DNA of 64,000 bases from Corynebacterium sp. (GCF_030532965.1 NZ_JAUNKC010000002.1:18913-82912), one strand, 5' to 3'. Positions 1 to 64,000 are shown, counted from the first letter of the stretch. A program made the numbers and translations. The notes: a model not told the origin generated them from the letters alone.

Positions 1-10
1 CAGGTTGGGT

Positions 11-75
11 GTGTGCTGCGTTTCCGTGTGACTGGGCAGGTTTGAGGGTGCGTATATCCAAGGTTCGCAGCACAC
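11..75. repeat. 65-bp palindromic element, copy 1
   Basis: GTGTGCTGCG at 11-20 is answered by its exact reverse complement CGCAGCACAC at 66-75, giving an element of 65 bp. It lies downstream of the clpC terminator. It belongs to a family of about twenty copies in this window that share arm sequence and length but differ inside. Confidence 0.9.
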
Positions 76-91
76 AGCCAGTAGGTACGGC

Positions 92-124
92 AAAACCCGC
101 CTCACGAAGATGTGGGGCGGGTTT
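92..124 (-). terminator. Terminator of clpC
   Basis: AAACCCGCC at 93-101 pairs with GGCGGGTTT at 116-124. Read on the minus strand the stem ends in TTTTG. It sits just downstream of the clpC stop codon, so an intrinsic terminator is the simplest reading. Confidence 0.75.
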
Positions 125-135
125 AGCTGCGGGTT

Positions 136-2760
136 TTAGACCTCTGGGCTTGGTTCTGCCACTGGCTCGGGAGCTTGAGTGGACATTTCACCCACGAAAT
201 CCGGCAGTGGCTTCGGACGTGGAGTGAAGGTGAATTCGGCCTTGTCCGTGTCCTTAGATTCGCCATCCCAACCGGTCACGTCGACGGTAATGATTTCACC
301 GGCACCGACCTCGCCGAACAGGATCTTCTCGGAAAGGGCATCCTCAATTTCGCGCTGGATGGTGCGGCGCAGCGGGCGGGCACCCAGAACGGGGTCGAAG
401 CCGCGCTTAGCAAGCAAGTTCTTTGCTTTCGCAGTGAGTTCGATTCCCATGTCTTTGGCGGCGAGTGCCTTTTCGACGCGGCCGACGAGCAAGTCGACCA
501 TCTCCACGATCTGCTCTTGGGTGAGCTGGTGGAAGACCACAATGTCGTCGATACGGTTGAGGAACTCGGGGCGGAAGTGCTTCTTCAGCTCGTCGTGCAC
601 CTTGTTCTTCATGCGCTCGTATTGGCCAGCGGCGTCCTGTTCACCAACCGCACTGAACCCCATGCCCACGGCCTTGGAAATGTCCTGGGTACCGAGGTTG
701 GAGGTAAAGATCAGCACGGTGTTCTTGAAGTCCACCAGTCGGCCTTGGCCGTCGGTGAGGCGGCCGTCTTCAAGCACCTGGAGCAGGGTGTTGTAGATTT
801 CCTTGTGCGCCTTTTCGATTTCGTCGAAAAGCACAACGCTGAATGGCTTACGGCGCACCTTTTCGGTGAGCTGGCCGCCCTCTTCATAACCCACATAGCC
901 GGGAGGGGCACCGAACAGGCGGGAGGCGGTGAAGCGATCATGGAACTCACCCATGTCGATCTGGATGAGGGCGTCGTCCTCGCCGAACAGGAAGTTAGCC
1001 AGCGCCTTGGACAGCTCGGTCTTACCCACACCGGAGGGGCCTGCGAAGATGAAGGAGCCGGATGGGCGGCGTGGGTCCTTCAGACCAGCGCGGGTGCGGC
1101 GGATTGCGCGGGAGACTGCCTTGACGGCGTCGTCCTGGCCGATGATCCGCTTGTGCAGCTCCTCTTCCATGTGCAGCAGGCGGGAGGATTCTTCCTCGGT
1201 CAGCTTGAATACTGGGATACCGGTCCAGTGGGCAAGCACCTCAGCAATTTGCTCCTCGCCGACCTCAGCGATGTCCTCTAATTCGCCAGAACGCCACTGC
1301 TTTTCTTTCTCCGCGCGCTCCTCGTTGAGCTTGCGTTCCTTGTCGCGCAGCCCGGCGGCCTTTTCGAAGTCCTGGGCGTCGATGGCGGCTTCCTTTTCGC
1401 GGCGCACCGCGGCGATCCGCTCGTCAACTTCGCGCAGGCCCTCCGGCGCGGTCATCCGCTTGATGCGCATACGGGCACCAGCTTCGTCGATGAGGTCAAC
1501 GGCCTTGTCGGGCAGGAAGCGGTCGTTGATGTAGCGATCCGAGAGGTTCGCTGCCGCAGCCAGGGCACCATCGGTGATGGATACCCGGTGGTGGGCTTCA
1601 TAACGATCCCGCAGACCTTTGAGGATGTCGATGGTCAGTTCCACCGAAGGCTCAGGAACATTCACCGGCTGGAACCGGCGCTCCAACGCCGCGTCCTTTT
1701 CAATGTGCTTGCGGTACTCGTCCAAGGTGGTGGCACCGATTGTCTGGAGCTCGCCGCGTGCCAGTTTTGGCTTAAGCAGGGAGGCTGCGTCGATGGCGCC
1801 CTCGGCGGCACCCGCGCCGACCAGGGTGTGGATCTCGTCGATAAACAGGATGATGTCGCCGCGCTGGTTGATTTCCTTCAGCACCTTCTTCAGGCGCTCC
1901 TCAAAATCACCACGGTAGCGGGAACCTGCCACCAGCGAGCCAAGGTCGAGGGAGTACACCTGCTTGTTTTTCAGGGTCTCCGGGACCTTGCCGTTAACGA
2001 TGTCGAGGGCAAGGCCCTCAACAACTGCGGTTTTACCCACGCCGGGTTCGCCGATGAGAACTGGGTTGTTCTTGGTGCGGCGGGACAGAACCTGCATGAT
2101 GCGTTCAATTTCCTGCTCCCGGCCTACAACCGGATCCAGCTTGCCTTCCTTAGCCGCCTGGGTGAGGTTACGGCCGAACTGGTCGAGCACCAGGGAATTG
2201 GAACGCTCGCCAGCGCCACCCCGGCCGCCCCGGCTACCAGCGCCAGCGCCTAAGCCGCCCGAGCTTGGGCTGGCTCCGGCACCCACCGCGTCGTTGCCTT
2301 CCGATTCGGGGCTGTCGCCGCCCTCATAGCCGCTGAGTAATTGGATAACCTGCTGGCGTACCCGAGGTAGATCGGCACCAAGCTTCACTAATACCTGGGC
2401 TGCCACGCCCTCACCCTCGCGAATGAGGCCAAGCAGCAGGAATTCGGTACCAATGTACTTGTGTCCCATCTGCAGCCCCTCGCGGAGCGACAGCTCCAGG
2501 ACCTTCTTCGCGCGTGGCGTAAAGGGAATATGCCCAACGGGTGGTTCGGTTCCTTGGCCGATAATCTCCTCCACCTCTTGGCGCACCGCCTCCAGGGAGA
2601 TCCCCATCGACTCCAACGCCTTCGCAGCGACACCTTCGCCCTCGTGGATGAGCCCCAACAAAATGTGTTCGGTGCCAATGTAATTGTGGTTCAGGCCGCG
2701 TGCCTCCTCCTGCGCCAGCACGATGACGCGGCGAGCACGGTCAGTAAAACGCTCGAACAT
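136..2760 (-). CDS. clpC: ClpC, AAA+ unfoldase of the Clp protease
   Basis: This is an 874-residue class I Clp ATPase that unfolds substrates and feeds them to ClpP. Two Clp-N repeats fill about residues 1-145. The first AAA+ module has Walker A GEPGVGKT and Walker [14 protein letters not shown]-like coiled middle segment follows, then the second module with Walker [14 protein letters not shown] and [12 protein letters not shown] glycine/serine linker separates the N domain from the first ATPase. I chose the ATG at 2760 ([11 protein letters not shown], the usual ClpC start) because AGGAAG lies 5 nt upstream; a GTG at 2766 is too close to that site. The gene stands alone with its own terminator. 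A half-site like the ClgR core (TTCGCT) lies upstream, but I see no full operator. Confidence 0.97.
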
Positions 2761-2902
2761 ATTCACTTCCTAACTTGAGATTCGCTAATGCTCACCACTT
2801 TAACCCGCAGAACAAACCTTCAGAACCCACACCGTGACCTATGGGCGTCGAAAAGCAGAAAAACCCCAGCTTAAAGACCTGTACGCCGGTAGCGAACACA
2901 CG

Positions 2903-3100
2903 TTACGGCACCCGGGCGGCAAAATTCGCGGCCTCAATGCCACTCGTGCGCTCCGGAAACCGACGCGGCGAAGCTGGTGCAACCGCCTTGGGTTTCTTGC
3001 TTTTCGACGCCCGCATCACCGCCCCCACCAGCTTCGCGCTCAACACCGGGTGGTCAACCTGCATCCGGGACACGAACCGATTCCGCCACCCCTTTAACAT
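2903..3100 (-). CDS. Small basic hypothetical protein downstream of glpD
   Basis: This possible 65-residue ORF begins with an ATG at 3100 that overlaps the end of glpD, so it could be translationally coupled. The product is rich in Arg and Lys (RASKSKKPK near residue 30), with no membrane segment and no family I recognise. A copy of the 11-mer motif B lies inside it. I see no independent ribosome site. It may be only the read-through 3' region of glpD, so I hold it as tentative. Confidence 0.3.
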   Translation of the reverse strand: MLKGWRNRFVSRMQVDHPVLSAKLVGAVMRASKSKKPKAVAPASPRRFPERTSGIEAANFAARVP

Positions 3101-4641
3101 GACACCTCCGCAACAATCGCGGCAACCTCGGCGAGCGCCGCTTCCCGATCCGCCGGAACCAACCCAATTCGGGTACGCCGATCCACCACATCGTCGGCAT
3201 CCAATGCGCCTTCGTGCGTGATGGCAAATTCAACCTCCGCCCGGGTAACGTCCAGGCCAGCCACCTTCTCCAATGGTCGGTCAATCGTGGCGCGGTCGAC
3301 CACCATGCGGGCCTCCAAGCCGTACCGCGCGATTAAACTCTCGGGCAAACCTGCGTGATCGGCGGCGGTTTTCCCCTGGGATTCACTATGCCCCGGCGCG
3401 CCCACCAGCGGATACGCGTGCGTGCGGCACGGCCCGGCGGGCAGCTGGCGGCGGCGGATAACCTCATCGACGGTTTCCTGCGCCATCAGCCGGTACTCGG
3501 TGAATTTCCCGCCGACCACGGAAATGACCCCGGTTTCCGACTCTACAACCGCGTGCTTGCGGGATAAATCCGCCGATCCTTTGGACTCGCCGGAATCAAT
3601 AAGTGGCCGCAGCCCCGCGAATGCCCCCACCACATCCGCCTCGGTGAGATCGGTGGCCAATGCCCGATTGAAAGCAGCAAGCAGGAATTCCTCGTCTTCT
3701 TTCGTCGCTTCCGGCACCTCTGGGATGTCACCATCCAATTCCACATCGGTCAAACCCAGATAGACGCGCCCTAATTGTTCCGGCATGGCGAACACAAACC
3801 GGGAGATGCTACCCGGCAGCGGCACGGTCAGCGCCCCAGTGGGATTGCCCAGCCGGTCTGCGGGGATCACAAGATGGGTGCCCCGAGAGGTGCGCAAGTT
3901 AATTCCCGGATCCACCTGACCAGCCCATACTCCGGCGGCGTTGACCACCGCTTTGGCTGTGATGGTCAGCCGCGCGCCGGTTTTTTCGTCGACAAGCTCC
4001 GCGCCCGTACCCGACACATTCAGCGCCGACACATACGTCAAAATCTTGGCCCCGGCGCCCACTGCGGTGCGGGCGACGGCCGTGACCAAGCGGGCATCGT
4101 CGATCATCTGGCCGTCGAAATTCACAAACGCGCCCTTCAGCCCATTCGGGTTTGCGGCCGGGCACAACGCCAACGCTTCACGACGCCCCACGAAACGGCT
4201 ACGCGGCAACGTGGCAGATTTCGTGCCCGCCAACAGCCGCAACACGTCGCCCGCCCAAAAACCCAGCCGCACCGCAGCTTTCTGCAACAGATTGGTATCC
4301 GGGCCGACCAGCGTCACCTGTGGCAAAGCCGACACCAGGTGCGGGGCGATCACCTCCATCAACAACCTACGTTCCTTCGCGGAATGGAACGCGATTTTCA
4401 CCTCGCCCTTCGCCAAATACCGCAAACCGCCATGCACCAACTTCGACGAAAACCGGCTGGTCCCGTGCGCTAAATCCCGCTGGTCGACCACCAGGACGCG
4501 AAGCCCCCGGGTCGCCGCATCCAACGCCACCCCCACCCCGGTGATTCCCGCCCCCACAACCAACAGGTCAACCTCCGGGTTGTTTGACAGCTCATCCCAC
4601 CAGTTTGTGCGAACATGAGCATTCAACGTGGTTGACGACAT
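3094..4641 (-). CDS. glpD: Aerobic glycerol-3-phosphate dehydrogenase
   Basis: This 515-residue FAD-dependent enzyme oxidises sn-glycerol 3-phosphate to dihydroxyacetone phosphate and passes electrons to quinone at the membrane. The N-terminal dinucleotide-binding motif is VVGAGITGVGVALDAATRG, followed by GTSRFSSKLVHGGLRYL, typical of the GlpD family. SVVGGKFTEYRLMA near residue 390 belongs to the conserved flavin region. GGGGAG lies 5 nt before the ATG. It is divergent from a flavoenzyme resembling alkyl-DHAP synthase, whose substrate would derive from the DHAP made here. A similar grouping (Rv2249c to Rv2252) exists in M. tuberculosis. Confidence 0.94.
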   Translation of the reverse strand: MSSTTLNAHVRTNWWDELSNNPEVDLLVVGAGITGVGVALDAATRGLRVLVVDQRDLAHGTSRFSSKLVHGGLRYLAKGEVKIAFHSAKERRLLMEVIAPHLVSALPQVTLVGPDTNLLQKAAVRLGFWAGDVLRLLAGTKSATLPRSRFVGRREALALCPAANPNGLKGAFVNFDGQMIDDARLVTAVARTAVGAGAKILTYVSALNVSGTGAELVDEKTGARLTITAKAVVNAAGVWAGQVDPGINLRTSRGTHLVIPADRLGNPTGALTVPLPGSISRFVFAMPEQLGRVYLGLTDVELDGDIPEVPEATKEDEEFLLAAFNRALATDLTEADVVGAFAGLRPLIDSGESKGSADLSRKHAVVESETGVISVVGGKFTEYRLMAQETVDEVIRRRQLPAGPCRTHAYPLVGAPGHSESQGKTAADHAGLPESLIARYGLEARMVVDRATIDRPLEKVAGLDVTRAEVEFAITHEGALDADDVVDRRTRIGLVPADREAALAEVAAIVAEVSC

Positions 4642-4729
4642 AGCTACTCCCCAGAAAATGTGTGTACATCACCAATCATGCGTCCGAAATACATGCGTGT
4701 CAACGACACTGCCCACCTATAGTGAAAGT

Positions 4730-6337
4730 ATGACACCTGCTTTCCCCACCCCACCCATGCATTTCAACCTCTGGGGAACCCCTGAAGAGGCACAACCACT
4801 GTCCGAAAGCATGCTCAAACTGCTCAAACCCACCCTCGGACTCAGCCACAAACCACCCACCCACCTCACCCTCAACGACGTCACCATAACCCCCAGCGCG
4901 CTTTCCGACGACGACCTGGCGGAGCTTGCAACAATCATCGACCCCGCGCGCATCAGCGCATCCGACACCCAGCGGGCGCCGCGGGCGCGCGGCAAAAGCT
5001 ACCTAGACCTCATCGAATGGCGAACCGGCACCCCCATCACTGCCCCCGATGCTGTAATAGCGGCGGTGTCGGAGGACGAAATCCTCCAGCTGCTCCGGTG
5101 GTGCACCGACAACCACGTTGCCGTCGTGCCGTTCGGCGGCGGAACCAGCGTTGTCGGCGGCATCACGCCACTAGCCGGGCAGCACCGGGCGGTAATATCC
5201 ATCGACCTGGCGCTTTTCGACGAAATCTACGACTTCGACGAAACCTCCATGGTGGCCGAGGTGGGGGCCGGATTAACCGGCCCGCACGCCGAACTCCTAT
5301 TAGAGGAATGGGGGGTACAAATAGGGCACTATCCGCAGTCATTTCCCTACGCCACCATCGGCGGCTATGCGGCCACCCGCTCCTCTGGGCAATCATCGGC
5401 CGGATACGGCCGCTTCGACGACATGGTGTGCGGGCTGACCGTCGTCACCCCCACCGGTGTAATACGGTTGGGGGACCGGTCGCCCGCATCGGCCGCGGGC
5501 CCCGACTGGCGGGAGATCTTTCTCGGTTCGGAAGGCGTATTCGGGATCATTACCAGGGTGAAGCTACGGGTTCACCCCATTCCGGAGGCCAAGTATTACG
5601 AAGCGTTCAGCTTCCCCACCTTCGCCGCGGGCGCGAAGGCATTGCGGCTGGTGGAACAGACCGGCACCGGGCCCACCGTGATAAGACTGTCGGATGAGAT
5701 TGAAACGGCGCTGAATTTGTCGTCGACAAGCAATATCGGCGACGAAAGCCCCAGCGGGTGCCTCTGCCTCACCATGTTCGAAGGCACCAAAGAACACGCC
5801 GCCGCCCGCCACAAAGAAACCCGGGAACTCATCCTCAAAAACGGCGGCAGATCCCTCGGCGAAACCCCCGCCCGGGTGTGGGAACAAGGGCGCTTTGCCG
5901 CCCCCGTCTTCCGCGACGCGCTTCTCGACGCCGGTGCGCTGTGCGAAACGCTCGAAACCGCGACCTATTGGGGGAACGTCGAAAAGCTCAAAACGGCGGT
6001 CGGGCGGGCGCTTGTCGACGCACTAGCAGGCGCCGACACCATGGCCATCATCATGTGCCACATCAGCCACGTCTACCCCGAAGGCTGCTCCCTCTACTTC
6101 ACCGTCGTCGCCGGGCAAACCGCCACCCCCCGCGAACAATGGGCACGGGCGAAAAAAGCCGCCAGCCGGGCAATCCTCGACGCCGGCGGAACCATAACCC
6201 ACCACCACGGGGTAGGCACCGACCACGCCGACTACATGGGCAACGAAACCGACCCACTGACCGCAACCATGCTCACCGCGCTCAAAACCACCCTCGACCC
6301 CGCCGGAATACTCAACCCAGGAAAACTCCAACCATGA
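4730..6337 (+). CDS. FAD-binding oxidase resembling alkyl-DHAP synthase
   Basis: This 535-residue flavoprotein is of the VAO/PCMH type. The FAD-binding segment contains VVPFGGGTSVVGGI near residue 130 and GGYAATRSSGQSSAGYGR near residue 210. The C-terminal part has ITHHHGVGTDHADYMG, matching the histidine-rich active-site stretch of alkylglycerone-phosphate (ADPS) enzymes, which exchange the acyl group of acyl-DHAP for a fatty alcohol in ether-lipid synthesis. The bacterial function is inferred; actinobacterial homologues such as Rv2251 are generally left as flavoproteins. I chose the ATG at 4730; an in-frame start at 4628 would extend back into glpD. Its stop overlaps the ATG of the next gene (ATGA), so the two are coupled. 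Confidence 0.85.
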   Translation: MTPAFPTPPMHFNLWGTPEEAQPLSESMLKLLKPTLGLSHKPPTHLTLNDVTITPSALSDDDLAELATIIDPARISASDTQRAPRARGKSYLDLIEWRTGTPITAPDAVIAAVSEDEILQLLRWCTDNHVAVVPFGGGTSVVGGITPLAGQHRAVISIDLALFDEIYDFDETSMVAEVGAGLTGPHAELLLEEWGVQIGHYPQSFPYATIGGYAATRSSGQSSAGYGRFDDMVCGLTVVTPTGVIRLGDRSPASAAGPDWREIFLGSEGVFGIITRVKLRVHPIPEAKYYEAFSFPTFAAGAKALRLVEQTGTGPTVIRLSDEIETALNLSSTSNIGDESPSGCLCLTMFEGTKEHAAARHKETRELILKNGGRSLGETPARVWEQGRFAAPVFRDALLDAGALCETLETATYWGNVEKLKTAVGRALVDALAGADTMAIIMCHISHVYPEGCSLYFTVVAGQTATPREQWARAKKAASRAILDAGGTITHHHGVGTDHADYMGNETDPLTATMLTALKTTLDPAGILNPGKLQP

Positions 6338-7227
6338 AACGAATCGCGCTACTGACCAACCCCGCCGCCGGAAAAGGCACCGCCACCGAAGCCATGCACA
6401 AAGCACGACGCCGCTTCCAAGCCCACGGCATCGACGTTATTGGAATCTCGGGGGCAACCAGACAATCCAGCGCCGAACTATGCAAACGCGCCCTGGAGGA
6501 AAACATTGATGCGCTCGTAGTCTGCGGCGGCGACGGAATGATCTCCCTCGCGCTGCAAGAACAAGCAGGAACCCACATACCATTGGGCATTATTCCGGCG
6601 GGGACCGGCAACGACCACGCGCGGGCGTTCGGGATACCGCTCGATGCGGAGGAAGCGGCCGACGTGGTGGCGACCGGCACCCCCTCTATTACAGACTTGG
6701 GGGTAATGAAACAGGGGGAACGCGAACGCGTCTTTGGGACCGTCGCATGCACTGGTTTCGATTCTCTCGTCAACGATCGTGCTGCCCGCCTCCCCTGGCC
6801 GCGCGGAAGTAGCCGATACCTTGCGGCTACGGCGCTGGAATTTGTCAGATTTCACGCGATGGATATGATCATCACCTTTGATGATGGTTCCCCCCAAACC
6901 TTTAATGCGACGTCGCTGGCTGTCGGAAACACCAGCAGCTACGGCGGCGGCATGCTCATTTGCCCGTCGGCGTCGCCGTACGACGGTGTTTTTGATGTAA
7001 CCATCATTGAGGAAATGGGGCGGATTGATGCCATGCGAAAGTTCCCGAAGATCTTTTCGGGTGACATTGGCAGCGTAGATTCGGTCCGTACGTTTCAGGC
7101 CAGGAAGGTGCGGGTTGATATGCCGGTTCCGGTGGCGGCGTACGCCGATGGGGAGCGGTTTACATTAGTGCCGGTGGAGTGTTCGGTATTAGAGAAACAG
7201 GGGTGTTTTATTATTCCTGCTGTTTGA
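6334..7227 (+). CDS. Diacylglycerol/lipid kinase family protein
   Basis: This 297-residue protein has the DAGK catalytic fold: LLTNPAAGKG at the N terminus, VVCGGDGMISLAL near residue 65 (the GGDG nucleotide loop) and PLGIIPAGTGNDHARAFG near residue 85. It would phosphorylate diacylglycerol or a related lipid on the inner membrane face. Rv2252, in the same position beside a flavoenzyme in M. tuberculosis, has been linked to phosphatidylinositol mannoside formation. The ATG overlaps the upstream stop. The 3' end overlaps the convergent DUF222/HNH gene by 17 bp, which makes independent expression of both ends of interest. Confidence 0.92.
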   Translation: MKRIALLTNPAAGKGTATEAMHKARRRFQAHGIDVIGISGATRQSSAELCKRALEENIDALVVCGGDGMISLALQEQAGTHIPLGIIPAGTGNDHARAFGIPLDAEEAADVVATGTPSITDLGVMKQGERERVFGTVACTGFDSLVNDRAARLPWPRGSSRYLAATALEFVRFHAMDMIITFDDGSPQTFNATSLAVGNTSSYGGGMLICPSASPYDGVFDVTIIEEMGRIDAMRKFPKIFSGDIGSVDSVRTFQARKVRVDMPVPVAAYADGERFTLVPVECSVLEKQGCFIIPAV

Positions 7228-8479
7228 TGGTCTGGGCGCGGTTGTGCATGTCTTGGATGTCGAGTTGCGCTACGTGTAGTTTTGCCTCCGGGTACCAGGT
7301 GTGACATGCGCAGCTGTGTGTGTTGTGGGCTGTGCGGGTGTCGCCGTTGAGGATGGCGTCGGCTTGGGCTTTGGCCCCTCGTCGTATAGCGGGGTGGAGG
7401 TTGGCGCGGATCGTGCCGTCGGTTTGGTGGAGGGCGACGAGGTTTCGGCCCTCGATGTGGCTGAGGTGGCCGTTTTTGGGGCGGGTTCGGTCGTCGTCGT
7501 TAAGTTTGTTGTGGTAGCGGCAGAGTGGGGCGAGGTTCCAGGGCTCGGTGGGGCCGCCGGAGGCGTAGGAAATTATGTGGTGGATGTCGCAGATGGCTGC
7601 GGGCACCGTGCAGTCGGGGTGGGCGCAAATGAGGTGTTCAAGGATGCTCAGCGCGCGTTGGGATGCGTCGGCGCGGCGCTGAATGGCGATTGGTTCGAGG
7701 CAGACGGTGCCGCCGTCTTCGGTGGGCAGCATCGGGACCGCCCAGCCGTGGGGGTTGATGGTGTCGGCGACGATGTCTCTAATGTTGACTAGTTCGCCGT
7801 CGGAGTTGACGATCCGCCCGTCGGTCATGCAGGTGGCTTGTGCGAGGGGAACGAGAAGTGCAACGTTGTGGCGCAGGTCGAGCGGGTCGGTATTGGTGGC
7901 GGTACCCCCGTCCACGATGCGGTTATATGCGGCTAGCGCGTAGCCTTCGGCGAGGTCGACGGCGTGGCGGGCGTGCAGTAGCGCGAGGGCGTCTTCTTTG
8001 AGCAGGACTTGAATGCGGGTCAGGTGCGCCGCGGGGAGTTTCCACAGTGCGTGTTTCATTCCGTCAACGTCGGGGGTTGCGGAAAACCGGAGGTGGCTTT
8101 TGCGCGGGGCGATGGAACGGGCGGTTTCAAGGTAGCTGGTGATGAACCGTTTGAGTTCGTCGACCGTGAGTTGATCGGCGGTGTTGAGCAGCTCGGTTTT
8201 GAATGCGCCGTGGTCGATGTCTTTGTTTGCGGCGGTGCGGATGCCTTTGGCGATCGTGGTGAGTTTCGCCAGCGGCAGCCGGTGGTTGCTGGCGATTGTG
8301 AGGTCGGCGTCGCTGAGCAGTGCGGCGTCGCGGATGAGGTGGCTGGCGTCGCTTTTCGACGTCCCCAGGGCCGCAGCGAGCGCGTCTGCGCGCACCCCCA
8401 AGTCTTTAATAGCGCGGAGGATGCCCGCGCCGTCGGCCAGCGCCGCGGCGTACCTATTAAGGGATTGGGGGAGGTCCAT
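7211..8479 (-). CDS. DUF222/HNH endonuclease-domain protein (13E12 type)
   Basis: This 422-residue protein has an N-terminal DUF222 region with a helix-turn-helix-like start (ALAAALGTSKSDASHLI) and a C-terminal HNH domain with CAHPDCTVPA, ICDIHHIISYASGG, then LAPLCRYHNKLN. The pattern is that of the actinobacterial REP13E12-type family, whose function is not settled; the HNH fold implies metal-dependent DNA cleavage. A histidine/cysteine tail (SCACHTWYPEAKLH) follows the HNH. It is convergent with and overlaps the lipid kinase gene. A paralogue of similar plan lies at 58233-59420. The ATG is preceded by a modest TAGGGTG site. Confidence 0.88.
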   Translation of the reverse strand: MDLPQSLNRYAAALADGAGILRAIKDLGVRADALAAALGTSKSDASHLIRDAALLSDADLTIASNHRLPLAKLTTIAKGIRTAANKDIDHGAFKTELLNTADQLTVDELKRFITSYLETARSIAPRKSHLRFSATPDVDGMKHALWKLPAAHLTRIQVLLKEDALALLHARHAVDLAEGYALAAYNRIVDGGTATNTDPLDLRHNVALLVPLAQATCMTDGRIVNSDGELVNIRDIVADTINPHGWAVPMLPTEDGGTVCLEPIAIQRRADASQRALSILEHLICAHPDCTVPAAICDIHHIISYASGGPTEPWNLAPLCRYHNKLNDDDRTRPKNGHLSHIEGRNLVALHQTDGTIRANLHPAIRRGAKAQADAILNGDTRTAHNTHSCACHTWYPEAKLHVAQLDIQDMHNRAQTIKQQE

Positions 8480-8576
8480 GACCTACACCCTAGCGAGCAT
8501 TTTCCATCATTTGTGCAGGTTATGAACTTTTTCTCAGTTTCGGTTTTTAGGGAACCAAATAGGGGAGAAAATGAGT

Positions 8577-9917
8577 CTAATGCAGGTTTTTCACGCCATA
8601 AATCGTGGCGCTTAGCGCCATGACGGTTGCGGTGGCAAAAGCGAGGAACGCGCCGTGGCTGGTGGTGGTTCCAAAGGAGTGCGCCGCGATGAGGATGGCA
8701 GTTCCCACCGCCCCAGCGAATTGTTGCAGGGTGCTAAGAATTGCCGAGCCGTGCGGGTACTGGTCGGGGCTGAGGCTGGCAAGCGCCGTTGTCATCAGCG
8801 GTCCCATGCATAGTGAAACCCCCACCGCCACGATGGCGAACCCGGTGGCGCACAGCAGGATTCCGACAATTGGTGTGGTGACCAGATAGGCGGTGAGGGT
8901 GACTAGGCCAAGTCCTGCCACGAGGCACACCAGTCCGGGCCGGACCAGGGGTTTGATTCCCACTTGGTCAAATATGCGGCCGACGACGGGGGCGGCGAAG
9001 GCTTGGAATAGGCCATTCGGCATGATGGCGAGCCCGCTGACCACGGTGCTGGCATTAAGGGATTGCTGGAGATAGATGGGGACGATGGTCAGGGAACCTA
9101 AGAACAGCGCCATGATGAAGACGACAACCACGACGCAGTGGGTGAACGTCGACAAGCGGAAAACGCGCAGGTCTAGCAACGCTGTTCCTGCCGCAGCGCG
9201 CCGCAATTGGCGCCAGATGAAGACGGCGATGACCACGCTCGCCGCCGCGCCGACAACCGGGCCGCCGCCGCTGAGCGCGTAGATCAGGCCGCCGAATCCG
9301 AGGGCGGAAAGCACGACGGAGAGGACGTCGAGCGGGGCTTTGACCGATTCGCCGACGTTGCGGACCAGGAGGTAACCGGCGATCGTTAACGCCGCCACAA
9401 TGGGGGTCATGAACCAGAACAGGAAGTTCCATCGGAAAAATTGCAGCAAAATCCCGCCGGTCGTCGGGCCGAAAGCGGGAGCCATCGCGATGACGATGGT
9501 GATCCACCCCATCATTTCGCCCCGGCGCTGAGCGGGAACGACCGTCATGAGGGTGGACATGAGGAGCGGGAACACTAAGGCGGTGCCGCTGGCTTGGATG
9601 ACCCGCCCGAGTAGCAAGACGGGAAAATTCAGCCCGGTGGCCGCCACGATCGTCCCACTAAGGAACAAGGTGGTGGCGGTAAGGAACACCGCGCGGGTGC
9701 TGAACCGCTGCACAATGAAGCCGGTGGTGGGGATCACCACCGCCATGGTGAGAAGGAAACCCGTGGTCAGCCACTGCGCCTGGGTGGGGGCGATGTGGAA
9801 ATCCGCCATGACCGCCGGGAGGGCGACTGTCATGATGGTTTCGTTGAGGATCATCACCGCGGTGGCGGCAACAAGAACGGCGATGAGCCATGTGGTTTCC
9901 CGGGTCATTTTTTCCAT
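8577..9917 (-). CDS. MFS drug-efflux-type transporter (DHA2-like)
   Basis: This 446-residue polytopic membrane protein has about 12-14 hydrophobic segments. The start (LNETIMTVALPAVMADFH) and AQWLTTGFLLTMAVVIPTTG are the usual opening of EmrB/QacA-type multidrug proton antiporters, and VIQASGTALVFPLLMSTLM matches the motif C region. The substrate cannot be told from sequence. It stands alone between the HNH gene and the nucleoside locus, in the same direction as the latter, separated by 33 bp. The ATG at 9917 was chosen; an ATG three codons later is an alternative. Confidence 0.9.
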   Translation of the reverse strand: MEKMTRETTWLIAVLVAATAVMILNETIMTVALPAVMADFHIAPTQAQWLTTGFLLTMAVVIPTTGFIVQRFSTRAVFLTATTLFLSGTIVAATGLNFPVLLLGRVIQASGTALVFPLLMSTLMTVVPAQRRGEMMGWITIVIAMAPAFGPTTGGILLQFFRWNFLFWFMTPIVAALTIAGYLLVRNVGESVKAPLDVLSVVLSALGFGGLIYALSGGGPVVGAAASVVIAVFIWRQLRRAAAGTALLDLRVFRLSTFTHCVVVVVFIMALFLGSLTIVPIYLQQSLNASTVVSGLAIMPNGLFQAFAAPVVGRIFDQVGIKPLVRPGLVCLVAGLGLVTLTAYLVTTPIVGILLCATGFAIVAVGVSLCMGPLMTTALASLSPDQYPHGSAILSTLQQFAGAVGTAILIAAHSFGTTTSHGAFLAFATATVMALSATIYGVKNLH

Positions 9918-9950
9918 GTGGCGATTATGCCCGCCCCCCGGCGCGGTTTC

Positions 9951-11597
9951 CTAACCCGCAAGCCCCAGCGCCGCCGCCAGCTCTGCCCGCAATTGCGCCA
10001 GACGCTCCTCGGCCACCGTTCTATCCGCCGTGACTACCTCCAGGTAGCATTTCAGTTTCGGTTCGGTGCCGGACGGCCGGACCACGATCCGGTCGTTGGC
10101 GGTGGTTTTCAACCAGAGCCCATCGGTTGGCGGCAGCCCGGCGAAGCCTTCCGCCAGGTCGACGCATTCGCAAACGGTTGCCCCGGCAAGCTGCGCCGGT
10201 GGTTGTGAACGTAGGCGTTCAAGCGCTTGGGTTATGTCGGCGGGGTCGGACATTCTAAAGGTCAGGGGGCTGGTCGCGTACACGCCGTAGGTGTCGTAAA
10301 TTTCGGCGAGGAAGTCAGCTAAGTTGCGTGCTTTTCGACGCAACCCCGCCGCGATCAGCGCCACCCGCACGCTTGCGGTGATCCCGTCCTTATCGCGCAC
10401 CAACGCCGGGTCGCAGCAATACCCCAGGGCTTCTTCGTAGCCGAAAACCACATTGGGGGTGCGGGCGATCCACTTGAACCCGGTGAGTGTTGCCGCGTAT
10501 TCAAGACCGTGGCGCTTGGCTATTTCCGACAGCAGTCGTGAGGAGACTATCGAGCAGGCAAGGGTCTTGTTACTGCCCGCGTTTTCCCGGGCGATGGTCT
10601 CCCCCACGATCGCGCCTACCTCGTCTCCAGTCAATTGGCGCCATACCCCCGTTTCTTTAATAGCGACGGAGCAGCGGTCGGCGTCGGGGTCCAGCGCCAG
10701 GATCAGTTCCGCCCCATGCTCGTCGGCGGTGCGGTAGGCCAGATCCAACGCGCCTTTTTCTTCCGGATTGGGAAAGGCGACGGTGGGGAAATCCGGGTCG
10801 GGCTGGATTTGCTCGGGCACCGGGATGATTTCAGAAAACCCCGCCCTATTAAGGGCTTGGGTGAGAACCGCACCCCCAACACCGTGCATGGCGGTGATCA
10901 CGATCGGCATGTCCGATTCGGTTTCGGGCAGCTGCGGCAGGTGGCTTAGCGACTTCCCAAGATAGGTCGAGACAATGCTGTCAGGCACCCAAGTAATGCC
11001 GTCCGTCCTGCGGGGGATCTGGTTCGCGGCAGGTGCCGCTTCAATGCAGGCAGCAATGTCGTGGTCGGCGGGGCTGATCAATTGCACCCCGGTGGCGTTA
11101 TCGTCAGCAACCAGCCGACCGCCGAGATACACCTTATAGCCGTTATCCTGCGGCGGGTTGTGGGACGCAGTAATCATGACACCCGCATCGGCATCGAAGT
11201 ACCGGGTGGCAAAGGCGGTAATGGGGGTTGGTAATTGCGCAGGCAATGCAATCACGTCGCAACCTGCGGCGGCTAGCGTCTGGCAGGTAGCCGCGTGGAA
11301 TTGGGCGCTGCCATGACGAGCATCGCAGCCCACAACCACCTTGGGGGTTGCCACCCGCTGGTTCAGGTAGGCCGCCAACCCGGCGCTGGTCCGGGTGACG
11401 GTAGCCTCGTTCATGCGGCTTTCACCGGCTTCCACCTTGCCACGCAACCCGGCGGTGCCAAACGCCAGGGGGCCGGTAAACCGCCGGGCTAATTCCGTAT
11501 GGTTGCCAGCGCTGATGAGATTCCGCAGCTCCTGTTGGGTTGCAGGGTCAGGGTCGCCGGCAATCCAGGTTTCGGCGGTAGCGATCAAATCGGACAT
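9951..11597 (-). CDS. Phospho-sugar mutase, probably phosphopentomutase role
   Basis: This 548-residue member of the alpha-D-phosphohexomutase superfamily carries the phosphoserine loop TASHNPPQDNGYK, the metal loop LDPDADRCSVA, the sugar loop GYEEALGYCC and the phosphate-binding RPSGTEPKLKCYLE near the C terminus. PGM/PMM members can isomerise hexose or pentose phosphates. Its place immediately after deoC and deoA suggests it turns (deoxy)ribose 1-phosphate into the 5-phosphate that DeoC uses; this is inferred from position. Only 3 bp separate it from deoC, so it should be the last gene of the deoA-deoC-mutase operon. Confidence 0.92.
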   Translation of the reverse strand: MSDLIATAETWIAGDPDPATQQELRNLISAGNHTELARRFTGPLAFGTAGLRGKVEAGESRMNEATVTRTSAGLAAYLNQRVATPKVVVGCDARHGSAQFHAATCQTLAAAGCDVIALPAQLPTPITAFATRYFDADAGVMITASHNPPQDNGYKVYLGGRLVADDNATGVQLISPADHDIAACIEAAPAANQIPRRTDGITWVPDSIVSTYLGKSLSHLPQLPETESDMPIVITAMHGVGGAVLTQALNRAGFSEIIPVPEQIQPDPDFPTVAFPNPEEKGALDLAYRTADEHGAELILALDPDADRCSVAIKETGVWRQLTGDEVGAIVGETIARENAGSNKTLACSIVSSRLLSEIAKRHGLEYAATLTGFKWIARTPNVVFGYEEALGYCCDPALVRDKDGITASVRVALIAAGLRRKARNLADFLAEIYDTYGVYATSPLTFRMSDPADITQALERLRSQPPAQLAGATVCECVDLAEGFAGLPPTDGLWLKTTANDRIVVRPSGTEPKLKCYLEVVTADRTVAEERLAQLRAELAAALGLAG

Positions 11598-11600
11598 GGG

Positions 11601-12248
11601 TTACTCCAATCCGTGAAGGATAGCCGTGGTGGCGGAGCAGCCAAGCCGGGTCGCACCCGCCTCAATCATGGCCAAAGCGGTGGCGGTATCCCTAATCCCG
11701 CCGGAGGCTTTCACACCAAGCCTGCCACCCACGGTTTTCGCCATGAGTTCTACCGCGTGGGTCGTTGCTCCGCCCGCCGGGTGGAAACCGGTGGAGGTTT
11801 TCACGTAGTCGGCACCCGCTGATTCGGCGGCTGTGCAGCAGGCGACGATTTGTTCGTCGTTAAGCGCGGCGGATTCGATGATGACTTTCAGCAGCGCGCC
11901 GGGAATGGCCTCGCGCACGGTGCGGATGTCCGCTTCCACCGCTTGAAAGTTGCCGCTTGTGGCTTCGGCGATATTGATGACCATGTCGACTTCGTCGGCG
12001 CCGTGGGCTACTGCGAGAGCGGCTTCGTGGGCTTTGACACCGGGGTGGTGGCTGCCGGATGGGAAACCGCAGACGGTGGCGACTTTGATGTGCTCGGGTA
12101 CCGAGACTGGCAGGTGGGACGGTGAGATGCAGATGGAGTAGGTGCCCATCGCCGCTGCTTCGTCGATAAGCGTGCGGATATCCTCGCTGGTGGTTTCGGG
12201 TTTAAGCACGGTGTGGTCGATGTAGCGGGCGAGTTCAGCGGGTGTCAT
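11601..12248 (-). CDS. deoC: Deoxyribose-phosphate aldolase
   Basis: This 215-residue class I aldolase splits 2-deoxyribose 5-phosphate into glyceraldehyde 3-phosphate and acetaldehyde. Recognisable parts are the start ([12 protein letters not shown]), [32 protein letters not shown] (with the lysine used early in catalysis) and [17 protein letters not shown], which carries the Schiff-base lysine. VKASGGIRD forms the phosphate site. Length is normal for the family. The ribosome site AAAGGAACC lies just upstream. It is the middle gene of the deoA-deoC-mutase operon. Confidence 0.97.
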
Positions 12249-12265
12249 TGATGGTTCCTTTCGGT

Positions 12266-13549
12266 TTACAGGACTTTATCGAGAATGATGTCGCGCGGGG
12301 CGAGTGGGGTATCGCCTATGACGATGCCCGGCAGGATGGACTCCAGTGCGCGGTCGAATCGGTCGGGGGTCTCGGTGTGCAGGGTGAGCAACTTTTGCCC
12401 CTTGGTGATTTTCTCGCCCAGATCCGCGTGGATTTCAATTCCGGCGGTTAATTGCACTGGGTCTTCCTTGCGGGCCCGGCCTGCCCCGAGTCGCCAACTA
12501 CCCACCCCAAGGGCGAGTGCATCGAGCTCGGTGAGGTAGCCGTCGGCGTCGGCAAGCACCTCGTGGGTGTGCGGTGCCCGGGCGAGCGGCGCGTCGGGGT
12601 CGCCGCCTTGGGCGCGGATCATTTTGCGCCAGGAGTCCATCGCGCGGCCGTCTTTGAGGGCTTCTTCAACATCGGCGTCAGGAATGCCGCACATGTCGAG
12701 CATATTGCGGGCGAGTTCGCAGGTAATGTCGATCAGGTCTTGCGGCCCGCCGCCTGCCAATACCTCGATGGATTCTTCTACCTCAAGCCCGTTGCCGATC
12801 TTTCGTCCCAACGGGGTGGACATGTCCGTAAGCAACGCCCGGGTATCTACGCCTGCGTCTTTGCCCAGGTCGACCATGGTGCGGGCGAGCTGGCGGGCTT
12901 TGTCGAGGTCTTTCATAAACGCCCCGGACCCGACTTTGACGTCGAGAACCAAGGATGCGGTGCCTTCGGCGATTTTCTTACTCATGATCGACGATGCGAT
13001 CAGTGGGATGCAGTCGACGGTGGCGGTGATGTCGCGCAGCGCGTAGATCTTCTTGTCGGCTGGGGCGAGCCCCGCACCTGCTGCCGCAACCACCGCCCCG
13101 GAGTCTTTCAAGATTTCCAGCATCCGGTCATTGGACATGTCCGCTTTCCAGCCGGGGATTGCTTCCAGTTTGTCCAGGGTTCCGCCGGTGTGGCCTAAGC
13201 CGCGGCCGGATAGCTGCGGAACCGCCACCCCATAGGAGGAAACCAGTGGGCCAAGCGGCAGGGTGACTTTGTCGCCCACCCCGCCGGTGGAGTGCTTATC
13301 AGTGGTGGGTTTGCCGAGCCCCGCGAAGTTCATGCGTTCGCCGGAATTGATCATTGCGTTGGTCCAGTCGACGATTTCCCGGCGTCCCATGTCGCGGATA
13401 AAAATCGCCATGTTCAGTGCGGCCATTTGTTCGTCACCCACGACCCCGCGGGTGTAGGCGTCGATTACCCAGTTGATTTGGTCGGTGCTTAGTTCCCCAC
13501 CATCGCGTTTGGTGCGGATGATGTCGACGACATCGAATTGCTCAGCCAT
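12266..13549 (-). CDS. deoA: Pyrimidine-nucleoside (thymidine) phosphorylase
   Basis: This 427-residue enzyme phosphorolyses thymidine or uridine to the base and (deoxy)ribose 1-phosphate. The family signature is [17 protein letters not shown] near residue 110; [19 protein letters not shown] forms the phosphate loop, and [11 protein letters not shown] follows. The C-terminal domain is complete. I chose the ATG at 13549 ([11 protein letters not shown]) because AAAGGA lies about 8 nt upstream; an upstream in-frame start at 13585 lacks this. It is the first gene of the leftward operon, with a promoter-like sequence at 13628-13656. Confidence 0.96.
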
Positions 13550-13627
13550 GACATTTCCTTTCTGTGATCTACCCCATAGGAGCATGTGCCAAGTTGGGTA
13601 CGTCTCTTGCTTTTGATCCTACCCACG

Positions 13628-13656
13628 ATTATCATCACGACTAGAACAATTGTCAA
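13628..13656 (-). promoter_or_regulatory. Promoter of deoA operon with ACAATTGT palindrome
   Basis: On the minus strand TTGACA (13656-13651) and GATAAT (13633-13628) are separated by exactly 17 bp, a near-consensus sigma-A promoter reading toward deoA about 75 bp away. The palindrome ACAATTGT (13646-13653) overlaps the -35 box and could be an operator, for example for a nucleoside-responsive repressor. The regulator is not encoded nearby. Confidence 0.7.
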
Positions 13657-13793
13657 TAATCAAAATTTACAAATGTGCCAATGGGGTGAGGTGGCCACCC
13701 ATGATTGCCAGCACCCCAGCTACACAGGCACCATTGAAAGTAACGACAGGTGCCCTACCCCACCGGACCTGAAGAAAGGATGGCTCGCCTCTC

Positions 13794-14198
13794 ATGACAA
13801 CCGACACCGAACTTCTCACCCTAGCCCGCACCGCCGCGACCCACGCCTACGCCCCCTATTCGAAATTTTCGGTAGGCTCCGCAATCCGCATGACAGACGG
13901 AACCATCTACAGCGGCTGCAACGTCGAAAACGCAAGTTATGGGCTCACCATTTGCGCAGAACGCAACGGCATAACCACGATGATCGCCGCAACCGACAGC
14001 CCCGAGCAACGGGCCATCGATACCGTCGCCATCGTCAGCCTGAATGCCACCAACTGCTGGCCCTGCGGCGCATGCCTGCAAGTGCTACGCGAATTTCACT
14101 GCCGCCGGGTCATCGTCGAAGATCCGGCTGGCCAGCCCACCACCGTGCTTTTCGACGACCTCTTGCCGTATTCATTTGGACCGGAACACATCGCTTAA
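13794..14198 (+). CDS. cdd: Cytidine deaminase
   Basis: This 134-residue zinc enzyme converts cytidine and deoxycytidine to the uridine forms. The zinc and proton-shuttle motifs are intact: NVENASYGLTICAERNGI (C-A-E) and NCWPCGACLQVLREF (PCxxC). APYSKFSVGSAI is the substrate-binding start. Length matches the tetrameric class. GAAAGGA lies about 13 nt before the ATG. It is the first gene of a rightward pair with the nucleoside transporter and diverges from deoA, so uptake, deamination and phosphorolysis are encoded side by side. Confidence 0.96.
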   Translation: MTTDTELLTLARTAATHAYAPYSKFSVGSAIRMTDGTIYSGCNVENASYGLTICAERNGITTMIAATDSPEQRAIDTVAIVSLNATNCWPCGACLQVLREFHCRRVIVEDPAGQPTTVLFDDLLPYSFGPEHIA

Positions 14199-14210
14199 GG
14201 ACAAACCATC

Positions 14211-15425
14211 ATGGATCGTTTCCAAGGACTCATCGGCATTATCGCCATATTCGCCATCCTCATAATCTTCTCCTCCGCCCGCGCCCAGATTAAATGGCGC
14301 ACCCTCGGCGTCGGGCTAGCACTCCAAATGTGCTTCGCACTTCTGGTTTTGAAATGGGACGTCGGCTTCCGCGCCCTACAGTCAGTCTCCGCCGGGTTAG
14401 AAAAGCTCATCGATTTCACCAACGAAGGAACTTCCTTCGTTTTCGGCCCCTTATTCGGCGAGAAAGTCGGATTCATCTTCGCCCTCAACGTCCTACCCGT
14501 CATTATCTTCCTCGGTGCCATCATCGGCGCCCTCTACTACCTGCGGGTATTGCAATGGTTCGTGGAGATCGTCGGCACCGCCCTCAATAAAATCATGGGC
14601 ACTTCCAAAGTGGAATCAGTGTGGGCCTCCACGGTTATCTTCCTCGGCCAGTCGGAAGCCCCACTGGTGATCAAACCGTGGCTTCCCAAACTCACCCGCT
14701 CCGAACTGTTCGCCTGCATGTCCGGCGGCTTCGCCTCCGTCGCAGGTTCTACCCTGGTCGGCTATTCCCTGCTCGGCGCACCGCTGCCCTACTTGTTGGC
14801 GGCATCGATCATGAACGCACCCGCCTCGTTGATGGTGGCCAAAGCCCTCATGCCGGAAACCGAAGAGTCCCAGGTCAACGCCAACGTCCGCAATATGCGT
14901 GATGAAAAATCCAAAAACATCATCGACGCCATCGGCGCCGGCGCCCTCTCCGGCGGGCACATCGCCGTCACCGTCGCCTGCCTGCTGATCGCCTTCATCG
15001 CAACCATCACGATGCTTTCGACGATCATAGGCGGCATTGGCAGCTGGTTCGGCCAAGAAAACTGGTCGCTCGAAGGGCTCTTCGGCATCATCTTCGCGCC
15101 ACTAGCCTGGGCGATCGGCGTGCCGTGGGAAGAAGCCGGATTGGTCGGTAACTTCATCGGCCAGAAAACCATCATCAATGAATTCGTCGGCTACACGTCC
15201 TTCTCCGAACACGTGCAAACTCTCTCCGACAAATCCATCATGCTCACCTCCTTCGCCCTGGCAGGTTTCGCCAACATCTCCTCCATCGCCATCCAAATCG
15301 GCTCCTTCGGCGCGCTGGTTCCGGAGCGGCGTTCCGAGGTGGCATCGCTTGGGCTCAAGGCCCTCTTCGCCGGTTTCTGCACCAACATGCTCAATGCAGC
15401 CATCGTGGGTGTCATTGTGTTCTAG
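14211..15425 (+). CDS. nupC: Concentrative nucleoside transporter (NupC/CNT family)
   Basis: This 404-residue polytopic membrane protein imports nucleosides with cations. The opening FQGLIGIIAIFAILIIFSSA, GEKVGFIFALNVLPVIIFLG and the CNT-family stretch FLGQSEAPLVIKPWL are all present, as is SGGFASVAGSTLVGYSLLG. The end NISSIAIQIGSFGALVPERR is typical. AAGGA lies about 9-10 nt before the ATG, 12 bp after cdd, so the two genes form an operon. A perfect inverted repeat lies 8 bp past its stop codon. Confidence 0.94.
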   Translation: MDRFQGLIGIIAIFAILIIFSSARAQIKWRTLGVGLALQMCFALLVLKWDVGFRALQSVSAGLEKLIDFTNEGTSFVFGPLFGEKVGFIFALNVLPVIIFLGAIIGALYYLRVLQWFVEIVGTALNKIMGTSKVESVWASTVIFLGQSEAPLVIKPWLPKLTRSELFACMSGGFASVAGSTLVGYSLLGAPLPYLLAASIMNAPASLMVAKALMPETEESQVNANVRNMRDEKSKNIIDAIGAGALSGGHIAVTVACLLIAFIATITMLSTIIGGIGSWFGQENWSLEGLFGIIFAPLAWAIGVPWEEAGLVGNFIGQKTIINEFVGYTSFSEHVQTLSDKSIMLTSFALAGFANISSIAIQIGSFGALVPERRSEVASLGLKALFAGFCTNMLNAAIVGVIVF

Positions 15426-15433
15426 ACAGTAAG

Positions 15434-15462
15434 GGCGTCGAAAAGCAGTGCTTTTCGACGCC
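15434..15462. repeat. Inverted pair of motif B forming a 13-bp hairpin
   Basis: GGCGTCGAAAAGC (15434-15446) and GCTTTTCGACGCC (15450-15462) are perfect reverse complements around a 3-nt loop. The site follows the nupC stop codon. It could act as a transcription terminator, although there is no T-run. A pairing of two copies of the dispersed 11-mer at a gene end recalls the inverted uptake sequences of Neisseria terminators. Confidence 0.8.
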
Positions 15463-15467
15463 TACCT

Positions 15468-15532
15468 GTGTGCTGCGAAACCTCAAAACCCAGCCCGCGA
15501 CACGCCGACGGGATTGCACAAACGCAGCACAC
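15468..15532. repeat. 65-bp palindromic element
   Basis: GTGTGCTGCG at 15468-15477 and CGCAGCACAC at 15523-15532 bound a 65-bp element whose centre has CCCGCGACACGCCG, the D-type interior. It lies in the convergent gap between nupC and the gene at 15558, directly after the motif B hairpin. Confidence 0.9.
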
Positions 15533-15557
15533 AGCAAGGCACACAAATGTTTACAGA

Positions 15558-15995
15558 TTAGACAACGGGCAACGCATCACAATTGCCGGTGACTCGACAA
15601 AACTCTGCCATGACATCAAGCACAACCGACACCATGTGCGGTGCTTCTTCTCGAACGCATTCGATAAGGTACTCCCAGTCAGCCAATGTGGTTGCCTCGG
15701 CAATCAAGTCGTGTACCCATTGATTTTCGTCTACCACAACACCCGAGCCGACTTTTTTCGCACCCTCCATGATGGAGAAACACGCCCCCGGGATTAGTTC
15801 AGAATAATCCACCGGGTACATCGGATGCGCTTCAGTCAAAAATTCTTGATCGAACTGCGGGCATCCTCCGTCGCTGAATTCAACTCCGAGGTATTCGGTT
15901 CCCACCACCAAGTGAGGTCGATAGTTCCAAAACTCGGGTGGGGTTTTGCGGACACCAGAATGGAAAACCACCTTCACCCACACCGAGCTCACCAA
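15558..15995 (-). CDS. Stand-alone protein resembling EF-Tu domain 3
   Basis: This protein of up to 145 residues has two stretches that resemble the third (beta-barrel) domain of elongation factor Tu. VRKTPPEFWNYRPHLVVGTE compares with EF-Tu GRHTPFFxxYRPQFYFRT, and FSIMEGAKKVGSGVV compares with FAIREGGRTVGAGVV. No GTPase domain is present, so it is not an elongation factor. An acidic C-terminal extension of about 50 residues follows. It begins immediately after the lysS stop. The first possible start is a TTG at 15995, with several GTG codons just after, and I see no clear ribosome site, so the exact start is uncertain. The function is unknown. Confidence 0.7.
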   Translation of the reverse strand: MVSSVWVKVVFHSGVRKTPPEFWNYRPHLVVGTEYLGVEFSDGGCPQFDQEFLTEAHPMYPVDYSELIPGACFSIMEGAKKVGSGVVVDENQWVHDLIAEATTLADWEYLIECVREEAPHMVSVVLDVMAEFCRVTGNCDALPVV

Positions 15996-17582
15996 CTATT
16001 TTTGTTCTGGCTTCACCATTGGGAAAAGAACGGTTTCGCGGATGCCCAATCCGGTCAAGGCCATCAGCAGCCGGTCGATACCCATGCCGCAGCCTGCGGT
16101 AGGCGGCATACCCTGTTCCATAGCTGCGAGGAAGTCCTCATCCAGAACCATCGCCTCATCGTCACCACCGGCGGCCAGCCGCGCCTGGTCCTCGAAGCGC
16201 TCCCGCTGGATCACCGGGTCAATGAGTTCGGAGTACCCGGTTGCCAGCTCGAAACCGCGCACGTAGAGATCCCATTTTTCAGTCACACCCGGTTCACTGC
16301 GGTGCTGACGGGTCAGCGGGGAGGTTTCCACCGGGAAGTTGCGCACGAAGATAGGGCCATGCAATTGGTCTTCGCACAGTGTTTCCCAGATTTCCTCGAC
16401 AAGCTTTCCATGCCCCCAGCCACCCTTGACGGGAACTGTAAGTCCGATAACCTCCGCTATTGCCTTAAGTTCTTCCACCGTGGAATGGATGGTCACTTCC
16501 GGCTGGCCGGGGAATTTCCGTTGCAGCGCCTCGTTGAGGGAGGGATACATTTCGATGCTCTGCCACTCGCCACCCAGGTCGTATTCGGTGCCGTCGGCAA
16601 GCGTAACGGTGGTGGAACCAAACACTTCCATTGCAACGGACTGCACCAGGTTCTTCATCAGCTCAGCGCCGTCGTCGTAAGTACCCCACGCCTGGTAGGT
16701 TTCCAGCATGGCGAACTCCGGCGAGTGGGAGGAATCGACACCCTCGTTACGGAAATTGCGGTTGACCTCAAAAACACGCTCCATGCCGCCCACAACACAG
16801 CGCTTGAGGTACAGCTCCGGCGCGATACGCAGATACAAGTCAATGTCGAGCGCATTGGAGTGAGTCATAAACGGCCGCGCTGCCGCTCCACCGTGCAGGG
16901 TTTGCAACATTGGGGTTTCCACTTCCAGGAACCCTTGGGATTCCAGGTAGTTACGCAGCGCCCGCATAACCTTAATACGAGTCAACGCATTTTCGCGGGC
17001 TTTCTCCCGCATAATCAGATCCGTGTAGCGGTGCCGCACCCGGGTATCTTCGCTCATATCGGCAAACGCAACCGGCAACGGCCGGATCGCCTTGGCCGCC
17101 ATGTGCCAGGTGCTGACCAAAATGGACAACTCGCCCCGCTTAGATGCAATAACCTTGCCACGCACCGACACGATATCGCCTAAGTCAACATCTGTTTTCC
17201 AGGAAGTCAATAGCTCTTCACCGACAACGGCCAGCGACAGCATCGCCTGAATTTGGGTGCCGTTTCCTTCTTGGATAGCTGCGAAACACAGCTTTCCGGT
17301 GTTACGCATAAAGAGAACACGGCCTGCGATCGCAACCTCAACTGAGGTTTCGTCACCGGCCCGTAAATACGTAACACCCACTTCGCTACCCGGCTGCTCA
17401 TCTTCGGAAATAACCTGGAATTTCTGACGCAAATCAGTGATAGAAGTAGTGCGATCCACAGTCACTGGGTATGCTTCGCGCCCGGAGCTTAGCAGCTTAT
17501 CGCGCTTTTCGCGGCGAATCCGTAGCTGTTCGGGTACGTTAGGGGTTTTGGTTTGCTTTGCGTCAGTCACGCCATTAGACAT
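15996..17582 (-). CDS. lysS: Lysyl-tRNA synthetase, class II
   Basis: This 528-residue enzyme charges tRNA-Lys. The N-terminal OB-fold anticodon domain covers roughly residues 60-175. Class II motif 2 is [16 protein letters not shown] followed by [10 protein letters not shown], and motif 3 is [18 protein letters not shown] placed the start at the ATG at 17582 ([10 protein letters not shown]); the open frame runs further back, to 17777, but that would overlap the divergent kinase gene. The small EF-Tu-domain-like ORF follows without a gap and may be cotranscribed. Confidence 0.96.
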
Positions 17583-17661
17583 TAGTGCACTACGCCTGGA
17601 TAGTCGAAACTTTTTATCGGTTACGGCTTGGAAACCACCGAAGCTCACTAAACTTGTAAAT

Positions 17662-18555
17662 ATGATCACAGTCTGCGGAGAAGGTTTAGTTGATTTGGTC
17701 CCGATGTCGGACGGTGCAAACGGCACCGACTGCAGATTGTCCCCACTACGCCCCGCGCTTGGCGGCGGCCCTTTCAACGTTGCGATCGCCGCCGCCCGTC
17801 AGGACGCACCGACCCAACTGCTCTCCAGATTGTCCCGCGATAATTTCGGCGCGGCACTGGTCGACGCATTGCAAGCCGAAGGCGTTGGAACATCATTGAT
17901 TCAGCGTGGCGACGAGCCAACCACCCTGGCAGTCACGTCCCGCAATCTCGACGGCAGCGCGGAATACACGTTTTACCTTGACGGAACAGCCGACCGCTTC
18001 GTCGACCCGCCGACTGAAATCACCACGGATATAGCGTGCTTCGGCACAGTTTCCCTCGCACTTGAGCCCGGCGCGTCCCGCCTTAAGGCGTTGTTGCACA
18101 GACTCTCCGCCGCAGGCACTTTCATTGCGCTCGATCCTAATATTCGCCCGTTTTACGCCACAGATGCCCACCGCGATTTCATTTACTCACTGCTCCCCGA
18201 CGTCGATCTGCTTAAGCTTTCCGATGAAGAGGACGAATTCCTGCAACACCCCACCGCCCCTATCAAAATGATTACTCGCGGCGGGGCCGGAATCGAGGTC
18301 ATCGTTGGCGGCGAGACTGTTGTAGCGTCAGCACCCGCCATCACCGTCGCCGACACGATTGGCGCTGGCGATACGGTCATGGGGTGTGTGCTCGCCGAAA
18401 TCCACCGGCTGTGCGGCGGGGAAAATGTGCGCGAACAGGCCGCGAATTTCACCCTGCCACAGTGGCACGACATCGCCAGCTACGCGGCAAACGCGGCGGC
18501 CATTAACTGCACTCGGTACGGCGCAAACCCTCCGCGGCGCGGCGAATTAGCCTAA
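17662..18555 (+). CDS. PfkB-family sugar kinase (fructokinase-like)
   Basis: This 297-residue carbohydrate kinase has the ribokinase fold. The N terminus has the substrate-binding GEGLVDLVP and [13 protein letters not shown], and the C-terminal signature [13 protein letters not shown] carries the catalytic aspartate and anion hole. Fructose is a likely substrate, judging from the fructokinase-like start, but this is not certain. The gene diverges from lysS with a gap of 79 bp. No Shine-Dalgarno sequence is evident before the ATG, so the message may have a very short leader. Confidence 0.88.
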
Positions 18556-18593
18556 CTGGCTCGCTTTTCGACGCCCCCACACCCTCACTCCCT

Positions 18594-18775
18594 GTGTGCT
18601 GCGATCTCTCACCAACCCCCGGCGTGTCACACCCCGCACAACCAAGTTTCGCAGCACACCACACACCGTCGACAAGCACCACACTCATCAACCCTCACCC
18701 TCACCCCCTGTGTGCTGCGATCCATCACCAACCCCCGGCGTGTCGCACCCCGCACAACCAAGTTTCGCAGCACAG
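18594..18775. repeat. Two tandem 65-bp-type palindromic elements
   Basis: Copies at 18594-18659 and 18710-18775 (66 bp each) are nearly identical and carry the D-type interior CCCCCGGCGTGTC. Their starts are 116 bp apart. The second ends in CGCAGCACAG, a one-base change in the arm. They fill the convergent gap between the kinase and PanC-like genes, together with a motif B copy at 18563. Confidence 0.9.
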
Positions 18776-18780
18776 AGGTT

Positions 18781-19581
18781 TTAGGCCTCGAGGTTTTTAA
18801 ACCCGATCCCTAGAGGAAGGCCAACGTTGTCGTGAAACTGTTGCCCATTGATGGTGACTGCGGCGAAAAGGCGAGCGTCGCCGGTTTCGGGGGCTGGCCC
18901 CAGGCCCGGGGAGAATAGTTCAAGGTAATCGGCGGTTAGGTTCGCGGCGGAGAGAACGGACCTGGCCGCCGTCAATACCGCAGCGGCACCATGTTCGCTT
19001 GCGTGAGCGCCTGCGGTTAACGCCGCCGAAAGCGCGAGCAATTGCTCCTGTTCAGATTCTGGGATATCGAGATTCTGATCGGATATCGCAACGCCACCAG
19101 GCATGCGCACGGTTGGCACGGAATGCACGGTGACCGGTAGGTGCAGGTCGGTGATCGCGTGTTGTACGGTAACGAGGAGCTCGTAGTTGTTTTCGCCAAG
19201 AATCACATCGCTGCAGCCCACCGCGCTGATGAGCGTGAGAATCCGGGTTGCGTCGGTGGCTAACCTGGCAGGTGCGTGCATTCCCAGATCGGCTACTGCG
19301 ATCGTGGTGCGGAAGCCATTGGGCCACAGTGTTTCATCGGTGTAGCGGAACACGGCGTCGATGTGGGCGTCGACAAGCAAATTGTGCTCGACGGTGGGGT
19401 GCGCCGCCACGATGGTGACCGCGCCAGGCATGCGGCGCGCGGCGCGGATTAATGCGGCGTGACCGGCGTGGAAGTTGGATTGGAGCGGAATCAACACTAC
19501 TGGTCGGCCTTTGCCGCGGAAAACACGGGCGATCCGGGCGGGGTCAGTCACCTCAAGCGCCTGGCCAAATTCAAAACTCAC
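18781..19581 (-). CDS. panC: PanC-like pantothenate synthetase, divergent
   Basis: This 266-residue protein is related to pantoate-beta-alanine ligase. The HIGH-type motif is present as SNFHAGHAALIRAARR, and VPTVRMPGGVAISDQN corresponds to the PTxREADGLAxSSRN region. However, the usual GxKDxQQ segment with its lysine reads LGENNYELLVTVQH, and SSRN reads SDQN. It therefore either uses altered chemistry or is a degenerate paralogue. Its position at the end of the folK-to-folE cluster matches panC in mycobacteria. It starts directly after the next upstream gene and should be cotranscribed with it. Confidence 0.75.
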   Translation of the reverse strand: MSFEFGQALEVTDPARIARVFRGKGRPVVLIPLQSNFHAGHAALIRAARRMPGAVTIVAAHPTVEHNLLVDAHIDAVFRYTDETLWPNGFRTTIAVADLGMHAPARLATDATRILTLISAVGCSDVILGENNYELLVTVQHAITDLHLPVTVHSVPTVRMPGGVAISDQNLDIPESEQEQLLALSAALTAGAHASEHGAAAVLTAARSVLSAANLTADYLELFSPGLGPAPETGDARLFAAVTINGQQFHDNVGLPLGIGFKNLEA

Positions 19582-20205
19582 TTAGTTCTCTTTCGGATGG
19601 GGATTTTTAGCCACATCGACCATAGCAGCTAAAACGTCTGCTAACTGAGAATCGGCTAGCGTTGACAGGCTACGTTCCACCACCTGCGGATCAAGCAGAA
19701 ATGACGGGACTGGGCTAGGTGGTAGCGCGGATTCGGATTGCAGCTCGGAGGCATGAGCCGCGACGTGATGCGACAGGTGGTGCAACAACAGTCCGGCAAC
19801 AAAGGAGTCCCGGTGCTCAGGTGGTATGGAACGAAACCCCACCTGTAGTTCAGATGCCAGTAGCTCCAAGACAACGGGCATGATGTCATCGGTGCTTACC
19901 ACCGCCCAGTTTCTATCCCCGTTCCATAACATAAGCGCCGTCATACAGCCTGCCGCTTTCAGTGCGTTCAGGCTGGTCAAATCGTGTGAAAGGCTGACAA
20001 CGACAACCATAAGCCCAGGCCGAGCATGGTTGAGAACCGTGTCAATGTGGGCGGCTGTATCCGCGGCGGCCGAGTCGATGACCACCATGTCCACGGAATC
20101 GATTGTCAAGATGCCATGCACTCGGTGTCGAGACGCGTGTAATTGGGAGACAAATTCCCCAGAACCGAGCGCGGCGATGCTAAGCGTGGGTGGTGACACA
20201 TCCAT
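19582..20205 (-). CDS. Rossmann-like protein (Rv3603c position)
   Basis: This 207-residue protein has an N-terminal segment (LSIAALGSGEFVSQL) and VDMVVIDSAAADTAAHI, consistent with a short nucleotide-binding fold. A helical C-terminal part contains PPEHRDSFVAGLLLHHLSHH. By position it corresponds to M. tuberculosis Rv3603c, between panC and the membrane protein Rv3604c, and may be a shortened relative of the Rossmann/DUF2520 family. The canonical GxGxxG is not complete (LGSGEF), so cofactor binding is doubtful. It abuts panC with no gap. Confidence 0.65.
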   Translation of the reverse strand: MDVSPPTLSIAALGSGEFVSQLHASRHRVHGILTIDSVDMVVIDSAAADTAAHIDTVLNHARPGLMVVVVSLSHDLTSLNALKAAGCMTALMLWNGDRNWAVVSTDDIMPVVLELLASELQVGFRSIPPEHRDSFVAGLLLHHLSHHVAAHASELQSESALPPSPVPSFLLDPQVVERSLSTLADSQLADVLAAMVDVAKNPHPKEN

Positions 20206-20210
20206 GGCTG

Positions 20211-21332
20211 TTAGTGTTGCCGCTTCAGCAGGTCCGCGACGCTAACCGACGCGGAGTTCTCGTCGCGGCGACGCCGCCTGCGTGGGGTGTCCGCCTCGTC
20301 GGCCTGCGGGGTATCTGGTTTTCGGTGTGAACCGTGCGATTCGAAACTGCGGGTTGAGGCTGGTTCTTCCTCTGGCTTACGGCGGCGACCGCCAGTGTCT
20401 GCGGCAGATGCTGGGCTTACAGAGGCAGCAGGAGCCGCGGAGGTTGTAGGAGTCGAAGGAGCCGTAGGGGCCGTAGGGGTCGATCCCATCGATCCATAGA
20501 GGTCCCGGAACTGTGGGACGGAGAACTCAAGATCCTGTGTTTCAGCAGGTGCCGCTGGTTTCGGCTCGACTGTGGGCTCGAAACGGGGCGGCAGGTGCGG
20601 GGCAATAATTGGCTCCGGCTGCGGAATTGGCTCTGGTTCCGGCTCCCGCCTTGGCTCCGGCCTTGGTTCCGGCGCGGGCGGGGTGATTCGCGCCCCCACC
20701 GGGAATTCACTGTAATGTTTGACCGGTGTTGGCTCAGGCACGTAACCGACCGCTGGGCCAACAATTGGCATTTCACCAGTGCTGGAAATTGACGTCGCGG
20801 TGATTGGGCTTTCTTTAAAATCGCTGGCAAACCGGGAGGGTTGCGGGTTAATGGTGGTTTCGATTTCGCGGATACGACGGGCTTCCGCACGGATCATCGT
20901 CGGTTCTTCTAATGAGTATCCCCGCAAATCCTCTAGTTGAGCGCGTAGTTGTTCCAGCTGTTCCTTGATCTCAGCGAGGGTGGCGGCTGATTCAGCTGCC
21001 GCAGCGGCGGTCCGCTCGGTGATTCGTTGTTCCATTTCCAGCTCACGGGCGGACTGTTCGGCATCAAATTCCAATTGGACTTGATACAATTCCGCCTCGT
21101 GCATTTCGCGCTGTTTTCCTAGTTCGTTTCGATACCGGTACGTCAAAACAGCGCCGATCGCGGCCGCCCAGAGGGCTGCTAACATGCCGAGTTTTAATAC
21201 GCTGACGTTCCCGGTTACCATAGTGGTGATGCTGGCACCGATCGCGAGCACGACAAGCACAATGAGGAGCACCTGCCCCTTGTCGCGGGATGCGGCATTA
21301 TCGTCGTCAGTTTCTGGTGGAAGCACACTCAT
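20211..21332 (-). CDS. Membrane protein with coiled coil and Pro-rich tail (Rv3604c-like)
   Basis: This protein of about 373 residues has two membrane segments near residues 20-60 (VLLIVLVVLAIGAS and LGMLAALWAAAIGAVL). A predicted coiled coil follows (EMEQRITERTAAAAAES to EQLRAQLEDLRG). The long low-complexity tail is rich in Pro, Glu, Ala and Thr and ends in a basic stretch (TPRRRRRRDE). The plan and position match Rv3604c; I believe the family is DUF6779, whose function is unknown. I placed the start at the ATG at 21332; an ATG at 21362 would overlap the previous gene. It may anchor an envelope or division complex, but this is a guess. Confidence 0.75.
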   Translation of the reverse strand: MSVLPPETDDDNAASRDKGQVLLIVLVVLAIGASITTMVTGNVSVLKLGMLAALWAAAIGAVLTYRYRNELGKQREMHEAELYQVQLEFDAEQSARELEMEQRITERTAAAAAESAATLAEIKEQLEQLRAQLEDLRGYSLEEPTMIRAEARRIREIETTINPQPSRFASDFKESPITATSISSTGEMPIVGPAVGYVPEPTPVKHYSEFPVGARITPPAPEPRPEPRREPEPEPIPQPEPIIAPHLPPRFEPTVEPKPAAPAETQDLEFSVPQFRDLYGSMGSTPTAPTAPSTPTTSAAPAASVSPASAADTGGRRRKPEEEPASTRSFESHGSHRKPDTPQADEADTPRRRRRRDENSASVSVADLLKRQH

Positions 21333-21342
21333 GCATACCAAA

Positions 21343-21810
21343 TTACCCGACAGTTTCTCCATCTTGGGGAGGCGGAGCGGTACAACTGCGTTCTAACCAC
21401 AATCCGGCCGCCGATAGCGCGAGGCCGCCTAAACCTGCGGCGATGACGCGCGGGCCGTCGTCGCCAGCGGATAGCAAAAATGACATCCGGGGAATCACAT
21501 AGACGCCCATGCCGGTATAGATGCCCGCAAAAATCGCCCCAGTCCACGCCGAGGTTTTGCCGATAACCAGGTAATATGCAACTTTTGTCGGCTCTAGTTG
21601 CGAGCGATCGAAGCCGATTCGATTGTCCGAAATTTTCCCGCGCACCGTCCATGCCAACAAGACGCACAATGCGGCCATTGCCCACAATGTAATGGCGACG
21701 GAGGCGGGCACCGCAGTCATCATGGAATAAAATTGTTGAACAATAATCAGCGTGGCGGCGGCGAACAGCCCCCACGTTCCCACCAATGCAGTCACAGACG
21801 TGGGCTTCAT
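21343..21810 (-). CDS. DUF3180 membrane protein (Rv3605c-like)
   Basis: This 155-residue protein has four hydrophobic segments: TALVGTWGLFAAATLIIVQQ, VAITLWAMAALCVLLAW, VAYYLVIGKTSAWTGAIFAG and VIAAGLGGLALSAAGLWLE. The pattern and location after folK match the actinobacterial DUF3180 family, with no established function. It carries the family-typical DNRIGFDRSQLEPTKVAYYL stretch. Its ATG overlaps the folK stop (ATGA), so it is translationally coupled to the folate genes. Confidence 0.85.
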   Translation of the reverse strand: MKPTSVTALVGTWGLFAAATLIIVQQFYSMMTAVPASVAITLWAMAALCVLLAWTVRGKISDNRIGFDRSQLEPTKVAYYLVIGKTSAWTGAIFAGIYTGMGVYVIPRMSFLLSAGDDGPRVIAAGLGGLALSAAGLWLERSCTAPPPQDGETVG

Positions 21811-22292
21811 ACCGCAACCACCGCCTCTACATCAGATCGATCAAGCTTTTCGACGATCCTAGCAACCGGTTCCCCCAAAAGTCGCGCATTTGGATCAGCT
21901 GCAAGCCACGGCACCAAAACGAATGCCCGGTGATGCGCCCACGGGTGCGGCAACAGCAACGTGGGGTCGTCGCAAAGCACCTCCGTGCCCGTGTCATCAA
22001 TGACCTGGACAATATCCACATCCAGGGTTCGCGGCCCCCACCGTTTAACCCGCACCCGCTCTGCGGCTTCCTCCAGCCGCTGCCCGCGCCGCAATAGTTC
22101 CATCGGGCTTTGTTCGACCTCGACGATCAACACGGCGTTTAAAAACTCGTCCTGGTCGGTCACACCCCACGGCGGCGTTGAGAAAACCGGCGACTGTGCG
22201 ACAATCTCGGGGGCAAATTCATCGAAAACTGTTTGCAACAGCTCGTACCGGTCGTCCATATTTGAGCCAATCGACAGCACCGCCCGAATCAT
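21807..22292 (-). CDS. folK: 6-hydroxymethyl-dihydropterin pyrophosphokinase
   Basis: This 161-residue enzyme transfers pyrophosphate from ATP to hydroxymethyl-dihydropterin in folate synthesis. It shows SIGSNMDDRYELL at the start, VFSTPPWGVTDQDEFLNAV, LEEAAERVRVKRWGPRTLDV and LLLPHPWAHHRAFVLVPW, all HPPK signature regions. Length is normal. The start overlaps the folB stop by 4 bp (ATGA) and its stop overlaps the DUF3180 start, a tightly packed operon. Confidence 0.96.
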   Translation of the reverse strand: MIRAVLSIGSNMDDRYELLQTVFDEFAPEIVAQSPVFSTPPWGVTDQDEFLNAVLIVEVEQSPMELLRRGQRLEEAAERVRVKRWGPRTLDVDIVQVIDDTGTEVLCDDPTLLLPHPWAHHRAFVLVPWLAADPNARLLGEPVARIVEKLDRSDVEAVVAV

Positions 22293-22660
22293 GATCGCCC
22301 CCGAGACCTGCGCGCGACCACCGCGACGTCCGCAAACTCCAGCGGGATCGGCGCGTGTGGCTTGTGCACCGTCACCTCGACCGCGAACAACTGATCGAAA
22401 GTTGCCATAATCTCATCGGCGATCATCGCAGCGACCCGCTCGATCAGATCAAAACTGGGCCCGGTCACCACCTCGTGCGCAATCCGAGCCAATTCGGCGT
22501 AATTAACCGTAGCCGCCAAGTCATCCGTTTCGGCCGCCACCGAAAAATCAAGCCAGCAGGTCACATCCACCTGGAATTCCTGGCCGACTCGTTTCTCCTC
22601 CGGGAATACTCCGTGATAGCCGTATGCTTTCAGTCCAGAAAGCTCAATGCGATCCGCCAT
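22289..22660 (-). CDS. folB: Dihydroneopterin aldolase
   Basis: This 123-residue enzyme forms 6-hydroxymethyl-dihydropterin and glycolaldehyde. The start DRIELSGLKAYGYHGVFPEE carries the conserved YHG and acidic residues, VNYAELARIAHEVV is the pterin-binding region, and VEVTVHKPHAPIPL holds the catalytic lysine and the family's KP.APIP motif. It lies between folP and folK with an 8-bp gap upstream and a 4-bp overlap downstream. Confidence 0.96.
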   Translation of the reverse strand: MADRIELSGLKAYGYHGVFPEEKRVGQEFQVDVTCWLDFSVAAETDDLAATVNYAELARIAHEVVTGPSFDLIERVAAMIADEIMATFDQLFAVEVTVHKPHAPIPLEFADVAVVARRSRGRS

Positions 22661-22668
22661 CGTAGCCG

Positions 22669-23469
22669 CTACTCCCCTCGCCTAATCCGGGCGGCGACAT
22701 CTACCGCCGAACGCGAACTAGCCACGTCGTGCACGCGAACGCCCCACACCCCTTGAGCAGCCACAATTGCAGTTACCGCAGCCGTAGCCACATCCACATT
22801 TGGGCCTAATTCAGCCAAAAAACGCTTCCGCGACGCCCCAACTAACAACGGAAAACCAATGTCAGCCAACCGCGCCAAGCCGTGTAACAGCGCCCAGTTA
22901 TTTGCAGCAGTCTTGGCAAAGCCCAAGCCCGGATCAAGGCATATTTGCTGCGGGGTAAGTCCGGCTGCCAACGCAGAATCGATAAGAGAATGCAACTTGG
23001 CCACAACCTCATCAACAACATGCGCACCGTGGTGGGCACCAGCAGCATCACCGAACCGATCCGTCTGCCAATGCATCAAACATACCGGGACCTGGGATTC
23101 CGCCATCACCTTCAGCATCCGGGGATCGGCCGCACCGCCGGAAACATCGTTAATCATCGACACACCAGCCGCCACGCACGCCTCAGCGACCGACGCACGC
23201 ATCGTATCAACCGAGGTTTTAATGCCCGCAGTGGCTAATTCGGCAATCACCGGGACCACGCGATGCTTTTCGACGTCCTCCGGCACCCGCACCGCGCCTG
23301 GCCTAGTCGACTCCCCGCCGACATCAATGATGTCCGCGCCCTGGTCAATCAAGCTGTGGGCATGGCTGATGGCGGCATCGAAATCTATATACTTACCGCC
23401 ATCGGAAAACGAGTCAGAAGTAACATTGACGATGCCCATAACCTGGGTGCGACCATGAGTCTCAAACAT
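22669..23469 (-). CDS. folP: Dihydropteroate synthase
   Basis: This 266-residue TIM-barrel enzyme joins p-aminobenzoate to the pterin pyrophosphate and is the sulfonamide target. The signatures are GIVNVTSDSFSDGGKY, IIDVGGESTRPGA, SMINDVSGG, DPGLGFAKTAANNW and LVGASRKRFL. All the expected substrate residues are visible. Three bases separate it from folE. A copy of the 11-mer motif B falls inside, encoding DVEKH. Confidence 0.97.
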   Translation of the reverse strand: MFETHGRTQVMGIVNVTSDSFSDGGKYIDFDAAISHAHSLIDQGADIIDVGGESTRPGAVRVPEDVEKHRVVPVIAELATAGIKTSVDTMRASVAEACVAAGVSMINDVSGGAADPRMLKVMAESQVPVCLMHWQTDRFGDAAGAHHGAHVVDEVVAKLHSLIDSALAAGLTPQQICLDPGLGFAKTAANNWALLHGLARLADIGFPLLVGASRKRFLAELGPNVDVATAAVTAIVAAQGVWGVRVHDVASSRSAVDVAARIRRGE

Positions 23470-23472
23470 GCG

Positions 23473-24042
23473 TTATCCCCAGATAAGGCTCAATGCCTCG
23501 GCCCGAGAAGCTGCATCCCGCTTAAAACCGCCACGCACAGCCGACGTTGTGGTGGAGGCACCCGGTTTCCGAATCCCCCGCATCGCCATGCACAAATGCT
23601 CGCATTCAATGACCACGATCACCGAATGAGCCTCAAGTTTGGCCACCAATGCATCAGCAACCTGGGACGTTAACCGTTCCTGCACCTGGGGGCGCTTTGC
23701 GAATAAATCCACCAACCGGGCCAATTTGCTCAGCCCGGTCACTTTGCCGGAATCGCCTGGAATGTAGCCGATATGCGCCTTGCCGAAAAACGGCACCAAG
23801 TGGTGCTCGCACGTGGAATAAATCGGAATGTCTTTTACCAGCACCAATTCCCGATGATCCTCATTGAATGTCTTATTCAAAACCTCTGTCGGATCGGAAT
23901 GCAAACCGGCAAACATTTCCGCATAGGCACGAGCCACCCGTGCAGGAGTTTCGCGCAACCCCTCCCGGTCTGGGTCTTCACCTACCGCCAATAGCAATTC
24001 CCGAACGGCAGCCTCCGCACGATCCTGGTCAAAAGAACCCAT
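23473..24042 (-). CDS. folE: GTP cyclohydrolase I
   Basis: This 189-residue enzyme converts GTP to dihydroneopterin triphosphate, the first step of folate synthesis. Motifs include [37 protein letters not shown] with the zinc cysteine and histidines, [20 protein letters not shown], and [17 protein letters not shown] with the second zinc cysteine. The start codon overlaps the ftsH stop (TAATG), tying folate gene expression to ftsH. Confidence 0.97.
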
Positions 24043-26456
24043 TAGTTCTTCTCCTCGTCTTTCGGCTGCTCATCATTCCACGGATTTTCCGTCCGCTCGT
24101 TCTCTGGTAACCGGAATCCGATTTCCTCCGTCGGGGCTACCGGTTGCGGTTGCTGCTGGGGCGCAGCCTGACCTGCATACGGGTTTGAAGCTTTATCACC
24201 TGGGACCGTCCACCCCGCAGGCGGTGGTGTACCAGCGTAGCGAGTCTGTTCTTCGTCTGGGCCACTTGGGACCACTGGAACCATTTCCGTCGGATAAGCC
24301 TTTGGATTAGGCCCTTGCGCCGCTGCTGTGGACTGGGTCGCTTCCTCGGAGGTTTGTTGTGGAATCGACTGAGCGGTTGCCTGCGGCACTGGCTGCGGCA
24401 CTGGCTGCGGTGCAGGCTGTGGTGCAGGCACCCGACCAGCCGCTAACTCTTCGGCTCGCTTTGCACGGGCTGCTTTAGAAGCGTCCAGCAGGGAGAATCG
24501 CTTCGGTGGTTCTTCGCCGCGTTCAATTGCAAGTTCAGTTGGTGTCTTCACCGGTTCCCGGCCAGCCTGGCGTGGGAACCGCACGTCCTCATCGGGGAAG
24601 ACTTCCCCGACTTCGCGCGGCGTGATGCCGTCGAAAAGCGCCTCTAGATCCGGGCGTCGCAGAGTCTCTTTCTCCAGGAGTTTCTCGGCTAAAAGATCCA
24701 AGTAATCGCGGTACTCAGCGAGGATGTTATAAGCCTCGGTATGGGCTTTGTCCATTAAGTACTTCATCTCGCGGTCAATCTGCGCCGCAGTCTCCGGCGA
24801 GTATTCCAACGCGCCCTGGCCTGGGCGGCCGGAGAACGGATCGCCCTGCTCATCGCCGTACTTCACCATGCCTAGCGACGGACTCATGCCGTACTCCACC
24901 AGCATAGCTTTCGCGATTTTAGTGGCCATCTCAATGTCGGCGGATGCGCCGGTGGTGGGCTCGCCGAACACCAATTCCTCCGCGGCGCGACCACCCATGG
25001 CGAAGACCAACCGGGCAAACAACTCATCCCGGTTGTACATGCCCTTATCGTCTTCCTGCGCGGTCATAGCATGACCACCGGTTTTGCCACGCGCCAGAAT
25101 GGTCACCTTATACACCCGCTCGATGTTCTTCAGCGCCCACGCGGCCAGAGTGTGTCCACCCTCGTGGTAAGCGGTGACCTTCTTTTCCTTCTCGGAAATC
25201 ACCTTGCTGGAACGACGCGGCCCACCGATCACACGATCCGTTGCTTCTTCCAAGGCGTCCGCGGTAATAACATTGCCGCCGATACGCGCAGTCAACAATG
25301 CTGCTTCATTGAGAACGTTAGCTAAATCCGCGCCGGACATGCCCGCGGTACGACGCGCCAACGCCTTCAAATCCGCATCCTTAGCAAACGGTTTGCCCTT
25401 CGCATGCACCTCAAGAATCTGCTCGCGTCCCTTCAAATCCGGATTTGTAACCGGAATCTGGCGGTCAAACCGACCTGGGCGCAACAGAGCTGGGTCAAGA
25501 ATATCCGGGCGGTTCGTCGCAGCCATAAGGATCACGCCTTCTCGATCGCCAAATCCGTCCATCTCGACCAATAATTGGTTCAGAGTTTGTTCACGCTCAT
25601 CGTGTCCACCACCCATGCCGGAACCACGCTGACGACCCACAGCGTCGATCTCGTCGACGAAGATAATGCAGGGCGAGTTTTCCCGTGCCTGTTTGAACAG
25701 GTCACGCACCCGAGACGCACCAACACCGACAAACATTTCCACGAAATCCGAGCCAGAGATGGAATAAAACGGAACACCCGCTTCACCAGCTACCGCCCGA
25801 GCCAGCAGGGTTTTACCCGTACCGGGTGGCCCATACAAAAGGACACCGCGCGGAATCTTTGCACCCAATGCTTCATAACGCGACGGGTCCTGCAAGAAGT
25901 CTTTAATCTCCTGCAATTCGTCAACAGCCTCGTCCGCGCCAGCCACATCGGCGAAAGTATTGGTGGGCATATCCTTGGTAAGTTCTTTGGCTTTCGAACC
26001 CGCAAACCCAAAGACTCCCATACCGCCGCCTTGCATTCGGCTGAACATCCACATGATCAAACCAAACACGATCAGCATCGGCAGGATGTAGCCCAACATC
26101 TGCATCAAGAAATTGTCTTGCGTGACGTTGGTTGTGAACTTATCGGTTTTCGATTCCGAAACCTTAGCGAAGATTTCCGGTGAGGTTCGCGCCGGATACT
26201 GCGCCATGATTTCTTTTATGTCTTTTTTACCCTCATGTTCAATGCCGTTTTTAAGCTTCAGACGCAGTCGCTGTTCGCGATCGTCAATATTGGCCTCTGT
26301 GACGTTGTTCTTCTCTAATTGGGTGATAGCCACAGATGTTTCCACCTTGACGAAACCCCGTGTTGAGGAGCCAAACAACGAAATCAGGTAAAGGGAAATC
26401 AAAACGATCGCCGTGATCGCCGCAATTTGAATGATCTTACTATTCTTCACGTTCAC
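24042..26456 (-). CDS. ftsH: FtsH membrane-anchored ATP-dependent metalloprotease
   Basis: This 804-residue protein degrades membrane and short-lived cytosolic proteins. Two membrane segments flank an extracytoplasmic domain (about residues 8-27 and 115-135). The AAA+ part has [35 protein letters not shown] and the SRH region. The zinc protease site is [13 protein letters not shown] (HExxH). After the usual end, an extra C-terminal tail of about 190 residues is rich in Pro, Gln, Ala and Glu, longer than in E. coli but usual for corynebacteria. The start is [10 protein letters not shown]. It heads the folate operon. Confidence 0.97.
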
Positions 26457-26527
26457 ACACCTTGGAGCCCAGTTAAACCCCGTGGCCTCATACTAGTCAC
26501 TAATGAAATCAACACTTAACTAACGAC

Positions 26528-26572
26528 AAAACCCCGCCCCGAGGTTCCCACGCACACAAACATGACCTCGGG
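26528..26572 (-). terminator. Terminator after hpt
   Basis: CCCGAGGT (26538-26545) pairs with ACCTCGGG (26565-26572) across a 19-nt loop. On the minus strand the stem is followed by GGCGGGGTTTTG. It would separate hpt from ftsH. Confidence 0.6.
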
Positions 26573-26603
26573 CAAACGGGGAAATCGGAACGGAACTAAA
26601 AAA

Positions 26604-27200
26604 CTACGCGTCTGAATATACATTAGGGTGCAATGTTCCAACATATGGCAGATCCCGATACCGCTCCGCGTAATCGAGCCCGTAGCCGATCACAAACTCG
26701 TTGGGAATATCAAAACCGATATCCAGCAGGTCGACCTTGGCCGTTACCGCTTCCGGCTTGCGCAGCAGAGTAACAACCTCAAGCGATTTAGGTTTACGGT
26801 TCTTCAAATTCCGCACCAGCCAACTTAAGGTCAAACCGGAATCGATGATGTCCTCGACAATCAATACGTCACGCCCTTCAATATCGCGATCCAGATCCTT
26901 AAGAATCCGCACCACACCAGAGGACGTCGTCGAATTGCCGTATGACGAAACCGCCATAAATTCGACTTGCGAAGGAATACTCAACGCCCGCGCAAAATCG
27001 GTGATGAAGAACACCGCGCCCTTCAGCACACAGACCAGGATGAGGTCATCTTCTGCGTCTTGGTAGTGCTTAGACACCTTGTCCGCTATTTCTTGGATGC
27101 GAGAATGAAGCAGCTCTTCCCCAATCAAAACTGCTTCGACATCGTCACCGTATCGATGAGGCGGAACATTAAAATCTTTAGCTGAATGCATCTCGGTCAC
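26604..27200 (-). CDS. hpt: Hypoxanthine phosphoribosyltransferase
   Basis: This enzyme of about 198 residues salvages hypoxanthine and guanine with PRPP. The PRPP-binding motif VLIVEDIIDSGLTLSWL is exact; VCVLKGAVFFITDFAR and EFMAVSSYGNSTTSSG form the other loops, and YAERYRDLPYVGTL is the usual end. I chose the GTG at 27200 because GAGAGGA sits about 11 nt upstream; an ATG three codons later (27191) has no site at the right distance. It lies between ftsH and tilS-type genes as in other actinobacteria. Confidence 0.93.
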   Translation of the reverse strand: MTEMHSAKDFNVPPHRYGDDVEAVLIGEELLHSRIQEIADKVSKHYQDAEDDLILVCVLKGAVFFITDFARALSIPSQVEFMAVSSYGNSTTSSGVVRILKDLDRDIEGRDVLIVEDIIDSGLTLSWLVRNLKNRKPKSLEVVTLLRKPEAVTAKVDLLDIGFDIPNEFVIGYGLDYAERYRDLPYVGTLHPNVYSDA

Positions 27201-27404
27201 GATCGAAAGCGTCCTCTCGGAGAAGTTTGATAGCCAGCGAAACTGATTGTTACTGATCCCTGAAGACCAACAGCGCAAAACGCACGCAATACCCAAAAGT
27301 CTGCCATGTTTACCAAAGCTTTACCAACCTTCAGAAAAGCTCCTACTCAAAACCATCGATGTTCACTTCAAACTCAGTGCATCACCACCACACAAGACCA
27401 ACGA

Positions 27405-28445
27405 CTAGGCGGCTAACGGCTCCGCTATCGGAACGACATGCCTTCCCGGTGACTTCCGATTCGGATTCAATTGCAAAAGCCGCGACACCATCGGAATCAA
27501 CCCATCCCGCAACTCGCGTGGCGACAAACGCAACGGATGATACCCCTGGTTGGCGATTTGAATCTGCCTAAGCCGCTCATCTTGAAGCACCTCCACCAAA
27601 CCATGCCCCTGAACTTGTAAATGTTCCGGGTCATACTTCACGTCACCGTCGATTTCCACCTGAAGCCAACCGTCGATAAGCAAATCAATTCGCCGTTTCT
27701 GAAGTTCACCATATTCCGAACGGGTACAGACCACAGCCTGCACATCAATCCGCCGAATCCCCAGCTCCTTCCTAGACCGCTCCAAAATCCACCGTGCGTA
27801 TGTTTCCCACACGCTTTCCGCCGAATCCACCGCGCGACCAAGCAATCTCAGCGCCCTCCTAACCCCCGGACGACCGCGACGCGCAAGCAAATAGCGCCTG
27901 ACGGCCGCCGCTGTAGCTTTACCTCGACCAAGCACCCGACGCACCAATGCACTTTCAATAAAAGCCAAAGCCTCCAGCTCGCCGTGCCACAGCAAAATAT
28001 CAACGAAAGTGCGGGGCACACTGGTCACACGCAGTCCGTTCACAATTTCGACCTCATCCAGCGGTAACAACCGGTCATGGTATCGAACATTCCTCCGCCA
28101 TTTGCTTCGACTGGGCGGCCGCCGGTTCTCCGGCAAACAGAGATCAATTGTCTCGACCCTCCCTAGGTTGAGTGTCGGCAAGCCATGCACCTCTGCGGCC
28201 GCCAAACCACACAACACCGCAGTTCGCACCCCATGTCCGACCGCAAATACTTGTGCTTTTCGACGCTCCCACCAGCGCATTCCGTTAAAAACGTCCCGCC
28301 GCATGAAAACCCGCGGCGTCAGCCGCACAAATTCCTTCACCCAAGCTAGATCCGTGAGCGCTTCAGTCCTCGCCTTGCCGGAGTCCGGCAACCTGAACAG
28401 GTGCGTACTCCGCTCGCCAGGTACCACCCAACACTGAGTATCCAT
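27405..28445 (-). CDS. AbiEi/DUF559-like protein, possible nuclease fold
   Basis: This 346-residue protein has an N-terminal region with the arrangement of type IV toxin-antitoxin AbiEi-like proteins (FMRRDVFNGMRWWERRKAQV, then HGVRTAVLCGLAAAEVHGLP). The C-terminal segment RRIDLLIDGWLQVEIDGDVK resembles the PD-(D/E)xK/Vsr-like DUF559 fold (D...ExDG). Proteins of this plan are common in corynebacteria and have no proven role. No partner toxin gene is adjacent. I chose the ATG at 28445 because AGGGG lies about 7 nt upstream; the frame is open to 28511. It interrupts the usual hpt-tilS order. Confidence 0.75.
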   Translation of the reverse strand: MDTQCWVVPGERSTHLFRLPDSGKARTEALTDLAWVKEFVRLTPRVFMRRDVFNGMRWWERRKAQVFAVGHGVRTAVLCGLAAAEVHGLPTLNLGRVETIDLCLPENRRPPSRSKWRRNVRYHDRLLPLDEVEIVNGLRVTSVPRTFVDILLWHGELEALAFIESALVRRVLGRGKATAAAVRRYLLARRGRPGVRRALRLLGRAVDSAESVWETYARWILERSRKELGIRRIDVQAVVCTRSEYGELQKRRIDLLIDGWLQVEIDGDVKYDPEHLQVQGHGLVEVLQDERLRQIQIANQGYHPLRLSPRELRDGLIPMVSRLLQLNPNRKSPGRHVVPIAEPLAA

Positions 28446-28588
28446 ATCAGCCCCTATTGGTTCATTTGTTCTAATAAATTCAATCATCCACAAAACCGAC
28501 TGTGCGCACAATGGGAAAACTAAAATTCATCGCTAAATTAACCCCATTCGGGGCAGTATATTTTCGAATGGTTCCTGCCATCTCCCAG

Positions 28589-28979
28589 GTGTGCTGCGCT
28601 TGTTTTGTGGGCGGGCGCCCGGGAGGCGTCGAAAAGCAGGAAACGCAGCACACTGGTAGGGCATCATGCAACATGGACCGTGGGCGAACCAGCCAGGCAG
28701 CCGTGTGCTGCGTTCTCGCATTAACAACCCGCGACACGCCGGGGCTCATCCCCACATCGCAGCACAGCGCCGACAGCACAGAAAACATCAAAACCAAACC
28801 CTTGAGGGTGTGCTGCGTTTGTTATGTGGGAGGGTGCCCGGGAGGAGCCGAAAAGCAGGAAATGCAGCACAGCGCCAGGACGGCCGAACCCCAGGGAACA
28901 ACAGCCAGGCAGCCGTGTGCTGCGTTCTCGCATTAACAACCCGCGACACGCCGGGGCAGACCCCAACATCGCAGCACAC
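28589..28979. repeat. Array of four 65-bp palindromic elements
   Basis: Copies lie at 28589-28653, 28703-28767, 28808-28872 and 28915-28979, each 65 bp. The first and third share one interior (with motif B or its variant GCCGAAAAGC). The second and fourth share another (CCCGCGACACGCCGGGG). The array is therefore a dimer duplicated once, about 212-219 bp apart. Steps between starts are 114, 105 and 107 bp. The gap to 29039 holds no other gene. Confidence 0.9.
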
Positions 28980-29039
28980 AGCAGCAGCGGACAAACACCC
29001 CACCTCATCCCCGCCAAGCCCCATCAACCAGTACGCCGC

Positions 29040-29933
29040 CTACTCAGCCCTCGCGCGCACCTCCAGCTCCCCCGCAATCCGCAGCACCTGACCCCCCTCT
29101 ACCGCCACGGCCCCTTGCCCGTGCCAGTTCATGACTAGCGCATCAATGGCCCGCAGCTGCCTAGCCCCAGCGTCGCAACCTCCCGAACGCAGCAACGCGA
29201 TGTAGCTACGCCGCCGAAGCGCGATGGGCATGGCAGCCAGCTCGGCACAGTTTCTGCTGGTAGGCATGGCATTTAGCACCGCCGCATCGTCTCGGGCGAG
29301 GGCGGCTGCGGCGGCAAGCGCGGGCACCGGATCGCCGCCGTGGATATCGGCAAGAAGCGGCAGCAGCTCATGGCGAATGCGCACCCGCTTGAAGTTGGGG
29401 TCACTATTCATGGGGTCCTCCCACGGGCTAAGCCCAAGCTCCGCGCAGGCAGCTTGCGTGTCGGCCCGCCGCACCCGAAGCAGTGGCCGCACCACGTGAC
29501 TGTATTCCGCCATGCCGATCGCCCGGCCACGCAGGCTGCCGAGCAGGTAGGTTTCTGCCTGGTCATCCATGGTGTGCGCGACCCATAGGGGGCGGGTTCC
29601 GGCCTCAGCACGCAAGGCGCTGTAGCGCGCTTCGCGGGCTTGCGCTTCGACGTTTCCTGCCGACACCGTAACCGCAATGCTTTTCGACGCCGCCCCCATC
29701 GCTTGGGCGTGCCGCACCGCCGCTGCGGCCACGTCCGCTGATTCCGGTTGCAATCCATGATCAACGCAGATCGCGAGCACGTCGCGCCCTTCGGCGCAGG
29801 CTGCGGCAACCAGCGCCAATGAGTCGGCACCGCCGGATAGCCCAATGGCGGGATCACCGGGGAATGAGCGGATGGCCCGCCGGATTTTGAGGAAGGCGGG
29901 ACTGCGGTCGGGCCAGAATGGTTTTAGTGTCAT
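29040..29933 (-). CDS. tilS: tRNA(Ile)-lysidine synthase
   Basis: This 297-residue N-type ATP pyrophosphatase modifies C34 of the AUA-reading tRNA-Ile to lysidine. The P-loop is AIGLSGGADSLALVAA, VCVDHG-like AICVDHGLQPESADVA follows, and VAHTMDDQAETYLLGSLRG and KRVRIRHELLPLL are family motifs. I start it at the ATG at 29933, which overlaps the dacB stop (ATGA). It is shorter than the E. coli enzyme because the C-terminal domains are absent, as is usual in actinobacteria. Confidence 0.94.
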   Translation of the reverse strand: MTLKPFWPDRSPAFLKIRRAIRSFPGDPAIGLSGGADSLALVAAACAEGRDVLAICVDHGLQPESADVAAAAVRHAQAMGAASKSIAVTVSAGNVEAQAREARYSALRAEAGTRPLWVAHTMDDQAETYLLGSLRGRAIGMAEYSHVVRPLLRVRRADTQAACAELGLSPWEDPMNSDPNFKRVRIRHELLPLLADIHGGDPVPALAAAAALARDDAAVLNAMPTSRNCAELAAMPIALRRRSYIALLRSGGCDAGARQLRAIDALVMNWHGQGAVAVEGGQVLRIAGELEVRARAE

Positions 29934-31183
29934 GTGGCGGTTCGGATTGCGCTGGTTAGTTCGTCCATGGCGGCTCGCGCTGGCAGGACTGGGGCGTTGT
30001 TGCAAATGATGGTGAAGCTGTAGGTGTGGCCGGATTCCGCGGCGATGGTTCCAGTGAGTGCCGCGGTATCGGTGAGGGTTCCGGTTTTAGCTCGCACGTA
30101 TCCCCGGCCTGGTTTATCCAGGTAGCGGTCGATAAGCGTGCCGGAGCCACCTGCCACGGGGAGGGTTGTAAATAGCGGTGCTAGTTTTTTGTCGGTGCTC
30201 GCTGCGGTGATGATGGAATTGAGCAATTCGGCCGAAATGCGGTTCTCGGTTGAGAGCCCGGAATTGTCTTTGACCACAATATCGTCGGCTATTGTGAAGT
30301 GTTCCGCCAGGATACGCATGGTTTCGCCCGCCGGGTCGGAACCGGATAGCTCACGCCCAATCGCTTCGGCCATGACGTTATCCGACTCCTCCATCATCGC
30401 TTCCAGCCGATCCCTAAGCGGCGGGGATTGAACCGTGGCAAGGGTGGGGGCGGCTTCCTTATCGCCCGCGAAGGTGGTGTAGCCGTAGGTGGGGACGCCA
30501 AGTTCCGTAGCAACAGCCTTGGCAACATCAAGTGCTGGGGCATGCGACCTGGGCAGGTCGCCGGAATCGCCGCCCAGCCTGCCGCCGTGGATCATGGCTG
30601 GCTCCAGTGGGGCGACGAAGCCGCCGTCGATGTCTAGCCGTTCCCATGTTTCTAAGAAATTAGGCGCGGACCAGGCGGAGGTATCAATCAGGACTTGTTT
30701 GACGTTCGGCAGTTTGGTGGAAATCTGGTGCGCCAGGTCGCCGATGGTTTTCTCTGTCATCCAGACATCGCCAGCGGCCATGATGACGGCGGTGTCTTCG
30801 CCTTGTTGTTTGACCACTGTGGTGATGCGGTCCGCGGGATCCAGCGTAAGCAATGCAGCCGCCGCGGTGAGAGTTTTGGTTGTTGAGGCGGGCAAAAGCG
30901 CTGCTTGGGGGTCGCGGGCAAGCACGACTTCCCCGGTAGCCAGGTCACGGATGTCGATGCTGGCGCGGCCGAGCCGGGCGTCGTCAAGCAATGGTTGGAG
31001 TCCGGCGAGCGAAACGTCCCGGGTTGGGGTGAGGGGTTTGAACGGCTGGGGGGCGTCGACAAGCGGCGGCGCGGGATCGTAATACAGCTGGTTCACCTGT
31101 GTCACTACAACCCCGGCCGTAACTGTAGCCACAACCGTAACGGTCGCGGCGGCCGTCGCTACCCACCATTTCGCATTCTTCAC
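29930..31183 (-). CDS. dacB: D-alanyl-D-alanine carboxypeptidase, PBP4 class
   Basis: This 417-residue class C penicillin-binding protein trims peptidoglycan stem peptides. An N-terminal membrane segment or signal anchor (WWVATAAATVTVVATVTAGV) exports it. The catalytic SxxK is in LLPASTTKTLTAAAAL, the SxN in EESDNVMAEAIGR, and the KTG in RAKTGTLTDTAALTG. The start is a GTG at 31183. It is coupled to tilS by a 4-bp overlap and diverges from ppa, matching the M. tuberculosis order (dacB, ppa). Confidence 0.94.
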   Translation of the reverse strand: MKNAKWWVATAAATVTVVATVTAGVVVTQVNQLYYDPAPPLVDAPQPFKPLTPTRDVSLAGLQPLLDDARLGRASIDIRDLATGEVVLARDPQAALLPASTTKTLTAAAALLTLDPADRITTVVKQQGEDTAVIMAAGDVWMTEKTIGDLAHQISTKLPNVKQVLIDTSAWSAPNFLETWERLDIDGGFVAPLEPAMIHGGRLGGDSGDLPRSHAPALDVAKAVATELGVPTYGYTTFAGDKEAAPTLATVQSPPLRDRLEAMMEESDNVMAEAIGRELSGSDPAGETMRILAEHFTIADDIVVKDNSGLSTENRISAELLNSIITAASTDKKLAPLFTTLPVAGGSGTLIDRYLDKPGRGYVRAKTGTLTDTAALTGTIAAESGHTYSFTIICNNAPVLPARAAMDELTSAIRTAT

Positions 31184-31262
31184 CCCACTACCCTAACCCA
31201 GCGACTAAACAAGGTAGAATAACCCCCGTTAGAAACCCCCACCCAACTTTCAAGGAGAAAGA

Positions 31263-31733
31263 ATGGAAGTCACCATTGAGATCCCAAAGGGCTCACGCAA
31301 CAAGTACGAAGTCGACCACGAAACCGGCAAAGTGTACCTCGACCGTTACCTGTTCACCCCTATGGCATACCCATTGGACTACGGCTTCATCGACCACACC
31401 CTCGGCGAAGACGGCGACCCGCTCGACGCCCTGGTCATCCTGCCGGAACCTGTGTTCCCCGGCGTCATCGTTAAAGCGCGGCCACTCGGCGTATTCAAGA
31501 TGACCGACGAAGCAGGCGGCGACGACAAACTCCTGTGCGTAGTCGACGACCCACGCTGGGCACACCTGCAAGACATCAACGACGTCTCCGAGCAGCTCCG
31601 CGACGAAATCGAGCACTTCTTCGTCCACTACAAAGACCTGGAGCCAAACAAGGAAGTAACCGGCTCCGGCTGGGCAGACAAAGCCGAGGCAGAAAAGATT
31701 TTCGCCGAAGCAATCGAGCGCCACAACGCATAA
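31263..31733 (+). CDS. ppa: Inorganic pyrophosphatase
   Basis: This 156-residue family I soluble pyrophosphatase is complete. It has [37 protein letters not shown] (the signature with metal-binding aspartates) and [19 protein letters not shown] lies 6 nt before the ATG. A -10-like TAGAAT lies at 31215-31220. It is divergent from dacB, and a terminator follows. Confidence 0.97.
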
Positions 31734-31740
31734 TCTTTAA

Positions 31741-31769
31741 ACCTCCAGCACAAACCGCTGGAGGTTTTT
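31741..31769 (+). terminator. Terminator of ppa
   Basis: ACCTCCAGC (31741-31749) pairs with GCTGGAGGT (31757-31765) with a 7-nt loop, and five T follow. This is a textbook intrinsic terminator between ppa and the rhodanese gene. Confidence 0.9.
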
Positions 31770-31783
31770 CTATACTCAACACC

Positions 31784-32071
31784 ATGCGTGAAGTACAAGT
31801 AACCGAAGTCCCCGCCGACGCCCAACTCATCGACGTCCGCGAAACCGACGAATTTGCAACCGGCCACGCGGCAGGCGCCGTCAACATCCCCATGAGCTGC
31901 ATCGCCGAGCGTGTATCCGAACTCGACGGCAGCCGCGACATCTACCTCATTTGCCAAGCGGGCGGCCGCAGCATGCGGGTCGCCGAACACCTCGCGCAGA
32001 TGGATCTGCCTGTCATCAATGTCGCAGGTGGCACCGGAGCCTGGATCGCGGCGGGGCTGCCCACCGAGTAA
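31784..32071 (+). CDS. Single-domain rhodanese
   Basis: This 95-residue protein is one rhodanese domain. LIDVRETDEFATGHAAGAVN is the N-terminal signature and LICQAGGRSMRVAEHL carries the active-site cysteine loop CQAGGR. It would move sulfane sulfur; the acceptor is unknown. The ATG is 14 bp past the ppa terminator. I see no strong ribosome site, and the message may have a short leader. Confidence 0.9.
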   Translation: MREVQVTEVPADAQLIDVRETDEFATGHAAGAVNIPMSCIAERVSELDGSRDIYLICQAGGRSMRVAEHLAQMDLPVINVAGGTGAWIAAGLPTE

Positions 32072-32109
32072 TCCCACCCCAACACAGCAGGGATTGCGCG
32101 CCATTCGCT

Positions 32110-32449
32110 GTGTGCTGCGATCCTTGCTTTTCGACGCCTCCTGGGCGCGCCGCTACACAGCAAACGCAGCACACCCCTTCAGGGCTTGTTGCGCTCTTCC
32201 TTACCAGCCCATCTGTGTGCTGCGATGTTTGGGTGTGGCCCGGCGTGTCGGCCCCCATTCCAAAGGAAACGCAGCACACGGCTGTGCGGCTGGCTCGCGG
32301 CGGTTCAAGGCGCGCCGCTACACAGCAAACGCAGCACACACCCTTGCAGGGTTTGGTCCCCGGCCTTTCCCGCGCTACCAGCGCCGTGCTGCGTTGTCGG
32401 GGTGCGGCCCGGCGTGTCGGCCCCCGCCCACGCAGCAAACGCAGCACAC
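32110..32449. repeat. Array of 65-bp palindromic elements, one damaged
   Basis: Intact copies lie at 32110-32174, 32215-32279 and 32384-32449. A damaged copy ends with a right arm at 32330-32339 and shares 30 bp with the first copy but has lost its left arm. Interiors alternate: motif B type, CCCGGCGTGTCGG type, B-derived remnant, CCCGGCGTGTCGG type. The last copy has CCGTGCTGCG as its left arm. Confidence 0.88.
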
Positions 32450-32847
32450 ACCACTTAACGTTCATCAATAGCCCTGACCGCCCCGCAACCCAACCAAAAG
32501 CTGCGCCTGACCACATTCCTTGCGCAAAATCACACATTCAGAGATTTAGTCGGCTCCACCACACTAAACCACATGGCAATCTGCATAATTATCAAAAAGC
32601 ACCATATCAGCCTGCATGTATGCAAGATTTTAGAAACAAGTTCACAATTTATTAATCCCGCCTCACCCAACGCCTGAGCGACACATTCAAATGTGGATTT
32701 ATGTGGTTTTCTGTGGTTGCATTTTTGTTTTTCGGGGAGCATAGTGGGTCACGGCTCCGGAGCATCACAACCGCCCCGCAGTATTGTCGAGCTGTATTGT
32801 GCACCGGACGCATTCTGATCACACGATAATTTAGGAGCATTTTTCTC
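32450..32847. other. AT-rich gap without a recognised gene
   Basis: This stretch after the repeat array is clearly richer in A and T than its surroundings. I find no convincing coding frame in it. Near its end GATAAT (32825-32830) is a plausible -10 box for the 48-codon ORF that follows; no good -35 box is in place. Confidence 0.5.
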
Positions 32848-32994
32848 ATGCATTTTGGCATTGCCCGCAATCCGTTTGGTTTCTTGTCTACATTGTTCGG
32901 CCAGGCCAGCAATGATAGTCAGGGCGACGGCCCGGTAACCTGCGCTCAGGCGACCGCTGCGGTTTCTGCTGCATCCATGCAGACGATCTTCTAG
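32848..32994 (+). CDS. 48-residue hypothetical small protein
   Basis: This short frame starts with an ATG preceded by TAGGAG about 10 nt upstream and ends with TAG. The product begins MHFGIARNPFGFLSTLFG and ends SAASMQTIF, with one cysteine in the second half. It is weakly amphipathic at the N terminus, with no clear signal peptide. A hairpin terminator follows 26 bp later, so this is a self-contained unit: -10-like box, ribosome site, ORF, terminator. I do not recognise the protein. An alternative is that the region encodes a small RNA. Confidence 0.5.
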   Translation: MHFGIARNPFGFLSTLFGQASNDSQGDGPVTCAQATAAVSAASMQTIF

Positions 32995-33020
32995 TTTGCT
33001 GGTTAACCTTTCATTTTTCA

Positions 33021-33053
33021 CCTCGGACAAACCACTTTATTGTCCGAGGTTTC
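33021..33053 (+). terminator. Terminator after the 48-codon ORF
   Basis: CCTCGGACAA (33021-33030) pairs perfectly with TTGTCCGAGG (33040-33049) around 9 nt and is followed by TTTCGCATTTT. The long stem with a weak T-tract suggests an intrinsic terminator. Confidence 0.75.
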
Positions 33054-33155
33054 GCATTTTCAGAAGAGTTTCCGCCACACCCTCAAAGCGTTTTCCCAGC
33101 CCCCAAACCTAAACACCCTCGAAGCGTTCCCATTTGGCTTAGATGGTGGCCTAAG

Positions 33156-33617
33156 ATGGGGTGCATGTCGGTGTTTGAGATTCCAACTGAGTTGCTTGAG
33201 TCCCCTTCTTTTCAGTTGGAGCGGTTGCGGCGTCGCACTCGGGACGCGGTGGAGGCGCAATTGGCCCCGTTGAAGGTGTCGTTGCGTGAGTATTGGGTGC
33301 TGAGTTGTTTGATGAACACCGATGCCACAAGCCAGTCAGCGTTGTGCGAGTTGTTGGCCATCGATGCTTCTGACATGGTGCGGTTTATCGACGCATTGGA
33401 GAAGAAGGGGTGGGTGAAGCGGGAGCGGGATCCGAAGGATAGGCGTCGGCAGATTGTGCGGGCGTCGAAAAAGGGGCGGAAAATGCAGGCGGAGCTGGCC
33501 GAATTGGTCAGCGAGGCGGAGAACTCCGCGCTGTACGAATCCACTCATAAGCAATTGAAGCATTTGCGTAAGCTTGCGCAGGCGATTATTGAGGCTGAGG
33601 TTTCGGATTCTGTGTAG
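33156..33617 (+). CDS. MarR-family transcription regulator
   Basis: This 153-residue winged-helix protein has ALCELLAIDASDMVRFIDAL as its recognition region, followed by the wing RERDPKDRRRQIVRASKKG with the MarR signature DPxDRR. It would bind DNA as a dimer and release it on ligand binding. Its stop overlaps the GTG start of the large synthetase gene by 1 bp, so it very likely controls that gene and itself. An ATG at 33165 is an alternative start. Confidence 0.9.
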   Translation: MGCMSVFEIPTELLESPSFQLERLRRRTRDAVEAQLAPLKVSLREYWVLSCLMNTDATSQSALCELLAIDASDMVRFIDALEKKGWVKRERDPKDRRRQIVRASKKGRKMQAELAELVSEAENSALYESTHKQLKHLRKLAQAIIEAEVSDSV

Positions 33618-36600
33618 TGGTCATGGGTAGGGTTCCTGCGCAGTTTTTGTTGTCGGGCGAGGCGCCGCCGAAGCGCACGCTTGTCGACGTCCTCCGTGGC
33701 AGCGTCGACAAGTATCCGCAGGCTGCCGCGATTGATGATGGGGAGATTGTCACCTATACCGAATTGTGGGCGCTGGTGTGCTCGCAGGCGGCAGCCCTGC
33801 ATGCAGCTGGTATTAAGCGCGGGGATCGCATCGGCATTCGGATTAGTTCCGGCCAGAAGGATTTGTATGTCGCAATCCTGGCGGTGTTAAAAGCGGGGGC
33901 GGCCTACGTGCCAGTTGATGCTGACGACCCAGCGGAACGCGCGGATTTGGTGTTCAGCGAGGCGAACGTCAATGCTGTGTTTAGCGATTCCGGCCTCGAG
34001 GTCTTTAGGAAAACCCCTGGTGGCGACACCCGCGAACCCTTACCCAGCAATGATGCGTGGATTATTTTCACCTCCGGTTCGACTGGAACCCCGAAGGGGG
34101 TTGCCGTCCCGCACCGGAACGCCGCCGCGTTTGTGGATGCCGAGTCACGGTTGTTCTGTCAGGATTCCCCGCTCGGCCCGGAGGATCGGGTACTGGCGGG
34201 CCTGTCGGTTGCTTTCGATGCGTCCTGCGAGGAAATGTGGCTGGCCTGGGCGCATGGGGCGTGTTTGGTGCCCGCGCCGCGCAGCCTGGTGCGGTCGGGA
34301 ATGGATTTGGGTCCATGGTTGATCCGCCGTTCGATTTCGGTAGTCTCCACTGTTCCGACGTTGGCGAGTTTGTGGCCCGCGGAGGCGTTGGAGAACGTCC
34401 GGTTGTTGATTTTCGGCGGCGAAGCCTGCCCGCCGGAGCTGGTGGCGCGGGTAGCCACACCGGATCGTGAGGTGTGGAACACCTATGGGCCGACGGAAGC
34501 AACCGTGGTGGCCTGCGCGGCTCGGGTGTTCCCACACCAGCCGGTCGCTATTGGTTTGCCGTTGGCTGGGTGGGATTTGGCGGTTGTGGATTCAGACGGG
34601 CAACCGGTGGGATTCGGCGAGGTGGGCGAACTTATCATTGGCGGCGTGGGGCTCGCCCGGTATCTGGATGAGGTGAAGGATCGGGAGAAGTTCGCGCCGC
34701 TGCGCTCGGTTGGGTGGGCGCGTGCTTATCGTTCTGGGGATCAGGTTCGGTTAGAAGAAGATGGTTTGTATTTCGTCGGCCGCGTCGATGACCAGGTGAA
34801 AATCGGCGGCAGGCGCATTGAGCTGGGCGAGGTGGAGGCGCACGTCACAGCGCTTGCCAATGTGCATAGTTGTTCGGTGGTGGCGCAGAGTACGGCGGCG
34901 GGCCATAAACAGCTGGTTGCCTATGTTTCGCTCACCGACGAGACCAGCGGCGTTGATACCGCGAGTTTGCTTGATGTACTCCCGGCCGCGCTGATCCCCC
35001 AGCTTCATGTCATGCCGGAGCTTCCAGTTACCACTTCCGGCAAGGTTGATAAGAAGGCTTTGCCGTGGCCGCTGCCTAGTGGCATCACGGCATCCGGTCT
35101 GTCCGACACTGAGCAGTGGTTGGCGCAGCTGTGGGTGGATACGCTCGGGGTTTCGGTTGCGGATCGTGACGCGGATTTTTTCTCGTTGGGCGGGACGTCG
35201 TTAGCAGCCGCGATGCTGGTGGGGCGCATGCGCGAGCGCTTTTCGACGATCTCAGTGCGCGATTTGTACGATCACCCGCGCCTGGCGGCCCTGGCCGAAT
35301 TTCTGGACGGCTTGACCCCCACAACGGCTATTACCCCACGCAGTGTTAATCCAGTGCGCTGGCCCACCCGGGTGGCGCAAACGCTCATTCAGATCCCGAT
35401 GGTGTGTATTCAGGCCGCGCCGTGGCTGTGTCTGCTGCGCCCGGACTTATGGTGGCTGTTTGTCCTTTTGATTCTGCCGCCGGTTCGGTTGGCAGTCGGC
35501 GGCCTGGGCGCACGCCTGTTAACCCGGAAAATCACCCCCGGCTCTTATCCACGCGGCGGGGCGGTTCACCTGCGGATCTGGGCGGCCCAGCGGCTTGTCG
35601 ACGTCACCAGATCGCATTCCATCTCAGGCGCCACCTGGGTGCAGTTCTATTCCAGATGCCTAGGGGTGCGGGTGGGAACGGGTGTTGATTTGCACTCATT
35701 ACCACCGGTGACGGGCATGTTGTCCTTGGGCGACTACTGTTCGGTGGAACCAGAGGTCGATCTTTCCGGCTTTTGGCTCGACGGCGATGTTCTTCACGTC
35801 GGCGCAATCTCCATCGGCGACTTCGCACGCATCGGGGCGCGCAGCACGTTGCTGCCGGGCACGACTGTGGGCGAACACGCCCATATCGAACCTGGATCCA
35901 CCGTGCTTGGCGATTGCCCCATCAAGCCACATTCCCGGTGGGCGGGATCACCGGCGAAGAAAGTGGGCAGATCCAAGCACCGATTCCCCACCGAACCGCC
36001 CCCACGCCACAGTTATTGGGTGCCCTTATACGGGTTGACCTCGCTGATTTTAGGGCTACTGCCGTGGGCTGCCATTGCCGTAGGCGCTGCCGTCATGCTG
36101 CGGCTTCAAACCGGATGGCGGCTACTGACGGTGGCTCCGCTGGGCGCAATCACCGCTTTTATCAGCTACATGTGTGTGGTGTGGGTGATAGTGCGGCTTT
36201 GTAGTATTCGGTTGCGGGTGAGCGTCGAAAAGCGAAACGGCATAACCCCGGTACGTTCTAGCCTTGGCTGGCGCATCTGGGTGATCGAACGACTCATGGA
36301 CGACGCGCGAACCTACCTGTTTCCGCTGTACGCCGCGCAACTTACCCCGCTGTGGCTGCGCAGCCTGGGCGCACGGATCGGCGCCGGAACCGAAATCTCC
36401 ACCGCCGTCATGGTGCCTAGTTTGGTCACCGTGCGCGACGGTGCTTTTCTTGCCGACGACACCCGCATCGGCGGCTACGAACTCGGCGGCGGCTGGCTGC
36501 TCAGCGGCGAAACCCGGATCGGCAAACGTAGCTTCGTCGGTAATTCCGGAATCGCCGGTCCGGCGCGGAAACTCGCCAAAAACTCGCTCGTAGCGGTGCT

Positions 36601-37387
36601 TTCCTCCACACCGAAGAAAGCCAAAGCCGGATCGAACTGGTGGGGATCGCCACCGGAACGCATGCGGCGCGTCGCGCTTAACACGGACAGCGCAACCACC
36701 TACCAACCTGCGTGGCGGCACCGGTTAGGGCGCGGCGTTTTCGAAACCCTTCGGCTCCTAGCCCCCATAACCTCAGCCGCCCTAGCCACGTTATTCCTGC
36801 TTACCGTGCATTATCTCCTCGGCATGCTGGGGCTGTGGCTCACCTGGCTGCTCAGCGGCTTCGTCCTCATGGGAATCGGTCTTGTAGCGATGGCGCTTAC
36901 TATCTGCATGAAATGGCTATGTGTAGGCAAACACCAGCCTGGCGAACATCCCCTCTGGAGCCCATTCGTGTGGCGCAACGAACTCCAAGACACCTTCATC
37001 GAAGTGGTCGCCGCCCCCTGGTTTTTAAACCCCAACCTTGGAACCGGCGCAATCAACAGTGCGCTTCGGCTGCTCGGTGCCCGCATCGGCTCCGGCGCCT
37101 GGGTCGAAAGCTACTGGCTGCCGGAAACTGACCTCTGCCACATAGGTTCTGGTGCCACGATTGGCCCCGGAACGGTGGTGCAAACCCACCTATTCCACGA
37201 CCGCGTTATGAGTCTTGATACCGTCACCATTGAACCAGGGGCTAGCCTCGCCGCCCATTCCGTCGTGTTACCCGGTGCCACCATAGGTACCGGCGCCCAC
37301 ATTGGCCCAGGCTCGCTGGTCATGCGGGGCGACCAAGTGCCACCCCACACCACCTGGCAGGGAAACCCAGTCGAACCAGCCAGCTAG
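33617..37387 (+). CDS. Pls/PosA-type nonribosomal synthetase with hexapeptide domains
   Basis: This 1256-residue protein has an adenylation domain at residues 20-480 (WIIFTSGSTGTPKGVAVPH, NTYGPTEATV, YRSGDQVRLEEDGLYFVG, VTTSGKVDKKALP). A carrier domain follows with the phosphopantetheine serine in FFSLGGTSLAAAML near residue 525. The second half alternates membrane segments (first near 590-640) with three left-handed hexapeptide-repeat regions (GARIGARSTLLPGTTVG; LGARIGAGTEI; LGARIGSGAWVES). This is the plan of Pls/PosA enzymes such as epsilon-poly-L-lysine synthetase, which polymerise a basic amino acid at the membrane. I cannot read the amino acid from sequence. The start is a GTG at 33617 or an ATG at 33623. 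Confidence 0.85.
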   Translation: MVMGRVPAQFLLSGEAPPKRTLVDVLRGSVDKYPQAAAIDDGEIVTYTELWALVCSQAAALHAAGIKRGDRIGIRISSGQKDLYVAILAVLKAGAAYVPVDADDPAERADLVFSEANVNAVFSDSGLEVFRKTPGGDTREPLPSNDAWIIFTSGSTGTPKGVAVPHRNAAAFVDAESRLFCQDSPLGPEDRVLAGLSVAFDASCEEMWLAWAHGACLVPAPRSLVRSGMDLGPWLIRRSISVVSTVPTLASLWPAEALENVRLLIFGGEACPPELVARVATPDREVWNTYGPTEATVVACAARVFPHQPVAIGLPLAGWDLAVVDSDGQPVGFGEVGELIIGGVGLARYLDEVKDREKFAPLRSVGWARAYRSGDQVRLEEDGLYFVGRVDDQVKIGGRRIELGEVEAHVTALANVHSCSVVAQSTAAGHKQLVAYVSLTDETSGVDTASLLDVLPAALIPQLHVMPELPVTTSGKVDKKALPWPLPSGITASGLSDTEQWLAQLWVDTLGVSVADRDADFFSLGGTSLAAAMLVGRMRERFSTISVRDLYDHPRLAALAEFLDGLTPTTAITPRSVNPVRWPTRVAQTLIQIPMVCIQAAPWLCLLRPDLWWLFVLLILPPVRLAVGGLGARLLTRKITPGSYPRGGAVHLRIWAAQRLVDVTRSHSISGATWVQFYSRCLGVRVGTGVDLHSLPPVTGMLSLGDYCSVEPEVDLSGFWLDGDVLHVGAISIGDFARIGARSTLLPGTTVGEHAHIEPGSTVLGDCPIKPHSRWAGSPAKKVGRSKHRFPTEPPPRHSYWVPLYGLTSLILGLLPWAAIAVGAAVMLRLQTGWRLLTVAPLGAITAFISYMCVVWVIVRLCSIRLRVSVEKRNGITPVRSSLGWRIWVIERLMDDARTYLFPLYAAQLTPLWLRSLGARIGAGTEISTAVMVPSLVTVRDGAFLADDTRIGGYELGGGWLLSGETRIGKRSFVGNSGIAGPARKLAKNSLVAVLSSTPKKAKAGSNWWGSPPERMRRVALNTDSATTYQPAWRHRLGRGVFETLRLLAPITSAALATLFLLTVHYLLGMLGLWLTWLLSGFVLMGIGLVAMALTICMKWLCVGKHQPGEHPLWSPFVWRNELQDTFIEVVAAPWFLNPNLGTGAINSALRLLGARIGSGAWVESYWLPETDLCHIGSGATIGPGTVVQTHLFHDRVMSLDTVTIEPGASLAAHSVVLPGATIGTGAHIGPGSLVMRGDQVPPHTTWQGNPVEPAS

Positions 37388-38280
37388 TCGCCGATCTGAT
37401 CCCGACCCCGCATCACGATATTAGGGTCAGGCTCGCCCACCACTTCGTGATCCTTATTGGTGTACTCAAACTTGCTCAAAATGTAGCGCATCGCGTTCAA
37501 CCGTGCCCGCTTCTTGTCATTCGACCGAATGGTGATCCACGGCGACTCATCAGTATCCGTATACCGGAACTGCTCCTCCTTCGCCCGGGTGTAATCATCC
37601 CAACGATCCAAAGAAGCCAGATCCATCGGCGACAGCTTCCACTGGCGAACCGGATCAACCTGACGAATAGCAAACCGAGTACGCTGCTCCTTCTGCGACA
37701 CCGAGAACCAGAATTTGGTCAACGAAATACCCGAACCCAAAATCATGTTCTCCAGCATCGGAACCTCACGCAGGAACTCCGCGTGCTGCGATTCCGTACA
37801 AAAACCCATCACCCGCTCCACGCCGGAACGGTTGTACCACGATCGGTCAAAGAACACGATCTCACCCGCACACGGGAAATGCTGAATATACCGCTGGAAA
37901 TACCACGAGGTCGATTCCCGTGGGGACGGCTTCTCCAGCGCCACCGTCCGGGCACCACGCGGATTCAAATGCTCATTAAACCGTTTGATGGTGCCACCTT
38001 TACCTGCGGCATCGCGGCCCTCAAACAAGATGATATGGCGTTGGCCAGTATCCTTGGTCCAGTTCTGCCATTTCAAAAGCTCAATCTGCAAAGCCCGCTT
38101 CGTGTGCTCATACTCATCGCGAGTAAGGCGATGATCATACGGGTAATTCTCCCGCCAGGTATCAATCGGGGTGCCATCGGGTGCCAACAGGACCGGATCA
38201 TCCTCGTCCGTGTCGTCGACGATGTACCCCTCGGTTGCGGCGAGGTCAATCACGGGAAGGTCGTTGTTGGAGTCTGCCAT
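37384..38280 (-). CDS. ppk2: Polyphosphate kinase 2
   Basis: This 298-residue PPK2 enzyme moves phosphate between polyphosphate and nucleotides. Walker A is FEGRDAAGKGGTIKRFNEHL, the lid region has ALEKPSPRESTSWYFQRYI, and Walker B is IVFFDRSWYNRSGVERVMGF. The start is the ATG at 38280 (MADSNNDLPV). It overlaps the end of the synthetase gene by 4 bp in convergent orientation. The order ppk2-porA-porH-groEL2 is conserved in corynebacteria (cg3007 to cg3011 in C. glutamicum). Confidence 0.95.
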   Translation of the reverse strand: MADSNNDLPVIDLAATEGYIVDDTDEDDPVLLAPDGTPIDTWRENYPYDHRLTRDEYEHTKRALQIELLKWQNWTKDTGQRHIILFEGRDAAGKGGTIKRFNEHLNPRGARTVALEKPSPRESTSWYFQRYIQHFPCAGEIVFFDRSWYNRSGVERVMGFCTESQHAEFLREVPMLENMILGSGISLTKFWFSVSQKEQRTRFAIRQVDPVRQWKLSPMDLASLDRWDDYTRAKEEQFRYTDTDESPWITIRSNDKKRARLNAMRYILSKFEYTNKDHEVVGEPDPNIVMRGRDQIGD

Positions 38281-38363
38281 AAGTCGATAGTACCGCGTAA
38301 ACCCACATGTTTTCACCAAAGTGTGTGGGATTTTTCTGCGAGAAATCCCACCCTAACAATACG

Positions 38364-38403
38364 AAAAACCTCGTGCACCCAATCAACATTGAGTGAACGA
38401 GGT
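38364..38403 (-). terminator. Second terminator after porA
   Basis: ACCTCGT (38368-38374) pairs with ACGAGGT (38397-38403). On the minus strand the stem is followed by TTTTTCG. It lies just beyond another terminator, giving the abundant porin message a double stop. Confidence 0.65.
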
Positions 38404-38407
38404 CTTG

Positions 38408-38427
38408 CGAAAAACCGTTGCGGTTTT
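38408..38427 (-). terminator. First terminator after porA
   Basis: AAAACCG (38411-38417) and CGGTTTT (38421-38427) pair around three bases, and the minus-strand product ends in CGGTTTTTCG. It lies 5 bp past the porA stop. Confidence 0.75.
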
Positions 38428-38431
38428 GGAA

Positions 38432-38569
38432 TTACTTGACCAGCTCAGCAAGGTCAGCGGTGTGGCCAGCGAGCTTAGCGAGGCCCTGCAGGAACTTGAA
38501 GATGCCGCCGAAGATGCCGTCGTTGGAAAGTGCAACCCACTTGCCCATTACTTCGAGGAAGTTTGCCAT
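38432..38569 (-). CDS. porA: PorA, mycomembrane channel subunit
   Basis: This 45-residue protein is MANFLEVMGKWVALS, then NDGIFGGIFKFLQGLAKLA, then GHTADLAELVK. It has no signal peptide and forms one amphipathic helix. C. glutamicum PorA is also 45 residues and is O-mycoloylated on Ser15; here residue 15 is serine too. PorA and PorH together form the main channel of the outer mycolate membrane. AGGAG lies 7 nt before the ATG. It is downstream of porH with a hairpin between them and two terminators after it. Confidence 0.93.
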   Translation of the reverse strand: MANFLEVMGKWVALSNDGIFGGIFKFLQGLAKLAGHTADLAELVK

Positions 38570-38633
38570 TTTAGACTCCTGTATATAAAGAGGTAAAGAA
38601 TTTCTTGTGGACAGGGCAGGAATTCGCCCTCAT

Positions 38634-38654
38634 GATACGGGAGTAACCCGTATC
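38634..38654 (-). promoter_or_regulatory. Hairpin between porH and porA
   Basis: GATACGGG (38634-38641) and CCCGTATC (38647-38654) are perfect complements around five bases, 7 bp past the porH stop. There is no T-run, so it may protect the porH 3' end or mark a processing site that sets the PorH:PorA ratio, rather than end transcription. Confidence 0.6.
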
Positions 38655-38661
38655 AGTTTTA

Positions 38662-38907
38662 TTACTTAGAAGAAGAGCTGGAGGAGCCAGCGCTCTGTGG
38701 ATTCTCCAAACCTGGGGTTGGCTTACCGTCGAAAGCGTTAGGGTTGGTGCCATCCATTTTCGTGGTGTCCTGCCAGAAGGCGCTACCGTTAGCGAAGAAT
38801 TCGCCGGAGTCACGGATGAACTTAGGGAGGAACTCGAAGATCCCAGTGAAAGCTTCGACGAACTTCTTGAAGTTCTTCAGGGAATCAATGATCAGGGAAA
38901 GATCCAT
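38662..38907 (-). CDS. porH: PorH, mycomembrane channel subunit
   Basis: This 81-residue protein begins MDLSLIIDSLKNFKKFVEAF; C. glutamicum PorH (57 residues) also begins MDLSLL. An amphipathic helix of about 40 residues is followed by a polar tail of about 30 residues ending GSSSSSSK, which the C. glutamicum protein lacks in this form. The serine run may be the site of mycoloylation, which in C. glutamicum PorH is near the C terminus. AAGGAG lies 8 nt before the ATG. It is upstream of porA and shares a promoter candidate at 38991-39019. Confidence 0.88.
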   Translation of the reverse strand: MDLSLIIDSLKNFKKFVEAFTGIFEFLPKFIRDSGEFFANGSAFWQDTTKMDGTNPNAFDGKPTPGLENPQSAGSSSSSSK

Positions 38908-38990
38908 GAAAATGTCTCCTTAGAGAGGGGTCAGCGTTGCTGACTTTTGGTTTTCCAGTTTGCCGACACCCCTTAGGGCGTCATGCAACT

Positions 38991-39019
38991 TATTGTGCCA
39001 CACCAATGCCATAGGTCAA
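38991..39019 (-). promoter_or_regulatory. Candidate porH-porA promoter
   Basis: On the minus strand TTGACC (39019-39014) and ACAATA (38996-38991) are 17 bp apart, which would give a leader of about 75-80 nt before porH. The -10 box is weak, so this is provisional. Confidence 0.4.
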
Positions 39020-39366
39020 GCGGAAACGCCGACTAAATATTCCCTACCCGATGCAGTATTTTCAATAATTTTCAATTTGGATAAAAGCCATTTAAGCTGC
39101 AAATTCAAGACACATCGATTGACTTGGTCATTTTTAGATAACGAAAAGATGTAACAACGTTATTTATGGTCACGATTAATACGCGACCAGGGAAAAAGAA
39201 TCTGAAAAAATTTTAAAATCCCCCTATTACGGGGGTGCTTTTAATTCGAAGCACGTGCCGCAAAATCGTTACATCTTGCAGTTTTACCCTGGTTAACTGC
39301 AATATTTCGCATACATTTTGGAGGCTTGGAAATATTCCCAATTTGCCATTGCACTTTCCTCCACTT
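39020..39366. other. AT-rich upstream region of porH with one hairpin
   Basis: No gene is visible here. The stretch is unusually rich in A and T, as is common upstream of strongly expressed or silenced genes. CCCCC (39223-39227) and GGGGG (39233-39237) form a small hairpin with T-rich sequence on either side, which could end transcription in either direction. Confidence 0.5.
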
Positions 39367-39536
39367 GTGTGCTGCGATCCTGCCCCGTGCCGCGTCGATA
39401 AGCGGCCCCAAATCCTGACAACGCAGCACACACCCACGCCCCTATAACATCCACCCCGCACCCACGCACTTGCGTGCTGCGATCCCGCGCCGTGCTGCGT
39501 CGGCAAGCCGCCCTAAAACCCGGAAACGCAGCACAC
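39367..39536. repeat. Two tandem 65-bp palindromic elements
   Basis: Copies lie at 39367-39431 and 39472-39536, with starts 105 bp apart. Their interiors contain variants of motif B (CGTCGATAAGC and CGTCGGCAAGC). In the first, GCCGC and GCGGC flank GTCGATAA as a clean inner stem-loop. The left arm of the second reads GCGTGCTGCG. They sit downstream of the groEL2 terminator. Confidence 0.9.
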
Positions 39537-39579
39537 ACCCCCACACACCAACAGCACACAGCACAGCCGTAGAACTAGA

Positions 39580-39614
39580 AAATCCCGAACCCCAGGGCAG
39601 GGGGTTCGGGATTT
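39580..39614 (-). terminator. Terminator of groEL2
   Basis: AAATCCCGAACCCC (39580-39593) pairs with GGGGTTCGGGATTT (39601-39614), and the minus strand continues TTTTC. It is a strong, long stem just past the groEL2 stop. Confidence 0.9.
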
Positions 39615-39632
39615 GGTTGGAGGGAGCGCGGG

Positions 39633-41350
<1,718 letters not shown>

Positions 41351-41464
41351 GTCCGTTTTTAGCAGCCCCGCCACCCCAGTGCAAGGTAGTACGCTACGGG
41401 CGAACGCCGCCATATCCGCGCCACACCGACCCGCTACGAGCAGCACCGTACTAAGCTGAATTTC

Positions 41465-42829
41465 ATGACAATTGACTCCACAATCGCCGCAGTTCGACCC
41501 ATCATTGAGGCACAACGCGACCAGATTTTCGCCGATTTGCAGGCCATCACCTCCTTCAATTCCGTCCACTCCGTTCCCGAGCTTGCCGCCGACCATTCCG
41601 GCGCAGCGCAGTGGGTTAAGTCCGCCTTCGAAAACGTCGGGCTTAGCGTCACCGCCTACCAGGAAGAATCCGGCTCCCCGGTTTTCATTGGCACCAAACC
41701 AGCGGGCGGCGACGCCCCCACCATCCTGCTGTATTGCCATTACGACGTGGTGCCAGCGGGCGATACGGCCAACTGGCTATCCGATCCCTTCACGCTCACC
41801 GAGCGCGACGGCCGCTGGTATGCGCGCGGTGCCGCCGACTGCAAGGGCAACCTCGTGATGCACCTTGCCGCATTACGCGCGGTCACGGAGCTCGGCGGCA
41901 CGGATCTAGGAATCAAGGTCCTGATCGAAGGTTCCGAGGAGCAAGGCGGAGCCGAACTTTCGGCGTTGATCCAGCAATCGCCCGAGCTTTTCGACGCCGA
42001 CGTGATCCTCATCGCCGATTCCGGCAACGTCGCCGTAGGCGAGCCCACCTTAACCACCACACTGCGCGGCGGCGCGCAGATCGATATCCAGGTGGATACC
42101 CTGGAAACCCCGGTTCACTCCGGCTCTTTCGGCGGCGCCGCACCCGACGCCACCGCAGCATTGATCCGCCTGATCGATTCCTTCCGCGACGAGACCGGCC
42201 GCACCATCATCGACGGCGTCGATTGCACCGGGCGCTGGGAAGGCGCAAGCTACGATCCTGAAACGTTCCGGTCGGATGCCGGAATCTTAGACGGCGTTTC
42301 CATCATGGGCGACGCCACCGATAACCCGGCGGACATGGTGTGGGCCCGACCCGCAATTTCGGTCACCGGATTCAGCTCCACCCCGGTGGCAGAAGCGGTC
42401 AATGCGGTTCCGGCTACCGCGAGCGCCCGGCTTAACCTGCGAGTCCCTCCCGGAATGGAGGCAGCCGACGTGGCGGAGAAAGTCATTGCACACGCGCTGG
42501 CCCATGCACCGTGGAATGTGAAGGTTTCCGCCAAAGCCCACGATATTAATGACCCCTTCTCGGGCGCCATCGAGGGTCCAGCCGTCGGAGTTTTCGCCGA
42601 GTGCTTGAAGGGAGCATACGGCAATAAGGAGCTAACAATCGTTGGTTCTGGCGGCTCAATCCCGCTGTGTTCGGAGCTCATGGAGGTTGCCCCTCAGGCA
42701 GAACTCACCCTATTCGGCGTGGAGGACCCCAAGGCGACGATCCACTCCCCTAACGAGTCCGTCGATCCGCGCGAGATCCGGGATATTGCCATCACTGAGG
42801 CAGCGTTCCTGCTCAATTACGGCAAATAA
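41465..42829 (+). CDS. M20-family dipeptidase/metallopeptidase
   Basis: This 454-residue zinc peptidase has the M20 pattern: LLYCHYDVVPAGD with the first metal histidine, RWYARGAADCKGNLVMHLAA with the bridging aspartate, and IEGSEEQGGAEL with the catalytic glutamates. The lid or dimerisation domain fills residues 210-330. The C-terminal GSGGSIPLCSEL precedes the last metal site region (ATIHSPNESV). The cytosolic location and dipeptidase activity are inferred from family. It diverges from groEL2 and lies just beyond CIRCE. Confidence 0.9.
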   Translation: MTIDSTIAAVRPIIEAQRDQIFADLQAITSFNSVHSVPELAADHSGAAQWVKSAFENVGLSVTAYQEESGSPVFIGTKPAGGDAPTILLYCHYDVVPAGDTANWLSDPFTLTERDGRWYARGAADCKGNLVMHLAALRAVTELGGTDLGIKVLIEGSEEQGGAELSALIQQSPELFDADVILIADSGNVAVGEPTLTTTLRGGAQIDIQVDTLETPVHSGSFGGAAPDATAALIRLIDSFRDETGRTIIDGVDCTGRWEGASYDPETFRSDAGILDGVSIMGDATDNPADMVWARPAISVTGFSSTPVAEAVNAVPATASARLNLRVPPGMEAADVAEKVIAHALAHAPWNVKVSAKAHDINDPFSGAIEGPAVGVFAECLKGAYGNKELTIVGSGGSIPLCSELMEVAPQAELTLFGVEDPKATIHSPNESVDPREIRDIAITEAAFLLNYGK

Positions 42830-43226
42830 CCCCCACCCCCCGAGCCACCCCCAGGTACCCCCGTCGCATAGCTGCAAGAAGCGCAAACCGATGCAGTTTT
42901 CACATAAATCCGCTTCGCAAGCACCGCTTCACAACCGTAACACACCCCCGAAAGTGGGGAACCGCGCCAACGCATGGAACGTCGATAAGCAGCAAGAATG
43001 CGCGCGGGGGTAGTTATTTTCACCCCCGATCCAGTGCTTTCACAGCGCGGCTTTTGCGCCCAGCTGTGATCGCCATTACCATTCACCAGTGTGACCTAGA
43101 CCATCCTAACCCATTGGATGCATGAGTCACTGTGGAAAATTGTCGGTCCACCTCACACCGAAACCGTTTCCCAACCCCACCACCGGTGGGATGCAAGAAC
43201 AGAAGAAAGATGACACAAGGACCGCC
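42830..43226. other. Gap without a recognised gene
   Basis: I find no credible coding frame here in either direction. It contains a variant of motif B, CGTCGATAAGC, near 42975, and it must contain the promoter of the gene at 43227. No clean terminator for the peptidase gene was found. Confidence 0.5.
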
Positions 43227-43763
43227 ATGATCACCGCAACTGCTACCAAAAAGCGCTCAACCTTTACTGAGTATCACCGCAGCCCAACCATTCGGCCAGC
43301 CACAACCCGGGTTTTCGCCGATGATCCGTTTCTGGCTCGGTTCGGCCACAAACTTCCGGCAGGACTACGGCAAGAAGCACGCGGAATGCAGTGGCGTACA
43401 TTCACCGCAACGTATGCGCCCACCGCCGATCTGCGGTTACAGTTCACATCCATTACCCGGTTGCCGGGCAGCCACCAGCGCTATGCCGCAACCCTGACCC
43501 ACACCACCACCTCGGGCCGCACGGTAACGGAAACCGAGATCATCGCCTCCGGCCCCATGTCCGCAGCAACGCACCTGCTTGCCGACGCCGGACGCCGAGT
43601 CGAGGTCCTTTCCTTCCACCAATTCGACATCTTCGAATCCACCGTCACCTTCATCTACGCGGGCGACAACAACCGCAAGCACTGGGCGATGGGATTTGGT
43701 GGATCCCGGGAGCAATCGGCTGCCGCAGCTCTAAGCAACGCAGCGTACCTGCTACACGGCTAG
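43227..43763 (+). CDS. Protein resembling the LeuA regulatory domain
   Basis: This 178-residue protein has a C-terminal half that follows the pattern of the regulatory (dimerisation) domain of 2-isopropylmalate synthase: ASGPMSAATHLLADAGRRVE, then VTFIYAGDNNRKHWAMGFGG, then SREQSAAAALSNAAYLL. The catalytic TIM barrel is absent. It may sense a branched-chain amino acid or simply retain the fold. AAGGA lies about 6 nt before the ATG at 43227; two earlier in-frame starts have no such site. A terminator follows. The family call is inference from a pattern. Confidence 0.65.
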   Translation: MITATATKKRSTFTEYHRSPTIRPATTRVFADDPFLARFGHKLPAGLRQEARGMQWRTFTATYAPTADLRLQFTSITRLPGSHQRYAATLTHTTTSGRTVTETEIIASGPMSAATHLLADAGRRVEVLSFHQFDIFESTVTFIYAGDNNRKHWAMGFGGSREQSAAAALSNAAYLLHG

Positions 43764-43785
43764 GGCACGAGCCCCGGATACCACT

Positions 43786-43820
43786 CTCACCTTCGGGTTC
43801 TCCGTGGGTGAGATTTTTTC
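43786..43820 (+). terminator. Terminator after the LeuA-like gene
   Basis: TCTCACC (43786-43792) pairs with GGTGAGA (43808-43814), followed by six T. Confidence 0.85.
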
Positions 43821-43837
43821 ATGCCCACCTACAGCGG

Positions 43838-44241
43838 TGTGCTGCGTTTGCGGAATTTTGGTGGTGGCATGGGGCCTGAAAACCATAGGATCGCAGCACA
43901 CAGGTTGAGGGGGCCAACCGGATTGAAAGGCCTGTAATTCCTGCCGCCGCGCCACTGACGCGGTGTGCTGCGAAACCTGCCGTGGGGGCGTCGAAAAGCA
44001 CCCCGGAAACCAGGAAACGCAGCACACACCACACAGCCACGTTCACCCTGCTCGCCCACCCTCAAACCCGTGTGCTGCGAAACCTGGCCACACCCCTAAC
44101 CAACAAACCCGCATTCCACACAAACGCAGCACACGCCGAAACCACAACTAACCCGGTACAACCCCAACCCAAATCGGTGTGCTGCGAAACCTGCCGTGGG
44201 GGCGTCGAAAAGCACCCCGGAAACCAGGAAACGCAGCACAC
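43838..44241. repeat. Array of four 65-bp palindromic elements
   Basis: Copies lie at 43838-43901, 43963-44027, 44070-44134 and 44177-44241. The second and fourth are identical over all 65 bp and carry motif B; the first and third have other interiors. Starts of the last three are exactly 107 bp apart. The arms are perfect in every copy. Confidence 0.92.
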
Positions 44242-44345
44242 AGGGATCCACGCCAACCGGCGCAACTGATAAATAGCTAATTTTTCATTCACCACACCTA
44301 GCGGCATCCCAACTCTAGAGAATGTGCTCAGTAGTCTTTTAAGGT

Positions 44346-45461
44346 ATGCGTCGACTACAGCTTGCCACCAGCATCCCGCTCGCCCTGTGCGCGCTGTGGG
44401 TCATCATCTCGGAATTTCGACTACCGCCAGAAAGCCAGATTTTTCGGGTACCGCCAGTTGACCTACTTGTTTATAAACTCGCGGCGATTTCCCTTAATAG
44501 CGAGGGAAACCTCTACGATGGCGATTTCGTTCCGGGGCTGCCCTTCACCTACCCGCCGTTCGCGGGCGTGGTGTTCCGTCCGCTGCCGCTGTTTGCTGAT
44601 CTGCCGCTGACCATTGCGTGGCAGCTCCTCAATTTCGCCGCAATGTTCCTCGTGGTCTGGTTGATTTACCGGGCGAGCCTTCCGGCGTTTTTGCTTTCCA
44701 TCGCGGCGATCGGCTTAGACGCCGTCCATGGCGGATTCTATTTCGGCCAGATCAATCTGCTGCTCATGCTGCTGGTTGCGCTGGATTTCCTGCCCAAGAA
44801 TCGACGCTTCGCCGGTATTGGGGTGGGGCTGGCTGCGGGGCTGAAACTAACGCCGGCGTTTTTCGTCCTCATTTTCATCATCGAACGGCGGTGGCGCGCG
44901 GCGGCGGTGAGTGCAGTGACGTTCATCGCAACGGTGGTTATCGGTTGGCTGTCCGTGCCGGACGCCACCCGGTTCTGGACGTCCGCGATCACCGATTCCT
45001 CCCGGGTGGGGGTGCACGACAATCCCGGCGCGCAATCGCTGCGCTCGGTGATGGAACGGGTGCTCGGCATGGAACAGTGGTGGCTTGTCGCGGTGGCAGT
45101 CACGCTGGTGTTGGTGGTGCTTGGGATCGCGATGGCGGTGCGCAGTAACGATATGGCCTGGGCGATGGTGATCGCTGGTATCGGGGCGTGCTTGGTGTCG
45201 CCGTTTACGTGGTTCCATCACTGGGTGTGGATGGTGCCGTTGGCGGCGGTGCTGACGCGCGGTTTCCATAGGCGTCCGTTCGCCCAGGTGGCCTGCGTTA
45301 TCGGCACGGTGGTGTTGCTGTTGCCGCATCTTTCGGCGGCGGTGAGCCCGTACACGGTGAGTTCCCTGTCTGCGGAGGACGTGTGGTTCATCGCCGTGGG
45401 GTATGTCGCAATCGTGGGTTACATCATTGTCGCGGGAATTAGGCGGCTGCGCGCGAGCTAG
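44346..45461 (+). CDS. GT87-type membrane mannosyltransferase-like protein
   Basis: This 371-residue polytopic protein has about 9-10 membrane segments. YKLAAISLNSEGNLYDGDFV near the start and GGFYFGQINLLLMLLVALDF near residue 130 match the DUF2029/GT87 family of polyprenyl-phosphate-mannose or arabinose-dependent transferases that build lipomannan and arabinogalactan in mycolata. FTWFHHWVWMVPL near residue 285 is also family-typical. The sugar and acceptor cannot be told. The gene is flanked on both sides by 65-bp elements. Confidence 0.85.
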   Translation: MRRLQLATSIPLALCALWVIISEFRLPPESQIFRVPPVDLLVYKLAAISLNSEGNLYDGDFVPGLPFTYPPFAGVVFRPLPLFADLPLTIAWQLLNFAAMFLVVWLIYRASLPAFLLSIAAIGLDAVHGGFYFGQINLLLMLLVALDFLPKNRRFAGIGVGLAAGLKLTPAFFVLIFIIERRWRAAAVSAVTFIATVVIGWLSVPDATRFWTSAITDSSRVGVHDNPGAQSLRSVMERVLGMEQWWLVAVAVTLVLVVLGIAMAVRSNDMAWAMVIAGIGACLVSPFTWFHHWVWMVPLAAVLTRGFHRRPFAQVACVIGTVVLLLPHLSAAVSPYTVSSLSAEDVWFIAVGYVAIVGYIIVAGIRRLRAS

Positions 45462-45463
45462 CT

Positions 45464-45528
45464 GTGTGCTGCGTTTGCTGGTTTTCGGGGTGCTTTTCGA
45501 CGCCCCCAGAGGTGGTTTCGCAGCACAC
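45464..45528. repeat. 65-bp palindromic element with nested hairpin
   Basis: GTGTGCTGCG (45464-45473) and CGCAGCACAC (45519-45528). Inside, GGGGTG and CGCCCC close a smaller stem whose loop is the middle of motif B. It starts 3 bp after the glycosyltransferase stop, in a convergent gap. Confidence 0.9.
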
Positions 45529-45572
45529 AGGTTATGGTGAGGCGGGGTTGTGGGGCGTCGGCAAGCACAAGG

Positions 45573-45944
45573 TTAGAGCAGCCGCAGGAGTGCTTGTTCG
45601 TCGGGAATCTCGGTGACCGCTACGTCCGTTGGGATCAGTGACTTTTCCCGGAACAGCAGGCGCGGCAGCTTTAATAGGCGGTGCGGGTAGCCGATCGCTA
45701 GGATCGCGGCGATGCGGGTGGGGTGTTTTTCCTTCATGGCTTGGGCGACAAATGCGCCGGTCCCGCGGGTGATAAACACAACGTCGCTGCGCAGTTCGTG
45801 TTTGTCAAGGAATTTCTCACAGTCGGTGATCTGCTGTGCCAGGTTTCCGCCAACCGGGCAGATTTTCGCTCCGGGCAGATGCTGGATGAGCTCGGTAAAC
45901 ACGTCCGGCAGTTCGCTTGTCGACGGCACCAGCACGTAGGTCAT
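45573..45944 (-). CDS. Hypothetical protein, shortened alpha/beta-hydrolase-like
   Basis: This 123-residue protein has [20 protein letters not shown] at the start and [20 protein letters not shown] in the middle. The latter resembles the nucleophile elbow of alpha/beta hydrolases (GxSxG) but has Thr-Gly in place of the serine. The chain is too short for a full hydrolase domain. It may be a degenerate or binding-only relative. Its ATG overlaps the stop of the GCS2-type ligase gene, so the two are translationally coupled. I cannot assign a function. Confidence 0.6.
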
Positions 45945-47056
45945 TGGTGCATCTCCGCGATGACGGCGTCGACGGCTGGGTACCAGGAACCGTGCTTATT
46001 AAAGAGTTCCCGCTGCCGCTTGTAGCTCGCCCCGGTTTCGATGATCTCCAACACGTAATTGAGTTCCGTTAGGCATTCCAGCTCTTCCGCGATGGGGCGT
46101 AGGGTTTCCACCAGGTCTTTTAGGTCGTCGGTGACCAGGCGTTCATCGGTGTCGCGGGAGGTGATGACGATGGCATCAAGCCCGTACCGCGCGGCCCGCC
46201 ATTTGTTCTCGGCGACGTGCCAGTCTTGCAGGCTCGGCAGTTCCTCGCCGTTGTCGATCATGCGGTCGTAATACACCACCAGGCAGTGGGTCAGCGCCAC
46301 CACGGCGGCTAGTTCTTTCAGGTTGGAGGTGGAGTCGCAAATGCGCACCTCAACGGTGCCCCATTTGCCGGCGGGGCGGATATCAAAGTGCATCGAACCG
46401 GTGTGGTTAATCACCCCGGAGATGTCTTGGTCTTTCATGTAGCGTTCCCACTGCTCCCAGTTTTGAAACTGGTACGGCAAGCCAGCGGTGGGCAATTGCT
46501 GGTAGAGCATGGTGCGGTTGGAGGCGTAGCCGGTATCAATGCCGTCCCAGCCGGGCGAGGAAGCCGTCAGCGCCAACAGGTGCGGGTATTTGGTGAGCAA
46601 TGCATTAATGATGGGCCACACTCGCTCTTTGTGGGAGATTCCAACATGGGTGTGGATTCCCCAAATGAGCATCTGGTTGCCCCAGTATTGAGTGCGAGCG
46701 ATGATTTCCGCGTAGCTGCCCTTGCTGCTGGTGGGTTGGGTTCTAAAGTCGCTGAAGGGGTGGGAGCCGGCCCCCCAGAGTTTCAGGCCGAAAGTGTCGG
46801 CAGCTTCTTTGACCGCGGTGACTGCCTTGTCCAATTCCGCGATGGCCTCGGGCACCGTGTGGCACACCGGGGTGACTAATTCGACGGTGTTGGCGAGGAA
46901 TTCTCGCTCCAATTGGATGTCCGGGTGGCTTGCCGCCACCAGGGCCACCACGTCACCGGCGCGGGGAACCAGGTCGCGGGTAACCGGGTCGATGAGGGCT
47001 AATTCCCATTCCACACCAATGGTGGGCTTGTCAGAGGCGGAAAACTGTTGCTTCAC
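45941..47056 (-). CDS. GCS2-type carboxylate-amine ligase (YbdK family)
   Basis: This 371-residue member of the glutamate-cysteine ligase 2 family has [20 protein letters not shown] with the metal-binding acidic residues, [30 protein letters not shown] and WGIHTHVGI with the family histidines. It is likely to join an amino acid to a glutamate carboxyl, although the true substrates of this family are often unknown. The GTG at 47056 has AAAGGTG six bases upstream, which favours it over the GTG at 47062. A LytR_C-type gene precedes it in the same direction. Confidence 0.88.
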
Positions 47057-47067
47057 GAACACACCTT

Positions 47068-47670
47068 TTAAAAATCAGTTGCCAATACCACAACGAGCGA
47101 GCTGGGCCCTTGGGTTTCGGCAGGCAGGTTTGCTGGCCGAGGTACGGCGACGCCGCCAATTTCAGCTGCTAATTCCCGTGCTTGGGCTTCATTATCAGAG
47201 AAATACACGGTGTTTTGCGGCACTACCGTATCGGAGTAATTACCAACGTGGCCGATGGTGTAGCCAGCGTTATCCAGCCGGTCGCCCGCACGGGCGGCTA
47301 GCCCTTGGACGGTCGAGTTATTCAGAACGTGGACGGTAATCGGCTGGTTGCCCGCAGGTTGTTGCGGCTGCTGTGGCTGTTGCTGCGGCGTATCTTGTGG
47401 AGCCGCCGACGGGGTGTCCTGTGGCGTTTCCTGCGGCATCGGCTGCTCCGGCTGCGTCTTTGGCTGCTGTTTTTGGGCAGCGGGGGCTGTGCTTTTCGAC
47501 GTCGCCGCGGCAGGCGCTGCTTGCTGCTCGGAATCGCCACCAAGGCCGCTGACCGCGGTGTAGATTCCCCATCCGGCTAACAACACTGCCACCGCGATTA
47601 AAATCATGGCGACGCCACGCAGCGGCAATGGTTGTTGTGCAGGTTTTTTGTTGTCAGTCACGATAGTCAT
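47068..47670 (-). CDS. LytR_C-domain membrane protein
   Basis: This 200-residue protein has one N-terminal membrane segment ([20 protein letters not shown]), a long Pro/Gln/Ala/Thr linker (about residues 45-110), and a C-terminal LytR_C domain with [20 protein letters not shown] and [19 protein letters not shown]. The domain lies outside the membrane. LytR_C partners in corynebacteria are connected with cell-wall polymer attachment; a role here is inference. Its start overlaps the DUF3263 gene stop (ATGA). Confidence 0.88.
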
Positions 47671-47900
47671 CCTATCTGGGTCTGGTTACGTTCGGTGGCC
47701 CGTTGGTCTCGGATTCGCCGCAACCGAGCAGTCAACTGGGGGTATTTCGCCATCATCTCGGGCATATCAATGACGATATTCAACCGCTGATAATACCGTA
47801 CAGGGCTTATTCCCAGTTGTGTACGGATCGCTTCTTCCTTAGCGCCGATGCTTTTGGGGGCGGTTTCTTCGAAGCTGAGAATGTCGCTGGGCTCTAGCAT
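47667..47900 (-). CDS. DUF3263 small protein
   Basis: This 77-residue protein has [20 protein letters not shown] and [20 protein letters not shown], typical of the actinobacterial DUF3263 family, which looks like a small helix-turn-helix protein. The start is the ATG at 47900 (MLEPSDIL); the frame is open further back but would overlap the divergent def gene. It is coupled to the LytR_C gene by a 4-bp overlap. No function is known. Confidence 0.8.
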
Positions 47901-47916
47901 GTTTACACTGTATGAC

Positions 47917-48501
47917 ATGACTGTACGACCCATCGTTATCTACGGCACCCCTGTGTTGCATAATCCGACCAAACCGGTGACCGAGCCCATAGCCGAGCTG
48001 GCCGAATTGATCGCCGACATGTACGAGACCATGGCCGCGGCGCACGGGGTTGGCCTTGCCGCCAATCAGATTGGGGTGGATAAACGCATCTTTGTCTACG
48101 ACTGCCCGGACGATGAAGGAAACTTCCATAAGGGATGCTTTATCAATCCGGTTTTGGAAACCTCAGAAATTCCCCTCGGCATGCCCGCCACCGACGGCTC
48201 CGATGAAGAAGGCTGCCTGTCGCTGCCCGGATTGGGCTTCCCCACCGGCCGGGCCGACTGGGCGAAAGTCACTGGCTTTAATGAGCACGGCGAAGAAGTC
48301 ACCGTGGAGGCAACCGGCTTTTTGGCCCGCTGTTTCCAACACGAGGTGGGCCACCTGGATGGTTTCGTCTACGCCGATGTCTTGCAGGGCCGGTGGAAGC
48401 GGGCGGCGAAAAAAGCTATCAAACGGGAAGGGTGGACCGAAGCTGGGTTGACCTGGCTGCCCGGAGTCGATCCGGACCCCTTCGGCCACGACGACGAATA
48501 A
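47917..48501 (+). CDS. def: Peptide deformylase
   Basis: This 194-residue metalloenzyme removes the formyl group from nascent proteins. Its three motifs are [19 protein letters not shown] with the metal cysteine, and [14 protein letters not shown] with the HExxH. The start is the ATG at 47917 ([15 protein letters not shown]). It diverges from the DUF3263 gene with only 16 bp between, so promoters must overlap the coding regions. The next gene follows 3 bp after its stop. Confidence 0.96.
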
Positions 48502-48504
48502 ACC

Positions 48505-49461
48505 ATGTCCCGGATTTTCAGAAGCGACGCGATTGCCCCCGGCGACCGGGTGGTGCTCAGGCGGGTCATTGACGGCAACCATTCCGACATCATCGGCCAT
48601 GTGGTGGAAGTGACCGACGAGTACACCCGAATCCGGCCGCAGCTGGCCGGTGGGTTTCCCTCCCAGAAGCCGGAGATTCGGGTGGCGGCGGACGAGATCG
48701 CGATCGTTAAGAAGCTCAGCCCGCGGCGGGTGCGTAATTCCGATATCCGCACCATCGAAACCGCCTACGCCAAGGCCTTTCCCGGTATTGACCATATGTG
48801 GGTGGATGGTTGGTTGCTGCGGGCTGGTGATGGGATCACCGAACGCTCCAATTCGGCAGCTCCGCTGGGACCGTCCGCGCCGTTTAACCCGGTCCCTATT
48901 AAAGAAATTCGGCAGTTTTATGCCCGCCACAACCTGCCGCCGCAGGTGCTCATTCCGGAACGCATAGGTCGCGGCGTCGAAAAGCATGTGGCTGAGTTGG
49001 GGCCGGAGATCATCGTCATGACCACCCCGTTAGACACCGTCCCCGACGTGCCGGTTAGCTGCGAGTTTCGCATCGACGACCAGCCTGACGACGACTGGCT
49101 GGCGCTCTACCATTTTCGGGGCAAGCCGCTGCCTAAGCACGCGTTGGAGCAATTACGCCGAACCATCGACGGAACCATGGGGTTTGGGCGGCTTCTTATC
49201 GACGGCGCCACCGTAGCGATCACGCGCGGCACCATAACCGACGACCACCTGGGATATTCCGCGGTGGAGGTCGCCCCCGACTATCGCCGCAACGGCTTAG
49301 GTACGCAATTGGGGGCGCGCATGATGGCGTGGGGTCGCGCCAACGGGGCTCATACCGCGTATCTTCAAGTCATCGCCAGCAATACTGCTGGAATCGCGTT
49401 GTACAGCAAACTTGGTTTCGTCGAACACCACCGTCATTGCTACGGCCTATTAAAAGCTTAG
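48505..49461 (+). CDS. GNAT-family N-acetyltransferase with N-terminal SH3-like domain
   Basis: This 318-residue protein has an N-terminal portion (APGDRVVLRRVIDGNHSDII) that looks like a small beta domain. The C-terminal GNAT core has SAVEVAPDYRRNGLGTQLGA, the acetyl-CoA-binding signature, and SNTAGIALYSKLGFVEHHRH. The plan and its place between def and xth match Rv0428c of M. tuberculosis. The substrate is unknown. It contains single copies of motif C (PIKE at 48896) and motif B (GVEKH at 48975). Confidence 0.85.
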   Translation: MSRIFRSDAIAPGDRVVLRRVIDGNHSDIIGHVVEVTDEYTRIRPQLAGGFPSQKPEIRVAADEIAIVKKLSPRRVRNSDIRTIETAYAKAFPGIDHMWVDGWLLRAGDGITERSNSAAPLGPSAPFNPVPIKEIRQFYARHNLPPQVLIPERIGRGVEKHVAELGPEIIVMTTPLDTVPDVPVSCEFRIDDQPDDDWLALYHFRGKPLPKHALEQLRRTIDGTMGFGRLLIDGATVAITRGTITDDHLGYSAVEVAPDYRRNGLGTQLGARMMAWGRANGAHTAYLQVIASNTAGIALYSKLGFVEHHRHCYGLLKA

Positions 49462-49475
49462 GTATGGTTAAAGTC

Positions 49476-50234
49476 ATGCGTATTGCCAACTGGAACGTCA
49501 ATTCCGCACGCACCCGAGTCGCCCGCATGACGGATTTCCTGCACCGCCACGACATCGATGTTTGCCTTGTCCAAGAAACCAAGTGCACCGACGACCAGTT
49601 CCCATACGACGCCTTCAGTGGCTACGAAATCGCCCACTTCGGGCTCAACCAGTGGAACGGCGTGGCGATCATATCCCGGGTCGGTTTAACAGAGGTGGAA
49701 ACCAGTTTTCCCGGCCAACCAGGATTCCACAAGGACCCCACGAAACCCCAAGAGATTGAAGCGCGCGCCATCTCCGCGCTGTGCAACGGGGTTCGGGTCT
49801 GGTCACTATACGTGCCCAACGGCCGCGAAATCGCCGACCCGCACTACGACTACAAGCTGCGGTGGCTCCACGCCTTGGCCAACCACGTGGCAAACACCAC
49901 CGGACCGCTCGTGCTCGGCGGCGATTTCAATATCGCCCCGCTCGACAGCCACGTGTGGTCGCCCACCGCGTTCGTGGGGCTCACCCATGTCACCGAGCCC
50001 GAACGCCAAGCCTTCGACAATCTGCTCGACGCGGGCCTCACCGTCACCTCCCCCTTTGAGGGGTTTTCCTACTGGGATTACAAAGGCGCCCGCTTCGACC
50101 GCGGCGAGGGAATACTCATCGACTTCCAGCTGGCGCGGGATATGACCGCCACCGGTTCGCTTATCGACGTCAAAGAGCGCGCCGGTAAAGGTGCCTCCGA
50201 CCACGCCCCCGTGATCGTGGACTACGCCTTATGA
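49476..50234 (+). CDS. xth: Exodeoxyribonuclease III
   Basis: This 252-residue AP endonuclease/3' exonuclease of base-excision repair has NWNVNSARTR, CLVQETKCTDDQFP with the metal glutamate, LGGDFNIAPLDSHVW and KGASDHAPVIVDY with the catalytic His. I start it at the ATG at 49476 (MRIANWNVN); an ATG four codons earlier (49464) is possible. It is followed with a 4-bp overlap by cls. Confidence 0.95.
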   Translation: MRIANWNVNSARTRVARMTDFLHRHDIDVCLVQETKCTDDQFPYDAFSGYEIAHFGLNQWNGVAIISRVGLTEVETSFPGQPGFHKDPTKPQEIEARAISALCNGVRVWSLYVPNGREIADPHYDYKLRWLHALANHVANTTGPLVLGGDFNIAPLDSHVWSPTAFVGLTHVTEPERQAFDNLLDAGLTVTSPFEGFSYWDYKGARFDRGEGILIDFQLARDMTATGSLIDVKERAGKGASDHAPVIVDYAL

Positions 50235-51709
50235 TCACGCTCGGCAATTTCGACCTGTCCAGCTGGCAAACCATCGGCCTGATCATTGACTATTCCATCA
50301 AGATAATCGCCATCGGTTTCGTGCCCGAGGGCCGCCGCCCGTCCTCCTCCACCGCCTGGCTGCTCGCCATTCTGGCCCTGCCCTATATTGGCCTGCCGCT
50401 GTTTTTGCTCATGGGCTCGCCCTATATCAACCGCAGGCGGCACCGGATCCAACAGGCCGCTAATCGACGCATCACCAACGTCCAAGCCAAAGTACCCAAC
50501 CACCCATTAGAGGAAATCAGCCGCGAACTCGATTCGATGATTGCCCTCAATCGGACCCTCACCGCCATGCCGGCCGTCACCGGCACCAACCACGGCGTCC
50601 ATAGCGACTACAACGACATCATCAAGCGCATGGCCGAAGCCGTCGACAACGCCCGCGACTACGTGCACGTCGAAATCTACATCATGGCCTGGGACGACAC
50701 CACCGACGTGTTCTTCCAAGCACTCGCCCGAGCCGTCAAGCGCGGGGTTAAAGTACGACTCCTGCTTGATCACGTGGGCTCCTGGAAATACCCCGGATTC
50801 TACAAACTAGGCCGCAGGCTCAGCGCCATCGGGGTGGAATGGCACCTCATGTTGCCGCTGCAACCGTGGCGGTGGCGGTTCCGCCGACCCGACCTGCGCA
50901 ATCACCGAAAAATGCTCATCATCGACGGCGAACGCGGATTCCTCGGCTCGCTGAACATGATCGACTCCTCCTACCTGTTGCCCGCCAATATTAAAGACGG
51001 ACGCCATTGGGTCGACATCATGGTGGAGCTTTCCGGGCCGGTGGTCGCCAGTATGAACACCATTTTTGCGGTGGACTGGTACTTAGAATCCGACGAACTT
51101 TTAGAAGTCGTCGACCAGGCTCCCCCGAACCTGGAGCGCGAGGACGTCAACCTGGTCCAATTAGTACCCTCAGGACCGGGATACACCACCGAACCGAACC
51201 TGCGGATGTTTAATTCCATCATCCACCACGCCAAAGACCGGCTGGTGATGTGCTCACCCTACTTCATCCCCGATGAATCCATGCTTGAGGCCGTCACCTC
51301 CGCCTGCTACCGCGGGGTTCGGGTCGAACTGCTAGTAAGCGAACAAGCCGACCAATTCATGGTCGGCCACGCCCAATCCTCCTATTACCAGGCGTTATTG
51401 GAAGCCGGGGTGCGGATCTTCCAGTACCGCGCCCCCTACGTCCTGCACTCCAAGTACGTTCTCGCCGACCCGGAATCCCCCGACGCGGTGGGCGTGGTGG
51501 GCTCATCCAATATGGATATGCGCAGCTTCGGGCTCAACTACGAAGTGTCGCTGATGATGACCCGCGGCGATATCATCACCCAATTAAACGAACTGACCGA
51601 CGAATACCAGGCGAACTCCACCGAGCTCACCCTCGATGTGTGGAATAAACGAGGGCTCACTCGCCGGTATATCGACAATATTATGCGCCTGACATCGGCG
51701 CTGCAGTAG
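50231..51709 (+). CDS. cls: Cardiolipin synthase (PLD type)
   Basis: This 492-residue membrane enzyme joins two phosphatidylglycerols, or a related pair, to cardiolipin. Two N-terminal membrane segments (IGLIIDYSIKIIAIGF and AWLLAILALPYIGLPLFLLM) precede two HKD motifs: NHRKMLIIDGERGFLGSLNM near residue 225 and LHSKYVLADPE with GSSNMDMRSFGLNYE near residues 405-440. The start overlaps the xth stop. The convergent ABC genes begin 18 bp beyond the stop. Confidence 0.94.
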   Translation: MITLGNFDLSSWQTIGLIIDYSIKIIAIGFVPEGRRPSSSTAWLLAILALPYIGLPLFLLMGSPYINRRRHRIQQAANRRITNVQAKVPNHPLEEISRELDSMIALNRTLTAMPAVTGTNHGVHSDYNDIIKRMAEAVDNARDYVHVEIYIMAWDDTTDVFFQALARAVKRGVKVRLLLDHVGSWKYPGFYKLGRRLSAIGVEWHLMLPLQPWRWRFRRPDLRNHRKMLIIDGERGFLGSLNMIDSSYLLPANIKDGRHWVDIMVELSGPVVASMNTIFAVDWYLESDELLEVVDQAPPNLEREDVNLVQLVPSGPGYTTEPNLRMFNSIIHHAKDRLVMCSPYFIPDESMLEAVTSACYRGVRVELLVSEQADQFMVGHAQSSYYQALLEAGVRIFQYRAPYVLHSKYVLADPESPDAVGVVGSSNMDMRSFGLNYEVSLMMTRGDIITQLNELTDEYQANSTELTLDVWNKRGLTRRYIDNIMRLTSALQ

Positions 51710-51727
51710 AGCGTCGACAAGCAAAAA

Positions 51728-52489
51728 CTAGGCGTCCCGCGACCGCAACACGCCAATGCCAAAAATGAAAACCGTAATAGCCCAGCAGGCGAAATAAATG
51801 CCGGAACCGTAAACCCCCCACGGCCCATCAGCGATCGGTTCCTTCAGAATAAACGCCGTCATATTGCTCATCGGGCCGTACTGTCTGACGTACTGGCCGA
51901 TATGCGGCAGCAAGCCAATGATGCCTTCCAGGGCGAGGATCCACAAGCTCATCAGCGCAACCGCGCCGGCGGTTTGCCGCAGCAACCACGCAACGCCCTG
52001 GCTAAAGGTAACCAGCAGCACCAACGTCACCGGATACGTCCACATGATGCGGCGGGCGTTATCATCCTGCCACACCTCAAGCGTTGCCGAAGCCGCCTCC
52101 GAGGCCGTGGTCTTCGCCATGTAGAAACACAAAATCACCGTGACCAGGGAAAAAATCGCAACGATAATCGAATACAGCAACCACTTTGCCAACGCCACCA
52201 CAATCCGATTAGGGGTGGCCATGAACGTCACCGACTGGTAATTATGCCGATACTCCGCCGTCACCACCATGATCGCCTGGACACTAACGACAAACGTACC
52301 CAACGCGGCAATCGCTGTCACGACCTTATCCGCATACAAAATCGGGATATTAAACACCAGCGGATCCGGTTCCACCTGGCTGCCCGCCAAAGCTGCGAAA
52401 CCAACCGCCATGAAAATGAACAACGCCGTAGTCCAATAAATAGCGTTAGTGGTTGTTAATTTAGTCCACTCAGAAATAAAGGTCTTCAT
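51728..52489 (-). CDS. ABC-2 type exporter permease
   Basis: This 253-residue protein has six membrane segments, beginning with NAIYWTTALFIFMAVGFAAL and including VVTAIAALGTFVVSVQAIMV and YSIIVAIFSLVTVILCFYMA. It starts MKTFISEWTKLTT, the usual cytosolic opening of ABC-2 permeases. It pairs with the ATPase gene 2 bp upstream. The substrate is unknown; similar pairs serve drug or peptide export. Confidence 0.88.
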   Translation of the reverse strand: MKTFISEWTKLTTTNAIYWTTALFIFMAVGFAALAGSQVEPDPLVFNIPILYADKVVTAIAALGTFVVSVQAIMVVTAEYRHNYQSVTFMATPNRIVVALAKWLLYSIIVAIFSLVTVILCFYMAKTTASEAASATLEVWQDDNARRIMWTYPVTLVLLVTFSQGVAWLLRQTAGAVALMSLWILALEGIIGLLPHIGQYVRQYGPMSNMTAFILKEPIADGPWGVYGSGIYFACWAITVFIFGIGVLRSRDA

Positions 52490-52491
52490 GG

Positions 52492-53421
52492 TTACTTCGA
52501 CTCCCTTTCGGTGGCCTGATACTGGACAGCGTGATTAGTCATTTCCATGAAAGCATCCTCCAAAGACGCCTGCCGCTCCGAGAGCTGATACAACGCAACC
52601 TGGTGCTGGAATGCGACCGCACCCACCTGGTCGGTCTGGGAGTTATCGATCAGCAATAACGGCCGACCTTCCTGATCCACGTCGGTACGCGCAACGATCC
52701 CCTGCTGCTCCAAACCCGACCGCAGGCGCTCATTATCAGAACTGCGCACAATCACCGTCGATTTAGAATTTTCTTTAATAAAGGAGTAGGTCGAACAATC
52801 CGCAACCAGTTTGCCTTTACCGATAACAACCAAGTGATCCGCTGTCTGCGACATCTCGCTCAGCAAGTGCGACGACACCAAAATCGTACGCCCTTCGCTC
52901 GCCAACCCCCGCAAAAACTCGCGTACCCACCGAATACCCTCCGGGTCAAGGCCGTTCACCGGCTCATCCAGAATCAAAATCTCCGGATCCCCCAGAAGAG
53001 CCGTGGCCAAACCAAGCCGCTGACCCATGCCAAGCGAGAAACCGCCTGCCTTCTTCTTCGCCACCCCGGTCAAACCAACCAGGTGCAACACCTCGGCGAC
53101 CCGAGATTTCTTAATCCCATTCGATTGTGCCACCCAGGTTAAATGGTCGACCGCCCGGCGGTTTGGGTGCACCGCCTTGGCATCCAACAACGTTCCCACC
53201 TTGAATAATGGGTCTTTCATCGAGCGGTATGGGACGCCGTCGATAAGCGCCGTTCCCGACGTTGGCGTGTCCAACCCCAGAATCATCCGCATCGTCGTCG
53301 ACTTTCCTGCACCGTTGGGGCCCAAAAACCCCGTGACGATGCCCGGACGCACATCAAAAGACAAATCATCCACCGCACGAACATCACCGTACTGCTTGGA
53401 TAAACCTCGCACTTCAATCAT
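52492..53421 (-). CDS. ABC exporter ATP-binding protein
   Basis: This 309-residue ATPase has Walker A GFLGPNGAGKSTTMRMILGL, signature FSLGMGQRLGLATALLG (LSGGQ-like, here SLGMG) and Walker B EILILDEPVNGLDPEG, with SSHLLSEMSQTADHLV as the switch histidine region. It belongs to the drug-exporter (DrrA/BcrA) type. The start is the ATG at 53421 (MIEVRGLSKQYGD). It leads a two-gene operon and diverges from glnX. Confidence 0.93.
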   Translation of the reverse strand: MIEVRGLSKQYGDVRAVDDLSFDVRPGIVTGFLGPNGAGKSTTMRMILGLDTPTSGTALIDGVPYRSMKDPLFKVGTLLDAKAVHPNRRAVDHLTWVAQSNGIKKSRVAEVLHLVGLTGVAKKKAGGFSLGMGQRLGLATALLGDPEILILDEPVNGLDPEGIRWVREFLRGLASEGRTILVSSHLLSEMSQTADHLVVIGKGKLVADCSTYSFIKENSKSTVIVRSSDNERLRSGLEQQGIVARTDVDQEGRPLLLIDNSQTDQVGAVAFQHQVALYQLSERQASLEDAFMEMTNHAVQYQATERESK

Positions 53422-53502
53422 GCAAGCAATTCTGTCACAAAAAAGCCACGCTGTGGCCAAGCTCCATCAAAAACCGAAAATCCACTATCCTTTAACACAA
53501 AA

Positions 53503-53508
53503 TAGTAT
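53503..53508 (+). promoter_or_regulatory. -10 box of a probable leaderless glnX transcript
   Basis: TAGTAT ends 6 bp before the GTG start of glnX. Transcription would begin at or next to the start codon, and there is no Shine-Dalgarno sequence in that space. A leaderless mRNA is therefore likely. Confidence 0.55.
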
Positions 53509-53514
53509 CCCCGC

Positions 53515-54899
53515 GTGAAGGCAGAAACATTGGAAGCCCACACCAGCCCCATCGCCCACCTTGTGCCAGATGACACCCAAGATCGGTGGCTCGACAAAAC
53601 CGCCCGTCGCCGCAGCGTCATCCGCCGCCTCTGGCACGGATACATTAACTATCCCCGCCGCTGGACCAAAAAATTTCTCCGCTTCCTCCACACCACGCCC
53701 GGCAAAATGACCGCAATGGTACTCCTGCTCAGCATCTTCACCCTCTCCGCCGGGTTGTCCATGTCCAATATTGCAGCCGACCGCCGCCTAGACTTCGACC
53801 ACCTCATTAATAACACCGAACCGGTCAGCTACATGGCCCACAACCTCTACACCTCACTCTCCTCCGCCAACACCGCCGCATCCTCCGGATTCGTACTGGC
53901 CGGAACCGACTCCGAAGCCGCCCGGGCCGACTACTTCACAGCCTTCCAAGAAGCAGGACACGCCATCGCCCTCACCGCAGGCGGCATATCCATCGACGAC
54001 ACCCAAGAACTCGCGCTGATCACCGAACTGTCCCAAAAACTACCCATCTACACCGGGCTTGTCGAAACCGCCTGGGCCAACAACCGCCAAGGCAACCCCG
54101 TCGGCGTGGCCTACATGTCCGAAGCCTCCACCCTCATGCGGGAAGAACTCCTGCCACTAGCCGCGCGCCTATACACGCTGACCAGTGAGAACGTCGAAAA
54201 GCAACAACAGTCACTCACCGAACCCCTATGGCTACCCATCTCCGGGCTCGCCGCCGCCCTCATCGCGCTCGTACTCGCCCAAATCTGGATGTCTGCCACC
54301 ACCAACCGCCGCTTTAATAAGGGGATGCTGCTAGCATTCGCCCTCATGGCGATCGCCACCACCTGGGTTGTCACCGCCAACGCCATCACCTGGCAAGCAG
54401 GCTCCAAAGCCTACGAAAAAGCCTCCGCCCCATTAGAGAACCTCACCGACGCCCGCATCCTCGCCCAACAAGCCCGCACCCAAGAAATGCTGGCGCTGGT
54501 GTGGCGGCAATCCCTAGAAAGCTCCGGCACCACCTTCGCCACCGCCACCTCCTCTATTAAAGAAACTCTCGCCACCTTCAACCACCCCACCGCCCGCGAA
54601 GCCGAGACCGCACTAACCACCTGGGCCAATTCCCACAATGACATCCTCGCAGCGCTCAACGTCGGCGACTACGAAACCGCTCAATCGCTCGCCCTGAAAT
54701 CCGAAACCGCCCAAGCATACGAAGACCTCGACACCGCGCTCGCCACGCTAATCGACGAAAACCGCACCATCATGCGCGCCTACCTCGACCAAGGTGTAAC
54801 CGCCTCCACCTTCGTATCCACCATGGTCCTGCTGATAAGCATCATCTCCGTATTAAGCCTATGGATCGGAATCCGACCCCGACTGCAGGAGTACCTCTA

Positions 54900-54900
<1 letters not shown>
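53515..54900 (+). CDS. glnX: GlnX-like membrane protein of the PknG pathway
   Basis: This 461-residue membrane protein has four hydrophobic segments: TAMVLLLSIFTLSAGLSM near residue 67, LWLPISGLAAALIALVLAQI near 240, LLAFALMAIATTWVVTANA near 270, and MVLLISIISVLSLWIG near the end. The two loops facing outside are large and helical. In corynebacteria glnX, glnH and pknG form one operon in which GlnH and GlnX signal amino-acid levels to PknG across the membrane. The start is a GTG at 53515 with no ribosome site. It overlaps glnH by one base (TAATG). Confidence 0.88.
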
Positions 54901-58179
<3,279 letters not shown>

Positions 58180-58185
58180 TACAGC

Positions 58186-58223
58186 ACGACTAGGCCGCGA
58201 ACCTGTGTGGTTGCGGCCGTCGT
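58186..58223. terminator. Hairpin between pknG and the HNH gene
   Basis: ACGAC (58186-58190) and GTCGT (58219-58223) with GGCCGC (58193-58198) and GCGGCC (58213-58218) make a strong stem 6 bp past the pknG stop. There is no T-run. It may stop transcription from both sides of this convergent gap. Confidence 0.6.
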
Positions 58224-58232
58224 AAGGCGTGT

Positions 58233-59420
58233 TTAGTCGCGGGGCGGTGGTTTTTCGATCGCTCCCATCCGCGCTGCGTAGGCGGCTAGTCCTCGGTTGT
58301 TAGCGCGGTGTCTGTTTCTTCTAATAGTGCCGTCGGGCATTTGGTAGTGTGTCAGTCCGGTCGCTGGGTCGGTGATGACTCTGCCGTTTTTAATAGTGGG
58401 GCCGTCGTCGTTTTTGAGGTTGTGTTTTCGGCACAGCGGACAGAGGTTGTCGGGGGTGGTTTTTCCGCCCGCTGCGAAGGACTGGATGTGGTGGGTTTCG
58501 CAGCGGATTGCGTTGATGGTGCAGTCGGGGTGTTGGCACACGAGGTGGCTGAGGATGCTGATGAATCGATCGTTGACGTCGGCAAGCCGTTTGATTTCGA
58601 GTACGTCTTGTGGCCGCATGACGCCGGTGTGGTCTTTGTAGACGGTGACGGCGAATCCGTATTTTTCGAGCCGCCGGTTCGCTAGGTCGTCAATATTGAC
58701 GACTACTCCATTCGTGTCGACGACGGTGCCGTCGATGTTTTTCGTCAATTCCCAGTCGGGGATGATGATGCAGGGGCGCTGTCGTAGGTCGCGCGGGTTT
58801 TCGGGGTTTTCCCACGCCTCGGCGTATTCGATTTCTTTAATAGAGGTTGGCGTCGCAATCCGCCGATAGAGAGCCTTGGCGTGGCCTTCGGCTTCGTCGA
58901 CGGCGTTGTGCGAGTGGACGAGCGCCCGGGCTTCGGGGGTGAGTGAGCTGCGCAGGTGTTCGGCTTGTTCGGCGGGTAGTTTGGCGATGATGTAGCTCAT
59001 TCCGTCGGCATCGGGGGTGGCGGAGTAGCGCAGATGCCATTTGCGGTTGCGGGTGTATCCGCCATTAAGCTTTTCGACGACCTCCGTGACGTGTTGTTTG
59101 TTTTCGTCGACGGTGCGGTTGCGGGCGTCGTCGAAAAGCTGTGCCCGCAGGGCATGCCTGTCGACGTCGGGGTTTGTCAGCTTGCGCGGCGTGATCGCAA
59201 TGTCGCGGAGGATTTCGAAGCAGATTCCGTCAGCGTGGGCGAGTTCTTCGGTTTCGTAGACTTTCGCGGTGGAGATCATTCGGCTCGCGGTGGCTTGCGA
59301 AATCCCCAGTGCGGCGGCAAGTTCGACTTTGTCCATGCTGGTTTCTTTAATAGCGAGGAGAAGCTCCGCGCCTCGCCGCGCTACCTGCGCGTATGCGGTG
59401 AAGATTTCCGGCATGTCCAT
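58233..59420 (-). CDS. DUF222/HNH endonuclease-domain protein, second copy
   Basis: This 395-residue protein has the same plan as the one at 7211-8479: N-terminal helix-turn-helix-like ELAAALGISQATASRMIS, a central DUF222 region (HLRYSATPDADGMSYIIAKL), and an HNH with CQHPDCTINA, CETHHIQSFAAGG and LCPLCRKHNLKN. The two share the arrangement of blocks but differ at many residues. It contains two copies of motif C and two of motif B. The DNA target and role are unknown. The gene is convergent with pknG. Confidence 0.88.
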   Translation of the reverse strand: MDMPEIFTAYAQVARRGAELLLAIKETSMDKVELAAALGISQATASRMISTAKVYETEELAHADGICFEILRDIAITPRKLTNPDVDRHALRAQLFDDARNRTVDENKQHVTEVVEKLNGGYTRNRKWHLRYSATPDADGMSYIIAKLPAEQAEHLRSSLTPEARALVHSHNAVDEAEGHAKALYRRIATPTSIKEIEYAEAWENPENPRDLRQRPCIIIPDWELTKNIDGTVVDTNGVVVNIDDLANRRLEKYGFAVTVYKDHTGVMRPQDVLEIKRLADVNDRFISILSHLVCQHPDCTINAIRCETHHIQSFAAGGKTTPDNLCPLCRKHNLKNDDGPTIKNGRVITDPATGLTHYQMPDGTIRRNRHRANNRGLAAYAARMGAIEKPPPRD

Positions 59421-59606
59421 GATTTAAGGGTATGGAGCAGCGCTGTGGCTTAGCAATGGGTTTAGAAAGTTTCTATGCGTGGTTGTGCCTGTTCATACGC
59501 CAGATAAGAATTCGGAGCCCGCGGGAACCATTCGGGGGTTTCGGTGAGTCTTATTAAAGAATGGGCACTTTTCGATTCGGGGGCACCCACCTAAGAGTTT
59601 TTAAGC

Positions 59607-59642
59607 AAAAAAATCGGGCTGACCAATCATCAGCCCGATTTT
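59607..59642 (-). terminator. Terminator of pta-ackA
   Basis: AAAATCGGGCTG (59610-59621) pairs with CAGCCCGATTTT (59631-59642) and the minus strand continues with TTTTTTTGC. It is a classic terminator. A CTATTAAAG motif lies between it and the ackA stop. Confidence 0.92.
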
Positions 59643-59653
59643 CTTTAATAGGG

Positions 59654-60844
59654 TTAGCTGGCGAGTTTCTTCGCGTACCTGGCGATTGCCAGTTCTTCGT
59701 TGGTGGGCACAACCCACACTTTGATGCGAGAGTCGTCAGTGGAAATGAGTCGCGGCCCGGTGTTGGGTTGGTTGTTGCGCTCGTCGTCAATCTTGATGCC
59801 GTACATTTCCAGCCCGGCTAGCGCATCGGCGCGCACGAAGGTGGCGTTTTCGCCGACGCCTGCGGTGAAAGTGATGGCGTCGACGTTTCCGAGGGTGATC
59901 ATGTAGGAGCCGATGTAGCGGCGCAGCTGATGGATGTAGACGTTGTAAGCCAGCCAGGCGTCCTGGTCGCCGTCGTCAATTTTGGCGCGGAGTTCGCGGA
60001 AATCGTTGACTCCGGAGATTCCCTTGACGCCGGATTGTTTGTTTAATAGGGAGTCGATCTCGTCGATGCTCATTCCGGCGGTGCGGTGGAGGTGGAAGAC
60101 GATACCGGGATCGATGTCGCCGGAGCGGGTTCCCATGACCAAGCCGGCTAGCGGGGTCATGCCCATGGAGGTGTCGATAGGCTGCCCGGCTTTAATAGCG
60201 GCACACGAGGCGCCATTGCCGAGGTGGAGGGTGATCTGGTTGATCTGGTCGGATTCCATAAGCTCGTGCACCTTGTGGGACACGTATTCGTGGCTAGTGC
60301 CGTGGAACCCGTATCGACGCACCCCGTTTTCGGCGGCTACTTCCGCATTGATGGCATACAGCGCCGCGGCTGGCGGCATCGCGTGGAAAAAGCCGGTGTC
60401 GAATACTCCGATGTGTGGAATATTTGGGAGCAATTCCCGGGCTACTTCGACGCCTTGGATGTTTGCCGGGTTGTGCAGCGGTGCCAGTGGGATCAGGTCG
60501 CGAACCATTTGGAGGATTTCGTCGGTGATGATTTCCGGTTTGCTGAACAGGATTCCGCCGTGAACAAGCCGGTGGCCGACCGCGACGAGGTCGACGTCGA
60601 GCGGGCCGCAGCCGTGTTGGCTCATGAGTTTAAACGACAGGTCCAAGCCGGTGGCGTGGTCCGGGATCGGCGCTTTAATAGTGTGTTTTTCACCCGCATG
60701 TTTGAGGGTGATGGTTCCTTCGGTTTCTCCGATTTGTTCGACGAGTCCGGATGCAAAGGGCTCGTCGGTTGCGTGCTGGTCGGGATCGACAAGCTGGAAT
60801 TTAATGGAGGAGGAGCCGGAATTGAGCACAAGGACGAGGGACAT
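59654..60844 (-). CDS. ackA: Acetate kinase
   Basis: This 396-residue enzyme makes acetyl phosphate from acetate and ATP, or the reverse. [34 protein letters not shown] and [20 protein letters not shown] are its signatures, and [18 protein letters not shown] is the C-terminal nucleotide region. Its ATG overlaps the pta stop (TAATG). Together with pta it interconverts acetate and acetyl-CoA. The terminator lies 11 bp past the stop. Confidence 0.97.
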
Positions 60845-62217
60845 TAGGCTTTGCCTCCTGTTGCCTGGATAGCGGTGATGGCAACGGTATTGACAATGTC
60901 GGGTACGGTTGCGCCGCGGGAGAGGTCATTGACCGGCTTATTAAGGCCTTGGAGGATAGGTCCAACCGCGAGGGCGTGGCCGGTGCGCTGCGCGGTCTTG
61001 TATCCGATGTTTCCGGCCTCAAGATCCGGGAAGATAAAGACGTTTGCCTGGCCAGCGACCTTGGATTCGGGGAGCTTCTTGGCCGCAACACCCGGATCCA
61101 TGGCGGCGTCGAACTGCAGGGGGCCGTCGACAAGCAAAGCGGGGTCTTTTTCGTGGGCAATGCGGACTGCTTCGGTCGCGCGGTCGACGTCGGGGCCAGT
61201 GCCGGAAGTTCCGGTGGAGTAGCTAAGGATCGCTACCCTCGGATCAATGCCGAATTGGGCTGCGGTGCGGGCGGAGATGACGGCGATTTCCGCCAGCTGT
61301 TCCGCGGTGGGGTTGGGGTTGACGGCACAGTCGCCGAAGGCCCACAGTTTTCCACGCATGACCATGATGAAAATCGACGAAACGACGGAAGCGCCGGGGA
61401 CGGTTTTAATGATCTGGAAGGAGGGTTTAATGGTGTGGGCGGTGGTGTGCGCCGCACCGGACACCATGCCATCGGCCAGACCTTTATGGATCATCATGGT
61501 GGCGTAGTAGGAGATGTCCTTCATGGTTTCTTTGGCTTCTTCCAGGGTCATGCCCTTGTGTTTGCGAAGCTCGTAGAATTCTTGGGCAAATTCCTCGGCG
61601 CGGGCGTCGTTAAGCGGATCGGCAATATTCGCATCCGACAAATCAAGCCCCAGCTCCACGCCGCGGGCCAGGACGGTTGCTGGGTCGCCCAGGATGGTCA
61701 GCTGGCAAATACGTTCCCGCAGCAGCTGATCGGCTGCGGTGAGGATTCGGTCGTCGTCGCCTTCCGGCAAAACGATATGCGCCTGGTGTTGCTTCGCGCG
61801 GTTTAATAGCCAGTGCTCGAAAACGTCGGCATTCATGACTTGCTGCGCTTCGGTGGTGCGCGCCGCGTCGACGGCGGTGGTTAACGACTGCTCGCCGATG
61901 ACAATGGCTGCGATTTTCGCCCCCAGCTCCGCCGCCTCAATCCGGGCCAGTTCGGTGATGGTTGCTTCTTCCGCCGCCTGGATCACCATAGCCACCCCGA
62001 GTGCCGCCGCTGAACGAGCGTCAAAGTTTAGATTTCCGGTGCCGGTGTATACCACTGGATCATCTGATGCGTGTTTGAGAACATCGGCGATTTCTGGTGC
62101 GTCATGTACCAGTGGACGAATGTTGACGCCTAATGCGTTGGCAAATTCGGCAACTTCCGTTGGATTAAGACGGCGGCCGATGGCGGTGAGCAACACGGAG
62201 CGAGTAGTTTGGGTCAC
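60844..62217 (-). CDS. pta: Phosphate acetyltransferase
   Basis: This 457-residue protein links acetyl-CoA and acetyl phosphate. The C-terminal catalytic domain, from about residue 130, has [40 protein letters not shown] and [20 protein letters not shown], then [15 protein letters not shown]. The shorter N-terminal part is the reduced DRTGG-like region of corynebacterial Pta. The pta-ackA order and the overlap match C. glutamicum. fprA lies divergently 296 bp away, and that gap also holds a CTATTAAAG copy. Confidence 0.96.
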
Positions 62218-62513
62218 CAGAAATCCCTTCTTTGAAGTATGAACGCGAGTGTGAGACAGGCGTCAAAAGCGTGCCGCCTGTGAATCAACCCATAAGTTTA
62301 CAAGGTTTAGTTCCCCTGTGGGTGCTTCGGATTAGCAAAAATACTTGGGTGGAGAAAAGTTTTTCTAGCACGCAGGGTAGCAATTACTTTCTTTAATAGG
62401 GCGGATGACTATTGCCCAGCGGCTATTGGGCGTAAAGTGCTAAAGGGCGCGTACGTAATTCACGCGCACTATGTTTGTGTTGTTTTTAGCGTTCTAAGGA
62501 TTTCGAAGCGACT

Positions 62514-63896
62514 ATGAGCTCTACCCCGTTAGATTCTTCCCGCCCATTACGCGTCGCGGTGGTCGGTGCTGGCCCGGCCGGCATTTATGCTTCTGATTTG
62601 TTAATGAAGTCTGGTACCGATGTCGAGATCGATTTGTTTGAGCGGATGCCTGCACCGTTTGGGCTCATCCGCTATGGCGTGGCCCCGGATCATCCCCGTA
62701 TTAAAGCGATTGTCAATTCCTTGCACGCAATCATGGAGAAGCCTCAGCTGCGGTTCTTGGGCAATGTTGCGGTGGGAACCGATGTGACGGTTGAACAATT
62801 GCGCCAGTTCTACGACGCCATCGTGTTCTCCACCGGCGCGGTAGCTGACCGCGATTTGGATATTCCGGGTCAGGATTTGGCCGGTTCGCATGGCGCCGCG
62901 GAGTTCGTTGGTTTCTATGACGGCAATCCGGATTTCAAGCGGGATTGGGATTTGTCCGCGGAAAAGGTTGCGGTTATCGGGGTGGGTAACGTTGCGTTAG
63001 ACGTGGCACGTATTTTGGCCAAGACTGGCGACGAGCTGCTGGTGACCGAGATTCCCGACAACGTGTATGCGTCGTTGAAGAATAATAAGGCCACCGAAGT
63101 GCACGTATTTGGTCGCCGCGGCCCAGCACAGGCGAAATTCACCCCGTTGGAGCTGAAGGAATTGGATCACTCCCCCACCATCGAGGTTATCGTCGATCCG
63201 GAAGACATTGATTACGACGCCGCCAGCGAGCAGGCCCGGCGGGATTCGAAATCGCAGGATTTGGTGTGCCAGACCTTAGAGCAGTACGCGATGCGGGATC
63301 CGCAGGGCGCGCCGCATAAGCTTTTCATTCATTTCTTCGAGTCCCCAGTCGAGATCCTCGGCGATAACGGCAAAGTCGTGGGCTTGAAGACCGAGCGCAT
63401 GGAACTGGATGGTTCCGGCGGGGTTACCGGCACCGGCACATACACGACCTGGCCGGTGCAGTCGGTATACCGCGCGGTGGGCTACCGTTCCGACGCGGTC
63501 GCGGGTGTCCCGTTTGATGCCGAGTCCGCAGTCATTCCAAACGACGGCGGCCACGTGCTTGACCCCGCCTCCGGCCAGCCGGTTCCGGGTTTGTACGCCA
63601 CGGGGTGGATTAAGCGCGGCCCGGTCGGCTTGATCGGTAACACCAAGTCCGATGCTAAGGAGACCACGGAGATGCTGTTGGCCGATTATGCTGCGGGCAA
63701 GTTGCAGGCACCGGCGCAGCCTACCAAGGAGGCGGTGTTGGAATTCCTGGATGCACAAGGTATTACGTTTACCACCTGGGATGGCTGGCACCGGCTGGAT
63801 AATGCCGAACGCGCCTTGGGCGCACCGGAAGGCCGGGAACGGAAGAAGATCGTGGAGTGGGATGAGATGGTGTCCCACGCCCGGCACGACGCCTAG
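62514..63896 (+). CDS. fprA: FprA, ferredoxin/adrenodoxin-type NADP reductase
   Basis: This 460-residue flavoprotein passes electrons between NADPH and ferredoxin. VAVVGAGPAGIYASDLLMKS is the FAD site, FGLIRYGVAPDHPRIK follows, VAVIGVGNVALDVARIL is the NADP site, and YATGWIKRGPVGLIGNTKSD is the C-terminal signature of the adrenodoxin reductase family. AAGGA lies about 12 nt before the ATG. It is monocistronic and stands next to pta-ackA as in C. glutamicum. Confidence 0.96.
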   Translation: MSSTPLDSSRPLRVAVVGAGPAGIYASDLLMKSGTDVEIDLFERMPAPFGLIRYGVAPDHPRIKAIVNSLHAIMEKPQLRFLGNVAVGTDVTVEQLRQFYDAIVFSTGAVADRDLDIPGQDLAGSHGAAEFVGFYDGNPDFKRDWDLSAEKVAVIGVGNVALDVARILAKTGDELLVTEIPDNVYASLKNNKATEVHVFGRRGPAQAKFTPLELKELDHSPTIEVIVDPEDIDYDAASEQARRDSKSQDLVCQTLEQYAMRDPQGAPHKLFIHFFESPVEILGDNGKVVGLKTERMELDGSGGVTGTGTYTTWPVQSVYRAVGYRSDAVAGVPFDAESAVIPNDGGHVLDPASGQPVPGLYATGWIKRGPVGLIGNTKSDAKETTEMLLADYAAGKLQAPAQPTKEAVLEFLDAQGITFTTWDGWHRLDNAERALGAPEGRERKKIVEWDEMVSHARHDA

Positions 63897-63986
63897 GCCC
63901 CTAGCTTTTCGACGCCCCCACTATTAAAGAAATCTTTGTAGCTGGGGGTGTCGCCGTTTCCGCCTTCCCTATTTGGCGCTCTTTCG

Positions 63987-64000
63987 GTGTGCTGCGAAAC
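63987..64000. repeat. Left arm of a 65-bp element cut by the window end
   Basis: GTGTGCTGCG lies at 63987-63996 and is followed by AAAC, the usual continuation. The rest of the element would lie beyond the window. It is downstream of fprA together with a motif B copy and a motif C copy. Confidence 0.85.

Follow-up and report, generated by a model that had tools for sequence, protein, structure and literature searches.

The question raised by this stretch of Corynebacterium DNA is why a single 11-base word, GCTTTTCGACG, should recur so often within it, and whether this word serves as a DNA uptake sequence. In the window, by which we mean the whole 64 kb stretch that was analysed, there are 31 exact copies from position 822 to 63914 (18 on the plus strand and 13 on the minus strand), against 0.09 expected from 100 shuffles (sd 0.32, maximum 2). 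The excess reported in the preliminary description, as well as its presence in both orientations, is thus upheld, and it proves to be larger than was described. Specifically, the 3,214,386 bases of the genome hold 360 + 336 = 696 exact copies, as compared to 13 + 10 = 23 copies of the reversed word used as a control, and a fifth-order Markov model applied to 462 kb of the genome predicts 2.8 copies where 126 are observed. The described density of about one copy per 2 kb holds for the window (1 per 2.1 kb) but not for the genome as a whole (1 per 4.6 kb). The word itself was also correctly seen as over-represented but was incomplete, being just one version of a bipartite motif composed of GCTT, exactly two bases (TT and GT being preferred) and CGACG. 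This is evident from a test of spacer length in the 462 kb, in which 283 copies were found with a two-base spacer versus 3-17 copies for every other spacer length between 0 and 8. The bipartite motif occurs 66 times in the window (29 plus, 37 minus) and 904 + 971 = 1,875 times in the genome (G000), where the control gives 48 + 48 = 96, with corresponding densities of 1 per 1.0 kb and 1 per 1.7 kb. In its fullest form the motif reads tTGCTT[T/G]TCGACGCCnCC, with flanks that are T-rich before the core and C-rich after it.

The bipartite copies are distributed throughout the window, with intergenic status taken from gene calls made in the present analysis. Exact copies of GCTTTTCGACG lie on the plus strand at 5212-5222, 8351-8361, 10330-10340, 14147-14157, 21845-21855, 23265-23275, 28255-28265, 41986-41996, 47491-47501 and 59069-59079, between genes at 2999-3009, 18563-18573, 29679-29689 and 63904-63914, within a peptide-synthetase gene (33617-37387) at 35238-35248, and within 67-bp repeat elements at 32126-32136 and 45492-45502. 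On the minus strand they lie at 5977-5987, 24629-24639, 36223-36233, 48975-48985, 54192-54202, 56208-56218 and 59129-59139, between genes at 2846-2856, within a ClpB-like gene (136-2766) at 822-832, and within 67-bp elements at 28627-28637, 43989-43999 and 44203-44213. The variant GCTTGTCGACG is found on the plus strand at 6010-6020, 33679-33689, 35593-35603 and 45915-45925, and on the minus strand at 3987-3997, 5721-5731, 9147-9157, 19368-19378, 31054-31064, 55524-55534 and 61125-61135, as well as between genes at 18667-18677 and 51712-51722. Variant GCTTATCGACG occurs at 50159-50169 and 57111-57121 (plus) and at 12161-12171, 27671-27681, 39393-39403 (in a 67-bp element), 42980-42990 (intergenic) and 53238-53248 (minus), and variant GCTTGCCGACG at 43577-43587 (plus) and at 12547-12557, 16592-16602, 39498-39508 (in a 67-bp element), 45556-45566 (intergenic) and 58577-58587 (minus). 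The remaining variants are GCTTCACGACG at 4175-4185 (plus), GCTTTCCGACG at 4900-4910 (plus), GCTTCTCGACG at 5920-5930 (plus) and 40877-40887 (minus), GCTTAACGACG at 11855-11865 and 61605-61615 (both minus), GCTTTGCGACG at 21968-21978 (minus), GCTTGACGACG at 30979-30989 (minus) and GCTTTACGACG at 40405-40415 (plus), with the minus-strand copy of GCTTCTCGACG and the copy of GCTTTACGACG both located in the groEL gene (39633-41330). Two further copies make up a hairpin that is discussed below.

Comparison with related species shows that the motif exists as one-base dialects. The form GCTT-NN-CGACG (C-type) is present in 103 of 151 Corynebacterium genomes and is replaced by GCTT-NN-CGATG (T-type) in nine others, which contain 625-1,337 copies each. 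Eight genomes have weak traces (two weak T, six low C) and 31 have neither form, while among 185 genomes of 30 other genera the motif excess is at most about 2.7-fold. Over 15 pairs of aligned relatives, 49 of 82 motif sites are kept where 17.4 would be expected, with few kept in three of these pairs (1/8, 2/9 and 2/11). Evidence for how a dialect changes comes from an alignment of a T-type genome, G006, with genome G004 (61,305 bases, 81.8% identity), in which the positions of 32 T-type sites in G006 are occupied in G004 by 16 C-type sites, three T-type sites and 13 that are neither. The same five letters outside of the motif gave 23 C, 168 T and 176 other. Thus, 16 of the 19 retained sites have switched letter versus 23 of 191 control words (16:3 vs 23:168, Fisher P = 7e-11), indicating that in the stretches compared the dialect was rewritten in place, at individual sites.

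This rewriting bears on the possibility that the motif is bound inside the cell by a chromosome-organising or nucleoid protein, such as an SMC loader, an occlusion factor or a sequence-specific nucleoid protein, and has spread for structural purposes. Such a role would account for the genome-wide spread, the strand balance and a spacing that is slightly more even than random (CV 0.906 vs 1.034, a value reached by 1% of 2,000 simulations). However, a shift in specificity would then have to be followed by selection at ~1,000 separate sites with nothing to drive the spread, and yet, in the stretches compared, 16 of the 19 retained sites have switched. There is also no clear regional bias over 20 stretches of 20 kb from a single-contig relative (G090), the site count being 2-11 in 18 of them, and the twofold intergenic excess and inverted pairs described below fit an uptake sequence at least as well. 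We therefore consider a chromosome-organising role unlikely.

A second possibility is that the motif is a Chi-like recombination hotspot or a KOPS-like sequence that orients FtsK, as would suit a short, non-palindromic and over-represented word. Chi sites have a leading-strand orientation bias and KOPS a strong polarity towards the terminus, and both words are shorter than the nine fixed bases of the Corynebacterium motif. Relative to replication, motif orientation is 140:143 by skew in 462 kb of G000 and 73:72 in G090, with no origin-terminus polarity, and where the motif is strongly positive in a genome its forward and reverse counts look much the same by eye. Together with the genomic ratio of 904:971, this bears out the earlier argument that near-balance of the strands speaks against such signals, so that a Chi or KOPS function is already largely refuted and very improbable.

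The placement of the motif relative to genes is also informative. Within the 462 kb, 71 of 283 sites are intergenic although only 13.6% of the sequence is (P 2e-7), making the motif about twofold denser between genes than within them, and convergent gaps have a higher density (1.78 sites per kb) than divergent gaps (0.70). All eight motif pairs less than 60 bp apart are in opposite orientation, three of them being intergenic, and one of these three is in the window. This is the perfect two-copy hairpin noted earlier at 15434-15462 (copies at 15436-15446, minus, and 15450-15460, plus), which is real. It has a perfect 13-bp stem, a 3-nt loop and one additional G-U pair outside, it starts nine bases past the stop of a nupC-like gene (14211-15425), and the 55-nt stretch containing it folds at -26.7 kcal/mol (z -5.1, with 0 of 200 shuffles as good). 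This hairpin would make a good terminator stem, and along with the enrichment in convergent gaps it might suggest that the motif is a transcription-level element, either an intrinsic terminator arm or a regulator site. Against this, 211 of the 283 sites are wholly within predicted genes, 80 of them antisense, just eight pairs occur within 60 bp, and we know of no regulon with about 1,900 copies. We consequently give very little credence to a role in transcription.

The 131 sense sites in genes are spread over all three phases, with one frame, read as L-x-D, holding 118 of the 211 coding sites. Codon usage indicates that it is the DNA that is favored, since Leu is encoded by CTT in 32 of 45 Leu-Phe-Asp occurrences versus 7 of 24 in Leu-Phe-Glu, with Leu-Val-Asp giving 31/69 versus 10/80; Leu-Leu-Asp runs counter to this. 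These results, with the intergenic and antisense sites, place the signal in DNA and not only in protein, the earlier statement having been that it lies in DNA, not protein. The copies had been described as falling in both genes and gaps, and 12 of the 31 exact window copies are intergenic by our gene calls. An artefact of codons or protein motifs, or propagation by a repeat family, is thus hardly credible despite the L-x-D frame and the copies in repeat elements, given that the elements (described as 65 bp, but measured at 67-68 bp) contain only 5 of the 31 exact copies, leaving 26 outside, and that the flanks of the 71 intergenic sites have no more than weak preferences in common.

We conclude that GCTT-NN-CGACG is a DNA uptake sequence of a large Corynebacterium clade, acting through a proposed Tad/Flp pilus and ComEC, with a probability of about 0.78. 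Most of the in-silico predictions of this interpretation that could be tested fit, and none of the three outcomes that the preliminary description had named as weighing against it (a count near expectation, strong polarity, or confinement to the repeat elements) occurred. The slightly even spacing and the sites kept between aligned relatives also count in its favor. Two predictions lack a clean fit. One is an excess of one-mismatch forms, of which there are 206 at spacer 2 versus 208.6 on average at the remaining spacers. The other is absence from mobile DNA. Specifically, two of the 20 G090 stretches hold zero sites where ~16 would be expected in 40 kb and, as seen once they had been picked by this count, one contains a transposase together with an endolysin-like gene and the other has tail/collagen-like and unassigned genes. 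However, PHROG matches are 6/10 in each of these stretches versus 6/10 and 5/10 in two site-bearing ones, and the longest run of G000 that lacks the motif has housekeeping genes inside. Depletion in mobile DNA is therefore no more than suggestive and is not established.

In regards to machinery, the search for ComEC and Tad genes proposed earlier found both. A ComEC domain is present in all 151 Corynebacterium genomes, and its presence is therefore no predictor of the motif. The tad ATPase (TadA) is above the cut-off in 145 of 151, and tad genes are present at every one of the 80 loci fetched, these having been selected, one per species, for a TadA match. ComEC and tad also occur in motif-less species. 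Among the 103 motif genomes TadA was not found in three (G075, G092 and G113, which are 77-95% complete in 190-380 contigs), and it is incomplete in three others, with a trace in G119 (53% complete), half in G021 and two broken pieces in G101; draft gaps likely explain these six, most of which are drafts. Of 53 motif species, 52 have two TadB/TadC frames and the last is cut by a contig end, versus one frame in 24 of 27 motif-less species, and this difference is one phylogenetic event. Outgroup loci also have two frames, in 7 of 7 cases, with 0-1 motif copies. TadE, TadF and Flp also differ between the motif and motif-less clades, again following phylogeny.

A model that would account for these observations is one in which external double-stranded DNA is bound at the motif by a surface protein, either part of the Tad/Flp pilus or associated with it, and is carried to the membrane by the filament, after which ComEC moves one strand into the cell and this strand recombines at the homologous locus. 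As motif-bearing fragments would be taken up more often, alleles with the motif would replace those without it at many places, and the motif would consequently build up on both strands, in tolerant genes and more densely between genes. Should the preference of the binder shift by one letter, the same drive would rewrite sites one by one and generate dialects. The literature searched contained neither a report of a naturally transformable Corynebacterium nor an earlier report of the motif. If this model is correct then most corynebacteria are predicted to be naturally transformable, and the motif would provide a handle on transformation conditions and on the receptor, help explain species-to-species gene exchange, and supply a genetic tool for organisms in which engineering is difficult. 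The G006/G004 pair would also allow a direct test of how a thousand-site code changes. 

DNA uptake sequences were described in the literature searched only for two Gram-negative groups, the Pasteurellaceae and the Neisseriaceae. We think it probable that the Corynebacterium motif represents a third system of independent origin, and the first of a Gram-positive lineage, that probably operates through a Tad/Flp pilus and is common to most species of the genus, with at least two dialects, a species pair that shows rewriting, and barriers to gene exchange written as a one-letter code. Self-recognition by DNA words would then be a repeated outcome of transformation, encountered for a third time in a genus that is Gram-positive and unrelated to the other two groups. 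The Pasteurellaceae sequence (USS), which H. influenzae carries in about 1,500 copies, has a conserved core with a weaker flanking preference, a feature that the Corynebacterium motif shares, and ComN is proposed as its receptor; the DUS receptor of Neisseriaceae is the minor pilin ComP. The Corynebacterium word is unrelated to the USS, its flanks are T-rich and C-rich as given above, and its candidate machine is Tad/Flp in place of a competence type IV pilus. According to PMC12616744, USS and DUS are considered to have been invented independently of each other. The actinobacterium Micrococcus luteus likewise has tad genes with ComEA/ComEC, and PMC4322843 shows by gene deletion that its transformation is Tad/Flp-dependent and needs both tad clusters, versus the one locus per species examined in Corynebacterium; this paper uses none of the terms uptake sequence, DUS or specific sequence. 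In regards to the DUS, the Corynebacterium word is unrelated and consists of two parts around a variable centre of exactly two bases, its host is Gram-positive and it has no one-mismatch excess, whereas in Neisseria genomes one-mismatch DUS are at least as many as perfect ones (PMC3630211, in part); we regard such an excess as usual in uptake sequences but not as defining them. DUS distribution is also atypical in mobile elements (PMC7371117, in part). Finally, the same part of PMC3630211 describes the DUS as words of 10-12 bp in 943 to 4,265 copies, with inverted repeats and single-base dialects between species, and the Corynebacterium motif resembles them in being a short word with inverted repeats and single-base dialects, its 1,875 copies being of the order of the ~1,900 in Neisseria meningitidis.

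The preliminary description had counted 31 exact copies of the 11-mer GCTTTTCGACG in the window, 18 on the plus strand and 13 on the minus strand, and a recount returned the same number at the same coordinates; by chance a mean of 0.09 and a maximum of 2 would be expected, as judged from 100 dinucleotide shuffles. The genome from which the window is taken (G000, 3,214,386 bases in 59 contigs, the window being 18913-82912 of contig C13) contains 360 + 336 copies of this word versus 13 + 10 copies of the same word read backwards. The Markov comparison that had been suggested gave 126 copies versus 2.8 expected under a fifth-order model in a 462-kb sample of G000 consisting of the window and 20 additional stretches. 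Gapped-word counts in the same sample bear out the excess and revise the extent of the word, since the real motif is wider than an 11-mer and is bipartite, GCTT-NN-CGACG. Specifically, GCTT and CGACG are found 283 times with a spacer of exactly 2 bases versus 3-17 times at each of spacers 0, 1 and 3-8. The two central bases of these 283 sites are TT in 126, GT in 59, AT in 27, GA in 15 and GC in 15, with other pairs making up the remainder. Any change at the nine fixed positions lowers the count to background, and the 27 one-mismatch words, when pooled, occur 206 times at spacer 2 versus a mean of 208.6 at other spacers. Of the 71 wholly intergenic sites, some of which lie within 67-bp elements, 67 have TT, GT or AT at the centre and 65% are preceded by T; each of the five positions that follow has C as its most frequent base (46-73%). 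Overall G000 has 904 + 971 copies of the bipartite motif versus 48 + 48 copies of the reversed control, and the window has 66, with 29 on the plus strand, 37 on the minus strand and 18 in intergenic positions.

Comparison of relatives, also suggested earlier, revealed that the motif is common in the genus, and that in 185 genomes from 30 other genera of the family both forms together reach at most ~2.7x the control. Among 151 Corynebacterium genomes, 103 are C-type with 280-1,891 copies of GCTT-NN-CGACG, at least ~3.6x the reversed control, and nine are T-type with 625-1,337 copies of GCTT-NN-CGATG. The T form was discovered by an unsupervised gapped-word search of genome G006, where 48 copies in 140 kb compare with 0-7 at other spacers. 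Two more genomes are weakly T (159 and 213 copies), six have low C counts (101-134) and 31 have neither form (up to 76 C-form and up to 87 T-form copies). In a tree built from the TadA sequences of 80 species, with long branches in a few rows, the nine T-type species fall, together with interspersed C-type species, in one clade of 15 (100/100), and C-type G004 is the sister of T-type G006 and G105. In this tree G014, G039 and G082 are separate losses of the motif; no further dialect stood out in 97 kb of G014. Among the matches listed, the TadA of a C. urealyticum metagenome-assembled genome (L182) is 95.8% identical to that of motif-less G107, which identifies the genus as Corynebacterium. 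Nine C-type genomes (G004, G005, G011, G036, G051, G052, G074, G093 and G109) have 118-159 T-form sites, above most C-type species, which are perhaps remnants of an earlier dialect, and T-type G142 likewise retains 352 C sites.

The change of dialect can be followed at individual sites by aligning three of the seven G006 stretches plus the tad locus with G004 (61,305 aligned bases, 81.8% identity). For the 32 T sites of G006, the G004 counterpart is a C site at the same place in 16 cases, is unchanged in three and is non-motif in 13, while both C sites of G006 are also C in G004; by chance ~8.4 of these 34 words would remain intact. Outside the motif, CGATG (n = 367) aligns with CGACG in 23 cases, is the same in 168 and is otherwise changed in 176. 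The ratio of 16:3 in the motif versus 23:168 outside of it (P 7e-11) indicates that sites stay put while one letter is swapped. The reverse view is similar, with 16 of 32 C sites in G004 being T in G006, a few of them double-counted at overlapping loci. Fifteen pairs of tad loci, two of which have no sites, together retain 49 of 82 aligned sites versus 17.4 expected, with low retention in the pairs G012/G036, G020/G042 and G016/G009. Our preferred reading of the motif, to which we give odds of roughly 0.78, is that it would be a DNA uptake sequence in natural transformation with a Tad/Flp pilus as the capture device. The pilus would capture DNA, and biased uptake would then spread the word through recombination. 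A chromosome-binding protein could also select for sites; however, it supplies no ready force for a one-letter change at ~1,000 sites.

Placement was analyzed in the 462-kb sample using 358 genes that we called ourselves by hexamer scoring, not a curated annotation. Of the 283 sites, 71 are wholly intergenic, although gaps account for 13.6% of the bases (binomial P 2e-7), and the remaining sites comprise 131 sense and 80 antisense copies, in all phases, plus one that straddles a gene end. Together with a codon test, the intergenic and antisense sites and the use of all phases support the earlier view that the signal is in DNA and not in protein. The most frequent sense frame is Leu-x-Asp (118 of 211 coding sites). 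CTT encodes the Leu of Leu-Phe-Asp in 32 of 45 cases versus 7 of 24 for Leu-Phe-Glu, and the Leu of Leu-Val-Asp in 31 of 69 versus 10 of 80 for Leu-Val-Glu. Of the eight contexts tested, the effect is clear by eye for Phe, Val, Ile, Asp and Ala, there are 13 cases only for Tyr, Thr exhibits no effect (8/60 vs 7/72) and Leu goes in the opposite direction (16/85 vs 21/76). Thus, in the Leu-x-Asp frame the DNA motif tends to override codon habit. Convergent gaps have 1.78 sites per kb, tandem gaps 1.09 and divergent gaps 0.70. All eight pairs less than 60 bp apart are inverted relative to each other, three of them being intergenic. The hairpin previously noticed at 15434-15462 has a perfect 13-bp stem, starts 9 bases past the stop of a nupC-like gene and lies in a stretch that folds at -26.7 kcal/mol (z -5.1).

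Strand counts are balanced, as the preliminary description had anticipated. With the leading strand of each sampled contig assigned from its overall GC skew (mixed for contig C1), G000 has 140 leading and 143 lagging sites. The single-contig relative G090, sampled every 175 kb in 20 stretches, splits 73:72 by the skew of each stretch, and the strongly positive genomes have forward and reverse copies in near-equal numbers. Seeming all-plus runs among the matches listed were suggestive of polarity, but the fetched stretches show none. Chi and KOPS readings are largely ruled out by this lack of polarity. Site spacing is rather more even than random (CV 0.906 vs 1.034, sd 0.063; 1% of 2,000 simulations as even).

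The window also has 17 elements, each 67-68 bp long and made up of a variable middle flanked by 11-bp inverted ends similar to TGTGTGCTGCG...CGCAGCACACA, located at 10-76, 15467-15533, 18593-18660, 18709-18776, 28588-28654, 28702-28768, 28914-28980, 32109-32175, 32214-32280, 32383-32450, 39366-39432, 39471-39537, 43836-43902, 43962-44028, 44069-44135, 44176-44242 and 45463-45529. Several are clustered ~105-116 bp apart; the uptake-like motif is present in seven of the 17, and a word of the GCGACACGCCG type in several of the rest. Paired inverted ends of this sort were not found in the six other sampled pieces of G000 contigs. A Pls/PosA-type peptide synthetase, with an epsilon-poly-L-lysine synthase as best solved relative, lies at 33617-37387. 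In 120 kb of genome G063 (stretches L066-L071), words including TAGCGGGGATG and GGGGATGAGCC recur >40 times, which may reflect a CRISPR array.

A search for the machinery named in the preliminary description located a ComEC competence domain in 151 of 151 genomes, and its presence in all of them eliminates ComEC as a discriminator of the motif. A TadA-kind secretion ATPase has a match in 148 genomes, above cut-off in 145, and a second search of seven doubtful genomes with a TadA profile gave no match in motif genomes G075, G092 and G113 (190-380 contigs) or motif-less G024, a trace in G119 (53% complete), half a gene in G021 and two pieces in G101. The 80 tad loci fetched at these matches all contain TadZ, TadA and TadB/C, with Flp, TadE and TadF missing only from two contig-end loci, one of which still has Flp. 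Motif and motif-less species thus have this machinery in common. Of 53 motif species, 52 have TadB and TadC as two frames (the locus of G073 is cut by a contig end), and of 27 motif-less species 24 have them as a single frame (for example tad loci L087-L092), the exceptions being G014, G039 and G082. We rejected this difference as a discriminator because the 24 single-frame species form one TadA clade (98/100), so that the correlation amounts to one event. The fusion is probably derived, since seven outgroup loci, with 0-1 motif copies, have two frames. TadE, TadF and Flp residues gave clade signatures only, none claimable as following dialect; the TadE segment AGAAARahAIG is common to the split-frame clade and missing in the fused clade, as any clade marker would be. 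Judged by eye, the open frames that surround the ComEC domain span 650-880 codons in most motif-less species and 420-630 codons in many species with the motif, a hint that much of the motif clade has lost the C-terminal part.

Absence of the motif from mobile DNA is suggestive only. Of the 20 stretches of G090, 18 have 2-11 sites and two have zero, where ~16 would be expected in 40 kb (P ~1e-7, for stretches chosen after counting). Frames of >=180 codons were scanned in both (10 of 14 in L044, 10 of 12 in L043). L044 has a transposase, an endolysin-like protein, a weak tail-like protein and, at its end, a sulfate symporter; L043 has tail- or collagen-like proteins and families lacking known function. 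Calling them prophage is too firm, since PHROG matches (6/10 and 6/10) are equalled in control stretches with 11 and 7 sites (6/10 and 5/10). The control on which Pfam was run (L038) is plainly housekeeping, as are the proteins behind its PHROG matches. A phage search with one protein from an empty stretch returned seven records, none from Corynebacterium. In G000 the longest stretch lacking the motif (9.65 kb) codes for fumarase, formate-THF ligase, a proteasomal ATPase and other ordinary genes (6/6 proteins scanned). This, together with the control stretches, slightly lowers the odds that we give to an uptake sequence.

Uptake bias would explain the number, balance, placement, clade limits and dialects of the sites, and above all their rewriting in place. 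In Micrococcus luteus, gene deletion demonstrated that Tad/Flp is needed for transformation (PMC4322843). Searches of open-access PMC papers on the word, on uptake sequences in corynebacteria or actinobacteria and on competence gave no earlier report among the matches listed. The known uptake sequences, DUS of Neisseriaceae and USS of Pasteurellaceae, are considered independent inventions (PMC12616744). The candidate motif is unrelated to both in sequence and shows no one-mismatch excess, and we do not call it a member of either because preferential uptake is their defining property. It nonetheless appears to work in a like manner to DUS and USS, and fits most of their computable features.
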